Part shown: positions 1 through 42,379 of the stretch, piece after piece
Position numbering within the stretch: the first letter of the stretch is position 1
Layout: each line of letters opens with the position of its first letter
Source: a virus
IMG/VR virus record: IMGVR_UViG_3300025131_000096
Coordinates: 1 to 42,379 of that record
Reading direction: 5' to 3' (one strand)
Length of the DNA stretch: 42,379 nucleotides
Made by a program: the position numbers and the translations under genes
Notes under the pieces: generated by a model
The model's database searches: none
Seen by the model: only the letters and a program-made list of their open reading frames with translations
What the model was told of the DNA's origin: nothing

Positions 1-108
1 TACAGAATCATTGTAACCAGAAGCACTCCAGGCTACGACGTTACCTATCTCATCACGGGCGGCGGAAAGCTCGGGGACGTACTTCGGAATACCTGGGTTT
101 GTGGGCAT
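1..108 (-). CDS. Partial structural-protein gene (N-terminal 36 codons)
   Basis: The gene reads leftward from an ATG at 106-108 and runs off the window start with no stop. Its 36 visible residues match the N-terminus of the 258-residue protein at 40891-41667. Both begin MPT and share the spaced residues P, PEL, AA, IG, AW and GYN, about half of the aligned positions by eye. The gene is therefore a paralogue of that virion-operon gene. A promoter lies directly upstream and no Shine-Dalgarno sequence precedes the ATG. Function is unknown; a virion structural role is inferred only from the paralogue's position ahead of the terminase. Confidence 0.7.
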   Translation of the reverse strand, partial: MPTNPGIPKYVPELSAARDEIGNVVAWSASGYNDSV

Positions 109-118
109 TAGAGTAGCC

Positions 119-147
119 AGTCTATCAAAAGCCCTGAGGGCTGTCAA
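119..147 (-). promoter_or_regulatory. Sigma70-type promoter, near-leaderless
   Basis: On the minus strand TTGACA (142-147) is followed by a 17-base spacer and TAGACT (119-124). The ATG at 108 lies 10 bases beyond the -10 box, so the mRNA should have a leader of only a few bases and no Shine-Dalgarno sequence. Confidence 0.65.
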
Positions 148-185
148 GATACCATTAGAAGAGCGTATATTTTTTTCTGAGAAGC

Positions 186-272
186 GGTGGGGGAGGTTTA
201 TTGGTCTAGGGGTTCCGGTGCGCGCGCGTGGGGGGGCGGCGCGCCTAGTTGATAATGATTTCTCATTCTCAT
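186..272. promoter_or_regulatory. G-rich tract followed by GATAATGA palindrome
   Basis: G runs occur at 189-193, 209-212 and 230-236, followed by an alternating GC stretch and the palindrome GGCGCGCC (238-245). At 251-270 lies GATAATGA-TTTC-TCATTCTC, an inverted repeat with 7 of 8 arm positions paired, resembling a Fur-box half-site arrangement. The same order, G-rich tract then this palindrome, recurs at 41719-41784. This sits in the divergent gap between the minus promoter at 119-147 and the plus promoter near 362-389. Binding factor unknown. Confidence 0.45.
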
Positions 273-301
273 CTTCTCGTGGTCGCGGCCGCCAGATCGC
301 C

Positions 302-338
302 TTCACCCAATCTTCACACAATCTTCACGGAAAGTTCA
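302..338 (+). repeat. TTCAC iteron-like direct repeats
   Basis: TTCAC occurs at 302, 312, 322 and 334, with spacings of 10, 10 and 12 bases. Two middle copies share the longer unit AATCTTCAC. Such helically phased short repeats are typical of binding arrays for an initiator or regulator. They lie just upstream of the plus-strand promoter. Confidence 0.45.
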
Positions 339-361
339 CGGAAGTTTATAGGTATTTTACC

Positions 362-389
362 TTGCTTTGCCCTTGCGCTATGATAGAAT
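362..389 (+). promoter_or_regulatory. Putative main promoter of the plus-strand early operon
   Basis: TTGCTT (362-367), a 16-base spacer and TAGAAT (384-389) form a plausible sigma70-type promoter. An overlapping alternative -10, TATGAT, lies at 379-384. It would start a transcript with a leader of about 360 bases before the first gene at 757. A second, weaker possibility is TTGACG at 608-613 with TATGCT 15 bases downstream. Confidence 0.45.
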
Positions 390-395
390 GGCAAT

Positions 396-680
396 GTGCG
401 AAGGGAGATTTCCCTTTGCTACGTTCTTTCCCTAAAATCATGCTATCCCTTCTAGCCTTTCCGGCTAGTGTGGGCTGACCTTGAGAGCGTCATTTTGGCT
501 TAGTCTTCTGACCCTAAAATGAGCGTATCCTAGGAAATAGCGGATAGAATCGGATCTTTGAAATCATCGGCAAGAGCGCACCCTAGTTAAGTAACCCTCT
601 AGAAGGGTTGACGCGGGGCATCCCCGGATATGCTAAGGATAGCAATACGCGCGAAATGATAGGTTAAAAAAACCTAGTCC
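396..680 (+). other. Long early leader with successive small hairpins, no gene
   Basis: No credible gene is present. Short inverted repeats include AAGGGA/TCCCTT (401-417), CTAGCC/GGCTAG (452-468), CATTTT/AAAATG (491-521), AACCCT/AGGGTT (593-609), CGGGG/CCCCG (614-626), GCTA/TAGC (632-643) and AGGTT/AACCT (661-675). None is followed by a convincing T-run, so they look like RNA structure rather than intrinsic terminators. They lead into the first two-hairpin leader at 681. Confidence 0.4.
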
Positions 681-756
681 GCTACCCACTAGGAAGGGAA
701 AGGGTAGCATCAATCCCTCAGTTTTAGGACTGAGACAACCCTTGAAATAGAAACCG
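681..756 (+). promoter_or_regulatory. Two-hairpin leader, unit 1
   Basis: Hairpin 1 is GCTACCC (681-687) with GGGTAGC (702-708). Hairpin 2 is CTCAGT-TTTAGG-ACTGAG (717-734). The ATG lies 22 bases after hairpin 2. Unlike most units there is no AGGA Shine-Dalgarno core before the start. Confidence 0.75.
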
Positions 757-1056
757 ATGTACAAGAATCTAGCAAAAAGAATCGCAGAAGATACCGCTAA
801 ACTCATGTCCCTGCACTCTCCTGTAGAGGGCGATGGGCGCAAGGTAGTAAATACTGCCGCTGGGAAGCAAATCATACGCCTGATGGCAACGCTACTGGAT
901 GACCTGGAACACGCCCAAAGGGACGTAGGAGCGGTACTAGCAAGGCAAAGGTCGACATGGGCAGAATTCACCGCAGGGGTCATCCTGGGGACTGAGAAAC
1001 GCGGTCTGGAGGTTGACCTGAGTGAGTGGGACACTGACCTGAACGAAATAGAATAG
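757..1056 (+). CDS. Small helical protein of unknown function (99 aa)
   Basis: First gene of the plus-strand cassette array. The start is the ATG placed just behind two-hairpin leader unit 1. The product appears mostly helical and acidic at the C-terminus, with no cysteine pairs, membrane segment or recognised motif. The antisense reading frame over this region is a shadow: the leaders on both sides point to plus-strand translation. No function is assigned. Confidence 0.75.
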   Translation: MYKNLAKRIAEDTAKLMSLHSPVEGDGRKVVNTAAGKQIIRLMATLLDDLEHAQRDVGAVLARQRSTWAEFTAGVILGTEKRGLEVDLSEWDTDLNEIE

Positions 1057-1062
1057 ACCCTA

Positions 1063-1134
1063 GCAGGGAGGGCATCCCTGCACAATCACCCTAGCAACAC
1101 CGCTAGGATTACCCTTAGAAAAGAGAAACCTAAA
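1063..1134 (+). promoter_or_regulatory. Two-hairpin leader, unit 2 (variant second hairpin)
   Basis: Hairpin 1 is GCAGGGA/TCCCTGC (1063-1081). Hairpin 2 has a completely different sequence from most units, CCTAGC-AACACC-GCTAGG (1090-1107), but the same 6-6-6 shape. The start codon follows after exactly 27 bases. Confidence 0.8.
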
Positions 1135-1374
1135 ATGAAACAAAGCGAAACACGCTCACTCTACTTGATCGCCTCTGAAATTAGGCGGGACTGGCAGAAG
1201 GTTAACTACGCGGCGAAACCGTACCTGGATGCAATGCACTCGCTAAACTCAATAGAGGATCAGTATATGTACGACACGGGGAAATCCGTTGTACGGTACT
1301 TCCTGTCTAATGCTAGTACATGGCGCGGAACGAAAGCCCGTGAAATCAAAGCAGAATTGAGGGCTATGTTGTAG
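1135..1374 (+). CDS. Small phage protein of unknown function (79 aa)
   Basis: The start is fixed by the leader spacing (27 bases after hairpin 2). The protein is probably all helical, with a central YAAKPYLDAM stretch and a later YFLSNASTWRG stretch. From memory it resembles a family of short uncharacterised proteins found in many phage and mobile-element genomes; this is not a function. No metal, nucleotide-binding or membrane motif is visible. Confidence 0.8.
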   Translation: MKQSETRSLYLIASEIRRDWQKVNYAAKPYLDAMHSLNSIEDQYMYDTGKSVVRYFLSNASTWRGTKAREIKAELRAML

Positions 1375-1388
1375 CCTGAGAAACCCTA

Positions 1389-1462
1389 GCAGGGAGGGTA
1401 AACCCTGCACAATCAACCTAGCAAATCCTGCTAGGATCACCCTTAGAAAAGAGAAACCTAAA
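1389..1462 (+). promoter_or_regulatory. Two-hairpin leader, unit 3 (variant second hairpin)
   Basis: Hairpin 1 is GCAGGG/CCCTGC (1389-1408). Hairpin 2 is CCTAGCA-AATCC-TGCTAGG (1417-1435), one base pair longer than unit 2 with a shorter loop. The start codon follows after 27 bases. Confidence 0.8.
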
Positions 1463-2077
1463 ATGAAAGCCACACCGAAACTCTCGGGAACAGGGAAAAT
1501 GTCCTGCCCCTCGTGGAGCTTGCCAGCTTTTGACACTTGCCCTGGGGCAGTCAATAAAGAGGGCGAAGTTTCCGACGCTTGTAAGTCATGCTACGCGAGA
1601 AAAGGAACGTACAGATTTCCCGTTGTCCAAAAGCTACGTGAACATAATCAGGCAGACTGGCATCGTACTGGTTGGGTCGATGAAATGGTCGCAAAGCTGA
1701 AAGGACTGACAAGGTTCCGCTGGTTCGATTCGGGCGATGTCTACTCTGCCGCATTGGCAAAGAAAATCTATCGCGTAATGAGAGCCACGAGTTGCAAGCA
1801 TTGGCTCCCCACAAGGAGCTACAAGTTTGCCAGCATCGCGGCGGAGCTGGATCGCATGGAACTACTGCCTAACGCAACGGTGCGGAAATCTTCGGACAGC
1901 GTAACGGGCGAGTCAATAGAGGGAAATCATACCTCGACGATAGTCCAGAATGCAGAGGATTTCACACCTGGAAAGGGCAAGGTACTGTGCCGCGCTTACA
2001 CGCGCAAAGGCAAATGTGGAAGTTGCACCGCTTGCTGGTCTAAGAAAGTCCATGAGGTGACATACATAAGCCACTAG
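1463..2077 (+). CDS. Gp88-like phage protein with Cys-rich N-terminus (204 aa)
   Basis: The largest gene of the cassette array. The N-terminus has a CPSW...DTCPGAV...CKSCYARKGTYRF pattern, followed by a RWFDSGDVYS segment and a C-terminal CGSCTACW cluster. This arrangement (CPG, CYA, then a W/H-DSGD motif) matches what I recall of the Gp88-type family in actinobacterial and other phages. The chemistry of that family is not established to my knowledge; metal or Fe-S binding by the cysteines is inference. The start follows leader unit 3 at the standard distance, and the gene ends just before leader unit 4. Confidence 0.7.
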   Translation: MKATPKLSGTGKMSCPSWSLPAFDTCPGAVNKEGEVSDACKSCYARKGTYRFPVVQKLREHNQADWHRTGWVDEMVAKLKGLTRFRWFDSGDVYSAALAKKIYRVMRATSCKHWLPTRSYKFASIAAELDRMELLPNATVRKSSDSVTGESIEGNHTSTIVQNAEDFTPGKGKVLCRAYTRKGKCGSCTACWSKKVHEVTYISH

Positions 2078-2086
2078 AAAACCCTC

Positions 2087-2157
2087 GCGGGGAGGGAATC
2101 CCCGCACAATCCCTCAGTTTTAGGACTGAGAAAACCCTTAGAATAGGAAACCTAAAG
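2087..2157 (+). promoter_or_regulatory. Two-hairpin leader, unit 4
   Basis: Hairpin 1 is GCGGGGA/TCCCCGC (2087-2105). Hairpin 2 is CTCAGT-TTTAGG-ACTGAG (2113-2130). A 27-base stretch with AATAGGAAACCTAAAG leads to the ATG; AGGA is the Shine-Dalgarno core. Confidence 0.85.
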
Positions 2158-2409
2158 ATGACATCCAACATCGAAATTGAATACGCCGAACAGGTCATCA
2201 TCGACTGCGCTCAGGATTTACAGGAAGAATGCGGCTTCCCAAACACAAAGGACTCAAAATTCTGGCGGCATCTGCGTGGATACAGCAATTGGTCTGATGC
2301 AAGAAACACCATCAAAAGATGGGCGAGAATTGTGGAACTCGTTGAGAAGGGCTTTGATCTAGCGAATAAGAAACGCGAAGAAGAAGAAGATCGCGGTCAA
2401 ACTTACTAA
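2158..2409 (+). CDS. Small unknown protein (83 aa)
   Basis: Start set by leader unit 4, with AGGA nine bases upstream. Helical, with aromatic residues in a FWRHLRGYSNW segment and a highly charged Lys/Glu-rich C-terminus. No motif recognised. A 61-residue overlapping frame inside it is a shadow without its own ribosome site. Confidence 0.75.
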   Translation: MTSNIEIEYAEQVIIDCAQDLQEECGFPNTKDSKFWRHLRGYSNWSDARNTIKRWARIVELVEKGFDLANKKREEEEDRGQTY

Positions 2410-2416
2410 CACCCTA

Positions 2417-2487
2417 GCGGGGAGGGAATCCCCGCACAATCCCTCAGTTTTAGGACTGAGAAAACCCTTAGAATAGGAAACCTAAAG
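2417..2487 (+). promoter_or_regulatory. Two-hairpin leader, unit 5
   Basis: Hairpin 1 at 2417-2435 and hairpin 2 at 2443-2460 are almost base-for-base copies of unit 4, including the 27-base link to the start codon. Confidence 0.85.
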
Positions 2488-2784
2488 ATGAAAAGCTACG
2501 ACTGCCCAGCATACCTGTCTCTGCGAAACTTTTTCGACGCGGCACTCTCGGTACAGTCTCCTCTGCGAGTACGCAACGGCGCAGGTGAGATACAGACGTG
2601 CGAAACACCTCAACAGATTTGGGATGCTGTAGAGTGTGCCGAAGAGGGGTATGTATACGTTCGGCGGGGAGACGAAAAAGCTACCTTCTGGATCATCCCA
2701 GAAAATGGTAGCGATGCGCTCACCGATTACAGCGACAACGAATTTGCCGAGGAAATCCTAACCCTCGCTAAGAGCCACGACTAA
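2488..2784 (+). CDS. Small acidic unknown protein (98 aa)
   Basis: Start set by leader unit 5. Mixed alpha/beta character: a helical N-terminus, a central YVYVRRGDEKATFWIIPE strand pair and an acidic C-terminus. Two isolated cysteines do not form a metal site. Function unknown. Confidence 0.75.
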   Translation: MKSYDCPAYLSLRNFFDAALSVQSPLRVRNGAGEIQTCETPQQIWDAVECAEEGYVYVRRGDEKATFWIIPENGSDALTDYSDNEFAEEILTLAKSHD

Positions 2785-2793
2785 CACGCCCCT

Positions 2794-2865
2794 GCGGGAG
2801 GGCAAATCCCGCACCAATCCCTCAGTTTTCGGACTGAGACAACCCTTAGAATAGGAAACCTACAG
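2794..2865 (+). promoter_or_regulatory. Two-hairpin leader, unit 6
   Basis: Hairpin 1 is GCGGGA/TCCCGC (2794-2812), one pair shorter than unit 5. Hairpin 2 (2821-2838) has loop TTTCGG instead of TTTAGG with the stem unchanged. 27 bases to the ATG. Confidence 0.85.
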
Positions 2866-3198
2866 ATGAAAACAGAATTGATTCTTCCTAAACTCATCGC
2901 CATTGGCGGCAACGAGTGGAACGCGGGAAATCACCGCCGCGTCTACTTTAACAACTTGCCAAAGTGGTACGGTCTGGAAATCTCACGCTACGGGACTGGT
3001 AACATTTCATACGCCAAACTGAACGGCGAGAAAATCAGTAACGGCAAGGCTCGCAAACTGATAGCCATAATCGACAGCGGCAAGCTTTTCTACGACGTAA
3101 ACAACGGCTCTTGGATGGCAGAGGGCTACGCCTTTACTAGCGAATACTTCCTACCCATCATCGAGAACATCGGGCGCAAGGCTGGACTGGGCGAGTGA
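2866..3198 (+). CDS. Small basic unknown protein (110 aa)
   Basis: Start set by leader unit 6. The protein is basic, with an early NEWNAGNHRRVYFNNL segment and a later NGKARKLIAIIDSGKLFYDV segment suggesting a small alpha/beta fold. It resembles, from memory, uncharacterised phage proteins of similar size. No function assigned. Confidence 0.75.
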   Translation: MKTELILPKLIAIGGNEWNAGNHRRVYFNNLPKWYGLEISRYGTGNISYAKLNGEKISNGKARKLIAIIDSGKLFYDVNNGSWMAEGYAFTSEYFLPIIENIGRKAGLGE

Positions 3199-3210
3199 AC
3201 ACAAACCCTA

Positions 3211-3284
3211 GCGGGGAGGGAAATCCCCGCACCAATCCCTCAGTTTTAGGACTGAGATTACCCTTAGAAAAGAGAAACCTAGAA
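3211..3284 (+). promoter_or_regulatory. Two-hairpin leader, unit 7
   Basis: Hairpin 1 is 3211-3230 and hairpin 2 is 3239-3256. The start codon follows 28 bases after hairpin 2. The leader decides the start of the next gene, because the open frame extends upstream through it. Confidence 0.85.
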
Positions 3285-3515
3285 ATGATAATGATGACGC
3301 ACAAACATTTCGTTGACTTAGCTGACGTTGTTGCAGAAATGGACAAATACGGCTTAACAGGAGTTCAACTTGAAGAACTTACACAGGCTATCGGCTTCGT
3401 CTGCATTAAGCATAACTCCAGCTTTGACTACACAAGATTCGAGGACTGCGTTCTCGATAAACTCGGTAGGTCTGAGTTCTACCCAATGGGCGGAGGCAAG
3501 GACAAAAAATGGTAA
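3285..3515 (+). CDS. Small unknown protein (76 aa)
   Basis: The frame is open from 3195, but the upstream part lies inside the hairpin leader, so the true start is the ATG at 3285, giving MIMMTHKHFVDLAD. Further ATGs at 3291 and 3294 are alternatives. The product is acidic and helical with two separated cysteines and a hydrophobic IGFVCIKHN segment. No function recognised. Confidence 0.75.
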   Translation: MIMMTHKHFVDLADVVAEMDKYGLTGVQLEELTQAIGFVCIKHNSSFDYTRFEDCVLDKLGRSEFYPMGGGKDKKW

Positions 3516-3535
3516 AGCGATAGAACAGAACCCTA

Positions 3536-3609
3536 GCGGGGAAGGGAAATCCCCGCACCAATCCCTCAGTTTTAGGACTGAGATTACCCTTAGAATAGGA
3601 GACCTAAAG
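3536..3609 (+). promoter_or_regulatory. Two-hairpin leader, unit 8
   Basis: Hairpin 1 is GCGGGGA/TCCCCGC (3536-3556), with an extra A in the loop. Hairpin 2 is 3565-3582. 27 bases to the start codon. Confidence 0.85.
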
Positions 3610-3981
3610 ATGACAGCGAAAAAAGAAACCGAGAGTTGCTCACCCCCATTCGGGTGTAAGTACGGTAACGACGATGCTCACCTAGTACTGGTGGACTGTG
3701 GCACTTGCCGCTACGTCTTCGCGCACACCTGCCCCGCTGACGAATTGACCTGCCCAAATTGTGGCTTTCATTCGGACGTATGCGACTTCCCCGACACCAA
3801 TTCATGGCAAAGGGGGGATCGAGAAGCATACGAGAAGCTTAACCCTAAAGCGTGTCTTTCATGCCTGGTTGTGGTAGAGGGCAAAGTTTACCAGGAAATT
3901 CCATGCCGGAGTCATTACCCCAACTTTGACCACTACTGCCACGACAAGGCAAAAGGTTGCCAACTGAAAGGAACGGAGTAA
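3610..3981 (+). CDS. Cysteine-rich, probably zinc-binding small protein (123 aa)
   Basis: The open frame begins at 3370, but the upstream part overlaps the previous gene and the leader; the ATG at 3610 has the standard leader spacing. The protein carries many cysteines, including CGTC, CPNC with a nearby CDF, CLSC and a C-terminal cluster containing C, H and C. The CxxC pairs suggest a zinc-ribbon or rubredoxin-like fold. Whether it binds nucleic acid or protein cannot be told. Confidence 0.75.
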   Translation: MTAKKETESCSPPFGCKYGNDDAHLVLVDCGTCRYVFAHTCPADELTCPNCGFHSDVCDFPDTNSWQRGDREAYEKLNPKACLSCLVVVEGKVYQEIPCRSHYPNFDHYCHDKAKGCQLKGTE

Positions 3982-3989
3982 ACACCCTA

Positions 3990-4062
3990 GCGGGGAGGGA
4001 AATCCCCGCACCAATCCCTCAGTTTTAGGACTGAGATTACCCTTAGAATAGGAGACCTAAAG
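3990..4062 (+). promoter_or_regulatory. Two-hairpin leader, unit 9
   Basis: Hairpin 1 is 3990-4009 and hairpin 2 is 4018-4035. The 27-base link matches unit 8 (GGAGACC instead of GGAAACC). Confidence 0.85.
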
Positions 4063-4341
4063 ATGAAGAAGAAGTTAGCACGGTACAGAATACATTGGGA
4101 AGAAACGCTCGTCTTCGATAGGGTTGTAGAAGCCTCTGATGAAGCTGAAGCGCGTACAATCGCTTTAGAGGAAGTGTATGGTTTAGGTGCTGAAAATGTA
4201 GTGCATGTCGAGCGCGGCTTCCGAGACGCGGTAGATGACGATACTGTTTTCAACGAAGCCACACACGCCGTACTAAGCGATTTCGAGGTCACGAAGATAA
4301 TATACCCGCCAGGAACTGTGATTGGAAGAGTTTCATACTGA
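4063..4341 (+). CDS. Small acidic unknown protein (92 aa)
   Basis: Start set by leader unit 9. A short basic N-terminus is followed by an acidic body with SDEAEARTIALEEV helical sequence, the common pattern of small phage proteins carrying an E-A-rich helix between strands. No catalytic motif visible. Confidence 0.75.
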   Translation: MKKKLARYRIHWEETLVFDRVVEASDEAEARTIALEEVYGLGAENVVHVERGFRDAVDDDTVFNEATHAVLSDFEVTKIIYPPGTVIGRVSY

Positions 4342-4357
4342 TGGAGTAGACACCCCT

Positions 4358-4431
4358 GCGGGAGGGTAAACCAAATCCCGCACCAATCCCTCAGCTTTAG
4401 GGCTGAGAAAACCCTGAAAGAAAAAGGAACC
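4358..4431 (+). promoter_or_regulatory. Two-hairpin leader, unit 10 (compensated stem pair)
   Basis: Hairpin 1 is GCGGGA/TCCCGC with a 12-base loop (4358-4381). Hairpin 2 is CTCAGC-TTTAGG-GCTGAG (4390-4407). The closing pair has changed from T-A to C-G on both arms, a compensatory change. The start codon follows after 24 bases, with AAGGA only three bases before it. Confidence 0.85.
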
Positions 4432-4527
4432 ATGAAAAAAAGAAACCACTACACCGACGCGGTAGATATAATTTGGGCGGCACTTGGTGCAATCCTACTC
4501 GCCGCGATTTGGATCGCAACCCCCTAA
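4432..4527 (+). CDS. Tiny single-pass membrane protein (31 aa)
   Basis: A short ORF in the standard position behind leader unit 10. It has a positively charged N-terminus (MKKRNHY) and one hydrophobic segment over about residues 13-29 (IIWAALGAILLAAIWIA). The layout predicts a single-span inner-membrane protein with the N-terminus inside. The leader strongly supports translation despite its size. Confidence 0.65.
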   Translation: MKKRNHYTDAVDIIWAALGAILLAAIWIATP

Positions 4528-4539
4528 CCCTGAACAGAA

Positions 4540-4641
4540 ATGCGTAACCCACGAAACCCCATTCGGGTGAGCTGGTCTGGACTAGCCGTCCTGCTCGCCT
4601 TAATCACCTACCTCGCTTGGCAATTCCCGCCGAACGGATAG
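4540..4641 (+). CDS. Second tiny single-pass membrane protein (33 aa)
   Basis: ATG 12 bases after the previous stop, with no leader unit of its own and only a weak ribosome site (CAGAAATG), so it is probably translated by coupling. Arginine-rich N-terminus, then a hydrophobic segment (WSGLAVLLALITYLAW), then a polar tail. Its architecture matches the preceding 31-residue protein; the two may act together. Confidence 0.5.
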   Translation: MRNPRNPIRVSWSGLAVLLALITYLAWQFPPNG

Positions 4642-4651
4642 CCCTGCTAGT

Positions 4652-4792
4652 CAAGCGGGGACTGGCTTGTTGAGAGTGTTTGCTCGGCAAGTCATGTTTC
4701 TGTTTCTAAAGGGTCACCTGAGTATGTGTCTAAACTGCTCACCAATCCCTCAGTTTTAGGACTGAGAAAACCCTGAGAATAGGAAACCTACA
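4652..4792 (+). promoter_or_regulatory. Two-hairpin leader, unit 11 (diverged upstream part)
   Basis: Hairpin 1 of the usual type is missing; instead CAAGC/GCTTG (4652-4669) occurs, followed by about 80 bases without clear structure. Hairpin 2 is the standard CTCAGT-TTTAGG-ACTGAG (4749-4766), 26 bases before the ATG. Confidence 0.65.
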
Positions 4793-5023
4793 ATGAGTAA
4801 AGCAAAAGAACTACAACCTTGGAAGTCCGAGTTTTTCCATGTAGACATGAAGCTACGCGGCATCGTCCTCCACAACGTGATCTACGCGCTAAACAGATTG
4901 ATACATCAACTCAACCCTGATCGACTGCCCGTCGATTCACCTCTGGCGGCGGAGATCAAGGGACTAGAATCGGTAGTCGCTCGGCTTGACAAGATCATCG
5001 AAGGAGAAGGAAACCTACAATGA
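4793..5023 (+). CDS. Small helical unknown protein (76 aa)
   Basis: Start set by leader unit 11. Mostly helical, with a leucine/isoleucine heptad-like C-terminal half (IKGLESVVARLDKIIEGEG) that could be a short coiled coil. The stop overlaps the next start (ATGA), indicating translational coupling. Confidence 0.75.
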   Translation: MSKAKELQPWKSEFFHVDMKLRGIVLHNVIYALNRLIHQLNPDRLPVDSPLAAEIKGLESVVARLDKIIEGEGNLQ

Positions 5024-5265
5024 GAAACCAGACACTTGAAAAGTTGGGACTCCGCCAGCCGCGAACAATTGCGGAACTGCGTGTTCACCCACTAACTGCT
5101 GAACTGTACCCTCTACCTCGCGGAGTACTTCGTAGCTGGAAGTCGGGTGAGACATGGTGCTTGGTGGTGGTGAAGGGGTATCATCTGAGCAATCAGCTTC
5201 GCACTAGCTATAGTGATGCGCGGGGTGTGCTTGACGCCTTCGCTGGCATCGGTGAACATGAGTAA
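5020..5265 (+). CDS. Small unknown protein (81 aa)
   Basis: Begins at ATGA overlapping the previous stop. It is preceded by GGAAACCTACA, the same ribosome-site sequence as the leader units but without their hairpins. Basic, mixed alpha/beta, with a WKSGETWCLVVVKGYH strand segment. No function recognised. Confidence 0.75.
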   Translation: MRNQTLEKLGLRQPRTIAELRVHPLTAELYPLPRGVLRSWKSGETWCLVVVKGYHLSNQLRTSYSDARGVLDAFAGIGEHE

Positions 5266-5280
5266 CAAACCAATGCCCAC

Positions 5281-5368
5281 GCGGGAGGGCAAACCAAATC
5301 CCGCACCAATCACCCAGCCTAACACAGGCTGGAATGGACTTAGAAAACCCTAAACACAGGAACGAAAA
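5281..5368 (+). promoter_or_regulatory. Two-hairpin leader, unit 12 (variant second hairpin)
   Basis: Hairpin 1 is GCGGGA/TCCCGC (5281-5304), nearly identical to unit 10. Hairpin 2 is CCAGCCT-AACAC-AGGCTGG (5314-5332), a third independent sequence keeping the same hairpin. The ATG follows after 36 bases with ACAGGAAC as ribosome site. Last unit of the array. Confidence 0.8.
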
Positions 5369-5608
5369 ATGGTACTGGAAGTAACCGAATCAGCGAGACA
5401 GTTTGTGAACATGCCACGGGCGCATCGATCATCCATACTCGCCACACTCTGGAGATTTGAGCATCGCTTTGACCAGCTTTGCATCAAGTTTGACATCGAC
5501 GGTGTCGAAATTGACATCTCCGTACCCATCGAGGCGGCAGAAAACCTCGGTAAGAACATCCTCGCGATGTGCGCCCTTGAACTGGTGAAGAAGAAGGAGG
5601 AGGACTGA
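5369..5608 (+). CDS. Small unknown protein (79 aa)
   Basis: Start set by leader unit 12. Basic N-terminal half, then a strand region FDIDGVEIDISVPIEAAE and a Lys/Glu-rich tail. The gene end carries an AGGAGGAGGA ribosome site for the next gene, whose ATG begins on the last base of this gene's stop. Function unknown. Confidence 0.75.
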   Translation: MVLEVTESARQFVNMPRAHRSSILATLWRFEHRFDQLCIKFDIDGVEIDISVPIEAAENLGKNILAMCALELVKKKEED

Positions 5609-5823
5609 TGCGCTACAATCACGCCTACTCAATTGCATTCTCAGTAGACTCGGACGAGAAAGACCCATACGAAGTACCTGCCAAAGTACTGGCGGATGCC
5701 CTCCTCAAGAGGATTCACTTCGAGCCTGAGCTTGAACTGATCGGGGCTGCCAGAGTGGGGCTGGAGTTTGAGATCGACGAAATGGTTGAGTGCTTCGAGA
5801 CCATCGACAAGGAGGAGGACTGA
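5608..5823 (+). CDS. Small acidic unknown protein (71 aa)
   Basis: Begins in a TGATG overlap with a strong AGGAGGAGGA site upstream. Strongly acidic, with FEPELELIGAARVGLEFEIDEMVE. Its own 3' end carries the same GGAGGAGGACTGATG junction as its 5' end, suggesting duplication or exchange at these junctions. Confidence 0.75.
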   Translation: MRYNHAYSIAFSVDSDEKDPYEVPAKVLADALLKRIHFEPELELIGAARVGLEFEIDEMVECFETIDKEED

Positions 5824-6077
5824 TGCCAAAGCCAATTAACCAATTCGACCTCTCAGTTGAGGCAATCGAATTAATCGCGAGCCTCTTGCGAACCAACCTG
5901 AAATTCCTGGAGCGGCTAGAAAAAATTGCCGCCCCAAGAGCAGTACCCGAACAAATTCTGGAGAACCGAGAACTCACCGAAGACCTGTTATACTACTTCG
6001 CAGGTGAAGATCGCGGCAAACCCCTAATCGAAGTCTTAGGAGGAGACACCAATGGGACTGAAGAAGGTACTGCGTAA
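5823..6077 (+). CDS. Small helical unknown protein (84 aa)
   Basis: The open frame starts at 5790, but the ATG at 5823 in the TGATG overlap with the preceding GGAGGAGG is the proper start. Helical: LSVEAIELIASLLRTNLKFLERLEKIAAP looks like a helix-turn-helix or coiled segment, followed by an acidic tail. No function assigned. Confidence 0.7.
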   Translation: MPKPINQFDLSVEAIELIASLLRTNLKFLERLEKIAAPRAVPEQILENRELTEDLLYYFAGEDRGKPLIEVLGGDTNGTEEGTA

Positions 6078-6240
6078 TGGCAATGAGGATCACGGCGTGA
6101 GGTGCGCTTCATGCCGTGACCGATCCACCATCCGTGTGAAAAACTTGAGCACCGACAAACGGTTCGCTCCGACACACGAATTCTACTGCGCGAAAGCCGA
6201 ATGCCGACGCGCACTACTCCGAAAAAATCTTAGTAAATGA
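6052..6240 (+). CDS. Small zinc-ribbon-like protein (62 aa)
   Basis: Starts inside the previous gene (26-base overlap) behind an AGGAGGAGACACC ribosome site. Basic, with CASC near residue 18 and CAKAEC near residue 48, a CxxC plus CxxxxC pair that could coordinate zinc. Probably a small nucleic-acid- or protein-binding factor, inferred from composition only. Confidence 0.7.
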   Translation: MGLKKVLRNGNEDHGVRCASCRDRSTIRVKNLSTDKRFAPTHEFYCAKAECRRALLRKNLSK

Positions 6241-6431
6241 GCAGAGAAAAATCCCTGTCTGAAATGTTGGAGGACGGTAGGAAATACCCCCCCTTCACGA
6301 ACGAACAGTATGCGTATGTCCGACACTACGCGCATCTACTGAAAACCAAACCTGCCATCGCAATTCGGGAAGCCATGAACGAGTGGCTGAAAAACCAACT
6401 GGGTGTTGAACTGCCTGGACGAGTTCGATGA
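6237..6431 (+). CDS. Small unknown protein (64 aa)
   Basis: ATGA overlap with the previous gene. Mixed charge, with a central tyrosine-rich NEQYAYVRHYAHLLK helix and a basic C-terminus. No motif recognised; its place in an unbroken overlapping run supports it as a real gene. Confidence 0.7.
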   Translation: MSREKSLSEMLEDGRKYPPFTNEQYAYVRHYAHLLKTKPAIAIREAMNEWLKNQLGVELPGRVR

Positions 6432-6655
6432 GCGAAAACATTCCGTACTACTACATCCGTCCAAGGATGACCCTGATGCGTGAGTCGGCATTCCGCCTGA
6501 CTCTCGCGTCGGGGGCGGAGAAGAAATACGAGTTGAAGCGGGAGCCGCGAGGTGTTATCCTCACCTGCAATGGCGAGGCAATCACACCACTCCTACACAA
6601 AACTGAGATGGCTGCATTCCTATCTGGACTGTGGTTTCTCATGCTAAATAAGTAA
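6428..6655 (+). CDS. Small basic unknown protein (75 aa)
   Basis: ATGA overlap with the previous gene. Contains alternating strand-like segments (FRLTLASGAEKKYELKREPRGVILTCNGEAI) and a hydrophobic C-terminus (MAAFLSGLWFLML) that may be an amphipathic or membrane-associated helix. Function unknown. Confidence 0.7.
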   Translation: MSENIPYYYIRPRMTLMRESAFRLTLASGAEKKYELKREPRGVILTCNGEAITPLLHKTEMAAFLSGLWFLMLNK

Positions 6656-6864
6656 TGACCCCCAGAGAAGCGCGACTGGTTCTGACGAAATTTCTTACAC
6701 GCATCCGCTTTGAAGGTAGGTTGAACGCCGAAGGACTATGCCCTACCGAGATTGACACCATCCATGAACTCGTGGAAGAGGGGCTGGGGGATTTGGAACA
6801 GGCAGAGATCCGCGCCGAAGTCGATTTGTCGATGGGGTTGCCAGCCGAAAGGAAAGAAACATGA
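6655..6864 (+). CDS. Small acidic helical protein (69 aa)
   Basis: Starts in a TAATG overlap with no clear Shine-Dalgarno sequence, so coupling is likely. Predicted helical with an acidic second half (IHELVEEGLGDLEQAEIRAE). No function recognised. Confidence 0.65.
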   Translation: MTPREARLVLTKFLTRIRFEGRLNAEGLCPTEIDTIHELVEEGLGDLEQAEIRAEVDLSMGLPAERKET

Positions 6865-7052
6865 GTAGCCTACTGCTAATCACCCTTGCAACAGCGGTGT
6901 TCGCCGCGTACCTACTGGTAATCAACCTCTACTGGGCGGCAGAGAAGAAATGGATCTGGAAGCTGGGGGATTTCCTCATCTGGCTGACCGCAACCCTGAT
7001 GCTACTCGCCATCCTCACAGAAATAATTGTTCACTCGTCGGAGACAGCCTGA
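6861..7052 (+). CDS. Two-span small membrane protein, holin-like layout (63 aa)
   Basis: ATGA overlap with the previous gene. Two hydrophobic segments, about residues 3-26 and 36-58, are joined by a short charged loop (WAAEKKWIWK), with a polar tail. This hairpin topology is shared by class II holins and many other small phage membrane proteins. It lies in the early region rather than beside lysis genes, so a holin call is only a possibility. Its 3' end overlaps the convergent minus-strand gene by 22 bases. Confidence 0.7.
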   Translation: MSSLLLITLATAVFAAYLLVINLYWAAEKKWIWKLGDFLIWLTATLMLLAILTEIIVHSSETA

Positions 7053-7315
7053 TCTCGACTGACAAGAAACATCGGAGTACCCTTGCCCATGTATGCCCCA
7101 AGGACGTTGAATTCAAAGAACTCAAGCGCTTCGTCGAAGTCCATCCCATCACGCTCCATAAGAATCTTGACGCACTTGTCAGAGTCGTATACTGCCAGGG
7201 GAGGAGCATTGAACTGGGCGGCATATCCAATGTATGCTTCCGAAAACCCATCCGCAACGAGTGCTTCAGGGTTCAACTCAGCAAGTTCATCCATATTCTC
7301 TTTTGTGGACATCAT
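7031..7315 (-). CDS. Acidic phage protein of unknown function (94 aa)
   Basis: Last gene of the three-gene minus operon. The ATG at 7315 sits directly after the previous stop; a second ATG follows at 7312. Acidic, with an MERDGMDFDEALEFFEFNVLG segment of a type I recall from several uncharacterised phage proteins. No catalytic motif. The long plus-strand frame opposite is a shadow. Confidence 0.7.
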   Translation of the reverse strand: MMSTKENMDELAELNPEALVADGFSEAYIGYAAQFNAPPLAVYDSDKCVKILMERDGMDFDEALEFFEFNVLGAYMGKGTPMFLVSRDQAVSDE

Positions 7316-7627
7316 TCACTCATCGAAGACAGCCTGATAAGCCTCGCTAAACGCGACACCCCAGTATGCAGAATGGGCATGGGTTTGCCCAATCCACGCA
7401 CGGCAATGCGCCCACTCGTGACAGAGGGTTTCGATTTCCTGATCAACGGAAACGCCCTTCGCAATACGAATGAGAAAGCGCGACGGGTTCTCCTTGAATT
7501 CGCAGGAGCCCCAAGCGTCAACCAACTTCCCTGTCCGCACGATCCGGCACGGATGCGCCAGCGGGACTAAGGCACGAAGGACAACCTCTGCCTGTTTCAG
7601 CGTCTCGCAATTAACGGGGCGGCGCAT
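7316..7627 (-). CDS. SprT-like zinc metalloprotease (103 aa)
   Basis: Contains the zinc-protease signature HEWAH (H70, E71, H74) in the helix LCHEWAHCRAWIG, followed by THAHSAYWG, where H83 or H85 may be the third ligand. This spacing fits SprT/Wss1-type and related small phage metallopeptidases. The ATG at 7627 has GAGGGG five bases upstream. It lies in an operon with a possible regulator upstream (17-base overlap). The substrate is unknown; DNA-bound proteins or a repressor are possibilities inferred from the family and context. Confidence 0.75.
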   Translation of the reverse strand: MRRPVNCETLKQAEVVLRALVPLAHPCRIVRTGKLVDAWGSCEFKENPSRFLIRIAKGVSVDQEIETLCHEWAHCRAWIGQTHAHSAYWGVAFSEAYQAVFDE

Positions 7628-8063
7628 GCTGACCCCTCGGCAAACGAACCATCGCCGCTACGTTTTCCCATCCTGTTGGATCAGAGGGCAGAATACCTGT
7701 CCGAATGAACCGCCGAACAGGGCGAAGAGGTACGTCCAACCGCTCCGAAACGTGCTGGGCATTTCGACAAACCTCCCGCCGCCCATCACCATACACTACC
7801 AGGATATCGAAGTGCCGCCTCCTCCCTGGAGTGGGCGAACGCTGGGTAGCCGAGCGGCGGATCCGCTTCACGCCCTCCCAAAACCTGTGCGCCCGATGCC
7901 CATCAGGAACCTGACCTCGACGGGCGGCATTTCGGAGCGCAGATAGCGACGGGCGTTCACCCCTAGGCAACGAAATGTAAAGCTCGGTGACCGAAGGATG
8001 CGAATGTGTATCGCCATCTACATAGTCGATGACCACTCGCATTTTCCGACTCAAATTTGCCAC
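7611..8063 (-). CDS. Possible DNA-binding protein with duplicated module (150 aa)
   Basis: The frame starts at GTG 8063, seven bases behind a -10 box; an internal ATG (residue 8) is an alternative. The very arginine-rich protein appears to contain two copies of one module. Each has a strand pair with YVDGD or YGDG, a helical stretch, then an R-rich helix ending in RRGQVPDG or RTGILPSD (roughly residues 8-60 and 84-138). The second parts look like simple helix-turn-helix units. Its position as first gene off a divergent promoter region suggests an autoregulator, which is inference. Confidence 0.65.
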   Translation of the reverse strand: MANLSRKMRVVIDYVDGDTHSHPSVTELYISLPRGERPSLSALRNAARRGQVPDGHRAHRFWEGVKRIRRSATQRSPTPGRRRHFDILVVYGDGRREVCRNAQHVSERLDVPLRPVRRFIRTGILPSDPTGWENVAAMVRLPRGQHAPPR

Positions 8064-8070
8064 AACCTAG

Positions 8071-8099
8071 ATCCTACCAGAAGCCAAAAGAGAGTGCAA
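8071..8099 (-). promoter_or_regulatory. Sigma70-type promoter, leaderless
   Basis: Minus strand: TTGCAC (8094-8099), 17-base spacer, TAGGAT (8071-8076), then seven bases to the GTG at 8063. The predicted transcription start coincides with the start codon. Confidence 0.65.
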
Positions 8100-8106
8100 G
8101 CCTATA

Positions 8107-8355
8107 GCGTGAATCGTTATGCTTTCACGCGATAAAGAATGGCGTAAGTACTGGAGGGTCATGCGGATGGGAGCCCAACCCTACCCAAAAATCGCTTTTT
8201 AGTTTTTTTTCAATTGAGTTGTGCAGTCCTGATGGAATTGCGGCGTGAAACAAAAATAGTTTTCGCGTAACTTTGTAGTTTTGGGGTTGGTGTATTCCGT
8301 AACCTCTTTGCCTACCCTGGGTTAGGGATTTTCTTATCGATTGAAAGCATAACGA
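8107..8355. repeat. Operator-like inverted repeat pair in the divergent region
   Basis: ATCGATTGAAAGCATAACGA at 8336-8355 recurs on the opposite strand at 8114-8133 with 18 of 20 bases identical. Each copy reads in the direction of the promoter it faces. The left copy also overlaps a 7-bp hairpin, GCGTGAA/TTCACGC (8107-8130). The 8064-8448 gap otherwise has T-rich sequence and no credible gene. Confidence 0.6.
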
Positions 8356-8413
8356 CGCATGCTTAAGGCAAAAAGACCCCAGTACCAGCCCCATTGGGTT
8401 TCTCCCTTTGGGG

Positions 8414-8442
8414 TTGACTCGCCAAATGTATTTCACTAACAT
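8414..8442 (+). promoter_or_regulatory. Sigma70-type promoter, leaderless
   Basis: TTGACT (8414-8419), 17-base spacer, TAACAT (8437-8442), then six bases to the ATG at 8449. No Shine-Dalgarno sequence is present. Confidence 0.65.
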
Positions 8443-8448
8443 GAGTGC

Positions 8449-8700
8449 ATGGCATCAAACAGACCGAGAAGAAATTTCATACCCCCAGATCGAAAGGATG
8501 TACCCCTATCATTCGGGGCTGCATACTTGACTAAGCCACAGCAAAAGGCTTGCATTGAACTAGCCTTGGCTCGGTATCACGATTCGTTTGCCACCCTTTT
8601 TCGGGAAATATTGCGGGAAGCCTGTGAGCGTAGCAATATTTATTTTCCACGCACCGATCAGCAGGATTTGAGCGCGGATCAACGACGCGATGATCGATAG
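8449..8700 (+). CDS. Small basic unknown protein (83 aa)
   Basis: First gene of the replication operon, starting right at the predicted transcription start. Arg/Lys-rich N-terminus, central helical ACIELALARYHDSFATLFREILREA, polar tail. It could be a small DNA-binding or replication accessory protein, but no motif proves it. The 3' end overlaps the PrimPol start by 11 bases. Confidence 0.65.
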   Translation: MASNRPRRNFIPPDRKDVPLSFGAAYLTKPQQKACIELALARYHDSFATLFREILREACERSNIYFPRTDQQDLSADQRRDDR

Positions 8701-10324
8701 TCCCAACCGCCCGAATCCTGGCGAAGCCGCCGCACTCGCCGCAAGGGGATACAACGTACTACCCTTGCAGCAATACCGAAAGCACCCTTCGTTTGCCTGG
8801 AAGAACAAGTCTCAGGTCTTTTACACAGCCCAAATGTCTGCACTCGGTGCGACTACAACGGGCTGGGCGTTAAAGCTAGACCGGAACGATCCGATTAAAA
8901 TCATCGTGCTGGACATCGATGCGTACAACCTGACGCAAGAGGAGATCGAGGCGGTGCTGTACCCAAACACATCAGCCGATTCAAATTTATGTATAGTGCA
9001 AAGCCCATCGGGCGGCTTCCACTACTACTATCAGGTTCCCTCGGATGCCAAGATGAAATCGTTTCCCGACGAGTACGATTTGGGGAGCGGTGTGAAGGGC
9101 GAGCTCAGAATTTCTGACCGTAGAAATCGACTGATCCTCCTGCCTGGATCAATGGCAACGAACAAGCAGGGTGATTTGGGGATGTACAAAAAACTCAGCG
9201 GTTCGCTGGACTCCCTCCCCGATTTGCCTGGACAACTCCTGGCTCGGCTCTCGGCTAGACCTGCCGCCGCCGTAGATTACCCAGGTCAAGCCAAGGTTGC
9301 ATTGCCGACTGAAGCTGAACACCTGTTAGCTACAATTGCCATGATTGCTGACGATTCGTTTCCACGAGGGGGCTGGAACGACTGGATCGCACAGACGGGG
9401 GAGCAGGTTGGGCGCATGTGGGCTAGACCTTCCCCAACTGATGCTGTTGTCGAGAGATTTTGGCAGGGTATGGCTCCGAAGTTTCAAGGCGGCGATGCTG
9501 ACCCAAATGAATTCGCCCTCGCATTTCGGAGTGGGTATAGGACTGGGCGAAACAACGCCGAAACCCACAGCACACCTCGCGATAAATTTCCAACAGCTAC
9601 GGATGTAACCTCGGAGATCCGAAGTGTATGTGGAGGCCCGTTGTCCCTTGTTGAAAACGTGACACGCGAGGGGGCAACCGAAAGCTATACCCTGTTGTTC
9701 GACGGCTCACCGAAGCGACCAGAGGAGGCGAAGAAAAGTGTGACGCTGAAAAATTTAGGCGATGCCGCAACCCTACTGGGAAACATTTTACGCATCTCAA
9801 ATGCCGATCCTGATAGCCTCGCAAAAAGCCCCCTGTCTCAAGCTGCATGGCTACGTCAAATGAAAGTCAACCTGATGGCAGAGCGGGGCATTGACCGCCA
9901 AGGTAGACCAGTCGCAGAATGTTTACAACATCTGATTGAAGACGAGGGCGATCAAGCCGCAAGAAATAATTGGATAGGCATCACCCAATCGGAGGGTTGC
10001 CCTCGTGAACCGCATACAAATCGGAGGCGTTGGGGAACTGCAAGCTGGTGGCACATCGAGGGCGCAGATGCAATTCTGTACGTTGGCAGTCAGGTTGTAG
10101 ACAAAATGGTAATGCGCTTTGGTTCAGACGGCAGGAAGGCGATAAAAAAATTAGGTCTTGGCAAGCCTGTGAATTTTTCGGGAGCCTCCCGTGCCGACAC
10201 CGCTTACCGAGCTTCGTTGAATGAACTTACTATTAGTGCTGGGGATGACTACCGCACAATGATCGAGGCCATCTTTGCCCAACGCCGTGTTGCCCAGGAG
10301 AAAGACGAGGGTGTCGTACTGTGA
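8690..10324 (+). CDS. Primase-polymerase (PrimPol) family protein (544 aa)
   Basis: The N-terminal ~200 residues match the bifunctional primase/polymerase (AEP-type) domain: ARGYNVLPL near residues 18-26, the metal site VLDIDAY (D75, D77) and SPSGGFHYYY with H111, followed by a SDRRNRLILLPGS basic segment. This domain synthesises primers and in some relatives extends DNA. The C-terminal ~300 residues have no Walker A motif, so a fused helicase is absent and an SF1 helicase is encoded two genes downstream. No ribosome site precedes the ATG; translation is probably coupled to the overlapping upstream gene. Confidence 0.8.
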   Translation: MIDSPNRPNPGEAAALAARGYNVLPLQQYRKHPSFAWKNKSQVFYTAQMSALGATTTGWALKLDRNDPIKIIVLDIDAYNLTQEEIEAVLYPNTSADSNLCIVQSPSGGFHYYYQVPSDAKMKSFPDEYDLGSGVKGELRISDRRNRLILLPGSMATNKQGDLGMYKKLSGSLDSLPDLPGQLLARLSARPAAAVDYPGQAKVALPTEAEHLLATIAMIADDSFPRGGWNDWIAQTGEQVGRMWARPSPTDAVVERFWQGMAPKFQGGDADPNEFALAFRSGYRTGRNNAETHSTPRDKFPTATDVTSEIRSVCGGPLSLVENVTREGATESYTLLFDGSPKRPEEAKKSVTLKNLGDAATLLGNILRISNADPDSLAKSPLSQAAWLRQMKVNLMAERGIDRQGRPVAECLQHLIEDEGDQAARNNWIGITQSEGCPREPHTNRRRWGTASWWHIEGADAILYVGSQVVDKMVMRFGSDGRKAIKKLGLGKPVNFSGASRADTAYRASLNELTISAGDDYRTMIEAIFAQRRVAQEKDEGVVL

Positions 10325-10569
10325 CCCGACTGCAATACAGTTGGTTGCAAGCGGAGAGTGGGGTTCCCCGATACGAGGTCTGGGATCAGGCTCGTAGCTA
10401 CAACTCGCGGGAAGCAGATGCCGATTACTGTTGGGTGCTGGCGGGGCAATACTCCAACAAGAGAAAGGCGATCAAACACGCCAGAACCTATGCGATGGGT
10501 GCGCCTGTTTACGTCTGGGATAGACTCAGGGCTGAAGTTGTGTGGCAAAATTGGGAGGTTCCACGTTGA
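10321..10569 (+). CDS. Small aromatic-rich unknown protein (82 aa)
   Basis: GTG start in a GTGA overlap with the PrimPol stop. Rich in Trp and Tyr, with a basic NKRKAIKHARTYAM helix. The stop overlaps the TTG start of the helicase gene. Function unknown; its place between primase and helicase suggests a replication accessory role. Confidence 0.65.
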   Translation: MTRLQYSWLQAESGVPRYEVWDQARSYNSREADADYCWVLAGQYSNKRKAIKHARTYAMGAPVYVWDRLRAEVVWQNWEVPR

Positions 10570-11702
10570 GCTATACCGATGAACGGTTGAGTATCCTAAG
10601 TGCAGGGCCAGGGTCAGGGAAAACAACGTCGCTCGTTAAAGACGCGGCGGGATGGCCTGAAAAAAGTTGTATCGTAACGTACACTAGAGATGCGGCGGCG
10701 GAGCTAAGTAGGCGAGGCGTGACTTGCCCGACAGGAACCGTCCACTCCTTGACATGGCCTCATGTTAAACACATCGCAAAGTTATTTAAGCGGGGTCACC
10801 GCTCAACTAGTGCGTTCAAGCGCAGACGAATTCGTAACTCGTGCGACCCAGCCCTAAACGAGTGGGTTCGCAATGCGCCGAGCAACTTCCCTGAAGACAT
10901 AGAAATTCGCCAGCTTATGGGCTGGTCACCTGACCAAGGTCGAGCACCATCTTGGATTTGGGAACGCGAGATCTCCGCCCAACAATCCTATACCGTGGCT
11001 CTTGCAAGGTGGCTGGACAAGGGTGCGCCAAGGGGCGATGACCCTGAGGCACTTTGGGATTTAGATTTTCTCGCTGTAGATGAAGCGCAAGATACCAGCG
11101 CGTTAATTTTATCTGCCGCTATGGCCTTGCTCGGTAGCGAGGGAAAATGTTTATGTGTTGGCGATCCAGGTCAAGCAATTTTCCACGAGGCAAACGGAGG
11201 CAATGAAGATGAACTGCCTCCCGCATGGCAATGGGCAACAGATCATCACGTTCTTAGTCAAGGGTTTCGCTGTGGCTTTCCTGTTGCAGATGCGGCGGCA
11301 AATATCCTACGCACCTACACCGAGGTTAACCCCGACGATTTCAGAGCCTCGCATCGCACGGAAATTGTTACCTGGAATCCATCTGCCATACCGATGTCGG
11401 GCGGCATGGTGCTGGGGCATTCGCGAAGGAGTTGTGAAAACACAATCCGAGCTTGGGGACTACAGGATGTTTCGGTTACCCCCGCCACTCGCAGAGACGA
11501 GAACGAATTGTCCATATCAACCATCCACGCGGCTAAAGGTACTCAATCTGAATCGGTTTTCGTATTACCTTGGTCAAGAAATAGTATGCGAAAACTGCGT
11601 CATCGGGACGCATCCGCCGTCAAGCTGCTGTATGTAGCGATGACCCGTGCCTCACGGAAATTACACCTACCCCTAGAAATATTTCTAGAGTTGTCTTGGT
11701 AG
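10566..11702 (+). CDS. UvrD/Rep-type superfamily 1 DNA helicase (378 aa)
   Basis: The best start is the TTG at 10566, overlapping the previous TGA and preceded by GGGAGG seven bases upstream; the frame is open from a GTG at 10542. SF1 motifs in order: Walker A GPGSGKTT (residues 14-21), motif Ia/Ib region, motif II VDEAQD, motif III VGDPGQAIF, motif IV QGFRCGFPVADAA, motif V STIHAAKGTQSE, motif VI LYVAMTRAS. At under 400 residues it is much shorter than UvrD (about 720) and lacks large 1B/2B insertions. It probably unwinds DNA for the phage replisome. Confidence 0.85.
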   Translation: MSYTDERLSILSAGPGSGKTTSLVKDAAGWPEKSCIVTYTRDAAAELSRRGVTCPTGTVHSLTWPHVKHIAKLFKRGHRSTSAFKRRRIRNSCDPALNEWVRNAPSNFPEDIEIRQLMGWSPDQGRAPSWIWEREISAQQSYTVALARWLDKGAPRGDDPEALWDLDFLAVDEAQDTSALILSAAMALLGSEGKCLCVGDPGQAIFHEANGGNEDELPPAWQWATDHHVLSQGFRCGFPVADAAANILRTYTEVNPDDFRASHRTEIVTWNPSAIPMSGGMVLGHSRRSCENTIRAWGLQDVSVTPATRRDENELSISTIHAAKGTQSESVFVLPWSRNSMRKLRHRDASAVKLLYVAMTRASRKLHLPLEIFLELSW

Positions 11703-11723
11703 CCCCGAAGAAATGGTTATAGT
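11696..11723 (+). promoter_or_regulatory. Putative sigma70-type promoter, leaderless
   Basis: TTGGTA (11696-11701), 16-base spacer, TATAGT (11718-11723), then seven bases to the ATG at 11731. It resembles the other near-leaderless promoters but with a weaker -35. Confidence 0.5.
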
Positions 11724-11730
11724 GAGTAGC

Positions 11731-11958
11731 ATGGCGAGACAAATAGAGGACGATGCTGTTGCGTATATGCGCTTCAAGACATACGATGACGGCCCCATTG
11801 ACCTGTATCTACAACATACAGGTAAAGGAAAAGTTTTGTTCGATCTACGCCAAAGCGACACCATAATTTCTTTTGAAGTAGATGTCATAACAACACGTGA
11901 AATTAAATCATTACTCACAAAATTCATTGAGGAGGTTAACAAAAATGAGAGTCCATGA
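11731..11958 (+). CDS. Small unknown protein (75 aa)
   Basis: The frame is open from an ATG at 11713, but the ATG at 11731 fits the promoter behind it and gives MARQIEDD. Strand-rich middle, then ISFEVDVITTREIKSLLTKFIEE. The next gene's product has a similar strand-TT-helix ending, so the two may be diverged tandem paralogues. Function unknown. Confidence 0.6.
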   Translation: MARQIEDDAVAYMRFKTYDDGPIDLYLQHTGKGKVLFDLRQSDTIISFEVDVITTREIKSLLTKFIEEVNKNESP

Positions 11959-12154
11959 GAATTTAATGCTGCACCGATTAGGTTTGGAAATCGAATTCAA
12001 AGCAACAGAGATTGACAATGTTGTTGAGTTTGAGGTTACCAATGTAACAACCTTGCCGGAAACACATGCCAAGTTGGCTAGTTATTTTGAAGACGAGATG
12101 AAGGAGGTGCTGGTGGATTTTCTGCACGATTGCAAGGACAAATGCACTCGATAG
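11945..12154 (+). CDS. Small unknown protein (69 aa)
   Basis: The open frame begins earlier, but the ATG at 11945 has GAGGAGG nine bases upstream. It overlaps the previous gene by 14 bases and the polymerase gene by 13. Contains VEFEVTNVTTLPETHAKLASYFEDE, comparable with the end of the preceding product. No function recognised. Confidence 0.65.
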   Translation: MRVHENLMLHRLGLEIEFKATEIDNVVEFEVTNVTTLPETHAKLASYFEDEMKEVLVDFLHDCKDKCTR

Positions 12155-13905
12155 ACGCGGATATTTTCTGGCCGACCCCAGCACAATTTCAAACGGTGCT
12201 GGGGCTCTACCCCCCTGATCACCATTGGGTTTCGGATACAGAAACCGATGGTCTTAAGGTCATTGGCCCAGCCTCCCGTGATCAGGCTTGGTATGCTGGC
12301 TTCAATCCTTTCGGAACTAACAAGGTTTATTGCTTTGACTGTCGCTCATCCGACTGGCGTGAAATTCGTCCGTTGATCCAGCGACTGCGATTAGTATTTC
12401 ATAACGGACGATTCGATGTTCACGCTATGGATCTCACCGATCTAGCTAGCGGGTGGCAAGACACGATGCTCTGTAAATACCGGACGAATACCAGCGCACC
12501 GAAATCGCTGGACGAGCTTGCGAAACAGTTGCGCTACCCAAAAATTCCGACACCTGATTTACTCAAGGGGCGGAAGGAAAACCAGAATCAAATTCATCTG
12601 GTATCTAAGAACGATGTCGCGAGATACATGGCGGATGACATCTTGTTCACCGCCCATCTCTGGGATACCATCAGCGAGAAGCAGAAGCAGTTATCGCTCA
12701 GGGCTATGGATCATCGGGTTGAGTATGCTGTGCAACGAATGGAAGCCAGAGGAGTTAGGCTCCTCACCACACCCCTCAAGGCTCTTGAGCGTGAGCTTGC
12801 ACCGTTGGTAGCGGAGAGTGAGGCAGTCATCCGAGACGCTGGGTACACAGGCAATCTTGCATCGCCCAAGCAGTTACAAGAGTGGCTCCAAGGCGAGCTT
12901 AAGTATGATTTTGTAGTAAATGTCTGGGATCAGAAGAAACGTAGAAAGGTACGCAAGTGGAGCACAGATTCTAAGAAGGTGCTGCAACCCTACGCTGACC
13001 GCACAGGTGACCCGCTGATAATTGCGCTGACAACTCACCGAAAGCTACTCAAAAAGAAGAAAGATTTCTGCGAACGCCTTCCTACATTCATGCAAGAAGA
13101 TGGACTTGTCCACGGTAGCATCCGAACAGCTAAGACCGTGAACACTAGGTTCTCTCACGCAAACCCAAACTTGGCACAGATCCCCAAGCGTGGCACAAAC
13201 GCAGTTGAGCGTCGATTAGCCAAGGCATTTCGATCCTGCTTCACAGGTGAAAGCGGGTGGATGTCGGGCGCAGACTATAGCCAGATGGAACTCCGCATGG
13301 CTGCGGCCTTGTCGGGGGATGAGCGGTTGCTCCAGGCATTCAACGACGGCGAAGATCCACACGCTGTAACAGCGGCGGGAACGTCAGGCAAATCTATTGA
13401 CGCATTGCCAGACGGCGAACGCGACAAGGCTAAGGCTGTGAACTTCGGGTTGCCGAATGGCATGAAGGCTGGCGGCTTGGCCGTCGAGTTGCGCTCTACC
13501 GTAGGCGATGCCCAGCGGTACATCGACAAGCACAAAAGAACCCATCCAAGATTGCATGAGTGGATGGCAGATGTGACCGACGATGCGGGTACGTCAGGCA
13601 TCACGGTTCTCCTGTCGGGTGCGGTCATGTATCACGACAGGGCAAAAAGCATTACAAACGCTGTGTCGGGTCACATCTCAGGGAACTCAGCGGATCTGAT
13701 GCGCCGCGCCCTAGTGGAGATTGATGCCCAAGGTTTGCGCCCAGTCCTGTCGGTGCATGACGAACTGGTAGGGGATGTCAAGGATCGAGGCCAGGAATAT
13801 GCTGAGATCATGCGCCACGCAGCCAACAATGCCTATCCAGGCGTTCTCAGCGACGTTGATTTTGAGACTAAGGGAGGCGAGGGGAGAACTTGGGCAGACG
13901 TATGA
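12142..13905 (+). CDS. polA-like: Family A DNA polymerase with 3'-5' exonuclease domain (587 aa)
   Basis: Start chosen at ATG 12142 with AAGGA just upstream; a TTG at 12130 is the longer option. Proofreading domain: Exo I DTE (D32, E34), Exo II HNGRFDVH, Exo III YMADD. Polymerase domain: motif A DYSQMELRMAA (D378), motif B R427-K431-F435 and motif C HDE (H539, D540). Motif B reads NFGLPNG: Asn439 stands where Pol I enzymes usually have the stacking tyrosine, while Phe435 is retained, as in dideoxy-resistant enzymes. It lacks a 5' nuclease domain, as phage polymerases of this length do. It should be the replicative polymerase. Confidence 0.92.
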   Translation: MHSIDADIFWPTPAQFQTVLGLYPPDHHWVSDTETDGLKVIGPASRDQAWYAGFNPFGTNKVYCFDCRSSDWREIRPLIQRLRLVFHNGRFDVHAMDLTDLASGWQDTMLCKYRTNTSAPKSLDELAKQLRYPKIPTPDLLKGRKENQNQIHLVSKNDVARYMADDILFTAHLWDTISEKQKQLSLRAMDHRVEYAVQRMEARGVRLLTTPLKALERELAPLVAESEAVIRDAGYTGNLASPKQLQEWLQGELKYDFVVNVWDQKKRRKVRKWSTDSKKVLQPYADRTGDPLIIALTTHRKLLKKKKDFCERLPTFMQEDGLVHGSIRTAKTVNTRFSHANPNLAQIPKRGTNAVERRLAKAFRSCFTGESGWMSGADYSQMELRMAAALSGDERLLQAFNDGEDPHAVTAAGTSGKSIDALPDGERDKAKAVNFGLPNGMKAGGLAVELRSTVGDAQRYIDKHKRTHPRLHEWMADVTDDAGTSGITVLLSGAVMYHDRAKSITNAVSGHISGNSADLMRRALVEIDAQGLRPVLSVHDELVGDVKDRGQEYAEIMRHAANNAYPGVLSDVDFETKGGEGRTWADV

Positions 13906-13914
13906 CCGCTCCTC

Positions 13915-13947
13915 TTGACATCCCCCCTGTGTGTAGTACAATACTAC
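13915..13947 (+). promoter_or_regulatory. Strong promoter with palindrome over the -10 box
   Basis: TTGACA (13915-13920), 16-base spacer, TACAAT (13937-13942): 11 of 12 consensus positions. The -10 box is embedded in the perfect inverted repeat GTAGTA-CAA-TACTAC (13933-13947), a likely operator. Unlike the leaderless set, this transcript has a leader of about 20 bases. Confidence 0.75.
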
Positions 13948-13969
13948 TCGCCACTTGTACGGTGAAATA

Positions 13970-14206
13970 ATGCATGATGAGCTCGTAGCAAAGATTAATC
14001 TGACTGTCAAAAAATTTCTTGACAGGCTGGAGGAGATGTCCGATACTCCTCGTGAGCTTCAGGCTTACGCGACTGTCGTAAGTTTGCTCTCCAAAGCCCA
14101 AGCCGACTTGGCACGGGACGCCGGAGAGAACGATCCTGTTAGTAACGGGATTCTAGGGCTAGCAATGGCCCATCTTGAACTTCAACAAAAAGGAAAATCT
14201 GAATGA
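13970..14206 (+). CDS. Small helical unknown protein (78 aa)
   Basis: ATG at 13970 with GGTGA just upstream; a TTG at 13955 would add five residues. Entirely helical by eye (KINLTVKKFLDRLEEM, AYATVVSLLSKAQADLARDAGE). First gene behind the strong palindrome-covered promoter. Followed in an ATGA overlap by the next gene. Function unknown. Confidence 0.7.
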   Translation: MHDELVAKINLTVKKFLDRLEEMSDTPRELQAYATVVSLLSKAQADLARDAGENDPVSNGILGLAMAHLELQQKGKSE

Positions 14207-14616
14207 GTTTCGATAAGCAAGCAATCCTAAATGCTAGGACTACGGAAAGTGGGGCTAAAGGTCAAGGGGCATTAATCCCCGAAGACGTATACCCAGATAC
14301 CGTCATTGAGTCCATTGACATAGAGGAGCCACGCCCTGACGATGCAGAGAACGGTGTAACTGCGCGTCTAGTGATGACGTTAAAGTCACCAGGGTATCCT
14401 TCACCAATTCGACGCGGGTTTAACATCAAGGACTGGGCTAACCCCCACAAGATGAGCAACCAATACGCCGTGATGAAAGCGATTTGGCCTAACGAGGCTG
14501 ATAGAGTAGGGATTGGGCCATCCGATTTGGAAGGCGAAGTTGTGAAGCTGCGGGTATCCCATGTCGAAGGGCTAAATGGCCTTCGCGTGGATATCAAGTA
14601 CGCATCCAATAGCTAA
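14203..14616 (+). CDS. Possible ssDNA-binding or recombination accessory protein (137 aa)
   Basis: ATGA overlap with an AGGAA ribosome site. The sequence alternates strand-like segments (VIESIDIEEPRP, TARLVMTLKSP, EVVKLRVSHVEGLNGLRVDIKY), compatible with a small beta-barrel. Its place between polymerase and a Cas4/AddB-like nuclease, and size, resemble DUF669-type or OB-fold proteins of phage replication modules. That is a context-based guess without a diagnostic motif. Confidence 0.55.
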   Translation: MSFDKQAILNARTTESGAKGQGALIPEDVYPDTVIESIDIEEPRPDDAENGVTARLVMTLKSPGYPSPIRRGFNIKDWANPHKMSNQYAVMKAIWPNEADRVGIGPSDLEGEVVKLRVSHVEGLNGLRVDIKYASNS

Positions 14617-14628
14617 TCCGTTTAAGTT

Positions 14629-14660
14629 TCTCCGATGTGAAGACCCCTTTGCATCGGAGA
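14629..14660 (+). promoter_or_regulatory. Stable hairpin before the nuclease gene
   Basis: TCTCCGATG/CATCGGAGA, a perfect 9-bp stem with a 14-base loop. No T-run follows, so it is not a classic terminator. The GGAGAGG of the 3' arm is the only purine-rich ribosome-site candidate for the gene at 14677, so the stem could mask it. Confidence 0.5.
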
Positions 14661-14676
14661 GGCTACTCTTCATACC

Positions 14677-15552
14677 ATGACAAAACAGCTACCAAAACCT
14701 GCGAAACCCTATAGCTCTTGGCCGCTTCTTCTAGAGGCCGCGACAATCTGGGGGATCCGCAACATGAATCCTGCTGTGGTTTCTGTATACGCGAATTACA
14801 TTGCTGCCGATGTAGTCGATTCGTTCAGACGTCGCACGGAACCTTATAGAATTCGCCCTAGTTCTGGGGTGAACTGTGCTGCAATCCCATTTCTAGTTGC
14901 AGCGGGGGCAAAACCCAATGTTGACCTTACGCCTCCATCGCTTCTTTTTGCAACGGGGCATTTCCACCACAACATGATTTACGCAGCACTACACTCGGCA
15001 CTCCCGAAGTCTGCGATCTCAGTCCAAGATGAAACCGAGGTTTTACTACCCGATTGGTGGCCTAAAAATCCTGATGTGTTCAAGCAGGTAGGTCATCGCG
15101 ATTTGTATCTCAGCGTCCTTGAGAAAGGCTGGCTTGAAGAACACCTACCTCAAACCGCTACTTGGGATATCAAAACAAAACACGCACTCGGTCAGCATAG
15201 AGTGGACAAGGAAGAGATTACCGCTCTTGAGGATGTGTTCGGCAACGGAGCTCAGGTAGCTATCTACGAAACCAACGAAGATAACGACGGCTACATCTTC
15301 TACTCAAACCGTGAAGTGCCGAAGGACGGTGGACGAAAGCAGTTTAAGGGCAAGCGAATCTGGAAAGAAGATCTAAACGAGATTCGTGATGCGGTCAAAT
15401 GGCGCGTCTCGATGACCGATGAGTTCGTACCTGAGATCTGGCTTGGAAAGAACCGTGACAAGACGATCACCTGCTTTACACCGTGCGACAGGTACTGTGA
15501 CTTCAGGACGGCGTGTTATGCGAAGCGAGCAGCAGAAAAAATTGAGGTCTAG
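14677..15552 (+). CDS. Cas4/AddB-like PD-(D/E)XK nuclease with Fe-S cysteines (291 aa)
   Basis: Nuclease core: VGHRDLYL (D142) and TWDIKTK (D164, K166), the two halves of a PD-(D/E)XK site. One cysteine (C67) near the N-terminus and four at the C-terminus (C266, C270, C274, C280) fit the split 4Fe-4S staple of Cas4 and AddB nucleases, though the spacing C-x3-C-x5-C is slightly wider than the usual C-x2-C-x5-C. There are no CRISPR genes nearby, so a role in end resection or recombination next to polymerase, helicase and RuvC is more likely than adaptation. Confidence 0.8.
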   Translation: MTKQLPKPAKPYSSWPLLLEAATIWGIRNMNPAVVSVYANYIAADVVDSFRRRTEPYRIRPSSGVNCAAIPFLVAAGAKPNVDLTPPSLLFATGHFHHNMIYAALHSALPKSAISVQDETEVLLPDWWPKNPDVFKQVGHRDLYLSVLEKGWLEEHLPQTATWDIKTKHALGQHRVDKEEITALEDVFGNGAQVAIYETNEDNDGYIFYSNREVPKDGGRKQFKGKRIWKEDLNEIRDAVKWRVSMTDEFVPEIWLGKNRDKTITCFTPCDRYCDFRTACYAKRAAEKIEV

Positions 15553-15554
15553 AT

Positions 15555-15992
15555 GTGAGCCTACGCCCGTTAGCTCGGCCTGGATGTTTATGGATTCCTG
15601 GATCGACAGAAGTACGAGTGGTATGTAGCGTGTCTGGAACCTCTAGTACCGCTCGCATGCGGCATTGCAGATTGTGTGGAACGGAAAACCATCTGGAGAA
15701 ATGTTTGGACTGTGAGGGCTATAGTAACCCAGCCCAAAAATGTGTGGTCTGCGGGAATCAAACCAAGCACCCAAAATTTTATACTTGTTCTCCTAAATGT
15801 AACTCAATACGTTGCCACACCAGGCTTTCAAATCGCCGTTGGGCAAACAGGCGCAAAGACCGGCAGCCCTGCCAGCATTGCGGCGGAGCCATATCGTTGT
15901 CGAAGCACGGCTCTGCGAAAACGTGTAGCCCTGAGTGCGCTAAGGCTCGGAAGAAATTCTTGTCACACGTTCGGCCTCGCAAAGGGTCTTAG
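15555..15992 (+). CDS. Multi-zinc-finger protein (145 aa)
   Basis: GTG at 15555 with GAGG seven bases upstream, three bases after the nuclease stop; an ATG at 15657 would remove 34 residues that look less protein-like. CxxC-type pairs in order: CRLCG, CLDC, CVVCG, CSPKC, CQHCGG, CSPEC. The last pair, CQHCGG followed by KTCSPECAKARKKF, resembles the zinc-binding module of HNH endonuclease-like and FPG-type fingers, but no HNH core is present. Probably a DNA- or RNA-binding protein. Its end overlaps the convergent gene by 53 bases. Confidence 0.65.
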   Translation: MSLRPLARPGCLWIPGSTEVRVVCSVSGTSSTARMRHCRLCGTENHLEKCLDCEGYSNPAQKCVVCGNQTKHPKFYTCSPKCNSIRCHTRLSNRRWANRRKDRQPCQHCGGAISLSKHGSAKTCSPECAKARKKFLSHVRPRKGS

Positions 15993-16383
15993 TGTAATTC
16001 CCGATACGCGCTTGGAGCCCGTTGATCTCGCTATCTAGTTTACGATGCCGCCCCTGCTTTACGATTTGGAAATTCGCCTCGTCGTAGTCACCTTGAGTTT
16101 TGTCTAAGGCCCAGCGAATAATGTCCTTCTCTTTTTGGCGCACCAAGCCTACTAGTTGCTTGATTGCCGCCGCCCAAAGTGCTGCCGTGACCTCCGCACC
16201 AAGAGGGCAGTTGTCAGGATCTAGTGTACACTCCTTAAGAATTCCCCGCTGAAGGGACTGGAGTGTTTGAACGTGTGCGCGTTGACCTTCGGTGGAGCCT
16301 ATCCTTCGCGAGACTAAATCGTCTAGGGTTGGCATTGCAGCCAGCGGCTTCTGGGCTTTTTTATTTGGAGATGGTAGGCTCAT
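15940..16383 (-). CDS. Unknown helical protein (147 aa)
   Basis: Start chosen at the ATG at 16383, overlapping the RuvC gene by 23 bases; the frame is open back to a TTG at 16407. Predicted helical throughout, with a possible coiled coil (HRKLDSEINGLQARIGNYTKTL) at the C-terminus. Last gene of the minus operon that starts at 17811. No motif recognised. Confidence 0.65.
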   Translation of the reverse strand: MSLPSPNKKAQKPLAAMPTLDDLVSRRIGSTEGQRAHVQTLQSLQRGILKECTLDPDNCPLGAEVTAALWAAAIKQLVGLVRQKEKDIIRWALDKTQGDYDEANFQIVKQGRHRKLDSEINGLQARIGNYTKTLCEAERVTRISSEP

Positions 16384-16891
16384 AAGGCGCACGTGCTTCT
16401 GAAGCAAATGCGACTAGGATCGCATCTTCTTCGTGATCGGAGGAGGATTCGGGGACGGTGCAAAGGGCGTGGACGGCATCCCCGACGATAGCTTTACGCT
16501 CTTTTCGGCTGGTACTAGGGCGGTACTTGCGCCCCACAGTTCTGGCGGCAAATTGTTTAAGGGCCATAGGAGTAATAGAGGGTCTCCAGGGGATTTTGTT
16601 TTCCCTAGCCCAGAACGAAAGTCCTCCCATTACACACCAAATGTACGCCGCAGATTTTGGGCGGACCCCTTGCCCTCGTACCATACCAATTGGCGGAGAC
16701 TCGGCTACGATATACGCGATGTCTCCGAATTCTAAGAAGGGAGGTAGCTCACGTTCTAACACCTTGGCAAATGCGAATGGACTGCCTCCGCAGTTAACTG
16801 TCTTCGTAAGTTTGACCTCGCCAGCGGAGGTATCAACTAGAGCTAGCCCTAGAGTCTTATACGCGGGATCGATGGCGAGGATCGTAGGCAT
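16361..16891 (-). CDS. ruvC-like: RuvC-like Holliday junction resolvase (176 aa)
   Basis: RNase H-fold catalytic residues: D8 in ILAIDPAYKTLGLAL, E64 in IVAESPP, and the C-terminal DHEEDAILVA with D152/H153 and D156. Length and order match RuvC (about 173 residues) and phage relatives. It would cleave four-way or branched DNA before packaging. The gene follows the metallophosphatase by two bases and precedes an unknown helical gene. No separate RuvAB is seen, as usual in phages. Confidence 0.85.
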   Translation of the reverse strand: MPTILAIDPAYKTLGLALVDTSAGEVKLTKTVNCGGSPFAFAKVLERELPPFLEFGDIAYIVAESPPIGMVRGQGVRPKSAAYIWCVMGGLSFWARENKIPWRPSITPMALKQFAARTVGRKYRPSTSRKERKAIVGDAVHALCTVPESSSDHEEDAILVAFASEARAPYEPTISK

Positions 16892-16893
16892 AT

Positions 16894-17613
16894 CTAGACC
16901 CGCACAAAATTGGGAAAGGGACTGTGGTTTTGCTCGGAGTCATAGTAGGTAAACCCGAGCGTCCAAGGCGGTTTCCGCCCGTTAATGAAATCGAACGCGG
17001 CCTTCCTGATGTCTCCGCCATAGCCGCCTTCAGCACCATAGACCTGTCGGCCCCCAACCTTGAGAACCTGGAGGCCCATCTTGTGCGTGTGGCCGATGTG
17101 TATGTTACAACCGTGTTCCGTTGCGAACTTATAGGCAACTCCACCTGCGAATTTACTTCCGCCGAGTCGGCCTTCGTGTCCGTGATAGATAGCCACCTTT
17201 TGTCCTTGCCCACAGGGAACCTTGAGCCCTGGTTTGACGCGCTTGATGTCGAGGTCTTGAAGACCCACATACCGATCCCAATCTAATCCTATGTTACGCA
17301 TGACCGGAGCTCGGCCTTGAACATAGGTAGACCAGCGCACTTCATGGTTACCTTCAAGGTAGCTAACATCACAACCTTTAGGGGATCGTTTGCTAATTCT
17401 AGCTAGCCACACTCTGAGCGCATTAAGCTCTCTCTCAAGCGCATCCTCCCATCGAGGATTTCTTCGGTGCTGTGAGAGAGAGTGCATATCTGCGATGTCT
17501 CCATTTAAGACAATTTTCTCAGGGCGTTCTTTTCGTATGAACTCAAAGAGTTTTATGTCCCACTTGCGACTTTGAAATGGAACGTGTACATCCCCAATTA
17601 CTAAGGTCTTCAA
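16894..17613 (-). CDS. Calcineurin-like metallophosphoesterase (239 aa)
   Basis: All five metal-binding signatures are present: GDVH (D8, H10), GDIAD (D39), GNHE (N89, H90), HGH (H144, H146) and GHTH (H175, H177). The start is a TTG at 17613 with AGGGGG about six bases upstream, just after the preceding stop. Such enzymes in phages act as phosphodiesterases or nucleotidases; with RuvC downstream, a nuclease role like that of SbcD/Mre11 is possible, but no capping domain is visible. Confidence 0.88.
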   Translation of the reverse strand: MKTLVIGDVHVPFQSRKWDIKLFEFIRKERPEKIVLNGDIADMHSLSQHRRNPRWEDALERELNALRVWLARISKRSPKGCDVSYLEGNHEVRWSTYVQGRAPVMRNIGLDWDRYVGLQDLDIKRVKPGLKVPCGQGQKVAIYHGHEGRLGGSKFAGGVAYKFATEHGCNIHIGHTHKMGLQVLKVGGRQVYGAEGGYGGDIRKAAFDFINGRKPPWTLGFTYYDSEQNHSPFPNFVRV

Positions 17614-17616
17614 CCG

Positions 17617-17811
17617 CTACCCCCTAAGGTCAACCTCGATTCCCCGATTAGTGCATTCAGAGCAATCAAAGATTTCTGCTCGGCTAAGGACAGGTGTGTT
17701 AGCATCACAGCGAGGGCAATTTTTCACGGTGAGGCGTTCTGGCCGAGTACTGTCGAGAGCCTGGATAACCTTCTCAACAGTTGATGGCAAGGTGTGCTCC
17801 TCAGAGTCCAT
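17617..17811 (-). CDS. Zinc-ribbon small protein (64 aa)
   Basis: Starts at the ATG six bases behind the -10 box of its promoter. CPRC near residue 32 and CSEC near residue 50 form a zinc-ribbon pair. The N-terminal helix TVEKVIQALDS precedes it. First gene of the operon that continues with the phosphoesterase and RuvC; a regulatory or accessory role is inferred. Confidence 0.75.
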   Translation of the reverse strand: MDSEEHTLPSTVEKVIQALDSTRPERLTVKNCPRCDANTPVLSRAEIFDCSECTNRGIEVDLRG

Positions 17812-17817
17812 GATAAC

Positions 17818-17846
17818 AGTATATCAACTAAAAACAAGGGTGTCAA
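17818..17846 (-). promoter_or_regulatory. Strong leaderless promoter
   Basis: Minus strand: TTGACA (17841-17846), 17-base spacer ending in TGA (extended -10), TATACT (17818-17823), then six bases to the ATG at 17811. The clearest example of the leaderless set. It separates the RuvC operon from the virion operon and overlaps the last bases of the upstream gene. Confidence 0.8.
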
Positions 17847-18157
17847 GTTGTGTCCTCACGCTTAGAAGAGGGCTGGAGTTTTAGGCGTATCTTGTCGAAG
17901 ATGGCAGTTAGCATCAGCGAGATAGCCCCTCGGCTACGACTGAACATTAGGGATAGTATGACCAGCCCTCCTACGATAGACCCCATTAGCCTTGCTAACG
18001 AGTCGATTACCGCTGGCGCAGCTTGCACAGTCGTTTCCAGAATATCCCCAGTCCCCTCTGAGGGAATGGTCACCGGAGAAGATCCTCCTCCTAGAATTGC
18101 AGGGAGACTGCAACCTGTAAGGAAGAGCAGCAGAAGTAAAGATTTGCGACGGCTCAT
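17843..18157 (-). CDS. Lipobox protein with membrane segment, spanin candidate (104 aa)
   Basis: Signal: MSRRKSLLLLLFLTGC, a lipoprotein signal peptide with lipobox LTGC (lipidated C16). A second hydrophobic segment spans about residues 58-72 (GSIVGGLVILSLMF), followed by a basic C-terminus. A lipobox plus a C-terminal span is the layout of unimolecular spanins (T1 gp11 type), although the span is more central and the periplasmic part shorter. Overlaps the upstream 60-residue membrane gene by ATGA. Role in outer-membrane disruption is inference. Confidence 0.6.
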   Translation of the reverse strand: MSRRKSLLLLLFLTGCSLPAILGGGSSPVTIPSEGTGDILETTVQAAPAVIDSLARLMGSIVGGLVILSLMFSRSRGAISLMLTAIFDKIRLKLQPSSKREDTT

Positions 18158-18336
18158 TTAACTTCGTGATACTTCTCTAACTTTGCGATGTCGGCATCCC
18201 TGGAGACTTCCCGCTCCTGAATACGCGCCACAGTCACGGTTAACTCGGACATTACGGCTACTGTCCAGAGCATGAGCCCTCCTAGTAGTGTGAGCAGGGC
18301 ATCGGTCAAAGAAATTTTGGTATTCGAGGAGGTCAT
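18154..18336 (-). CDS. Small membrane protein, holin or inner-spanin candidate (60 aa)
   Basis: One hydrophobic segment (about residues 9-33, SLTDALLTLLGGLMLWTVAVM) followed by a charged helical tail that could form a coiled coil (ARIQEREVSRDADIAKLEKY). N-terminal span plus exported coil fits an inner spanin; a single-span holin is the alternative. Overlaps the large upstream gene by ATGA and the lipobox gene downstream. Confidence 0.6.
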   Translation of the reverse strand: MTSSNTKISLTDALLTLLGGLMLWTVAVMSELTVTVARIQEREVSRDADIAKLEKYHEVK

Positions 18337-21300
18337 CGTCTGGTCTTAGACTCAAGTTCGGCTTCGCGTTCTAGCGCACCAAGAAGTTCAGCTTTACTCT
18401 GGGTGCTGAGAGTACTGCTGCCTCTAATCTCACCTGCCATTGCCTTGAGACTGGCAGATCTGTCGAGCGACAGCCCAGTCCCAGCACTTATGGCAGAGCG
18501 GAAGAAGGCATCCATCATGTCTTCACCTTCGGGGTAATCCCCCAAGAGTTCTTTACCTAATACTTGTACAGGGTAAAGAGAGCGCGTAACACTACGCACG
18601 GCTTGACGAACACTCGGCCCTTTCCTAGAGAAAAGCGCATCCTTTACGATTCCCGCTCCGCCGCCACCGCCGATGTCTAACTGAGGTATCTCAGCGCGGA
18701 TCTTATCTTTATTCCAGGGGTCTAAAAATTGCGCCGCACCCAATATAATAGTCAACGCCTCTGCCTGAGGAAGTACCCTAGGAATCCTTATGCTTGTTTC
18801 AAAGGGCATTTTCATCCGAGTCTGCCCCCATTTGTCCTGATACACAAGGTCACCTGCGACATCCGAACTCATTAACTTAACCGCCGTTTGAACAGGAATT
18901 CCTGGCCCCGCAGCTTTCATGCGCTCGATTCCCCAAGGTGTAAAACGGCGCGAGAAGGTATAGAACGGAATGAGCCGTTTCGCTACGTTGCGCTCCCAAG
19001 GGGTCAGCATCGAGTAGTCAACGTGAGTTCCTCTCGCCCTTGAGAGAGCAGTTTTCATATCAAAGCCTTCGTAAGTCAGGGCTATGAATGTCTGAAGTCG
19101 AGCCGCTGTTTCACTTCCGCTAGCAATGTCCGAGAGGTCTTCGAGCTTGCCACGGATAGTTTTATCGCCACCTTTCGACTTGCGTATGAGCGCAGATAAA
19201 CTTTCTCCTCCCAATTTAAGTTCTTGTTGTACAAACTTACCTGAAATCAAACCCCCATCGACACAATATTTTATTGCGTCAAGGAGATCGATGTCCTCAT
19301 CACCAGTACGTGCGATAGTTCCTACTACATCGCTGTGCCTTTCTCTTAACACCTTGAGGGACGTACCTGATGAGGCATCTGCAAGGGCAAGCATAAACTT
19401 ATGTCCTAGGATGTTTGTCTTTAGCTGACCTGAGACACCTGCATTTTCTCTTGCCAACGCCAAAAGTTTCTCTAGATGCTCGGGAGTCTTACCTGGAATT
19501 CTTCCCAGCAGACGTTGGATATCTAACTCTGCAAAGATAATAGACTTTGTACTTGCGCCAGCAAGCCAACTCTGCCCAAGCCCCGATAAGCGGTTTAATA
19601 TTAGGTGTCCTGGCCTCAACACAGTTTGGAATCTCTTAGTAAACCAGTTTACTGCGTCATACGCTTCAAGCCACGCCATCATTTGCTCGGGCTGGGGGGC
19701 AACCGCCGCTCTCATCCAGTCCAATGTTGTACTGTCACCACTTGCGACATAGTCCCCTATCTTGAAACTTTTAGTCGAACGCACGGCTTGTTGGGCTGAA
19801 TTATTCCATGCAGTTAACGTGAAAGCATCCCCTAAAGATGTAGCGCGTGGAGCTCCAAGATTAAATACTTTACCAAGTTTGTTTTGTTCCGTTACATTTA
19901 GTAGTCCCCTCGTTCCATCGGGAAATTCGATGATTAGCTGTTCAACAACGTCATCTACTTCTGTTGAAACTCTCTCTGTTACTGCCTCTCCTTTTTTTGC
20001 TGTCGTTTTCAGGGTTTTTTCTTTTGCTACGATTTTCCCGTTAACTACGTTGAATTTCCCTACGACTTTACCGCCTCTCAACCCGTGCTGGAAGGCAACC
20101 TCAGTATCCATAAAGAGATTGTCTACCATGCTGCTGTGGAAGGCACGATCCATGTCCTTGCCAATTCTGGATAGTGTTATGTCCATAAAATCCTCTTTGA
20201 GGATCGCGCTGGTAGTCAGACCCTCCTTCTTTAGCTGTTTTTTTACTCCCGCTTGCAACTCTTTAGGTAGCCTTTTGAAATAGGTTGTGTCAAGAAATGT
20301 GTTTAACTCTTCTAGACTGAGATCCCTCGTTTTTTCGCTTCGGTGAAACAGCGAGGCATCTCGTCCATCCTTCGGAACAGGGTTGTCTGATTTGCCCAAC
20401 GCCTTTTTAATAATATTTACTACTCGTTTCTCTGTCATTCTTGGGAGATAAGTAAGCGGAGCACCAAACCCTAGACCGCCTGACATGTGGGCTACTGCAA
20501 CCGCCTCACTATGTAAACCTTGGATTTTTTCCCAATGCTTTGAATCACCAAAAATATCTTTAAATACGGTATTCATTACGTTCCGCATTTCGGCTCCAGC
20601 TTGATCCAGCGTTTTGGATAAATGTGCAAGATCAATTTTCGTTGTTTTCGACTTACTCGCCCTCAGTAAAATTCGTTGAACTTCCTCTAGTCTACCCCAT
20701 GCACCTAAAAAATTATCGGTAGAGTGTGGCGGCAATACGGCACGTTCGCCGTCAATAAAAGTTTCGGCTCTTTCTCCAGTCCTAGGTCTGAGTGGGGCTG
20801 GGAGGTTTCGTTTAGCAGTAATCAAATCTGCAATCGATTGCTTTTGTTTTAGTGCTGCTTTTGTTAATTTCCCGTTCTTGCCAACCCGAAGAGCAGCCTG
20901 AAGCTCCCCAATTTCAATCGGGGTTAGATCTATAATCCATCTATCCTTATATTTTCCATACATAGGATGTGCAGTATCAAACCCCACGTTCGCCTTAACC
21001 TGTGCAGCCGCCCATTTATGTCTAACCTGAGTAGAGAGTTTTGTTGCCTCTCGTATCCGATTAAATTTCGCCACTAGCTCCGGATTTGTTGCCCCGAGCA
21101 TTTTTTCAATGGATTTTACACTACTCTCAATATTATTAAAGAGTGCATCTACCTCTCGGGCAGCTTGCTTTTCAGTTACCGCTCCCGCTCTTACGTTTTC
21201 AACCAGCCTTACAAGATCTTCAGAATAGGGAGTAGCTTCCGCCCAGGCAAGAAACAGACTATTTAATTCTCCCTCTGGAAAACCTGATGATGCACTTAAT

Positions 21301-22676
21301 TCCTTAATAGCGAGTTCAGACTCTTTCACAGCTTTATTTAAATAGGCTTGCGTAAGTGCCTTACTGCGTTCAATATCATAAAGCTCCTCCCGAATTAGCT
21401 TTGACGTTAATTCTGTACCGGATCCCCATTTCTTTTCCCAAGACTTACGCACAGTCTGTCCGTGGCTCCACGCCGCCTTTTGCCATGCGTTCCCCGCGAA
21501 TTCTTTAGGTATTTCAGTCAGCTTGCTTTGGGGAGGCATATCTTTAACTAAATCTAAAGCCTCTTCAATATCGTCAAGAAAAGCCTTGGAGTTCGCTGCC
21601 CCTAGCTCTATTAGGCGTTCTTTGGTTGCTCCTTTAGGAATTACTCTTCCTAAATGTATTCCCCAATCTTTCACGCCGTCCCAACTCTCTATCTTGTTGC
21701 GAACCTTAGCTATTACTTCGGGCTTGAGTAGCTTCTCTTCTACTTTCGCGAGTAATAGCCACTTCTCTAAGTCTCCTTCCTCCGCAGTCTTTGCACCAGT
21801 CTGTACAAGTTTGGGTTTAACACCACTTAATAAGCCAGCTTTTCCTGCCTGATACGTTTTAAGAAATTTTTCTCCACTAGTAGTTCCTGCAAAACCTCGG
21901 ATAGCTAGACCTGCTGCTTTTCCAGGCCAAGCAAGAGGGCTGGCTTTTGACTTATTCATCCAGTTCCACCAGCTACCGTGGCTTTGGAGAGAGGCCGACT
22001 TCTTAGTGAGCTCTCGGAGAAAGGGAAGCCTAATAGATAGCTCTACCTTATTGGCATCGTTTACGAGATCAGCTATCTTTACATCGTCTTTTACGCCAGA
22101 TAATAGTTTAGTAATCCTACGCTTATGATATTTCCCAGCCATACCTGCTGGCATTTCTGTCGCTTTGATTGCGTTGCGGAGTTTCCCTACAGTACCGAAA
22201 TCGGATACCCCCTTTTTACCTGCTAACAATCCAGCCTTACGAAATGCTACGCCTGTTCTGTTTGTTCCCTTGAGTAATTGAGTGGCTTTGTGAGCCTTTC
22301 CTAAAATGGAAAGCGGTGCTGCCATAAATGTCACAGGATCTGTGCCAAATTCAAGGAGAAGATTTGGAAGCCAATGGCCTTGATCACCAAAAACGTCTGT
22401 AGCCCTATATCGCTTTTGCTCCCCAGGTGTAAGAAGTCCCAACACCGGAATTAGTTCGGGAGCTAAAATACCTTCCCGCGAGAAGAGATCTACATCCTCT
22501 TCCTTTAAAGCATTTACAGTCCTAAGTACAAGTTGATGAAGGGGAAGGATTCCGTGATAGGCTTTCTCTAGAAGACCCATCGGTGCGCGAACACCCTCTT
22601 CGGAAGGAGCATCGAAATACACATTTTGTGTGGCTTTTATTCCAGCCCCGTAATTGCTTAGGTTTAGTTTAGCCAT
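18333..22676 (-). CDS. Giant ejection/internal virion protein candidate (1447 aa)
   Basis: Very long, mostly helical and Lys/Glu/Ala-rich. The C-terminal quarter contains ARGTHVDYSMLTPWERNVAKRLIPFYTFSRRF, a motif I recall from large uncharacterised phage proteins. As the last of three large proteins (391, 804, 1447) after the nozzle gene, it matches the position of T7-like internal virion proteins that form the DNA ejection conduit. No lysozyme or protease motif was found. It overlaps the 804-residue gene by 13 bases. Confidence 0.65.
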   Translation of the reverse strand: MAKLNLSNYGAGIKATQNVYFDAPSEEGVRAPMGLLEKAYHGILPLHQLVLRTVNALKEEDVDLFSREGILAPELIPVLGLLTPGEQKRYRATDVFGDQGHWLPNLLLEFGTDPVTFMAAPLSILGKAHKATQLLKGTNRTGVAFRKAGLLAGKKGVSDFGTVGKLRNAIKATEMPAGMAGKYHKRRITKLLSGVKDDVKIADLVNDANKVELSIRLPFLRELTKKSASLQSHGSWWNWMNKSKASPLAWPGKAAGLAIRGFAGTTSGEKFLKTYQAGKAGLLSGVKPKLVQTGAKTAEEGDLEKWLLLAKVEEKLLKPEVIAKVRNKIESWDGVKDWGIHLGRVIPKGATKERLIELGAANSKAFLDDIEEALDLVKDMPPQSKLTEIPKEFAGNAWQKAAWSHGQTVRKSWEKKWGSGTELTSKLIREELYDIERSKALTQAYLNKAVKESELAIKELSASSGFPEGELNSLFLAWAEATPYSEDLVRLVENVRAGAVTEKQAAREVDALFNNIESSVKSIEKMLGATNPELVAKFNRIREATKLSTQVRHKWAAAQVKANVGFDTAHPMYGKYKDRWIIDLTPIEIGELQAALRVGKNGKLTKAALKQKQSIADLITAKRNLPAPLRPRTGERAETFIDGERAVLPPHSTDNFLGAWGRLEEVQRILLRASKSKTTKIDLAHLSKTLDQAGAEMRNVMNTVFKDIFGDSKHWEKIQGLHSEAVAVAHMSGGLGFGAPLTYLPRMTEKRVVNIIKKALGKSDNPVPKDGRDASLFHRSEKTRDLSLEELNTFLDTTYFKRLPKELQAGVKKQLKKEGLTTSAILKEDFMDITLSRIGKDMDRAFHSSMVDNLFMDTEVAFQHGLRGGKVVGKFNVVNGKIVAKEKTLKTTAKKGEAVTERVSTEVDDVVEQLIIEFPDGTRGLLNVTEQNKLGKVFNLGAPRATSLGDAFTLTAWNNSAQQAVRSTKSFKIGDYVASGDSTTLDWMRAAVAPQPEQMMAWLEAYDAVNWFTKRFQTVLRPGHLILNRLSGLGQSWLAGASTKSIIFAELDIQRLLGRIPGKTPEHLEKLLALARENAGVSGQLKTNILGHKFMLALADASSGTSLKVLRERHSDVVGTIARTGDEDIDLLDAIKYCVDGGLISGKFVQQELKLGGESLSALIRKSKGGDKTIRGKLEDLSDIASGSETAARLQTFIALTYEGFDMKTALSRARGTHVDYSMLTPWERNVAKRLIPFYTFSRRFTPWGIERMKAAGPGIPVQTAVKLMSSDVAGDLVYQDKWGQTRMKMPFETSIRIPRVLPQAEALTIILGAAQFLDPWNKDKIRAEIPQLDIGGGGGAGIVKDALFSRKGPSVRQAVRSVTRSLYPVQVLGKELLGDYPEGEDMMDAFFRSAISAGTGLSLDRSASLKAMAGEIRGSSTLSTQSKAELLGALEREAELESKTRR

Positions 22677-25078
22677 CTTCCATCAGGACTGAAGTTTTCG
22701 TGCTCCTCTTTTGAAAAGCGGAGAGCTTCTTCCGCTTCCCTAAAAATTGGGAAGTCGTTTGGCCCCCCTTCGCGGATCATTTCTTTAATCTCCTCGGGCG
22801 TCATTTTCTTGCCGTCGCGCATTGTTGGGTGAACGTAATGCAACTCGTCAAATTCAGAAGTCCCAAGCAGTACATTACTTTCCGCTTCTGGATTCTTCTT
22901 ATCAAGACCTTTTACCATTGGATAGTTGCCAGGAAATCTTCCTTTCCAATTATTTACCATTGTATCTTCAGGGACGATAGGCTTTGCTCGGAGTGGCTCT
23001 CTCTTTCTCTTGTTTACAAACTCTGTCAAAGCATCGACGTTTGTTGCCGCCCCTGCTAGTACGGTAGATCCTCTCATTGACGATATGCCTCTTCCTCCGC
23101 TACTTAAATCGGCCATTTCTTCAAGTAGCGCAGCTTCTACAGGCTCTACCTCCGCTACTATGGTTGCAAGCTGGCGCAGCTTAGTCGAAACATTTGCGTC
23201 GGCCATATCCTGCGAAAAGACCTGAAAAATTTCCTGTCCTGTGCCTGATAAAACGGGCCGCGTTCCTGTGGACTCTTGCTTTTCAGCCCCCGCTCTTACT
23301 TTGTACTTTTCTTCTATTATTTGCCCCTTTGTATCTCTTTCATACATCAAAGAGGAAAATAATTCCAAAACCTTTCTTTCTACATCTTCATAGTCACCAG
23401 CACTTACCAGAGTAAGTAGTTCCCCTGCGCGTTCTTCGTATGCTCTTTTTGCGAGCGGGGACAATGCTTGGTATCGTAAAATACCCTGCTTTTCGGCTTC
23501 TAATGCGGTAAAGCGAGGATCGGCCTGGGGGTTTTTGCCCTCCGTTAGCATAAGCCAAGCCAGTGAATCCTCCACATGATCTAAATTTGCTTTGCTTCCT
23601 AGATTCTCCGTTGCCGCAAAAGCTATCGCAACGCCTTGAGCATTTGGATTACCTTTAAGAAGCTCTGCAACATAACGCGCCTTCGTGATTGGAATCCCCG
23701 TTTGGTTCGCTAATAGTTTAGCTAACTGGGACGGATCTTGGATTAAAGCTCTTCTTTGCTCTGGAGTATATTGTTCTTGAAGGTAGCTTATTGGCTTTTG
23801 TATCCAAGAGTCAAGTTGACTTAGGCTCTGGGCTACAAGAGTGGAAGCACGGACTGAGGGACTGACTTCTACTCTATGGCCTTGGGTTCCAGCCCACTCC
23901 ACGCTCGGCACTTCTTCTTCTCCTAAGCGAAACAAGAGTGAATGTTGGTCTGCAACATCAAGAAGATCTTGATCCTGCGCTCTTTCCTCGACTTCCATAA
24001 TTTCGGGTATTCCCCTTAATATTTGTGACCGTAATTCAGTCTTTCCTAGGTCATCTAGGTAAGGAGCGAATGTATTTAATTTATTATTTATCGTTGAAGG
24101 ATCTCCACCCGACGCATTAATTATTCTATTTGCTATCTCTGGTATAGCATTGGAGGCTAACCTATAGACATCTCCTTGCGACGTTTTTTGGGGGACTACC
24201 GCTTGCGACATACCGTTCAATTCAGGCACACCTAAATTAGCCATCTGAGCATTAAACTGCTTATCCATGTTGGCCTTAGCACTCGCATCTGATGCCCTCG
24301 CTATTTCTTGATTAGTAAGTTGCGATACCGCTGCCATAGCCTCTTTCTGAGCTTCCGGCGGTAGTGCCGATAACTCCATGTGGCCATACTGCTGCGCTAG
24401 AGCGAGGGCATTAAAAACTTCAGGGGTACTTTCTTGGATTGGAAAAGCACTCCTGAGCCGAGAATACTGCGCTGGATCTACTCCTGGAGTACCAGCCACG
24501 CCAATAGGCTTAAGGGTGGCAGCTAAGGTTGTGAGATTTCCCCACTTTAGACGTGCCATCTCCTCCATAGCCTCGGTATGCATTACCTTTTTAGCGTCAT
24601 CATTTAGAGTTTCTGGCTCATACCACGAGTAATCCCCTGCTTTTGCCGCCCGAGTAAAACTACTTTGCTGGGCTCGGCTATACGACGTCTGGGCAGACCT
24701 ATTTAATTGCCTGTAGCGTCCATCAATCGCCGCTCGGGACTGGGGGGTCTTTGCTTGGGATATGGCGTCTTTATACCAAGTATCGATTTGGCCGTAAATA
24801 GCTCCGTTACTAGGATCGGCGTAACGTAACGCAGAGCCTTCGTCTTCCAATTGAAAATCAATCGTCTCTGCTCGTGTCATCGCAGCATTCAGAGAATTTT
24901 GATCTAACAGCATCTCTTTATTAAAAGCATCGCGTTGAGCTTTTAGAAACTGAGCTACAAATTGCGTGTCATTATCGGCGTCAATTGCGCCAAGTATGCC
25001 GCCTAAAACAGCGTTTGTAACTGTACCTAACAACGTAGGATCAGCATCGACAGGATTTCCTAAGTGCTCTTGTGCCAT
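22664..25078 (-). CDS. Internal virion/ejection protein candidate (804 aa)
   Basis: Starts at an ATG two bases after the end of the upstream gene. Predominantly helical with a Gln/Ala-rich composition. The N-terminus has a hydrophobic stretch (LLGTVTNAVLGGILGAI), and the C-terminus carries an acidic region. The size and place between the 391- and 1447-residue proteins resemble T7 gp15-type internal proteins; this rests on position, not on sequence match. Confidence 0.6.
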   Translation of the reverse strand: MAQEHLGNPVDADPTLLGTVTNAVLGGILGAIDADNDTQFVAQFLKAQRDAFNKEMLLDQNSLNAAMTRAETIDFQLEDEGSALRYADPSNGAIYGQIDTWYKDAISQAKTPQSRAAIDGRYRQLNRSAQTSYSRAQQSSFTRAAKAGDYSWYEPETLNDDAKKVMHTEAMEEMARLKWGNLTTLAATLKPIGVAGTPGVDPAQYSRLRSAFPIQESTPEVFNALALAQQYGHMELSALPPEAQKEAMAAVSQLTNQEIARASDASAKANMDKQFNAQMANLGVPELNGMSQAVVPQKTSQGDVYRLASNAIPEIANRIINASGGDPSTINNKLNTFAPYLDDLGKTELRSQILRGIPEIMEVEERAQDQDLLDVADQHSLLFRLGEEEVPSVEWAGTQGHRVEVSPSVRASTLVAQSLSQLDSWIQKPISYLQEQYTPEQRRALIQDPSQLAKLLANQTGIPITKARYVAELLKGNPNAQGVAIAFAATENLGSKANLDHVEDSLAWLMLTEGKNPQADPRFTALEAEKQGILRYQALSPLAKRAYEERAGELLTLVSAGDYEDVERKVLELFSSLMYERDTKGQIIEEKYKVRAGAEKQESTGTRPVLSGTGQEIFQVFSQDMADANVSTKLRQLATIVAEVEPVEAALLEEMADLSSGGRGISSMRGSTVLAGAATNVDALTEFVNKRKREPLRAKPIVPEDTMVNNWKGRFPGNYPMVKGLDKKNPEAESNVLLGTSEFDELHYVHPTMRDGKKMTPEEIKEMIREGGPNDFPIFREAEEALRFSKEEHENFSPDGRWLN

Positions 25079-25080
25079 TA

Positions 25081-26256
25081 TTACCAGCCTATTCTTCTTC
25101 GTGTGAGTAAGGTTTGTAGGTAGTTATTCCTTAGTTGCATACTTTCTTCCCCTCTGTCTTCAAACCAGTAAGGTGTTCCACCTGTAACAGGTGGAGCATG
25201 AAGCGGTTGGTTCATCCTCCATTCTGCTGGTACTTGGTAATCCCAAGGACTTGGATCCCCAGATCCCCAGTAATCAAATCTCTCGTTTTGTTGCTCTGGA
25301 AAGATCGATGGAGGGTAATGTGGAGGTTTGAAGGGAAGGTTTGGCGGAGGAGAGAGAGCTCCTCTAGAAGTTCCAGGTAGCTCTGTTATACCGTAAGGGG
25401 GATCATAATATCCGCCTCCTTCTCTTTGTGCGAAATCTCGGGAATCAATTTGATACGGCTCCGGCCCTGTGTCAAGTCTGGCCCAGGGAATTAAATCTGG
25501 AACACTAGGGGGCGCATGCTGCGCTTGAATTGAGCCGAATGGAGGAGGAGTTGCCCCCATCGAAAACCCTTCGTCATAAAGGGTTTGATGTCCCAGTAGA
25601 TCTCCCGCCCTTTTCATTGGGGAGATACTAACTCCTTCGTCAAAGTCAAAATCGTCATAAAATCTCGGATGTCCCAGTAGATCTCCCGTCCTTTTCATTT
25701 CCGAAGGATCTACACTGTAAAAGCTGGAATCAGGATCGTCGATAATGTCGAATCGATCAGGATCGCTCGGCACTGTCGTTTTGAATAGACCTTTCAGCAA
25801 CGCAGAACCTCCCATCGAAGCAATAGCACCTCCTAAGGCTCCCATTAAAGCTGATTTTTTCTGACTTCTTTGGTAAGCCATCTGCTCTAGAAATCGTTCG
25901 TGCTGGAGGTTAGTTTTGTACCGCTCCTCTTTAAGCTGTGCAGATGTACTGAGAGCCTTCTGCTCCATTTCTAAAAGCATGCGCTGATTCTGCATCCGCT
26001 TTGACATAGCAGCTTCACTTGCCAGAGTCGCAGATTGCGCCCGCGCAAATCCGCCGAGCACAGTTTGAGCTCCCCCTGTCAGCCCCGCACTTTGTTCAGC
26101 GCGTTCGACTTGAGCAGTAGCTTGCTCCCTAATCCCTTGCTCAAGAGCAGCCTCTAAGACCGGATCGTCAAATCCACTTAGTTGCCGTAGCCTCCGTGCA
26201 TAGTTTTCAAACTGTAATGCCGATGAGCTTGGTCTTTGTGAGCCTCTTTTTGCCAT
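25081..26256 (-). CDS. Virion protein with proline-rich tail and internal repeat (391 aa)
   Basis: N-terminal ~150 residues are a long charged helical region, followed by a Gly/Ala-rich hydrophobic patch (SALMGALGGAIASMGGSALL). A near-perfect repeat follows: MKRTGDLLGHPRFYDD and MKRAGDLLGHQTLYDE about 28 residues apart. The C-terminal ~150 residues are rich in Pro, Tyr and Gly. The first part resembles small internal virion proteins (T7 gp14 position). The proline-rich tail is unusual for them. Confidence 0.6.
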   Translation of the reverse strand: MAKRGSQRPSSSALQFENYARRLRQLSGFDDPVLEAALEQGIREQATAQVERAEQSAGLTGGAQTVLGGFARAQSATLASEAAMSKRMQNQRMLLEMEQKALSTSAQLKEERYKTNLQHERFLEQMAYQRSQKKSALMGALGGAIASMGGSALLKGLFKTTVPSDPDRFDIIDDPDSSFYSVDPSEMKRTGDLLGHPRFYDDFDFDEGVSISPMKRAGDLLGHQTLYDEGFSMGATPPPFGSIQAQHAPPSVPDLIPWARLDTGPEPYQIDSRDFAQREGGGYYDPPYGITELPGTSRGALSPPPNLPFKPPHYPPSIFPEQQNERFDYWGSGDPSPWDYQVPAEWRMNQPLHAPPVTGGTPYWFEDRGEESMQLRNNYLQTLLTRRRIGW

Positions 26257-26257
26257 G

Positions 26258-29200
26258 TTACTGTTCCAAATCGTGCATTAAATTAATGCGATCAAGTTTT
26301 GCTGCTTCAGCTTTGCGGTTACGTATTCTTGCGCGAATCCAACGCCCTCGGGATGCGCCTTGATGGCGAACATCTGCAAGAGCACCTATATCTATGAAGG
26401 TAGAAGAACTGGCTGTGCGAGATCCTGGTACGGAATCGCCATCTAGTGCAATCTGAAAGCCTGTACCAGAAAGAATACCTGTCTTAAGGGTAGTCTGTGA
26501 GATGTCGTGGCCTACAGGATTTTCGTACCAGCCCGTGTCATACAAGAAGCCTTCTTCGCCTATGCCCAGTTCAACATCAACAGTCCCATCTTCTAGGCTA
26601 ACAAGCGAATCGGTTGTCGTTAATGCGCCTCCTGTATACCCAGTTACGGTAGTGTATATCGAAGCTCCTTCCGAATCGACTACTAGAACTCTTGTTCCAG
26701 TTGGCGCATTCGGATTTGTCATAGTGAGCGTATTCCCCGACAAAGAACCTGTAGAACTTTCGTCCGTATTAGCATTTAAATCGTCCCCAACAATCGTGGA
26801 GTTCTTTAAGGAATAACTTCCAGAGCCTAAGTGAACAACACCAAAGCCTGAACTAAGATCGCCAACACTTAATGCATCACGATCTTCGATAGTCCAACGC
26901 TGACTCGGGAAGTAAAAACGCAAAGTCTCGCCTGTATCTTCGTTGATGACATACAAGCTAGCATTAATACTACTTACCGATAACCTGCCATTCGTCGGAA
27001 GTTTGTCGATAATCGGAGCACCGAAATCTTCAGCCGCAGGTGCGCTAAGTCCTGAAGGAGGAGTTACTCGCCAAAGAGCACCGTCTCCAAGGACGTAGAC
27101 AGATCCTGCATAGGTAGTCACAGCCCTCGCGGATTGCGCTCCAACTCCACCCAGGTAATAGGGTCTGGGGCTTTCGGAACTTCCAGTTAAAATAGTTCCC
27201 CAGTCTGCGCCAAACACAGCCAAAGAATTTGCGTAGGGTATTGCTGCTACGATATCCGATAAACCTTGATTAGGTACATGATATTGGGAAGCAGACTCAA
27301 AGGATTCCCATCCAAATGGGCCTTGAGCTCCTAATGAAATTATGCCGTCTTTGAATACACCTAACCTATCATCCCAAGTAAAGATGCCGTCAGGTCTGCT
27401 AGGTACAAAACCGGACGATTCGCTAATCACATTCCCCAAGGTATCTTCGTGAATGTTGTCGATAAAACTTGCTTCGCCTATCGGAATTCGCGCCAGAAAT
27501 CTCAGAGGATTTCCTTCTACGTTTGTCAGAGCCTTAGTTATCTCTTGCTCATCCCGCTCGTCTGAAATGCCGATGCGCTTAGTTCTGAAGAGTTCGATAG
27601 CCGTAATATAGGGATACGCGGCATCTGGAAACGACACAGCCGGAGCCGGATTGTCAATGTCCTCATCGTCAATTGTACGCGCATCAAAGATTTCGGGATT
27701 GGGTGTTGACCATGATCCTCCTGGCCCCTTCTTCTCAAAGTTTCCTGATACTAAGCCCCAGTTTTTAAATGTACCATCTACCGGATCATTCTCGTCGAAA
27801 GGCTGGAACTTGGCGAAGTAATGCAAGTTCAACACTTCATTACTATCTTGCCTTGCGCGTGTATCTAGGTAGTCATAATTCTCCCACTCGTCTTGGTATC
27901 GGTTGCCTTGCCACATGCGAAATTCTCCGATCCAAGTATCCGCAGTATTGGTTACATCTTTAAAGCCCCCGAGGTAGATAATAAATTTAGCTTTTTCTAG
28001 CGTATTATCTTTTGGGCTATCCATCGAGAACGCCATTATTTCCTGACCGTTTAGCGCATAGTCCTTTAGAGTTATATCAAAGTCAGAGCCAACAGTTGTC
28101 ATAACTGTAGAGATAGTATACCAGTTAAAATTTTCGGCATCCACGTTTAGGCCACCTAATTTTAACTCGTCAAAAGATATGACACGTTCCGAGAAAGGAT
28201 TCCATAACTCTGATACAATCGTGAAAGATTCTTCGCCTGTTGAGAGTGTGACCGAGCCATCACCTAACGGACTTGCGTATAACTGGATCTCAGCATTCTT
28301 TGCAGCAGTTTCATCTGTATCTGTAACCATTAGAGCATACTGAACATCCCCCAGAGTTTTAGTCTGCTCGAAATATGACCTTGCAGGATTACTTACTTTT
28401 GCAGTAGTATTATCTCCTTCATAGCAACTCCAGTAGACTTTAGCCGCCCGATCCCAAAACTTATCTGGTTTATCGTAAATATCGTCTGTAATAAAAGCCA
28501 CATCAGAAACTAATCCGTGATCAAAACCAGGCTCTGTTTTAGTAGCAAACCGCATTTCAAAGTGCGTTTTAATTGCGTCTTTAGATACTGCTGTTTCCCA
28601 AGCTCTCGCATGATACCAATGAGTATTTTCTGATAGTCCTCCTACATATTCCGACGCGTCGTTATCATCCTCGTCATTATTACCATGCCCTCCTGTGGCA
28701 GTTACACCCTTAAACTGTTCATCCATATGATTAGCAGTTCCGTTCCCTGTTTCTCCAAAACCTGATGAACCCCAATGAAGAAGTCTTTGATCCGCGTCAT
28801 ATCCTCCATTATTTGAATTAAAGAATGAGTCTAAAGCCTGTCCATTGGTAGCTTCAGAAGGAAGTGTGTCGTAGGAATGCCACACATCCGCAGTAACGTC
28901 GTGTACGTGTATCCTAAGTGCGTTACCCTTACGAGTTACAACTACTGTATAGTTTTGACCAGTTGTCCACTCAAAATCCCCGCCGCTACCATCATCGATA
29001 GTTCCGATTCTATAGTATGGCAATCTATATCTTCTATTTACTGATCGCGCCACAACTAGACGAAAATCTGTATCATTGCCCCAACCATGCCCCTTGTAAA
29101 GCATGACTTGAAAAGCTGGAAGCCAAGGCTGAAGATCATTAGGGCCAACTGAAAAAAGACATTGAGTATGAGTAACCGAATCGGCTAATGTCGAACTGTC

Positions 29201-31351
29201 AAACTTGAATGAAAATCCTATAGTAAAATCTTTTGTGGTATCCAACTCTAGGCCCGCTCGATATGCAACCCAAGCACATCCCTTGCTACTTGTAGTTCTG
29301 TTCTGAGAGTATCGATCAAATACACTTTCCTCGTAGTCGTTGAAACCTGGGAACGCCGCAAAAACCTCTACCGAATTTCCGTGGACATTACTATCTCCTG
29401 GATTATCATCATCGAAGAGGAAATAGTTTTCAACACCATCGTGGGTAAGACCGTAAGATGCGCCGAGCTCAGTTTTACCTGAATCCTCGTCCCCCTCTTT
29501 TGTTGTACCTAAAACTACTTTAGTTCCACCAAGAGCTTTAACAGGCTTAAGCCGTCTAATGGGGCCATAAGTACCATCCCCTGAAGCAAATCGTGCGCCG
29601 TACTGGTAGACGCCGTCAAGAATTCCGCTTGAACGTATATTTCTAACCGAAACTTCTTGTCCAATCTCGGGCAATCCAAGAGGGCGTAACTTGTTTCTCC
29701 GGACATCCGCAACACAGAGAGCACCATCAGGCTCGTTAAGGAATAATTTATCTCCTAACTTAAGCCCTGTTGCAGCCTTTGAAAAGATACCGTCCTCTGC
29801 TCTGAGAGTAGACGTTGCGCCTATAACACCCGCCGGAACTAAAACTTCACCTGCTAGAATAGCTTTATGGTCTGCGTCTTGGACTGGGCCTGGGGCGATG
29901 GAGGGTAATGCGGAGGTTGGTGCGTGTGTTTCTAATGCTAATGCAATATTAAATGCGCTGACATCTTCAACAGAATCTGCTCGGTGCTGGAGGTCAAAGA
30001 TCGCCTCGCCGTCATCCGAAGTTGCCGCGTAATCAAATATCGAAAATCCTAAAAGAGATCCGTGGAAATTGGTATCATTTTCTTTGTCTTCATCTGCGCC
30101 AATGAAGAGGTCAGGGATTCGTCTATGGTCAATAAAGGGCAACTCAGTCCCTGCTGCTGAGGTAGTAGCAGTATCTGTGCCGTTATAGATAAATAGATTC
30201 GTGCCGTCACAACCTACCCAAACAGTAGTTTCAGTGTTTAGATCCGAATGGAAATCAGCTCCAGTTTCCCATCTAGTTTGCTCTGAGTAAGTAAATAAGA
30301 GTTCGCCTGTATCTGCCTCTAATTCTAGTTTAGCAAAACCTGGAAATTCAAATAACGTAGTAGTACGTTGTTCAGTTAGAAACTCCCGCGAAAATGTAAC
30401 TTTAAATGCAAATACATTACTCGCCACACTCGATAAGTTAGATGTAAAAAATCTGTCGAATACCGAATTAAACGGTACTCTAACAGCACCCGAGAGGCCA
30501 TTAAATCTTAATTCTCCTTCGTCAAGTAAGGGCTTACTTGGATACGGTAAAGCATCCCCGATTCCGGTTGCCGGAGAGATCGGTGCTTTAGAATCGCAAT
30601 TTAATTGAATCTGAGGAGTTGTAGTCGGGGAACGACTCGCCATAGCCCAATCTTCTTCCGAAGTCGGATCTACATTTTTAAAAATATTAATAGGATCAAT
30701 TACGGTGATCGTTCCTTCAGGAGATGCTGTAGGCCCGAGGATAGAAAGCGTACAACCATTCATCGTATACGTTCCCGAAGCTAAAGTCCCATCATCTTCT
30801 GAAGCATCTACATAAAGAGTTACTTCAGGCGTTCCCATTGGCCCATCTACACGCAACGCGACTTTAATATTCGTGTCAGGTGTAGTAGGTATCGAAAGAG
30901 CGTCGACTCCAGTTAATCCTGCTACTCCGGAGTTATCGTAGATATTAGCTTTAATCGTATAGGCTCCACCCGCTTTTTCCGCCCAAATTTTAAACGTATT
31001 GTTGGCGTCCTTCGCTGCAAAATTCGCTTTCTGTTGACCTTCAATTAAATATATCTTACCTGCCGCCTCTTGAATAGAGCCTAAAGCTACCTGGAATGCA
31101 ATTGTAAAGCCGTTCGTTTGACCGGAAACATCAAGAGCATTCGTATCTAATTGCCAATAGCTACTCCCTGGTGCAGCAAAACCTGCTGCTGAAGTATATT
31201 GTGTTTGTCGTACTGAACCGACTCTACGAGTTGGAGTCTCCGATTCGGCAGGATCCGCTTCCCGAATTTCGTGTAGCGCAGGTTTTTCTGTGAGTATCCC
31301 AGGAGACACTCTACGCATAGGAAACTGATCGATGCGACTTGGATGTTTCAT
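26258..31351 (-). CDS. Giant nozzle-like tail protein with LamG-type domains (1697 aa)
   Basis: At least two and perhaps four concanavalin-like (LamG/laminin-G) segments can be read, near residues 80-210, 300-450, 700-830 and 1020-1130, each with strands such as FTIAFQVALG, FAFKVTFS and FTIGFSFKFD. The C-terminal third (from about GIFTWDDRLGVFKDG through ADWGTILTGS and YVLGDGALWRV) looks like the repeated strands of tail nozzle proteins (T7 gp12 position). It would close the tail and probably bind surface glycans. About twice the usual nozzle size of roughly 800 residues. Confidence 0.65.
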   Translation of the reverse strand: MKHPSRIDQFPMRRVSPGILTEKPALHEIREADPAESETPTRRVGSVRQTQYTSAAGFAAPGSSYWQLDTNALDVSGQTNGFTIAFQVALGSIQEAAGKIYLIEGQQKANFAAKDANNTFKIWAEKAGGAYTIKANIYDNSGVAGLTGVDALSIPTTPDTNIKVALRVDGPMGTPEVTLYVDASEDDGTLASGTYTMNGCTLSILGPTASPEGTITVIDPINIFKNVDPTSEEDWAMASRSPTTTPQIQLNCDSKAPISPATGIGDALPYPSKPLLDEGELRFNGLSGAVRVPFNSVFDRFFTSNLSSVASNVFAFKVTFSREFLTEQRTTTLFEFPGFAKLELEADTGELLFTYSEQTRWETGADFHSDLNTETTVWVGCDGTNLFIYNGTDTATTSAAGTELPFIDHRRIPDLFIGADEDKENDTNFHGSLLGFSIFDYAATSDDGEAIFDLQHRADSVEDVSAFNIALALETHAPTSALPSIAPGPVQDADHKAILAGEVLVPAGVIGATSTLRAEDGIFSKAATGLKLGDKLFLNEPDGALCVADVRRNKLRPLGLPEIGQEVSVRNIRSSGILDGVYQYGARFASGDGTYGPIRRLKPVKALGGTKVVLGTTKEGDEDSGKTELGASYGLTHDGVENYFLFDDDNPGDSNVHGNSVEVFAAFPGFNDYEESVFDRYSQNRTTSSKGCAWVAYRAGLELDTTKDFTIGFSFKFDSSTLADSVTHTQCLFSVGPNDLQPWLPAFQVMLYKGHGWGNDTDFRLVVARSVNRRYRLPYYRIGTIDDGSGGDFEWTTGQNYTVVVTRKGNALRIHVHDVTADVWHSYDTLPSEATNGQALDSFFNSNNGGYDADQRLLHWGSSGFGETGNGTANHMDEQFKGVTATGGHGNNDEDDNDASEYVGGLSENTHWYHARAWETAVSKDAIKTHFEMRFATKTEPGFDHGLVSDVAFITDDIYDKPDKFWDRAAKVYWSCYEGDNTTAKVSNPARSYFEQTKTLGDVQYALMVTDTDETAAKNAEIQLYASPLGDGSVTLSTGEESFTIVSELWNPFSERVISFDELKLGGLNVDAENFNWYTISTVMTTVGSDFDITLKDYALNGQEIMAFSMDSPKDNTLEKAKFIIYLGGFKDVTNTADTWIGEFRMWQGNRYQDEWENYDYLDTRARQDSNEVLNLHYFAKFQPFDENDPVDGTFKNWGLVSGNFEKKGPGGSWSTPNPEIFDARTIDDEDIDNPAPAVSFPDAAYPYITAIELFRTKRIGISDERDEQEITKALTNVEGNPLRFLARIPIGEASFIDNIHEDTLGNVISESSGFVPSRPDGIFTWDDRLGVFKDGIISLGAQGPFGWESFESASQYHVPNQGLSDIVAAIPYANSLAVFGADWGTILTGSSESPRPYYLGGVGAQSARAVTTYAGSVYVLGDGALWRVTPPSGLSAPAAEDFGAPIIDKLPTNGRLSVSSINASLYVINEDTGETLRFYFPSQRWTIEDRDALSVGDLSSGFGVVHLGSGSYSLKNSTIVGDDLNANTDESSTGSLSGNTLTMTNPNAPTGTRVLVVDSEGASIYTTVTGYTGGALTTTDSLVSLEDGTVDVELGIGEEGFLYDTGWYENPVGHDISQTTLKTGILSGTGFQIALDGDSVPGSRTASSSTFIDIGALADVRHQGASRGRWIRARIRNRKAEAAKLDRINLMHDLEQ

Positions 31352-31911
31352 TGTGGTGGGTCAGGGTGAAGTACTCCATCTGCTGTAGCTGGATCTCCAT
31401 GATCAAAGTTATCGAGAGGTGTATTATTCCTTTCCGTGAAACCTGTATAAAGTTCACCTTCTCGCCAACAATTCCAGCCGTTCAAACTCCATTCTGTAGA
31501 GTCAGGGAAGGCTGGTGTATAGTGCTCGCGACGTACCGCTAAAACATTTAGTATAACTTTAACTGTAGAATCATCTGATTCAATGTGGGTAAATATACCA
31601 CCTGAAAAAGCTGCTCCTTTTACAGCATCCGGAGTCCAAGAATTACTTCCGAGATTTGCGGTAACAGGTAAAGTCCACAGATTAGTATCCGCTTCTTGGT
31701 CATCAGGATCGTTGGAAGTAAATAACTTGACGTAAGTTGAATCTGTCCCTGCCCCTTCGTAAAGGCTAGCTTCCGCATATATCAGATGGCAAGAGTCATC
31801 TACAACGATGTATCGCTTCTGGCTGTCTAATAACATAGACGCCGAAATTAATCGATCTGGATGCGGCTTCAGATCGCAGCAATGCTTCGGAGGATCACCT
31901 TCTCGTGCCAT
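31348..31911 (-). CDS. Unknown virion-operon protein (187 aa)
   Basis: Overlaps the nozzle-like gene by four bases and the adaptor-like gene by 17. Strand-rich and acidic, with CC near residue 11 and WNGWNCW-like aromatic sequence toward the end. It lies between adaptor and nozzle, so a tail or fibre-attachment role is likely. No motif recognised. Confidence 0.6.
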   Translation of the reverse strand: MAREGDPPKHCCDLKPHPDRLISASMLLDSQKRYIVVDDSCHLIYAEASLYEGAGTDSTYVKLFTSNDPDDQEADTNLWTLPVTANLGSNSWTPDAVKGAAFSGGIFTHIESDDSTVKVILNVLAVRREHYTPAFPDSTEWSLNGWNCWREGELYTGFTERNNTPLDNFDHGDPATADGVLHPDPPQ

Positions 31912-32716
31912 TTTTCCTTATGTGAACTTGGGCTGGGCGGGAAACTTGTTTACCTGAACTACTATCTTTAATATCCTCTTTGCTCAAGCTAGCTTCAACA
32001 GGACTAACGCCACCTGTTTTCCAGGATCGCCAAATATGGACTGCGCGAGATAGTACAGCATCTAAAGTTTCGTCCGGCCAACTAAGCGTGTCTGAATCGC
32101 CCATAGTACTTAAGGACTTAAGCTGTTTAACAGCGAAATTTTTTGCGGTGTCCAGCACAGGCCAGATCACTAAATACGCATTTGTACCGTCATAGAGTTG
32201 CTCATATCCTCCGACATCTGTATAGGATGTAAGACCATACGTAGTTACTCCATCCGGTGTGGGAACTAGTTTAATTAAATTACCTAGTTCAAGTACTTCT
32301 AAAACCCGTCCTGCTGTGGGTAACTGTACTGTTCGTTGGTAAAGAGTTACAGTTGCGCCAACTTTAGACGAATGTATCGGTGAACCAAAGTCTATGGAAT
32401 TCGCGTCAGAATTAACCGAATACACTAGATATCTAACACCGTCAATATCACAAACATCTCCTGGTCTAGTATCCGCAGAAACAGATGAGAAAGTTATGGT
32501 AGAGGTTCCGGCGGAATGCGACGAAACGGTTAACGATGTGGAGCCTTCAGTAGACCCCACAAAGTAGTTACTGGCAAGACCAGGGACACCATCGCTGGCA
32601 GCCCTGGCCGCACCTGCATTGATCGCCTCCTTAACTTGGCTAGCTGCAATAGCCGAAGCGGTAGTGATACCGACACGATTGTAGAAGCGGGTAGCCAAGC
32701 TAGAGAGAAGTACCAT
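31895..32716 (-). CDS. Head-tail adaptor / tubular-A-like protein (273 aa)
   Basis: Helical N-terminus (LATRFYNRVGITTASAIAASQVKEAINAGAARAA), strand-rich middle, helical end (TLDAVLSRAVHIWRSW). This layout and its place directly after the capsid and before the nozzle match P22 gp4/T7 gp11-type adaptors. The identification is positional and by gross architecture. Confidence 0.55.
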   Translation of the reverse strand: MVLLSSLATRFYNRVGITTASAIAASQVKEAINAGAARAASDGVPGLASNYFVGSTEGSTSLTVSSHSAGTSTITFSSVSADTRPGDVCDIDGVRYLVYSVNSDANSIDFGSPIHSSKVGATVTLYQRTVQLPTAGRVLEVLELGNLIKLVPTPDGVTTYGLTSYTDVGGYEQLYDGTNAYLVIWPVLDTAKNFAVKQLKSLSTMGDSDTLSWPDETLDAVLSRAVHIWRSWKTGGVSPVEASLSKEDIKDSSSGKQVSRPAQVHIRKNGTRR

Positions 32717-32719
32717 TTT

Positions 32720-33958
32720 CTATGCGTCCTTAAAACGGTCTGACATTACGAATGAACGACGCCCGTTATCCAAAGACCAGCATGATCTCGCATGTAGTCG
32801 TTTGAACAACCAAGTATCTTGCTCTGCAACCTGGAAATCAGAGATCGGCTCTAGCCATTTGCCTGTAGCAGCATCGCCGCCGTAGACCATGTTAAAGCGC
32901 AAAGAACTCCAGTTAATCCCCATGATTGGGTGTGTAGCAACAGGTGTAACATCCGAAGTACAGTCCCATCCAGCATGCGCTGTAAGGAAATGGTGGAAAT
33001 CCAACATTGTCCCTGCGATAGGAATTTCAGTAGTAGTTGCCAAGTTTCCTAGTAGGGCGTCATTAATTTGACCCTTACTTCGCATATACTTGAGAACCTC
33101 TTCGTACATTTCAGGAGTTACCATCCAGTCCGTAACCATCTCACCCGCTCCGTAGCGGGAAACTGCGATGATATACTTCTGGAGGTACTCGTAAACATCT
33201 TGGCCGTTATTAGCATTGAATGCTGTTTTACCGCCGTTATCGTTGTCTACAGCATCAAAATAAGGCTCCCATTTAGGGGCATTCTCCTGAGATATTCCCA
33301 TGAATGTCTCAGTCTCCTTATTGCCGTATTGAGATCCACCTGCTGGCCCTCGATTATTATCAACTCCTGAAATGAACAAACCTAACAGAGAGAAAGAGGG
33401 CATGTCAGCGTAATCTGATCCACCTCCAAAATTTGCGTCCGTTAAATGTGGCGCAAGTGCTACAGGGGCAGCAACATCCGTAGCTCCTCCAAGTACAGCA
33501 TAAGCCTCTTCTTCTTGGAAGAATTCAGCCATGTGCCGTTCAAGTAGTCCTGCAACAGTATCGATGCCTTGCTGTACTGGACGCCGTAGCAAATCCTCAG
33601 GTATCACAAAGTTACTTGCAACATCTAGGATGCTTGAACGCGCAGTTGACCAAATGCCGTTTTGCGTGAGTGCCAAACTGGAGGCAGAACCCATCGCCTG
33701 AGAACCAGCGACTTCTCTAGAGCCCCTGTAGTATTTCCAGGCACTACCTTCTCCTCCTGTTGCTCCTGTAGTCAAGAGGTGCTCTACGTAATCCGCATCA
33801 TTCACAGAGAATACGCGGCCACGTTCGGCAGCTTTACGGTAGAATTTTTCGCCTCGGTCATTTACTAACCAAGCCGGATCTGAGGTCATTGTGTTAATGG
33901 TACTGAGGACAAGAGAGTCCAGCAGTTCCGTGGTAGTTCGCGTGAGCGGGAGAGCCAT
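32720..33958 (-). CDS. Major capsid protein, HK97-type (412 aa)
   Basis: About 410 residues with an N-terminal helix (RTTTELLDSLVLSTINTM), an extended arm, a helical spine segment near VIPEDLLRRPVQQGIDTVAGLLERHMAEFF, a variable loop rich in Asn/Gly and a strand-rich C-terminus. It follows the scaffold gene by two bases, the standard scaffold-capsid order. The HK97 fold is inferred from this organisation rather than a sequence hit. Confidence 0.75.
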   Translation of the reverse strand: MALPLTRTTTELLDSLVLSTINTMTSDPAWLVNDRGEKFYRKAAERGRVFSVNDADYVEHLLTTGATGGEGSAWKYYRGSREVAGSQAMGSASSLALTQNGIWSTARSSILDVASNFVIPEDLLRRPVQQGIDTVAGLLERHMAEFFQEEEAYAVLGGATDVAAPVALAPHLTDANFGGGSDYADMPSFSLLGLFISGVDNNRGPAGGSQYGNKETETFMGISQENAPKWEPYFDAVDNDNGGKTAFNANNGQDVYEYLQKYIIAVSRYGAGEMVTDWMVTPEMYEEVLKYMRSKGQINDALLGNLATTTEIPIAGTMLDFHHFLTAHAGWDCTSDVTPVATHPIMGINWSSLRFNMVYGGDAATGKWLEPISDFQVAEQDTWLFKRLHARSCWSLDNGRRSFVMSDRFKDA

Positions 33959-33960
33959 TT

Positions 33961-34641
33961 TTAAGTGCGCCTATTGCGCTTCGAGTGTTGTTCTAAAACT
34001 TTCTGGGCATTTTCTGCGATACGACGTTTCATCTCCTGCTTATTTTTAGGGGCTCCTTCTTCCGTAGTCGGAATGAATAATTGAGGGACTGAGGTGTCAT
34101 AACTTGAAGTAGCTTCAGATTGCTGTGGAGCAAGTCCAGCCGCATGTACTAAATAAATGACTCCCTTCTTATCGAGGAGCATCTTATTAGTATAGCGTCC
34201 AGATTCCAAGCCATCTTTGTACTCTGCAAAAATTTGCTTGCCTTCATCAGAGTTGGCAGCGATGCCTTCCTCTTGAAGCCAGTTATGAATGTTCAGTTTT
34301 GCTGTAGCCTTAACTTCAGCTAACTCAACTTCCCGAGCAACAATCTCTTGGATTTGATCAGGATTTTGGTAGCCTTTTGCTTTAAGGTCAGCTTCTCGTT
34401 TATCATCCCACTTACGGTGTGCACCATCGAGGGCTTGCCCAATCATGCTTTCAACTTTTTTCATTTGATCAGCAGTAAAATCTTGGGCTAATTCAGCCTT
34501 TGTCTGGGCCGGAGTCTCAACACCATCTGCCGCCGCGTCTGCAAGTGTACCTATAGGCTCTTGAGAGGGTTCGATAGAGGTAGGTGTAGGAGTAGTTTCG
34601 TTCGTATCTTCAGTCATTTTGGGTGTACCTATGGCTCCCAT
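33961..34641 (-). CDS. Capsid scaffolding protein (226 aa)
   Basis: Charged, Gln/Glu/Lys-rich helical protein with a disordered Thr/Pro-rich N-terminus and a basic C-terminus (MKRRIAENAQKVLEQHSKRNRRT), typical of phage scaffolds whose basic helical tail contacts the capsid protein. Directly precedes the capsid gene. A start at M9 (34617) is equally possible because neither ATG has a strong ribosome site. Confidence 0.75.
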   Translation of the reverse strand: MGAIGTPKMTEDTNETTPTPTSIEPSQEPIGTLADAAADGVETPAQTKAELAQDFTADQMKKVESMIGQALDGAHRKWDDKREADLKAKGYQNPDQIQEIVAREVELAEVKATAKLNIHNWLQEEGIAANSDEGKQIFAEYKDGLESGRYTNKMLLDKKGVIYLVHAAGLAPQQSEATSSYDTSVPQLFIPTTEEGAPKNKQEMKRRIAENAQKVLEQHSKRNRRT

Positions 34642-34651
34642 GCATTAGAGT

Positions 34652-35098
34652 TTACCCTTGGCTCTCTTCATGCGGTTTAAGAAATCGAGGAGGTTGTTTA
34701 TCCCAGGTGGTCACACCATCCTCGTTAAGGTTAGTCTTTTTTAATTTGGTTTCAAAGTCGCGCAGACTATAAGCTGTGCGATTCTCTGGATCTCCCTCGC
34801 GAGGGAGTGCAAACATCTCAAATCCATTAGCCCATTCACCACTACCTGTGCGGCTAGGACGGGCGGCTTGAGCGTCGTTTAACCAGATATCTCGGTCTTC
34901 GAGATACTGGGTGAATTCAATTTCGGCTTTAGAGTTTCTGGGCGGGGCTGATATTTTACTTTCACATTTCTGACAAGTCCACTCAGGATACTCTACCGCA
35001 CCTGTAAATTTACATGTAGTACAGGTGTGTAATGTACGTAAGCCTTGGTCAATAAGCCAGCCAACATACGGATCGCCAAAACGCGGAAGGTTAAACAT
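34652..35098 (-). CDS. Zinc-ribbon virion-operon protein (148 aa)
   Basis: CTTC near residue 27 and CQKC near residue 42 form a zinc ribbon, followed by a charged region. Overlaps the upstream gene by eight bases and precedes the scaffold. A zinc ribbon between portal and scaffold genes is unusual; the role is unknown. Confidence 0.65.
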   Translation of the reverse strand: MFNLPRFGDPYVGWLIDQGLRTLHTCTTCKFTGAVEYPEWTCQKCESKISAPPRNSKAEIEFTQYLEDRDIWLNDAQAARPSRTGSGEWANGFEMFALPREGDPENRTAYSLRDFETKLKKTNLNEDGVTTWDKQPPRFLKPHEESQG

Positions 35099-35507
35099 TA
35101 GAAGGATGTGCCTCGATTAGAATGTTGTACTCTGCATTATCCGGAGCAGAACCAGATTGCTTTAAACGAAGAAGATCAGGAGGATTAGAGATAGTTACAG
35201 AGTCCATCACGCCAGTAGTAACTTCAATAGTAATCGTAGTTCCTATATCATTCCACGTACCGTCTGGATTACCTGCCTGGATTTCATATACTCCAGAATT
35301 ACTTGTAGGTGCAACCTCCACGGTTCCAAGATGAAATGTGGCCGAAACACATCGTCCAATTTCAACTCCCTCCGTGATGGTGTCACCCTCCTCAACAGCT
35401 TCAAAGCGAAACCATTTAACCCCGCCAGAATTAAAGGCAGCAGTATCGTCACCAGATGCTGTTCTCCAGGCTCCGTTTAAAAGTTTTTGGTGGGTAGCAG
35501 TAGTCAT
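35091..35507 (-). CDS. Beta-rich small virion protein (138 aa)
   Basis: Strand-rich with two WF/VTV-type alternating segments (VKWFRFEAVEEGD, TTITIEVTTG) and a single cysteine. A head decoration or Ig-like protein is plausible from composition and location. No specific family recognised. Confidence 0.55.
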   Translation of the reverse strand: MTTATHQKLLNGAWRTASGDDTAAFNSGGVKWFRFEAVEEGDTITEGVEIGRCVSATFHLGTVEVAPTSNSGVYEIQAGNPDGTWNDIGTTITIEVTTGVMDSVTISNPPDLLRLKQSGSAPDNAEYNILIEAHPSNV

Positions 35508-35519
35508 TATTCCAAGTGT

Positions 35520-37355
35520 TTAGGGCTCAAAGACAGTAACAGTGTCAGGGTGAAGGGGCAGCACAATGCGGCTGGGGTAGGTTTCACCGTGGTACAAGGT
35601 TACGGTGTTGTTGTCGAAACAGGGGTGGCAGCGCACAGGATTGTCTCCATTAACCTGAGGAACATCAAAGCGGGTGTAGTTGGCGAACTGCACACGTAAA
35701 AGGTTAGTGCTGCCGCCTCCAGGTAGGTGCATGGCCTTGAGACTAAACTCCAGACACACCTTGCGAATGTCCCCCGCGACATAACTTTCAGGGAAGGCAT
35801 ACCATGTATCTGCCACATCAATCCAGTTTGATCCGGTGTCAGCCGAGTACTGGATTTTCGCGTAGACCTGAGCCCCAGCCTGAGACGCACTAAGCCAGAA
35901 ATGCCCTTGAGCGACACCTAGGTACGTGGACTCTTTTAACGGGGAAGTGGATGCTGTTATAACCTTCTGGAAGTCGTTGGTATCGTAGGTTATACGGGAG
36001 CTATAGTACGAATCTATGTTCGTAGAACTTACACCACCCGCTATTGCGGTACTTACGTCCTCGGGAGTAGTGGCGGTTCCCCATGTGTTGGTGATGGTAG
36101 TAGTCCAGTCCGACCCAGAAGGTTCTGCGGCAACTAGTGCTGTTTCGCCAATCCAAAGCTGCGTGGGTATCGAGGTAACCGCTGTGGCATCCTCATCCCC
36201 AAACCGCCGAAGCCAGTGCATCTTCTCGGCTGTAACTCGCACCCAGGAGTAGGAGGTATCCGTATAGGGAGGTGGATCCTCGTCCGCGTAGTCGGTGGCG
36301 TTGTTAGGGGTAATAAGCATCTCAACCTTAGGACAGGCTGTGGGAGAACTATTACCAAAATTCGTTGCTAGGACATCCTCATTCTTGAGGTAGTATCGGA
36401 AAAAGTGCAACTGCTTGGCTCTCATCCGGATCTCCTCCCCATCCACCTCTGTAGACGCATGACCGCCTGACGCACCGAACACACCAAAAGCGTTTTCCCT
36501 GTGGGAGAGTAGGTCAATAAGCGCGTTGGGCGGAGCCCAGTGATCGTCGCAGTCCAGGATAGCTAGTATAGGGAAGTCTCTAGGAAGACGCTCTCCTAAC
36601 TCGTCAACATTGGGGTAGCGGTTTAGTAGGGTATCTCTGTTATCTGAGGATACGGTGCGCCCTGTAACAACCGATTTAAGTTGGTAGGCATCTCCAGTGT
36701 CCAGGGTATCTTGTAAAAGTTGCAGGTTGGTGGCAAGGTGTGTCTTAATGGCTGTCTGATCCTTATAGCCGTCCCAGATGTACCCGCAAAACGTCGGTGT
36801 TCTCTCCCCTATAAGGTCTCGGGCAGGAGCGGTGATGGCGTCTTGGCGGCGCGGGAGGAAAGCCCTGGGGGAAATCGCTGAAATCTTAGGCATGGGCATC
36901 CCGCCGATAAGTGTACGATCTTCCCCTAGACCACTCATAAGCCATGTAAGAGCACCCCCTGCACTGGTTCCCGACAGCCCAATCTTACTAAACTCAATGT
37001 ACGAGGAGTAGTTCGCGTTGACGTAGTGCATAAGCTCTACAATGTCCTTCATATCCCGCCGACAGTACAGACCCCATCCGTACTCAGAGTTAGTATAACC
37101 ATTGTCCCCGATCCAGTCATCCCCATCTGAACCACCCCCATCTCCGTGTCCTCTGTGGTCTAATGTGACACAAGTAAACCCATTATCACGGGCGGCTTGT
37201 GCCGAGTCCGCAGCACTGGAGCGGTTGCCCCCTGCCCCGTGGAAGAAAAACAATAAAGGTACTTGACCAGAGGCGTCATCGTAATAAATATTGTACTCCA
37301 TTACATACCCATCGGACATGGTAATGGTTTGAGCTTCGCTATTTACTGTAGCCAT
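35520..37355 (-). CDS. Alpha/beta hydrolase with C-terminal beta domain, CocE/NonD-like (611 aa)
   Basis: N-terminal alpha/beta hydrolase: oxyanion HGAGGN (39-44), nucleophile elbow GTSAGG with Ser131, acid candidate among D268/D270/D271 in LAILDCDDHW, and His299 in GASGGHAST, in the canonical order. The last ~250 residues are strand-rich (YLGVAQGHFWLSAS, AQVYAKIQYS), like the jelly-roll of CocE/X-Pro dipeptidyl-peptidase relatives. These families cleave esters or prolyl peptides. The gene sits between portal and the capsid block, so the enzyme is probably a virion component or made late. It lacks a signal peptide. Hydrolases of this kind are not normal parts of this operon. Confidence 0.8.
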   Translation of the reverse strand: MATVNSEAQTITMSDGYVMEYNIYYDDASGQVPLLFFFHGAGGNRSSAADSAQAARDNGFTCVTLDHRGHGDGGGSDGDDWIGDNGYTNSEYGWGLYCRRDMKDIVELMHYVNANYSSYIEFSKIGLSGTSAGGALTWLMSGLGEDRTLIGGMPMPKISAISPRAFLPRRQDAITAPARDLIGERTPTFCGYIWDGYKDQTAIKTHLATNLQLLQDTLDTGDAYQLKSVVTGRTVSSDNRDTLLNRYPNVDELGERLPRDFPILAILDCDDHWAPPNALIDLLSHRENAFGVFGASGGHASTEVDGEEIRMRAKQLHFFRYYLKNEDVLATNFGNSSPTACPKVEMLITPNNATDYADEDPPPYTDTSYSWVRVTAEKMHWLRRFGDEDATAVTSIPTQLWIGETALVAAEPSGSDWTTTITNTWGTATTPEDVSTAIAGGVSSTNIDSYYSSRITYDTNDFQKVITASTSPLKESTYLGVAQGHFWLSASQAGAQVYAKIQYSADTGSNWIDVADTWYAFPESYVAGDIRKVCLEFSLKAMHLPGGGSTNLLRVQFANYTRFDVPQVNGDNPVRCHPCFDNNTVTLYHGETYPSRIVLPLHPDTVTVFEP

Positions 37356-37356
37356 T

Positions 37357-39147
37357 TTAAACTATGGGGATGTCTTCTGTGCCGAGGAATGGTGTACTCT
37401 GTGCTCCCTGCGTTTGGATGCCACCTGCGGGGGCCAATAAAGCGTTCTTCTGTGCAACTTGTTGGTGCTGTACGATAGCAGCGGAAATAGCTAGTATTAG
37501 TTCTGTGTTAGACTGCGGCGTCTCAGCTAGCTTCTGTGAATAATACGCGATAAACTGATCAGGCGGATCTTGTTCTAGAACAGAGATTGCCGCCGTCTTA
37601 CCTGAGATGTAGTCAAATAACCGATCCTGAGGGCCACCCGATGCCAAACTTAATTCAAGGTATTGTGCGATGTCCCGTGCACCTGTGGCCCAGAGGAGTC
37701 GGCGTAGTGACTCTACGATAACTGGAGGCGCACCATTTGGAAACTGGGCTAATGTATTTGTAACAAGAGAAGTGGCTGCGGCATAAGTTTCTCGCTGGCC
37801 TTGTTGCGATAAATTCCCTAGTTCAACTGCATCTACCCTGAAAGACATGAGTGCGCTTTCGGGATCAGGTATGTCGTATATCTTCGACAGACCTGAAGGA
37901 AGCGGGATCTCTAGTGCCTCACCCCACATCTCCCGCTGATAAGAAAATGTAACGTGAGCAGCCGAAGCAAAAAGCTCCGCCATAACAGAAAGTCGATCCT
38001 TAGTTCTGCGGTTACCCGCGTTAGATAATATCGAAGCCTCGGCAGCAGATTTTCTTGGGCCTATCTGCATACCTCTGTCTAGAGCGTTAGATCCAATTAC
38101 ATCATCTAGTAATCGTATGTATTGTTCCAGAGCCGCGAAAAGTTCAGCAAGCGCAGAGTTTCTCTCGACAGGCCGCATCTTGTGCGATACACCCGTATCG
38201 GCTGTATCCGCTAATCCTGTTTTAACAGGTACGTATATCGTATCGCCTGTCTGATTGTCTCGTACTTCTTTGATGTAATCTTCTGTAAGAGCTTCTTCAT
38301 CGTAAAGTATTACATTGTTAATGCTTCCAACTTCCTTAGTGATAGCGTGTAAAGTATCGTGGATGTCATTTATGAGAGGGATCCAAGACAATACTTCAGA
38401 AGGACTGATGTCTTCCCCTGGCGCAGGGTCAAGGAACGAGCGGATAATTAAAGGACACGCGCCTGATAACTTAACGCGAGATACGGGCATTCCGATGCCA
38501 GTATTCGACTTACCTTTATCCGAGCCGAGCTCGTAGGTAACCTTCGTACATTTGTTGTGCGCCGTAGGCCAGAAAACTTCGGTCTGGATTACCTTGTCCG
38601 TGGGATCCTCAGGATTGGCAATCGAAAAGGTTCGCCAGAAACAACGCCTTAGTCCTGGCTCGTAACCACACTCAACATGGCTAAGAGCTTTGTACTTAAA
38701 CCGCTCGTGAGGCGGGGCGGATTTGTCTGTGTCTACGTAGAGCCCGACATGCGTCCCCATCGGCCCATAGAGCGCACACTTCCGTGCAGCCTCCTTGAGT
38801 CCCCCGTGCCGCCCAGCCCAAAGCATCAATGTGTTCTGGTCTTCGGTAGCTCGGGCCGCTTCCCCTGAAAGAGCCTCAACCTGAAAGACAGGTAGGGCTG
38901 GAGAAGCCTCGATTGCCGCTTGGCGGAGGCGTGTCTGGAATAGGTTTGCACCTACGTCCGGATACAGCCAAGGAATAGAAACTGATTCAGGATTAAAATA
39001 TACGGCTGTAACCGTATGATCCCGCCCCGCATAGAGCGCATTTACACGCTCCGTGACGTACTGAGCCGCAGAGTCGAGCTTTTTCTTAGATTCTGTAACG
39101 ATCTGCTGGATCGCAGCATCGTCCGGAGCAGGATAGTAGCGAGTCAC
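37357..39147 (-). CDS. Portal protein (596 aa)
   Basis: Length and layout fit podovirus portals: an N-terminal helical region, a middle with the LIRSF...WIPLINDIHDTLHAITKEVGSINNVI stretch, a QIGPRKSAAEASILSNAGNRRTKDRLSVMAE helix and a Gln-rich C-terminus. Located one gene after the terminase. It begins with GTG at 39147, only nine bases behind a -10 box and with no properly spaced Shine-Dalgarno sequence. Confidence 0.8.
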   Translation of the reverse strand: MTRYYPAPDDAAIQQIVTESKKKLDSAAQYVTERVNALYAGRDHTVTAVYFNPESVSIPWLYPDVGANLFQTRLRQAAIEASPALPVFQVEALSGEAARATEDQNTLMLWAGRHGGLKEAARKCALYGPMGTHVGLYVDTDKSAPPHERFKYKALSHVECGYEPGLRRCFWRTFSIANPEDPTDKVIQTEVFWPTAHNKCTKVTYELGSDKGKSNTGIGMPVSRVKLSGACPLIIRSFLDPAPGEDISPSEVLSWIPLINDIHDTLHAITKEVGSINNVILYDEEALTEDYIKEVRDNQTGDTIYVPVKTGLADTADTGVSHKMRPVERNSALAELFAALEQYIRLLDDVIGSNALDRGMQIGPRKSAAEASILSNAGNRRTKDRLSVMAELFASAAHVTFSYQREMWGEALEIPLPSGLSKIYDIPDPESALMSFRVDAVELGNLSQQGQRETYAAATSLVTNTLAQFPNGAPPVIVESLRRLLWATGARDIAQYLELSLASGGPQDRLFDYISGKTAAISVLEQDPPDQFIAYYSQKLAETPQSNTELILAISAAIVQHQQVAQKNALLAPAGGIQTQGAQSTPFLGTEDIPIV

Positions 39148-39156
39148 CTTGGGACA

Positions 39157-39185
39157 AGTGTATCCAATTGTTTTAGTTTTGTCAA
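39157..39185 (-). promoter_or_regulatory. Near-leaderless promoter inside the virion operon
   Basis: Minus strand: TTGACA (39180-39185), 17-base spacer, TACACT (39157-39162), then nine bases to the GTG at 39147. It lies in the only sizeable gap of the operon (41 bases between terminase and portal) and could raise expression of head genes over terminase. Confidence 0.7.
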
Positions 39186-39188
39186 GCC

Positions 39189-40886
39189 CTAACGCCGCCT
39201 TTTGTGCCTCATAGGAGGAGGTTTCCAGTAGGGTGAGTCAGGGCCAGGAGACGCGACTTTTTCAGCCTCGATCCCTGGAACCGCGCCTCGCTTCATAATA
39301 AAGTTAGTGAGAAGCGCGAATGCATCTGGAAGATCGTCCGATTCCGACTTAGGGAATTCCGAAAGTCTCTTGAGCAGGATGTCTCGCCCAGGGAATTTAC
39401 CTGGGAAGAAGATACGATTCTCTGCCATCCCTACTTGAATACCCTGTAGTCGCTGTTGCTTCTTAGCCCGACTTTTTAAATTGATCGGAACAAAACGAAC
39501 TTTCCTAGCCCAATGCTGTTGGTGCGCCCAGGCACGTAGGGCATCACAAGACATTGTGTTCTCAACCCACAGAGCAGCAATATCCTCAGAGTTCTCGTAG
39601 ATAAGATCAGCCACGTACTCCATACACTCTGCAATCTGCCCTCGGATTTCTCGTGCTTGGACTGGAAAAAAGATGTTCGTGTCGGGGGGCATGTCGGCAA
39701 TGCCTGGGATCTCTAGTCCTGGAATACCTATACAACGCTCTGCGGTTGTGACATGTACGAGGATGATACCGTTCCAATCCCCAATCTTGGCATCCGCACG
39801 AGAAGTTGGATCCCAAAGAATAATCTTCCGGCCCTTAGGTAGATTCTCTGGAAGAATATCAAAGAGCGTAGACTCTCTAAGACGTTTGTCCGGAAAGAGT
39901 GCATACGCCGCCGCGACAGGTTGCACGAGGTACTGCTGGCTCCAGAACTCTGGATCATCAATGCGATCCTCCGCAGCAAGTAATTCTAAGTCGGACATGA
40001 AGTCCGGACAGAGTGCGTATGCGCCGTTCGGCCCCCGCCCCTTCTTATCCGCAATACCCGTATTCGGATTCACGCCATCCCAACAACCAAACCGATATTG
40101 TGACCACTCTTCGCTGTGCTCCCCAATCCAGGCCGAGAGATCGTAGAAAGCCCAAGGAGTTCCGATGTGTCGGATGTTACCTGACGGATCTCGGAGGATC
40201 GGCTCAAGCTGCTTAAAGGACTGAATGACTTTCTCGCGCTGGACTGGGGTTGTCGAGTTGCGTTCATTCGACGGGTCATCGACATAGATATCTGTCGGGT
40301 GCTTACCCGCTTTGTTTGAGCCAATCGAACTAGGGAAGAAGCAAGGCTCCCGCCCCATCCCCTGTCTACCTACCGTATTAAAGGATCCTGGCGGAGAACC
40401 TGGAGAAGCGCGGCACGGAACAAGCTGGGGAAACGCCGCCGAGAACGGAACAAGTACAGGGGGTTCCTTGCCCTGGGCCGGAATGATCTCAACCATGTTC
40501 TCGGCATTGCACATGTTCCGCATCTCACCTAAGATCTCGTTCGCAAGTTGCGTAGCCGCCGACACATACATCGTTCGCTTCTCTGGGTCACGCCATTTCT
40601 CCCAGAGCGCGATATCCATCAGCAAGGTTGTCTTGCCGTGGTTCCGCGATACAATCGTACTCGTCCTGTTGGTACTGAGGGCGTTCGCTGTTATTTCTCG
40701 ATGCAACCTAGAGAACTGCTTCCGCCTAACGGGGGGAGAACCAGGTTGGGCTGTCAGGATTCCCCGATGACCTATAGCATGCCCAAACGCTACAGGATCT
40801 TCAAGAAGTCTTAGGATAGCATCAAAAAGCTCAGAAGACTTCTCGATGTCGCGCTCAGAAAGTATTCGCCAAGGAGAAGGAGTCAC
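39189..40886 (-). CDS. terL: Terminase large subunit (565 aa)
   Basis: ATPase: Walker A-like VSRNHGKTT (79-87) and Walker B DIYVDDP (D203, D204). Nuclease: IILWDPTS (D358), LWVENTMS near residue 437 and DLPDAFALL near the C-terminus, the three acidic sites of the RNase H-like packaging nuclease. It cuts and pumps concatemeric DNA into the prohead through the portal encoded next. GTG start four bases after the previous stop, without a clear ribosome site. No small-terminase gene is recognised nearby. Confidence 0.92.
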   Translation of the reverse strand: MTPSPWRILSERDIEKSSELFDAILRLLEDPVAFGHAIGHRGILTAQPGSPPVRRKQFSRLHREITANALSTNRTSTIVSRNHGKTTLLMDIALWEKWRDPEKRTMYVSAATQLANEILGEMRNMCNAENMVEIIPAQGKEPPVLVPFSAAFPQLVPCRASPGSPPGSFNTVGRQGMGREPCFFPSSIGSNKAGKHPTDIYVDDPSNERNSTTPVQREKVIQSFKQLEPILRDPSGNIRHIGTPWAFYDLSAWIGEHSEEWSQYRFGCWDGVNPNTGIADKKGRGPNGAYALCPDFMSDLELLAAEDRIDDPEFWSQQYLVQPVAAAYALFPDKRLRESTLFDILPENLPKGRKIILWDPTSRADAKIGDWNGIILVHVTTAERCIGIPGLEIPGIADMPPDTNIFFPVQAREIRGQIAECMEYVADLIYENSEDIAALWVENTMSCDALRAWAHQQHWARKVRFVPINLKSRAKKQQRLQGIQVGMAENRIFFPGKFPGRDILLKRLSEFPKSESDDLPDAFALLTNFIMKRGAVPGIEAEKVASPGPDSPYWKPPPMRHKRRR

Positions 40887-40890
40887 AAGG

Positions 40891-41667
40891 CTAGTCTGTA
40901 ACTAGGTAGCCCTGGAGAGAGACAGCTAGCCCGTTTCCTGCCGAGTCACCCACACCCGTTACCCAAATGTCGGTCTTAGCTGGAAACGCCGTAGCCCCGT
41001 TTAGATTGAGCGTCTGGGCTGACGGATTTGAGGTAGTAAAAATATGCATCACTCTGGCCGCGCTGACTGGGGCTGTGCTGTCATCCGCATCCAGGCGTTG
41101 GTAGATCTTGACAACATACTCTCGCCCCGTCTGATCTGCAAAAGCCTCTGCCCTCGACAAATAAAGGGTCTTACCTGCCGGAACAGTATAAATCGCCATG
41201 TGAGTCTGACCGTAACCAGCACCCATAACAGCTACCACATCTCCGCCAGAGGTTTCAATGGTCATGTTGGCCTCGTTAGCATTGCCGTAGGCTCCCGTAT
41301 CGGTCACATAGACCCGATGCACCCGAATGAACTGAGTGGTCGTTAAACTGCTGGCACTCGCGCCGTTGGTAACTACCTCTGCGCTGGTCTCTGCGAAATT
41401 TTGATCCAGCCCCTCGATGACAATTTTTCGCGCGTGAGTGCCGCCCGTCGCATCCTTAGCGTCTCCACCCGCCTTGATCCGTAGAGACGATGCACTGGTG
41501 AGATGTCCTGCGTAGGTGCTGCCGCCGCCTTCCCAGATAAATTCTGCCGATGTGCCTACAGCCGTATTGTAACCAAATTTATCCCAAGCAGTGATCTTGC
41601 CAATCTTGCCTTGGGCGGCAGTTAGCTCAGGGATGTTTACAGGAGTTCCGGCTGGATGGGTTGGCAT
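40891..41667 (-). CDS. Virion structural protein, paralogue of the gene at 1-108 (258 aa)
   Basis: Strand-rich throughout, with Ala/Gly/Thr/Ser-rich composition and segments such as RKIVIEGLDQNFAETSAEVVTNG and KTLYLSRAEAFADQTG. From memory this resembles an uncharacterised structural family common in aquatic short-tailed phages. First gene of the minus-strand virion operon. The N-terminal ~37 residues align with the partial gene at 1-108. A head-fibre or decoration role is possible but unproven. Confidence 0.7.
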   Translation of the reverse strand: MPTHPAGTPVNIPELTAAQGKIGKITAWDKFGYNTAVGTSAEFIWEGGGSTYAGHLTSASSLRIKAGGDAKDATGGTHARKIVIEGLDQNFAETSAEVVTNGASASSLTTTQFIRVHRVYVTDTGAYGNANEANMTIETSGGDVVAVMGAGYGQTHMAIYTVPAGKTLYLSRAEAFADQTGREYVVKIYQRLDADDSTAPVSAARVMHIFTTSNPSAQTLNLNGATAFPAKTDIWVTGVGDSAGNGLAVSLQGYLVTD

Positions 41668-41676
41668 GGCATGGGC

Positions 41677-41685
41677 AGTATATCA
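41677..41685 (-). promoter_or_regulatory. Extended -10 promoter of the virion operon
   Basis: TGATATACT on the minus strand (41677-41685), nine bases before the ATG at 41667. The -35 region is poor, as allowed for extended -10 promoters. Near-leaderless like the others. Confidence 0.55.
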
Positions 41686-41718
41686 CCTACCATAACCCCA
41701 CAAAAATCAACTGGTCCT

Positions 41719-41744
41719 GGGCGGGGGGGAGGGGGGGATGGGGG
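41719..41744 (+). other. G-quadruplex-type G-run cluster
   Basis: Four G runs of 3, 7, 7 and 5 separated by loops of one, one and two bases, a textbook G-quadruplex pattern on the plus strand. A C-run at 41755-41760 could compete by pairing as a hairpin. It lies in the 301-base divergent gap 41668-41968. Confidence 0.65.
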
Positions 41745-41762
41745 CAGCCCTCGTCCCCCCGT

Positions 41763-41784
41763 GAGAATGATTTCTCATTATCAT
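41763..41784. promoter_or_regulatory. GAGAATGA/TCATTATC palindrome, second copy
   Basis: GAGAATGA-TTTC-TCATTATC plus AT. It matches the element at 251-272 at 20 of 22 positions and lies at a similar place between divergent promoters. The arms resemble Fur-box repeats. Confidence 0.5.
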
Positions 41785-41836
41785 TAAGAATCTTATTGAG
41801 ACTGAGTCGCATTATCTTTAAACTTCTCGAGAATGA

Positions 41837-41859
41837 GGGACCGGTCCCGATATCGGTCC
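41837..41859. repeat. Overlapping palindromes near the plus promoter
   Basis: The perfect palindrome GGGACCGGTCCC (41837-41848), and outer arms GGACCG/CGGTCC (41838-41859), end at the -35 of the plus-strand promoter. Operator candidate. Confidence 0.45.
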
Positions 41860-41887
41860 TGACGGCTAGCCTAAAATAGGGTATACA
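41859..41887 (+). promoter_or_regulatory. Putative plus-strand promoter
   Basis: CTGACG (41859-41864), 17-base spacer, TATACA (41882-41887). It would give a leader of about 75 bases containing the hairpin at 41914-41953. Confidence 0.45.
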
Positions 41888-41913
41888 AATGGGGCAAAAT
41901 CAATTAATATATG

Positions 41914-41953
41914 GGGGGCTAAAAAAGCTTGCATCCCGTAAGCTTTCGCCCCC
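41914..41953 (+). promoter_or_regulatory. Composite hairpin just upstream of the ribosome site
   Basis: Outer stem GGGGGC/GCCCCC and inner stem AAAGCTT/AAGCTTT, with a nine-base loop and a small internal loop. It ends one base before the AGGAGA ribosome site, a placement like the two-hairpin leaders of the early genes. Confidence 0.55.
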
Positions 41954-41968
41954 TAGGAGAATAAGATT

Positions 41969-42337
41969 TTGAGCGAAAAGGAAAAAGTGTTAGCCTACTG
42001 GGAAGCCATTCGGCAAGCTTGCGAGAAGTGCAAGCTAAAAGCCCCAAGTGCGGAACAAGTACGGGAAGCCGTTTTAGACAATCTTTCATCGGCGCAAGCT
42101 GCAAAAGGAAAAGCAAAGTGGCTCAAGAAAAGCCGGTCCGAAAAAGGGACGCAACTTCAAAAGTGGCTAGACTGGCACAAAAGCCCCGGCAATTTAACTG
42201 CCCCTATTATGTGGTCGATGCAGTACCCCGATAATGAGTTATGGGAGAATCTAGCCCTAGTCCACGTGAAAGCGGGAAGGGGAAAAGGTTCCCAAGCTCT
42301 AGACAATTGGAAAAGCGCATTAGGGGGCAGACTCTAA
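41969..42337 (+). CDS. Lysine-rich helical unknown protein (122 aa)
   Basis: TTG start at 41969 with AGGAGA eight bases upstream. Very Lys- and Gln-rich, helical (EKEKVLAYWEAIRQACEKCK, AKGKAKWLKKSRSEKGTQLQKWLDW), with a Trp-rich middle. Composition suggests nucleic-acid binding. First gene of a new plus operon; its stop overlaps the next ATG (TAATG). Confidence 0.7.
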   Translation: MSEKEKVLAYWEAIRQACEKCKLKAPSAEQVREAVLDNLSSAQAAKGKAKWLKKSRSEKGTQLQKWLDWHKSPGNLTAPIMWSMQYPDNELWENLALVHVKAGRGKGSQALDNWKSALGGRL

Positions 42338-42379
42338 TGAAACGAAAGAAAAAAGCACTAAGCCCGGAGAATCTATTCT
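42337..42379 (+). CDS. Partial basic protein gene, runs off window end
   Basis: ATG in a TAATG overlap with the previous gene; 14 codons are visible (MKRKKKALSPENLF), open to the window edge. Too short to classify; coupling to the previous gene supports it. Confidence 0.5.
   Translation, partial: MKRKKKALSPENLF

Follow-up and report, generated by a model that had tools for sequence, protein, structure and literature searches.

How is a phage gene translated when its promoter ends only a few nucleotides before the start codon? This question is raised by a linear IMG/VR virus contig of 42,379 bases (49% GC), which was analysed at its full length and is here called the window. Its plus strand carries a replication module (Prim-Pol primase, UvrD-like helicase, and family A polymerase) and its minus strand a structural module that includes the large terminase; the other genes include those for a metallophosphoesterase and a RuvC-like resolvase, and the left arm holds small early genes. 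A similarity search with the first 24 kb against the phage collection found no near match. The original prediction named seven start codons lying 6-10 nt behind a -10 box and proposed that the first genes of the operons are read from leaderless messages. This interpretation is partly supported: it was right in kind, but too general. Judging from the motifs and their recurrence in related contigs, many operon-first genes probably have leaderless transcripts (with a leader of 0-4 nt), which the host would translate well.

Candidate promoters and start codons in the window

All seven sites are present, each start codon standing 6-10 nt behind its -10 box, and the well-spaced -35 box claimed for most of them is found at six, with a spacing of 16-17 nt. 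In the lines below, the distance after the -35 box is the spacer and the distance after the -10 box is the gap to the start codon.

17811-17846, minus strand: -35 TTGACA (17841-17846), 17 nt, -10 TATACT (17818-17823), 6 nt, ATG 17811; the strongest promoter of the window, ahead of a candidate leaderless ORF of 64 codons (17811-17617), which is the first gene ahead of the metallophosphoesterase gene.
108-147, minus strand: -35 TTGACA (142-147), 17 nt, -10 TAGACT (119-124), 10 nt, ATG 108; predicted to be leaderless or to have a very short leader; the gene continues past the contig end.
39147-39185, minus strand: -35 TTGACA (39180-39185), 17 nt, -10 TACACT (39157-39162), 9 nt, GTG 39147; the product is a 596-aa structural-module protein, encoded immediately after the large terminase.
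8414-8451, plus strand: -35 TTGACT (8414-8419), 17 nt, -10 TAACAT (8437-8442), 6 nt, ATG 8449; it opens an ORF of 83 aa that precedes the Prim-Pol primase gene.
41667-41685, minus strand: extended -10 TGATATACT (41677-41685), without a properly spaced -35, 9 nt, ATG 41667; the product is a 258-aa protein (PHROG 8198), encoded by the first gene ahead of the terminase.
11696-11733, plus strand: TTGGTA-16-TATAGT, 7 nt, ATG 11731; a weak leaderless candidate, with an alternative in-frame ATG 18 nt upstream, at 11713.
8063-8099, minus strand: TTGCAC-17-TAGGAT, 7 nt, GTG 8063; a weak leaderless candidate, with an alternative in-frame ATG about 18-21 nt downstream of the GTG.

Five of these start codons are ATG, two are GTG, and none is TTG. 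A homologue search with the products of the 8063 and 11731 genes found none.

One rival reading is chance: AT-rich words resembling a -10 box might stand beside start codons in a genome of 49% GC and have been chosen by eye. The E. coli sigma70 matrix was run over every position of both strands, blind to the genes. The top promoters, in order, were those at 17818, 119, 13942, and 39157, one spurious site, and 8442; four of these six are at leaderless distance, with gaps of 6 nt (17811), 10 nt (108), 9 nt (39147), and 6 nt (8449). All 2,217 ATG/GTG codons, with no preselection of sites, were also ranked by the score of a sigma70 promoter lying 5-11 nt ahead of them; 17811, 108, 39147, and 8449 took ranks 1, 2, 3, and 5. 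With an approximate number of ~60 gene starts, the probability that four of the top five would come from them is P ~2e-6, and these four sites thus exceed chance unaided. On the side of chance, 11731, 41667, and 8063 rank 21, 22, and 32, a level at which they stand amid spurious ORFs. The sites at 11731 and 8063 are indistinguishable from chance and remain unproven, whereas 41667 is likely to be rescued by its conservation in relatives, described below, despite its score.

The seven sites had also been described as lacking a Shine-Dalgarno (SD) sequence. This is clear for 108, 8449, 17811, and 39147, where anti-SD energies of -1.5 to -3.1 kcal/mol amount to no usable SD site; at 41667 there is an SD-like stretch, GGTAGGTGAT, but it lies too far upstream, and at 8063 an AGGA falls inside the -10 box, so that the SD status is ambiguous. 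The companion statement, that SD sites are present at operon-internal genes, agrees with the median anti-SD energy (-4.3 kcal/mol for the other genes of the window versus -2.9 kcal/mol for random positions), but not with the structural genes at 37355, 40886, and 31351, which have none.

Leaderless initiation at several operon-first genes is well supported by the position of the promoters, and by the enrichment and conserved layout in relatives described below, but two features show that the proposal does not extend to all first genes.

13915-13972, plus strand: a strong TTGACA-16-TACAAT promoter after polA, followed by ATG 13970 with a ~20-nt leader containing GGTGA; a leadered counter-example.
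676-5371, plus strand: about 12 copies of a ~80-nt repeat, each directly upstream of a small early gene; a leadered class.

The first of these, the 13942 promoter, is the third strongest in the window; TTG 13955 is 12 nt away and the ATG 27 nt away, and the SD is weak. Each early-gene repeat contains two hairpins plus AATAGGA(A/G)ACCTAAAG-ATG, in other words a structured, SD-bearing leader; when the repeat was sought in other viral contigs, no exact match turned up.

The 13942 layout suggests another reading of the seven sites, in which genuine promoters precede genes that begin at later, SD-bearing codons, making the transcripts leadered. The in-frame ATG downstream of GTG 8063 would suit it as well. 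We regard this reading as unlikely for the set, since the N-termini of the 108 product (MPTNPG..VPELSAA) and the 41667 product (MPTHPAG..IPELTAA) match each other and those of relatives from residue 1, a likeness that supports both start codons. The homologues of the 39147 protein also align from close to its N-terminus (from about residue 8-12), consistent with the assigned start.

In a further alternative, the sites would serve as operators or as promoters of autoregulated repressors, on the model of lambda cI and PRM, and there would be no general habit. Phage D3 gives exactly one such case: in the same scan, one of its top 12 promoters was at leaderless distance, and this was at cI. In the window, however, the downstream genes are structural or belong to the primase or metallophosphoesterase operon, and no repressor domain was found, which makes this explanation highly improbable.

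Conservation and enrichment in the phage family

A terminase profile collected 74 related viral contigs, here treated as the phage family, and more than 12 long ones were retrieved. In one relative (L024), whose version of the 41667 protein is 51% identical, TGATACACT + 9 nt + ATG is retained while the intervening 9 nt differ. The window carries an out-of-frame ATG within this gap, and an RNA whose first base was the A five nt behind the -10 box would begin with it; this ATG is absent from L024. In three further relatives (L027-L029) the region upstream of this gene is identical to that of the window. Upstream of the metallophosphoesterase gene, the window and two relatives (G011 and G019) alike have a small ORF at a leaderless gap of 6 nt. 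The relatives of the 39147 gene have no such promoter, and there the gene follows or overlaps the terminase gene.

The strong TTGACA-16-TACAAT promoter after polA is common to the window, G003, and G005. Behind it, the homologous proteins NIKALIEAEVEA and NIKQLIEDEVVA start 9 nt from the promoter in G005 and ~90 nt from it in G003, and in both contigs the terminase start lies 10-11 nt behind a -10 box. The pair constitutes a natural experiment on a gene that moves between leadered and leaderless translation.

In a set of 41 non-redundant loci of the family, the ATG/GTG of an ORF of at least 60 codons lies 5-12 nt behind 16 of 74 strong promoters, compared with 0-9 cases for 30 column-permuted motifs. 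When called genes were used (16 contigs), 14 starts fell at 5-12 nt, whereas the 100 permuted-motif controls averaged 1.2 and never exceeded 4. The pattern is clearer in relatives with 61-65% GC. Since the family counts exceed all 100 controls and four sites hold the ranks given above, chance is already refuted for the seven-site set as a whole, and we grant it very little probability.

In the terminase tree the family falls into three clades. When strong promoters with a start codon 5-11 nt downstream were counted (ORFs of at least 30 codons; chance rate 9.9%), the window clade gave 8/30, the second clade 17/31, and the third 3/23. The first two together give 25/61 versus ~10% by chance, and the third is near chance (P = 0.019 for the first two clades versus the third). 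The second clade supplies textbook cases: TTGACA-17-TATAAT-GCCAAC-ATG in G011, and TTGACA-16-TATACT-GCCCAAC-ATG, opening a 659-aa ORF, in G017.

From these motifs, their enrichment, and their conserved layout, we infer the following course of events. A polymerase of the sigma70/SigA type, presumably the host's, would start transcription at, or no more than ~4 nt before, the AUG/GUG of several operon-first genes. The resulting mRNA would begin with its start codon and be translated without an SD sequence, the 5'-terminal codon presumably being bound by 70S ribosomes, while the downstream genes of the operon would be reached via SD sites or translational coupling. Such a habit would be ancestral or recurrent in the phage lineage.

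Strictly leaderless messages and those with 2-4-nt leaders look alike from sequence. A possible, though less probable, reading is that these messages are near-leaderless, with transcription starting 2-6 nt before the codon and ordinary non-SD binding of the 30S subunit. At 108, 39147, and 41667 the gaps are 9-10 nt and the usual +1 position would fall 2-4 nt upstream of the codon; for these sites, strictly leaderless messages and very short leaders are equally likely. Transcription beginning slightly upstream of the expected +1 would likewise give a short leader. In the family, 9 nt is the most frequent single gap, but gaps of 6-7 nt, which place the start codon at or beside the usual +1, are jointly more frequent (7 versus 5), and both 17811 and 8449 have 6 nt.

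A broader reading of the family may be put forward tentatively. The phages may run two initiation regimes, with leaderless operon-first replication and structural genes on one side and the dozen near-identical structured early leaders on the other; leaderless use would differ sharply by clade, and orthologues would switch between leaderless and leadered forms behind the same promoter. If this is true, the evolution of leaderless initiation would be directly traceable here. There is a practical consequence for start-codon annotation as well: gene finders that expect SD sites would misplace starts in such phages.

Evidence on the host

Behind the leaderless habit there would be a host with efficient translation of leaderless RTG messages, an actinobacterium being the most probable, and the habit may in turn serve as a host clue, pointing to an organism that handles both ATG and GTG messages of this kind; such a leaderless-tolerant host is a reasonable inference. 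Leaderless genes are most frequent in the Actinobacteria and Deinococcus-Thermus (PMC3160421). In mycobacterial reporters, a 5' ATG or GTG is necessary and sufficient, whereas E. coli uses GTG poorly in this position (PMC4633059); the candidate genes, with ATG and GTG starts only, fit this RTG rule of mycobacteria.

The protein evidence points weakly to the Actinobacteria: 869 of 879 records matching the metallophosphoesterase are phages of Mycobacterium, Rhodococcus, Streptomyces, or Gordonia, in a collection that is rich in such phages. The relatives of the terminase and of the GP88 protein appear to be against an actinobacterial host, or neutral: the sole match of TerL among phages, a weak one, is Anabaena phage A-4L, and the nearest relatives of GP88 are uncultured and proteobacterial phages. 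Searching 84,980 species genomes with the TerL profile gave only two doubtful MAG contigs, one from a scaffolded Gemmatimonadota MAG and one of 8 kb from a Flavobacteriales MAG. A follow-up over 395 Gemmatimonadota genomes brought no further convincing match, and this phylum is unsupported as the host. The Bacteroidota promoter consensus differs from the TTGACA/TATACT type. Since the promoters of the Flavobacteriales contig are of the latter type, it is likely to have been mis-binned. A tRNA search of the window and its relatives found none, Pfam/PHROG scans of two relatives returned no host-specific domain, and comparisons of PolA and the primase gave no information on the host.

Comparison with known leaderless systems

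The closest counterparts among host genes are the TA-led genes of the Actinobacteria and Deinococcus-Thermus, in which TAnnnT lies ~10-12 nt before ATG/GTG and SD is absent (PMC3160421; PMC4633059). These host genes have been confirmed by transcript maps, whereas the candidates of the window are predicted from sequence. Among phages, the messages of lambda cI (from PRM) and of PY54 cI/cro, the latter mapped by RACE (PMC4488713), begin at the AUG, as those of the window candidates would; they come from single regulatory switch genes, whereas the candidates of the window belong to several lytic operons.

The same promoter scan found 0 of 12 top promoters at leaderless distance in each of lambda, HK97, P22, phiC31, and Arthrobacter phage Warda. 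Since phiC31 and Warda are actinobacterial phages without the pattern, it is not a simple consequence of the host phylum.

The original prediction had called a habit of this kind unusual in a phage, and here it did not hold, because the layout is already known from actinobacterial phages such as mycobacteriophages, and phage transcripts have been described as "often leaderless" (PMC5312081). In mycobacteriophage Giles, whose host, unlike that of the window, is known, the scan puts three of the 12 best promoters at leaderless distance; as in the window, the strongest ones are concerned, three of the four strongest ending 6-7 nt before a start codon. The literature searched contained no published statement on leaderless starts of Giles. 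In the Cluster O mycobacteriophages (Corndog, Firecracker, and others), several SigA-like promoters have been predicted to be leaderless, with transcription beginning on the first base of the codon itself, and the authors name PL1 and PR2 as such (PMC4351075). In our scan of Firecracker, the starts of gp11, gp12, and gp25 lie 7-8 nt behind a -10 box. Cluster O thus resembles the window in having several SigA-like promoters at leaderless distance, and differs from it in its known host, M. smegmatis; no gene kinship with the family of the window has come to light. Set beside these phages, the present family provides sequence-level evidence that leaderless initiation is a lineage-wide habit outside the cultured mycobacteriophages.

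Genes at the contig ends and on the minus strand

When the products of the genes lying at the two contig ends were compared, their N-termini proved to be related, and the window may therefore carry paralogous fibre-like genes at both ends, as judged from sequence. The fibre-like assignment comes from PHROG 8198 and from cyanophage tail-fibre relatives.

108-1, minus strand: left-end gene, N-terminus MPTNPG..VPELSAA
41667-40891, minus strand: right-end gene, N-terminus MPTHPAG..IPELTAA
7031-8063, minus strand: three tiled ORFs (8063-7611, 7627-7316, and 7315-7031)
35520-37355, minus strand: gene for a 611-aa protein in the structural module, with an N-terminal alpha/beta-hydrolase domain

The three tiled ORFs appear to form a small operon running in the opposite direction to the early region, and a search for homologues of the first of them, 8063-7611, found none. 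The hydrolase domain is esterase/lipase-like, and a scan of 51 proteins from the related viral contigs G011 and G003 found a domain of this kind there too.

Loci in related records

A terminase relative in a Gemmatimonadota MAG “chromosome” (CP070815.1, locus L094) is flanked by runs of N, and this locus appears to be a short fragment of phage DNA that was joined to a bacterial bin during scaffolding. A single in-frame TGA was observed in the polA match of the related contig G005 (L015), either within the gene or ahead of its start.

G005:C1:34650-36452, minus strand: polA match

A repeated element ahead of the early genes

Nearly every small early gene has an element of about 80 nt immediately 5' to it.

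676-5371, plus strand: about 12 copies of the ~80-nt repeat

Each element contains two predicted hairpins, GCGGGG..CCCCGC and CTCAGT..ACTGAG, followed by AATAGGA(A/G)ACCTAAAG-ATG, and compensatory changes are found at seven of the 13 predicted pairs. In its layout and in its ATAGGAG core, the element resembles two kinds of sequence described in Cluster K mycobacteriophages (PMC3203893): the start-associated sequences (SAS, GGGATAGGAGCCC) and the ESAS, which include inverted repeats.

Follow-up and report, generated by a model that had tools for sequence, protein, structure and literature searches.

Covarying two-hairpin RNA leaders form an array ahead of small early genes in an uncultured phage and are kept in relatives while the genes behind them change

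Hairpins that separate early genes are familiar from the small lytic phage T7, whose early region carries RNase III processing sites, and the leader of the E. coli ompA message represents the type with a stabilising 5' hairpin. The PeSLs of T4-type phages are reportedly mobile regulatory cassettes, a description ascribed to Arbiol (2010) and Comeau (2014). According to PMC4503421, each contains both an early promoter and a terminator. The leader of T4 gene 32 contains an RNase E site at -71, and the RNase E sites of this gene are conserved despite reorganised upstream genes (PMC3014915). In mycobacteria, the katG mRNA arises through a cut in single-stranded RNA and owes its stability to a polypurine tract close to the start, and in M. 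smegmatis a hairpin at the 5' end, with a Shine-Dalgarno sequence behind it, protects the gyrase mRNA (PMC2358910). The start-associated sequences of cluster K mycobacteriophages (SAS/ESAS) sit directly ahead of numerous small non-structural genes from various families; the ESAS is a single 17-bp imperfect inverted repeat with a spacer of 4–13 bp and with arms that reportedly do not pair as RNA, and it was proposed to be a DNA site (Pope 2011, PMC3203893). Repeated start-associated elements and mobile intergenic phage cassettes are thus known in general; an array of covarying two-hairpin RNA leaders that is kept while its cargo changes was not found described in the open-access literature searched.

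The window analysed here, the whole of an IMG/VR virus record (IMGVR_UViG_3300025131_000096; 42,379 bases), derives from an uncultured bacterial virus. Between 681 and 5368 it carries twelve leaders on the + strand, each ahead of a small ORF of the same direction and each with the predicted order of stop codon, hairpin 1 (H1), linker, hairpin 2 (H2), ribosome site and ATG. These are u1 (681–756; H1 681–708 with the divergent stem GCTACCC/GGGTAGC, H2 717–734, ATG 757), u2 (1057–1134; H1 1063–1081, H2 1090–1107 with CCTAGC/GCTAGG, ATG 1135), u3 (1383–1462; H1 1389–1408, H2 1417–1435, ATG 1463), u4 (2081–2157; H1 2087–2105, H2 2113–2130, ATG 2158), u5 (2411–2487; H1 2417–2435, H2 2443–2460, ATG 2488), u6 (2789–2865; H1 2793–2813, H2 2821–2838 with the loop UUCG, ATG 2866), u7 (3206–3284; H1 3211–3230, H2 3239–3256, ATG 3285), u8 (3531–3609; H1 3536–3556, H2 3565–3582, ATG 3610), u9 (3985–4062; H1 3990–4009, H2 4018–4035, ATG 4063), u10 (4353–4431; H1 4357–4382 with a long loop, H2 4390–4407 with the compensated stem CAGCU/GGCUG, ATG 4432), u11 (4715–4792; H1 variant 4719–4741, H2 4749–4766, ATG 4793) and u12 (5276–5368; H1 5281–5304, H2 5314–5332 with CCAGCC/GGCTGG, ATG 5369). 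All twelve H2 starts coincide exactly with those of the original prediction, and the ATGs open the cargo genes (757–5608, + strand). The leaders occupy a fixed place, beginning a few to about 20 nt past the stop codon, and H2 lies about 18–36 nt ahead of the start codon. The two-hairpin fold claimed for every unit is clear in 11 of 12; the exception is u11, ahead of gene 4793, where some 150 nt of non-coding DNA come before a weak H1 of 4 bp (TGAG...CTCA). Since u11 and one leader of the relative L074 have 18 identical bases in common (CTAAACTGCTCACCAATC), u11 may represent a subtype rather than a product of decay. The H1 of u1 is unrelated in sequence to that of the other units. Leaders precede 12 of the 14 genes starting at 757–5369, the final one standing ahead of gene 5369, and to this extent nearly every tiny early gene is indeed equipped; the claim does not extend to genes 5608–6861, which run in the same direction, mostly overlap stop-to-start and lack leaders. 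Gene 5020, likewise without a leader of its own, comes after the leadered gene 4793. Double hairpins before an ATG were counted 11 times in 681–5400, compared with a mean of 0.1 and a maximum of 1 in 100 dinucleotide shuffles, and the folding z-scores of the leaders range from -1.3 to -3.5 versus about 0, i.e. no excess folding, upstream of 11 other gene starts.

A covariance model built from nine window units (R2) recovered all three held-out units (u1, E 5e-8; u11, E 3e-12; u12, E 7e-7) and matched exactly the 12 leaders in the window, the next match having E = 2.3. In 22 distinct copies from the window and its relatives, 93.4% of the pair cells are paired, 46 cells are double-changed in a compensatory manner versus a shuffled mean of 12.3, and the covariation score is 0.48 versus at most 0.10 with the partner slid; across the pair counts, whose alignments were fitted to the covariance model and somewhat favour structure, 93–95% of the cells are paired and covariation amounts to 0.43–0.48 versus at most about 0.10 in the slid controls. 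Double changes are present at 9 of 12 pairs, and the compensations are legible directly in the sequences (CTCAG/CTGAG, CCTAG/CTAGG, CCAGCC/GGCTGG, CCCGC/GCGGG and CTGGC/GCCAG). Because of this degree of pairing and the surplus of compensatory double changes, both hairpins presumably act as RNA. H2 is free in sequence with its pairing kept, and H1 is partly fixed as GCnGGG...CCCnGC. The unpaired linker has the core AAUC, mostly CAAUC, in all 23 aligned copies, and beyond H2 come a largely conserved stretch containing CCC and then a ribosome site rich in purines. The succession of H1 (GCnGGG...CCCnGC), AAUC linker, H2, purine-rich ribosome site and ATG defines a leader family of 23 copies from seven sources, from which u1, u11 and the two L074 copies partially deviate. 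Rfam covariance models gave no match at E <= 1 in window positions 1–8000 and, self-cleaving ribozymes included, nothing that reached the gathering score when the window and four relatives were searched; the only Rfam match on L074, to a miRNA, was judged spurious. A pseudoknot between AGGG of the H1 loop and CCCU further downstream was discarded: it does not vary within the window, yet the relatives have not kept it.

SAS/ESAS had been named as the nearest analogue, and the resemblance holds for the position directly ahead of many unrelated small genes and for a ribosome-site part with an AUAGGAG-like sequence able to extend the pairing with 16S rRNA. It does not hold for the elements themselves: none of the 12 leaders contains the SAS consensus GGGATAGGAGCCC within two mismatches, its matches in the window at up to three mismatches are no commoner than chance (6 versus 10.9 expected), and in place of ESAS arms that do not pair as RNA the window has two covarying hairpins with stems of 6–7 bp and a conserved linker. 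The leader model found nothing on 30-kb stretches of the cluster K phages Anaya and Pixie. The T4 PeSLs, not mentioned in the original prediction, are the better precedent for gene shuffling, being repeated intergenic stem-loop cassettes in gene-shuffling regions, although they belong to another phage group and neither a terminator nor a convincing promoter was seen in the window leaders. The T4 gene 32 leader is comparable as a processed phage leader kept in relatives though the upstream genes differ; cleavage in the window is hypothetical, however, and gene 32 is a single gene with a pseudoknot and autoregulation by gp32 and without an array. The ompA leader and the M. smegmatis gyrase mRNA show the same layout of hairpin(s) followed by a Shine-Dalgarno sequence, but they are single host genes, and a stabilising effect of the window leaders is putative. 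Compared to typical RNase III sites, the stems in the window (6–7 bp) are shorter.

The leader is not confined to the window. Contrary to the possibility that no other phage carries the units, covariance-model searches detected it in at least five related uncultured phages, G003 (L014), G004 (L015), G005 (L016), G006 (L102) and G007 (L027), and additionally in L074. R2, which contains window copies only, gave per-record E-values of 1.6e-5 (G006), 2.3e-5 (G007) and 0.003 (G005). A further model (R3) was additionally trained on copies of L015, L016, L027 and L102, for which its scores therefore arise by construction; its untrained matches in 892 kb were L074 (1e-5), L014 (5e-4) and a second L074 copy (0.05), followed by matches with E of about 2 or more. 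G003, G005 and G006 also carry a second leader type (type B), known from sequence alone. The uncultured relatives were located by terminase searches; a primase alignment provided just two relatives, both already known, and the DNA polymerase alone as bait retrieved none in IMG/VR. As no terminase was found in bacterial genomes, it offered no prophage or host clue. Nucleotide searches with the leader regions of the window and of L102 gave no match in named phages. An exact-pattern scan of IMG/VR gave 0 matches for the ribosome-site motif of the window and one for H2, in L009, which proved to be a plain terminator of an unrelated phage. The matches of a consensus-pattern scan include L102 plus the already known L015/L098; the remaining ones have neither H2 nor the start context and therefore look fortuitous.

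The window and G003, G005 and G006 have polymerase, helicase, primase and virion genes in common at 24–67% protein identity, while for the leadered early genes no convincing homologue was found in any leader-bearing relative; the sole match is a weak one of gene 4063 to G004 over 21 residues (E 0.004). The argument for cargo turnover rests on G003, G005 and G006, as missing homologues mean little in L027, L015 and L074, which are fragments. Leader and backbone are hence kept and the leadered genes are replaced, as anticipated when they were termed cargo, and no paralogues were found among the cargo genes of the window. Two cargo genes have homologues in other phages: the product of gene 1463 shares 51% identity with a protein from an uncultured podovirus, and that of gene 1135 shares 62% identity with gp93 from Mycobacterium phage Iwokeuplikedis, which starts 8 bp past the preceding gene and leaves no space for a leader. 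The modular expression leader of the original prediction is thus supported by a structure conserved as RNA with the genes as cargo. Phage early regions contain many small genes of unknown function with rapid turnover, and a covariation-supported RNA element would explain the immediate expression of foreign genes there. In such an array, selection on the leader is separable from selection on the genes behind it, and the covariance model can be used to seek cargo genes in other viromes.

Homology between leaders has sharp limits: on one side it ends about 7 nt ahead of H1, shortly past the stop codon, and on the other at ATG+5; among eight units, identity falls from about 0.7–0.9 near both leader edges to about 0.25 just outside. 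Unit 7 is a mosaic in which a u8/u9-like H2 is joined to a u2/u3-like ribosome site, which suggests, without proving it, recombination inside the leaders. Taken together, sharp boundaries and mosaic are at most suggestive of homologous recombination between leaders as a means of moving genes. A leader that relatives keep ahead of entirely different genes looks like a standard expression socket for plug-in genes.

We tentatively favour a scenario in which each unit is a cis-acting RNA leader that gives each early gene an independent 5' end via cleavage in the linker, a reading we hold with slightly less than even confidence. The early region would be transcribed as a single RNA from an upstream promoter; a candidate is TTTACC-17-TATGAT at 356–384 (+ strand), of a type for which chance alone predicts a matching number of sites. 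An RNase E-like host endonuclease specific for single strands might then cut in the invariant linker, whereupon H1 would cap the 3' end of the upstream message and H2 the 5' end of the downstream message, with the adjoining ribosome site staying open. With such leaders, a newly acquired gene would therefore be expressed wherever it lands between two of them. The covarying stems, the invariant AAUC, the replaced cargo, the sharp homology ends, the lack of + strand terminators and the chance level of promoter-like sites are consistent with this processing scenario, and the katG, gyrase and T4 gene 32 messages show that each of its steps exists elsewhere. Several points speak against it or limit it. 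A purely physical cap needs no conserved linker sequence, which a bound factor would explain equally well; 3' capping cannot be the sole role of H1 in u1, because no gene lies upstream; and the openness of the ribosome site predicted in silico exceeds that behind shuffled leaders by only a little (unpaired 0.644 versus 0.605).

The conserved linker also leads to the possible, though less probable, explanation that a trans-acting factor binds the leader. This factor, a small RNA or a protein encoded by phage or host, would recognise linker and hairpin frame and switch all early cargo together by controlling translation or stability. The retention of the AAUC core across phages while the stems vary would fit such a factor, as would the presence of the element in many copies within a single operon; single-strand conservation, however, fits a cleavage site or tertiary contacts too, and the search for proteins restricted to leader-bearing phages gave no convincing case. 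The extended version, an early regulon in which one factor reads linker and hairpin frame and the leaders double as sites of cargo-exchange recombination, we consider rather doubtful; if true, any gene inserted behind a leader would at once come under the early control of the phage.

Unlikely, in our estimation, is a passive translational insulator, whose hairpins would shield the next ribosome site from terminating ribosomes and from upstream sequence and would require neither processing nor a regulator. The location of H1 shortly past the stop codon and of H2 just upstream of the initiation region agrees with it, as do the downstream overlapping genes that lack leaders and a predicted lower context dependence of ribosome-site openness (SD 0.051 versus 0.071 for shuffled leaders). 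Yet the in-silico effect is small, and an insulator does not require conservation of the linker sequence. Leadered genes do not have a weaker Shine-Dalgarno sequence (mean -6.35 versus -6.23 kcal/mol).

Very improbable is a PeSL-like cassette with its own promoter and terminator hairpin in each leader, mediating gene shuffling as PeSLs do in T4-type phages (PMC4503421). In five units a box resembling a -10 element (TAGAAT) overlaps with the ribosome site, and one weak 9/12 promoter-like match (3265–3292) spans the ribosome site of u7; but u2, u3 and u7 have lost the final T of the box, promoter-like sites in the region are no commoner than chance in a sigma-70-type scan, and no leader has a U-tract intrinsic terminator on the + strand. 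Least credible, and already disfavoured, is a DNA-level inverted repeat serving as operator or recombination site, for which the many intergenic copies and the ESAS precedent (PMC3203893) can be quoted, but whose stems change on both sides with pairing kept and whose copies all lie on one strand and in one place relative to the start codons.

Two blocks of the ribosome site AGAA(U)AGGA could pair with a 16S tail that ends in CCUCCUUUCU, which we take to be of the actinobacterial type, an actinobacterial-type host being assumed. The segment 34652–35098 is common to leader-bearing phages only, but is part of the structural block. The sole hint of an actinobacterial host is gene 1135, common to Mycobacterium and Gordonia phages; other proteins have matches in phages that infect Gram-negative bacteria or cyanobacteria.

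In L030, an AT-rich relative (56% in the terminase), the early genes are preceded by copies of a short ribosome site, CTGAGGAGAATCAAAAATG or a variant of it (ca. 880–2210, reverse strand), in place of hairpin leaders. The gene adjoining the L030 terminase is 93% identical to window 40891–41667. In other relatives a second leader type, type B, is found (L024, ca. 1660–1040; L020, ca. 16030–15040; L102, ca. 10465–9630; all reverse strand), whose apparent order is a GC-rich hairpin GCCCG...CGGGC, a spacer (for example TTAGGGCAGTGA or TAGGGCAATGA), a further hairpin and the start codon.

Upstream of the first leader of the window, ca. 300 nt (385–680) are non-coding and begin with the hairpin GCGAAGGGAGATTTCCCTTTGC (398–419); a similar AAGGGATTCCCC hairpin is present in the leader-bearing relatives G003 and G005, close to where their early regions begin. 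The window is also non-coding at 4640–4792, upstream of unit 11 (the leader before gene 4793), where a strong fold is predicted and a small RNA is possibly located. In the relative L074 the equivalent of unit 11 is likewise preceded by a long, mostly non-coding stretch. Two tiny adjoining peptides of 31 and 33 residues, encoded at 4432–4527 and from 4540, are predicted to be membrane peptides, and only the former is preceded by a leader.

The window and G001 share 97.8% identity across 15.6 kb. Compared with G001, two genes (32720–33958 and 35091–35507) reach only 83–86% protein identity and form a local hot spot of divergence. Gene 25081–26256 contains a 48-nt repeat in two copies, 88% identical and 81 nt apart (25571–25699), which is also found in G001.

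Follow-up and report, generated by a model that had tools for sequence, protein, structure and literature searches.

An alpha/beta hydrolase gene in an exchangeable slot just behind the portal gene of an uncultured phage: possible virion cargo acting at entry

The gene described here belongs to an uncultured virus of bacteria recorded in IMG/VR, and the window, i.e., the whole stretch of DNA analyzed, comprises its 42,379 b. The late operon runs on the minus strand in the order 258-aa protein, terminase large subunit (TerL), portal, hydrolase, 138-aa protein, CxxC protein, scaffold-like protein, and capsid-like protein (Table 1), which places the hydrolase between the portal and scaffold/capsid genes, as the preliminary description of this DNA had stated. 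The closest isolate match of TerL, and the sole one, was found in Anabaena phage A-4L at 25% identity. The hydrolase reading frame begins 1 nt past the portal stop codon, and promoters and terminators around it were no more numerous than in shuffled sequences.

Table 1. Features of the window and content of the post-portal slot in related contigs
Feature	Location	Strand	Length	Basis or remark
GP88-like protein	window 1463-2077			PF17338, E 5.9e-28
Replication module	window 8690-13905			Prim-Pol primase, UvrD-like helicase, family A DNA polymerase
Calcineurin-like phosphoesterase	window 16894-17613			PF00149, E 9.3e-09
1697-aa protein	window 26258-31351		1697 aa	Conserved in relatives at this position (L006, L008: over 1260 aa); no family match; probably a tail or head-tail structure
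Capsid-like protein	window 32720-33958	minus	412 aa	Kept beside scaffold in relatives
Scaffold-like protein	window 33961-34641	minus	226 aa	Position and size
CxxC (zinc-ribbon-like) protein	window 34652-35098	minus	148 aa	Core gene of the family
138-aa protein	window 35091-35507	minus	138 aa	Matches 136-142 aa proteins of certain relatives in place and size
Hydrolase	window 35520-37355	minus	611 aa	ORF intact; catalytic domain ~1-330, beta-rich CocE-like region ~340-611
Portal	window 37357-39147	minus	596 aa	Position and homology; 39-42% identical to relatives' gene
TerL	window 39189-40886	minus	565 aa	phrog_38, E 6.8e-41
Slot, window and sister L002				611-aa hydrolase and 138-aa protein
138-aa gene of L002	L002 5554-5967			91.5% nt identity to window
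Capsid gene of L002	L002 7103-8332			87.7% nt identity to window
Slot, L012			first 108 aa	Hydrolase 39% identical to window's; cut by contig end
Slot, L083, L084, L085			322-329 aa	S9/DLH-type hydrolases, above Pfam cut-offs
Slot, L029			311 aa	S9/DLH-type hydrolase, above Pfam cut-offs
Slot, L074/L073			257 aa	Phage_lysozyme, above cut-off
Slot, L109	L109 2103-4241		713 aa	Lysozyme-like region homologous to L074 protein, 8e-18
Slot, L044	L044 4970-6682		571 aa	Lysozyme-like by weak similarity only, E 0.005
Slot, L060			162 aa	Unclassified
Slot, L061/L063/L126				Unclassified
Slot, L023/L068	L068 10526-14098		1191 aa	Unclassified; starts further from portal
S9/DLH-type hydrolase of T7-like phage	L094 7618-8586			Directly after capsid gene; 80% identical to L083's
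Zincin-like HExxH small protein	L132 8770-9168			LLHEIAHVWD; between portal and scaffold; distant relative
Zincin-like HExxH small protein	L137 4202-4504			LLHEVIHVID; between portal and scaffold; distant relative

A sister contig, 98% identical, has the hydrolase reading frame intact as well. Residues 1-330 scored above the curated cut-offs of two alpha/beta hydrolase superfamily profiles in Pfam, Abhydrolase_6 (PF12697; 29.3 bits against 26.3) and Abhydrolase_1 (PF00561; 28.1 bits against 25.8). By motif reading, a GxSxG nucleophile elbow (GTSAG, i.e., G129-T-S131-A-G133), an Asp motif (DCDDHWAP, i.e., D-C-D-D271-H-W-A-P), and a His motif (G-G-H299) follow one another in canonical order, with Ser131, Asp271, and His299 as the predicted triad, and the N-terminus carries no hydrophobic leader. 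In these respects, the earlier account of a complete Ser-Asp-His hydrolase without a signal peptide agrees with the sequence. The phage esterase/lipase profile phrog_789 matched the catalytic N-terminus (7.7e-08), although only profile positions 329-434 of 637 are covered. The putative product would be an alpha/beta hydrolase of the serine esterase/lipase type, competent for catalysis; the only parts recognized in it are the alpha/beta hydrolase domain and the beta-rich region. No direct homologs were found in isolated phages and plasmids, and a first scan of genome contigs returned no relative. Between the window and L002, the hydrolase showed a dN/dS of 0.53 over few changes, which is weak evidence of constraint on the window gene itself.

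The preliminary description had also assigned a CocE/NonD-like beta domain to the C-terminal region, and this part of it stood less firmly. The size of the protein (611 aa) and the succession of an alpha/beta domain and a beta region resemble CocE/NonD enzymes (TIGR00976; S15 plus PepX_C), but the protein scored 24.3 bits against a TIGR00976 cut-off of 66.3, PF08530 (PepX_C) gave no match on its sequence, PF02129 reached E 0.07 at best, and its nucleophile reads GTSAG versus GxSY. When a CocE-like tail pattern was searched in bacterial genomes, with artificial rows serving only to shape the search pattern, and candidates were then confirmed by tblastn with the real window sequence, six bacterial proteins were retained (E 4e-7 to 2e-5); Peptidase_S15 and PepX_C were present in all three of those scanned. 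The last ~150-180 residues of the hydrolase align with genuine cellular CocE/NonD proteins, and a profile of the six proteins matched it at 40 bits through residues 5-75 and, collinearly, residues 431-602, while 0 of 200 shuffles were reported at E up to 10. This score fell to 12 bits once the last 31 residues were deleted, i.e., the tail motif driving the match (YHGETYPSRIVLP), which resembles YHxxxxPSxxVLP. Because the seeds were picked via the tail, the profile match is supportive, not conclusive. AlphaFold models of the hydrolase reached a mean pLDDT of 36 from the single sequence and 43 with nine sequences including CocE relatives. The latter model resembles alpha/beta hydrolases across residues 1-347 (Z about 18), and its best whole-length Foldseek matches were PaL (8yzo) and CocE structures, a ranking that is not independent because CocE sequences sat in the input alignment. 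Altogether, a CocE/NonD reading of the C-terminal region is plausible but weak.

Most genes of the window are 98-99.7% identical to those of L002, and the capsid gene stands out from this background; the 138-aa gene, also divergent, has a dN/dS of about 1.2 (Table 1). The two genes look as if they had undergone surface-directed diversification or recombination, and the 138-aa protein could be one that partners the capsid protein at the capsid surface. A profile of the relatives' 136-142 aa proteins built without the window did not detect the 138-aa protein, which thus shares only position and size with them; a first profile had suggested homology to the proteins of L005, L006, L008, L014, and L016, and was discarded because it included the window protein. 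A CxxC profile likewise built without the window found the window protein at 1.9e-12 as well as homologs across the family, so the CxxC gene is a core family gene. The earlier view that both neighbors are atypical for this location therefore needs to be relaxed, given the core status of the one and the fact that the position of the other is often taken by small proteins. Hypervariable neighbors and a beta-rich C-terminal region would also suit a non-catalytic role, in which the hydrolase fold would decorate the head or act as an adhesin, its beta domain binding sugar or capsid; PepX_C domains typically form a carbohydrate-binding-like sandwich. We consider such a structural role improbable, given the canonical Ser, Asp, and His motifs, kept both in the window type and in the L083 and L029 proteins, and given that the S9 type is, as described below, under strong purifying selection.

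TerL and portal searches collected more than 70 related contigs. In most relatives whose contig reaches the capsid gene, the CxxC, scaffold, and capsid genes come immediately after the portal gene. While these flanking genes are constant, the slot directly after the portal gene, whose edge is marked by the portal stop codon, is variable and in most relatives empty. Hydrolases are rare within this phage family, and those of the L083 group and L029 are mutually homologous (about 4e-17). Most slot genes start between 4 nt before and 10 nt after the last portal codon, the exceptions being the 1191-aa gene and the L126 gene, whose start is uncertain; because cargo starts so near the portal end, translational coupling with the portal is likely, and hydrolase synthesis would then track that of the portal.

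As to other occupants of the slot, the large proteins of L109, L044, and L068 have no Pfam match outside the lysozyme-like region of L109 and may be multidomain ejected effectors, and the single-domain lysozyme of L074 might sit there as an endolysin that serves lysis. A transglycosylase in L126 and ADP-ribosyltransferase-like stretches in L044 and L109 were by-eye impressions that found no profile support, and a shared N-terminal packaging peptide (LSA) in L083, L029, and L074 was at chance level (E about 0.7).

A check of related phages for presence or absence of the gene at this locus, proposed in the preliminary description, gave a clean pattern. The terminase and portal DNA of L012 (3632 b) matches that of L011, L013, and L031 at 98.1-98.2% identity; this identity stops one base past the portal stop codon, where L012 runs on into the hydrolase and the CxxC gene comes next in the other three. 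A chimeric L012 assembly is unlikely because its post-portal sequence is homologous to the window hydrolase at the same site. Mapped on a quick tree of 45 portals, on which the window branch is long, hydrolase presence requires at least 4 changes, hydrolase-or-lysozyme presence at least 7, and whole slot content at least 11. These patterns bear on roles in head assembly. Many tailed phages encode a head maturation protease between portal and scaffold/capsid, just where the hydrolase lies, and S9/S15-type peptidases are alpha/beta hydrolases; yet most relatives have no such gene in the slot, and because nearly identical phages are among them, we rejected a prohead protease role as very improbable. 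Modification of a head protein, which had been put forward alongside action on the host surface, is similarly unlikely, given phages that share 98% identity in terminase and portal yet do without the gene.

A related hydrolase was found in a second phage background. Contig L094 belongs to a T7-like phage, with a T7-type terminase, a Head-tail_con portal, and a Gp10A-like capsid all above cut-offs, and carries its S9/DLH-type hydrolase immediately after the capsid gene, where the isolate Roseobacter phage CRP-125 proceeds directly to tail tubular protein A. The L083 and L094 genes differ by 145 silent codon differences and 64 with an amino-acid change; with a dN of 0.14 against a dS of about 3 (saturated), the S9-type hydrolase is under purifying selection. 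A search of 50,697 annotated phage records yielded no similar protein. As judged from these comparisons, a related hydrolase has been transferred between unrelated phage families.

We propose that the hydrolase gene is optional cargo of the exchangeable post-portal slot and encodes a virion-carried serine esterase/lipase-type enzyme acting on the host envelope at entry, a reading to which we assign a probability of roughly 45%. The enzyme would most likely ride in the virion, near the portal vertex or in the head, or be ejected with the DNA, and on entry it would cleave an ester or acyl linkage of the host envelope, its role paralleling that of the lysozyme-like cargo in sister phages. We favor virion delivery over mere late expression because lysozyme-like proteins alternate at the identical site, because, across the contig stretches examined, both phage families have the related genes in head operons and nowhere else, and because MuF genes, likewise just downstream of the portal, can carry effectors. 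The suggestion of a virion enzyme in the preliminary description thus gains from the recurrent hydrolase/lysozyme slot, the starts near the portal stop, and the apparent transfer to a T7-like capsid operon, while its head-protein variant loses ground.

Speaking against virion cargo are the rarity of the hydrolase in the family, the weak evidence of constraint on the window gene, and the chance that the L074 lysozyme is a lysis enzyme. The hydrolase also has no MuF or other packaging domain, which equally suits the main and serious rival: a late intracellular cargo (moron) enzyme that stays outside the virion, the post-portal site being a tolerated, strongly expressed insertion point. It could act on host lipids, metabolites, or receptors (superinfection exclusion), or in lysis. 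Presence/absence among near-identical phages fits any accessory gene, CocE- and DLH-type cytoplasmic enzymes are common, and the T7-like phage has its hydrolase after the capsid gene, not the portal. The confinement of related genes to head operons within the contig stretches examined and the lysozyme-like proteins in the identical slot weigh against an intracellular enzyme, which we nevertheless regard as a real possibility, somewhat short of even odds.

More broadly, and tentatively, the post-portal slot may be reserved for loading envelope enzymes that the virion delivers, with head-carried stand-alone alpha/beta hydrolases (lipases/esterases) as an alternative to virion lysozymes and able to cross phage families; we hold this to be possible but doubtful. 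If the slot does load virions, virion-borne enzymes could be predicted from a single genomic position throughout a phage group represented here by metagenomes alone, and the list of head-associated cargo, with lysozymes and MuF effectors on it, would gain alpha/beta hydrolases. A direct test is within reach, since near-identical phages exist in both forms, carrying the gene and lacking it.

Enzymes of this class are known, and so, separately, is the concept of portal-linked cargo; in the literature searched, whose coverage was incomplete, we found no description of stand-alone alpha/beta hydrolases as recurrent post-portal cargo. The nearest parallel is MuF cargo, for which SPP1 gp7 is the prototype and which in other phages lies immediately downstream of the portal in the packaging module and carries polymorphic effector domains (PMC5576092). 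The window gene, too, lies just downstream of the portal (1 nt) as exchangeable enzymatic cargo, but the cargo here is stand-alone and swapped as whole genes, whereas known MuF cargo consists mainly of toxins of temperate phages. The hydrolase is not a MuF protein, since no MuF domain (PF04233 or PF06152) matched in Pfam searches at E up to 1 for the whole protein and 10 for parts. Polyvalent, head-packaged effectors resemble the present case in being encoded near the portal with virion genes and in their lysozyme domains, which occur in portal and capsid proteins of phages (PMC5512222) and recall the slot proteins of sister phages; the window protein differs in not being a large multidomain protein with several effector domains, and the words hydrolase and lipase do not occur in the main text of that paper. 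Finally, the tailspike esterases of podophages (e.g., G7C, Moo19, and B2; PMC11654681) are encoded in tail modules, whereas the window gene stands in the head operon, unjoined to a tail protein; what they share with the proposed enzyme is a known entry strategy, an esterase in the virion directed against a host surface polymer.
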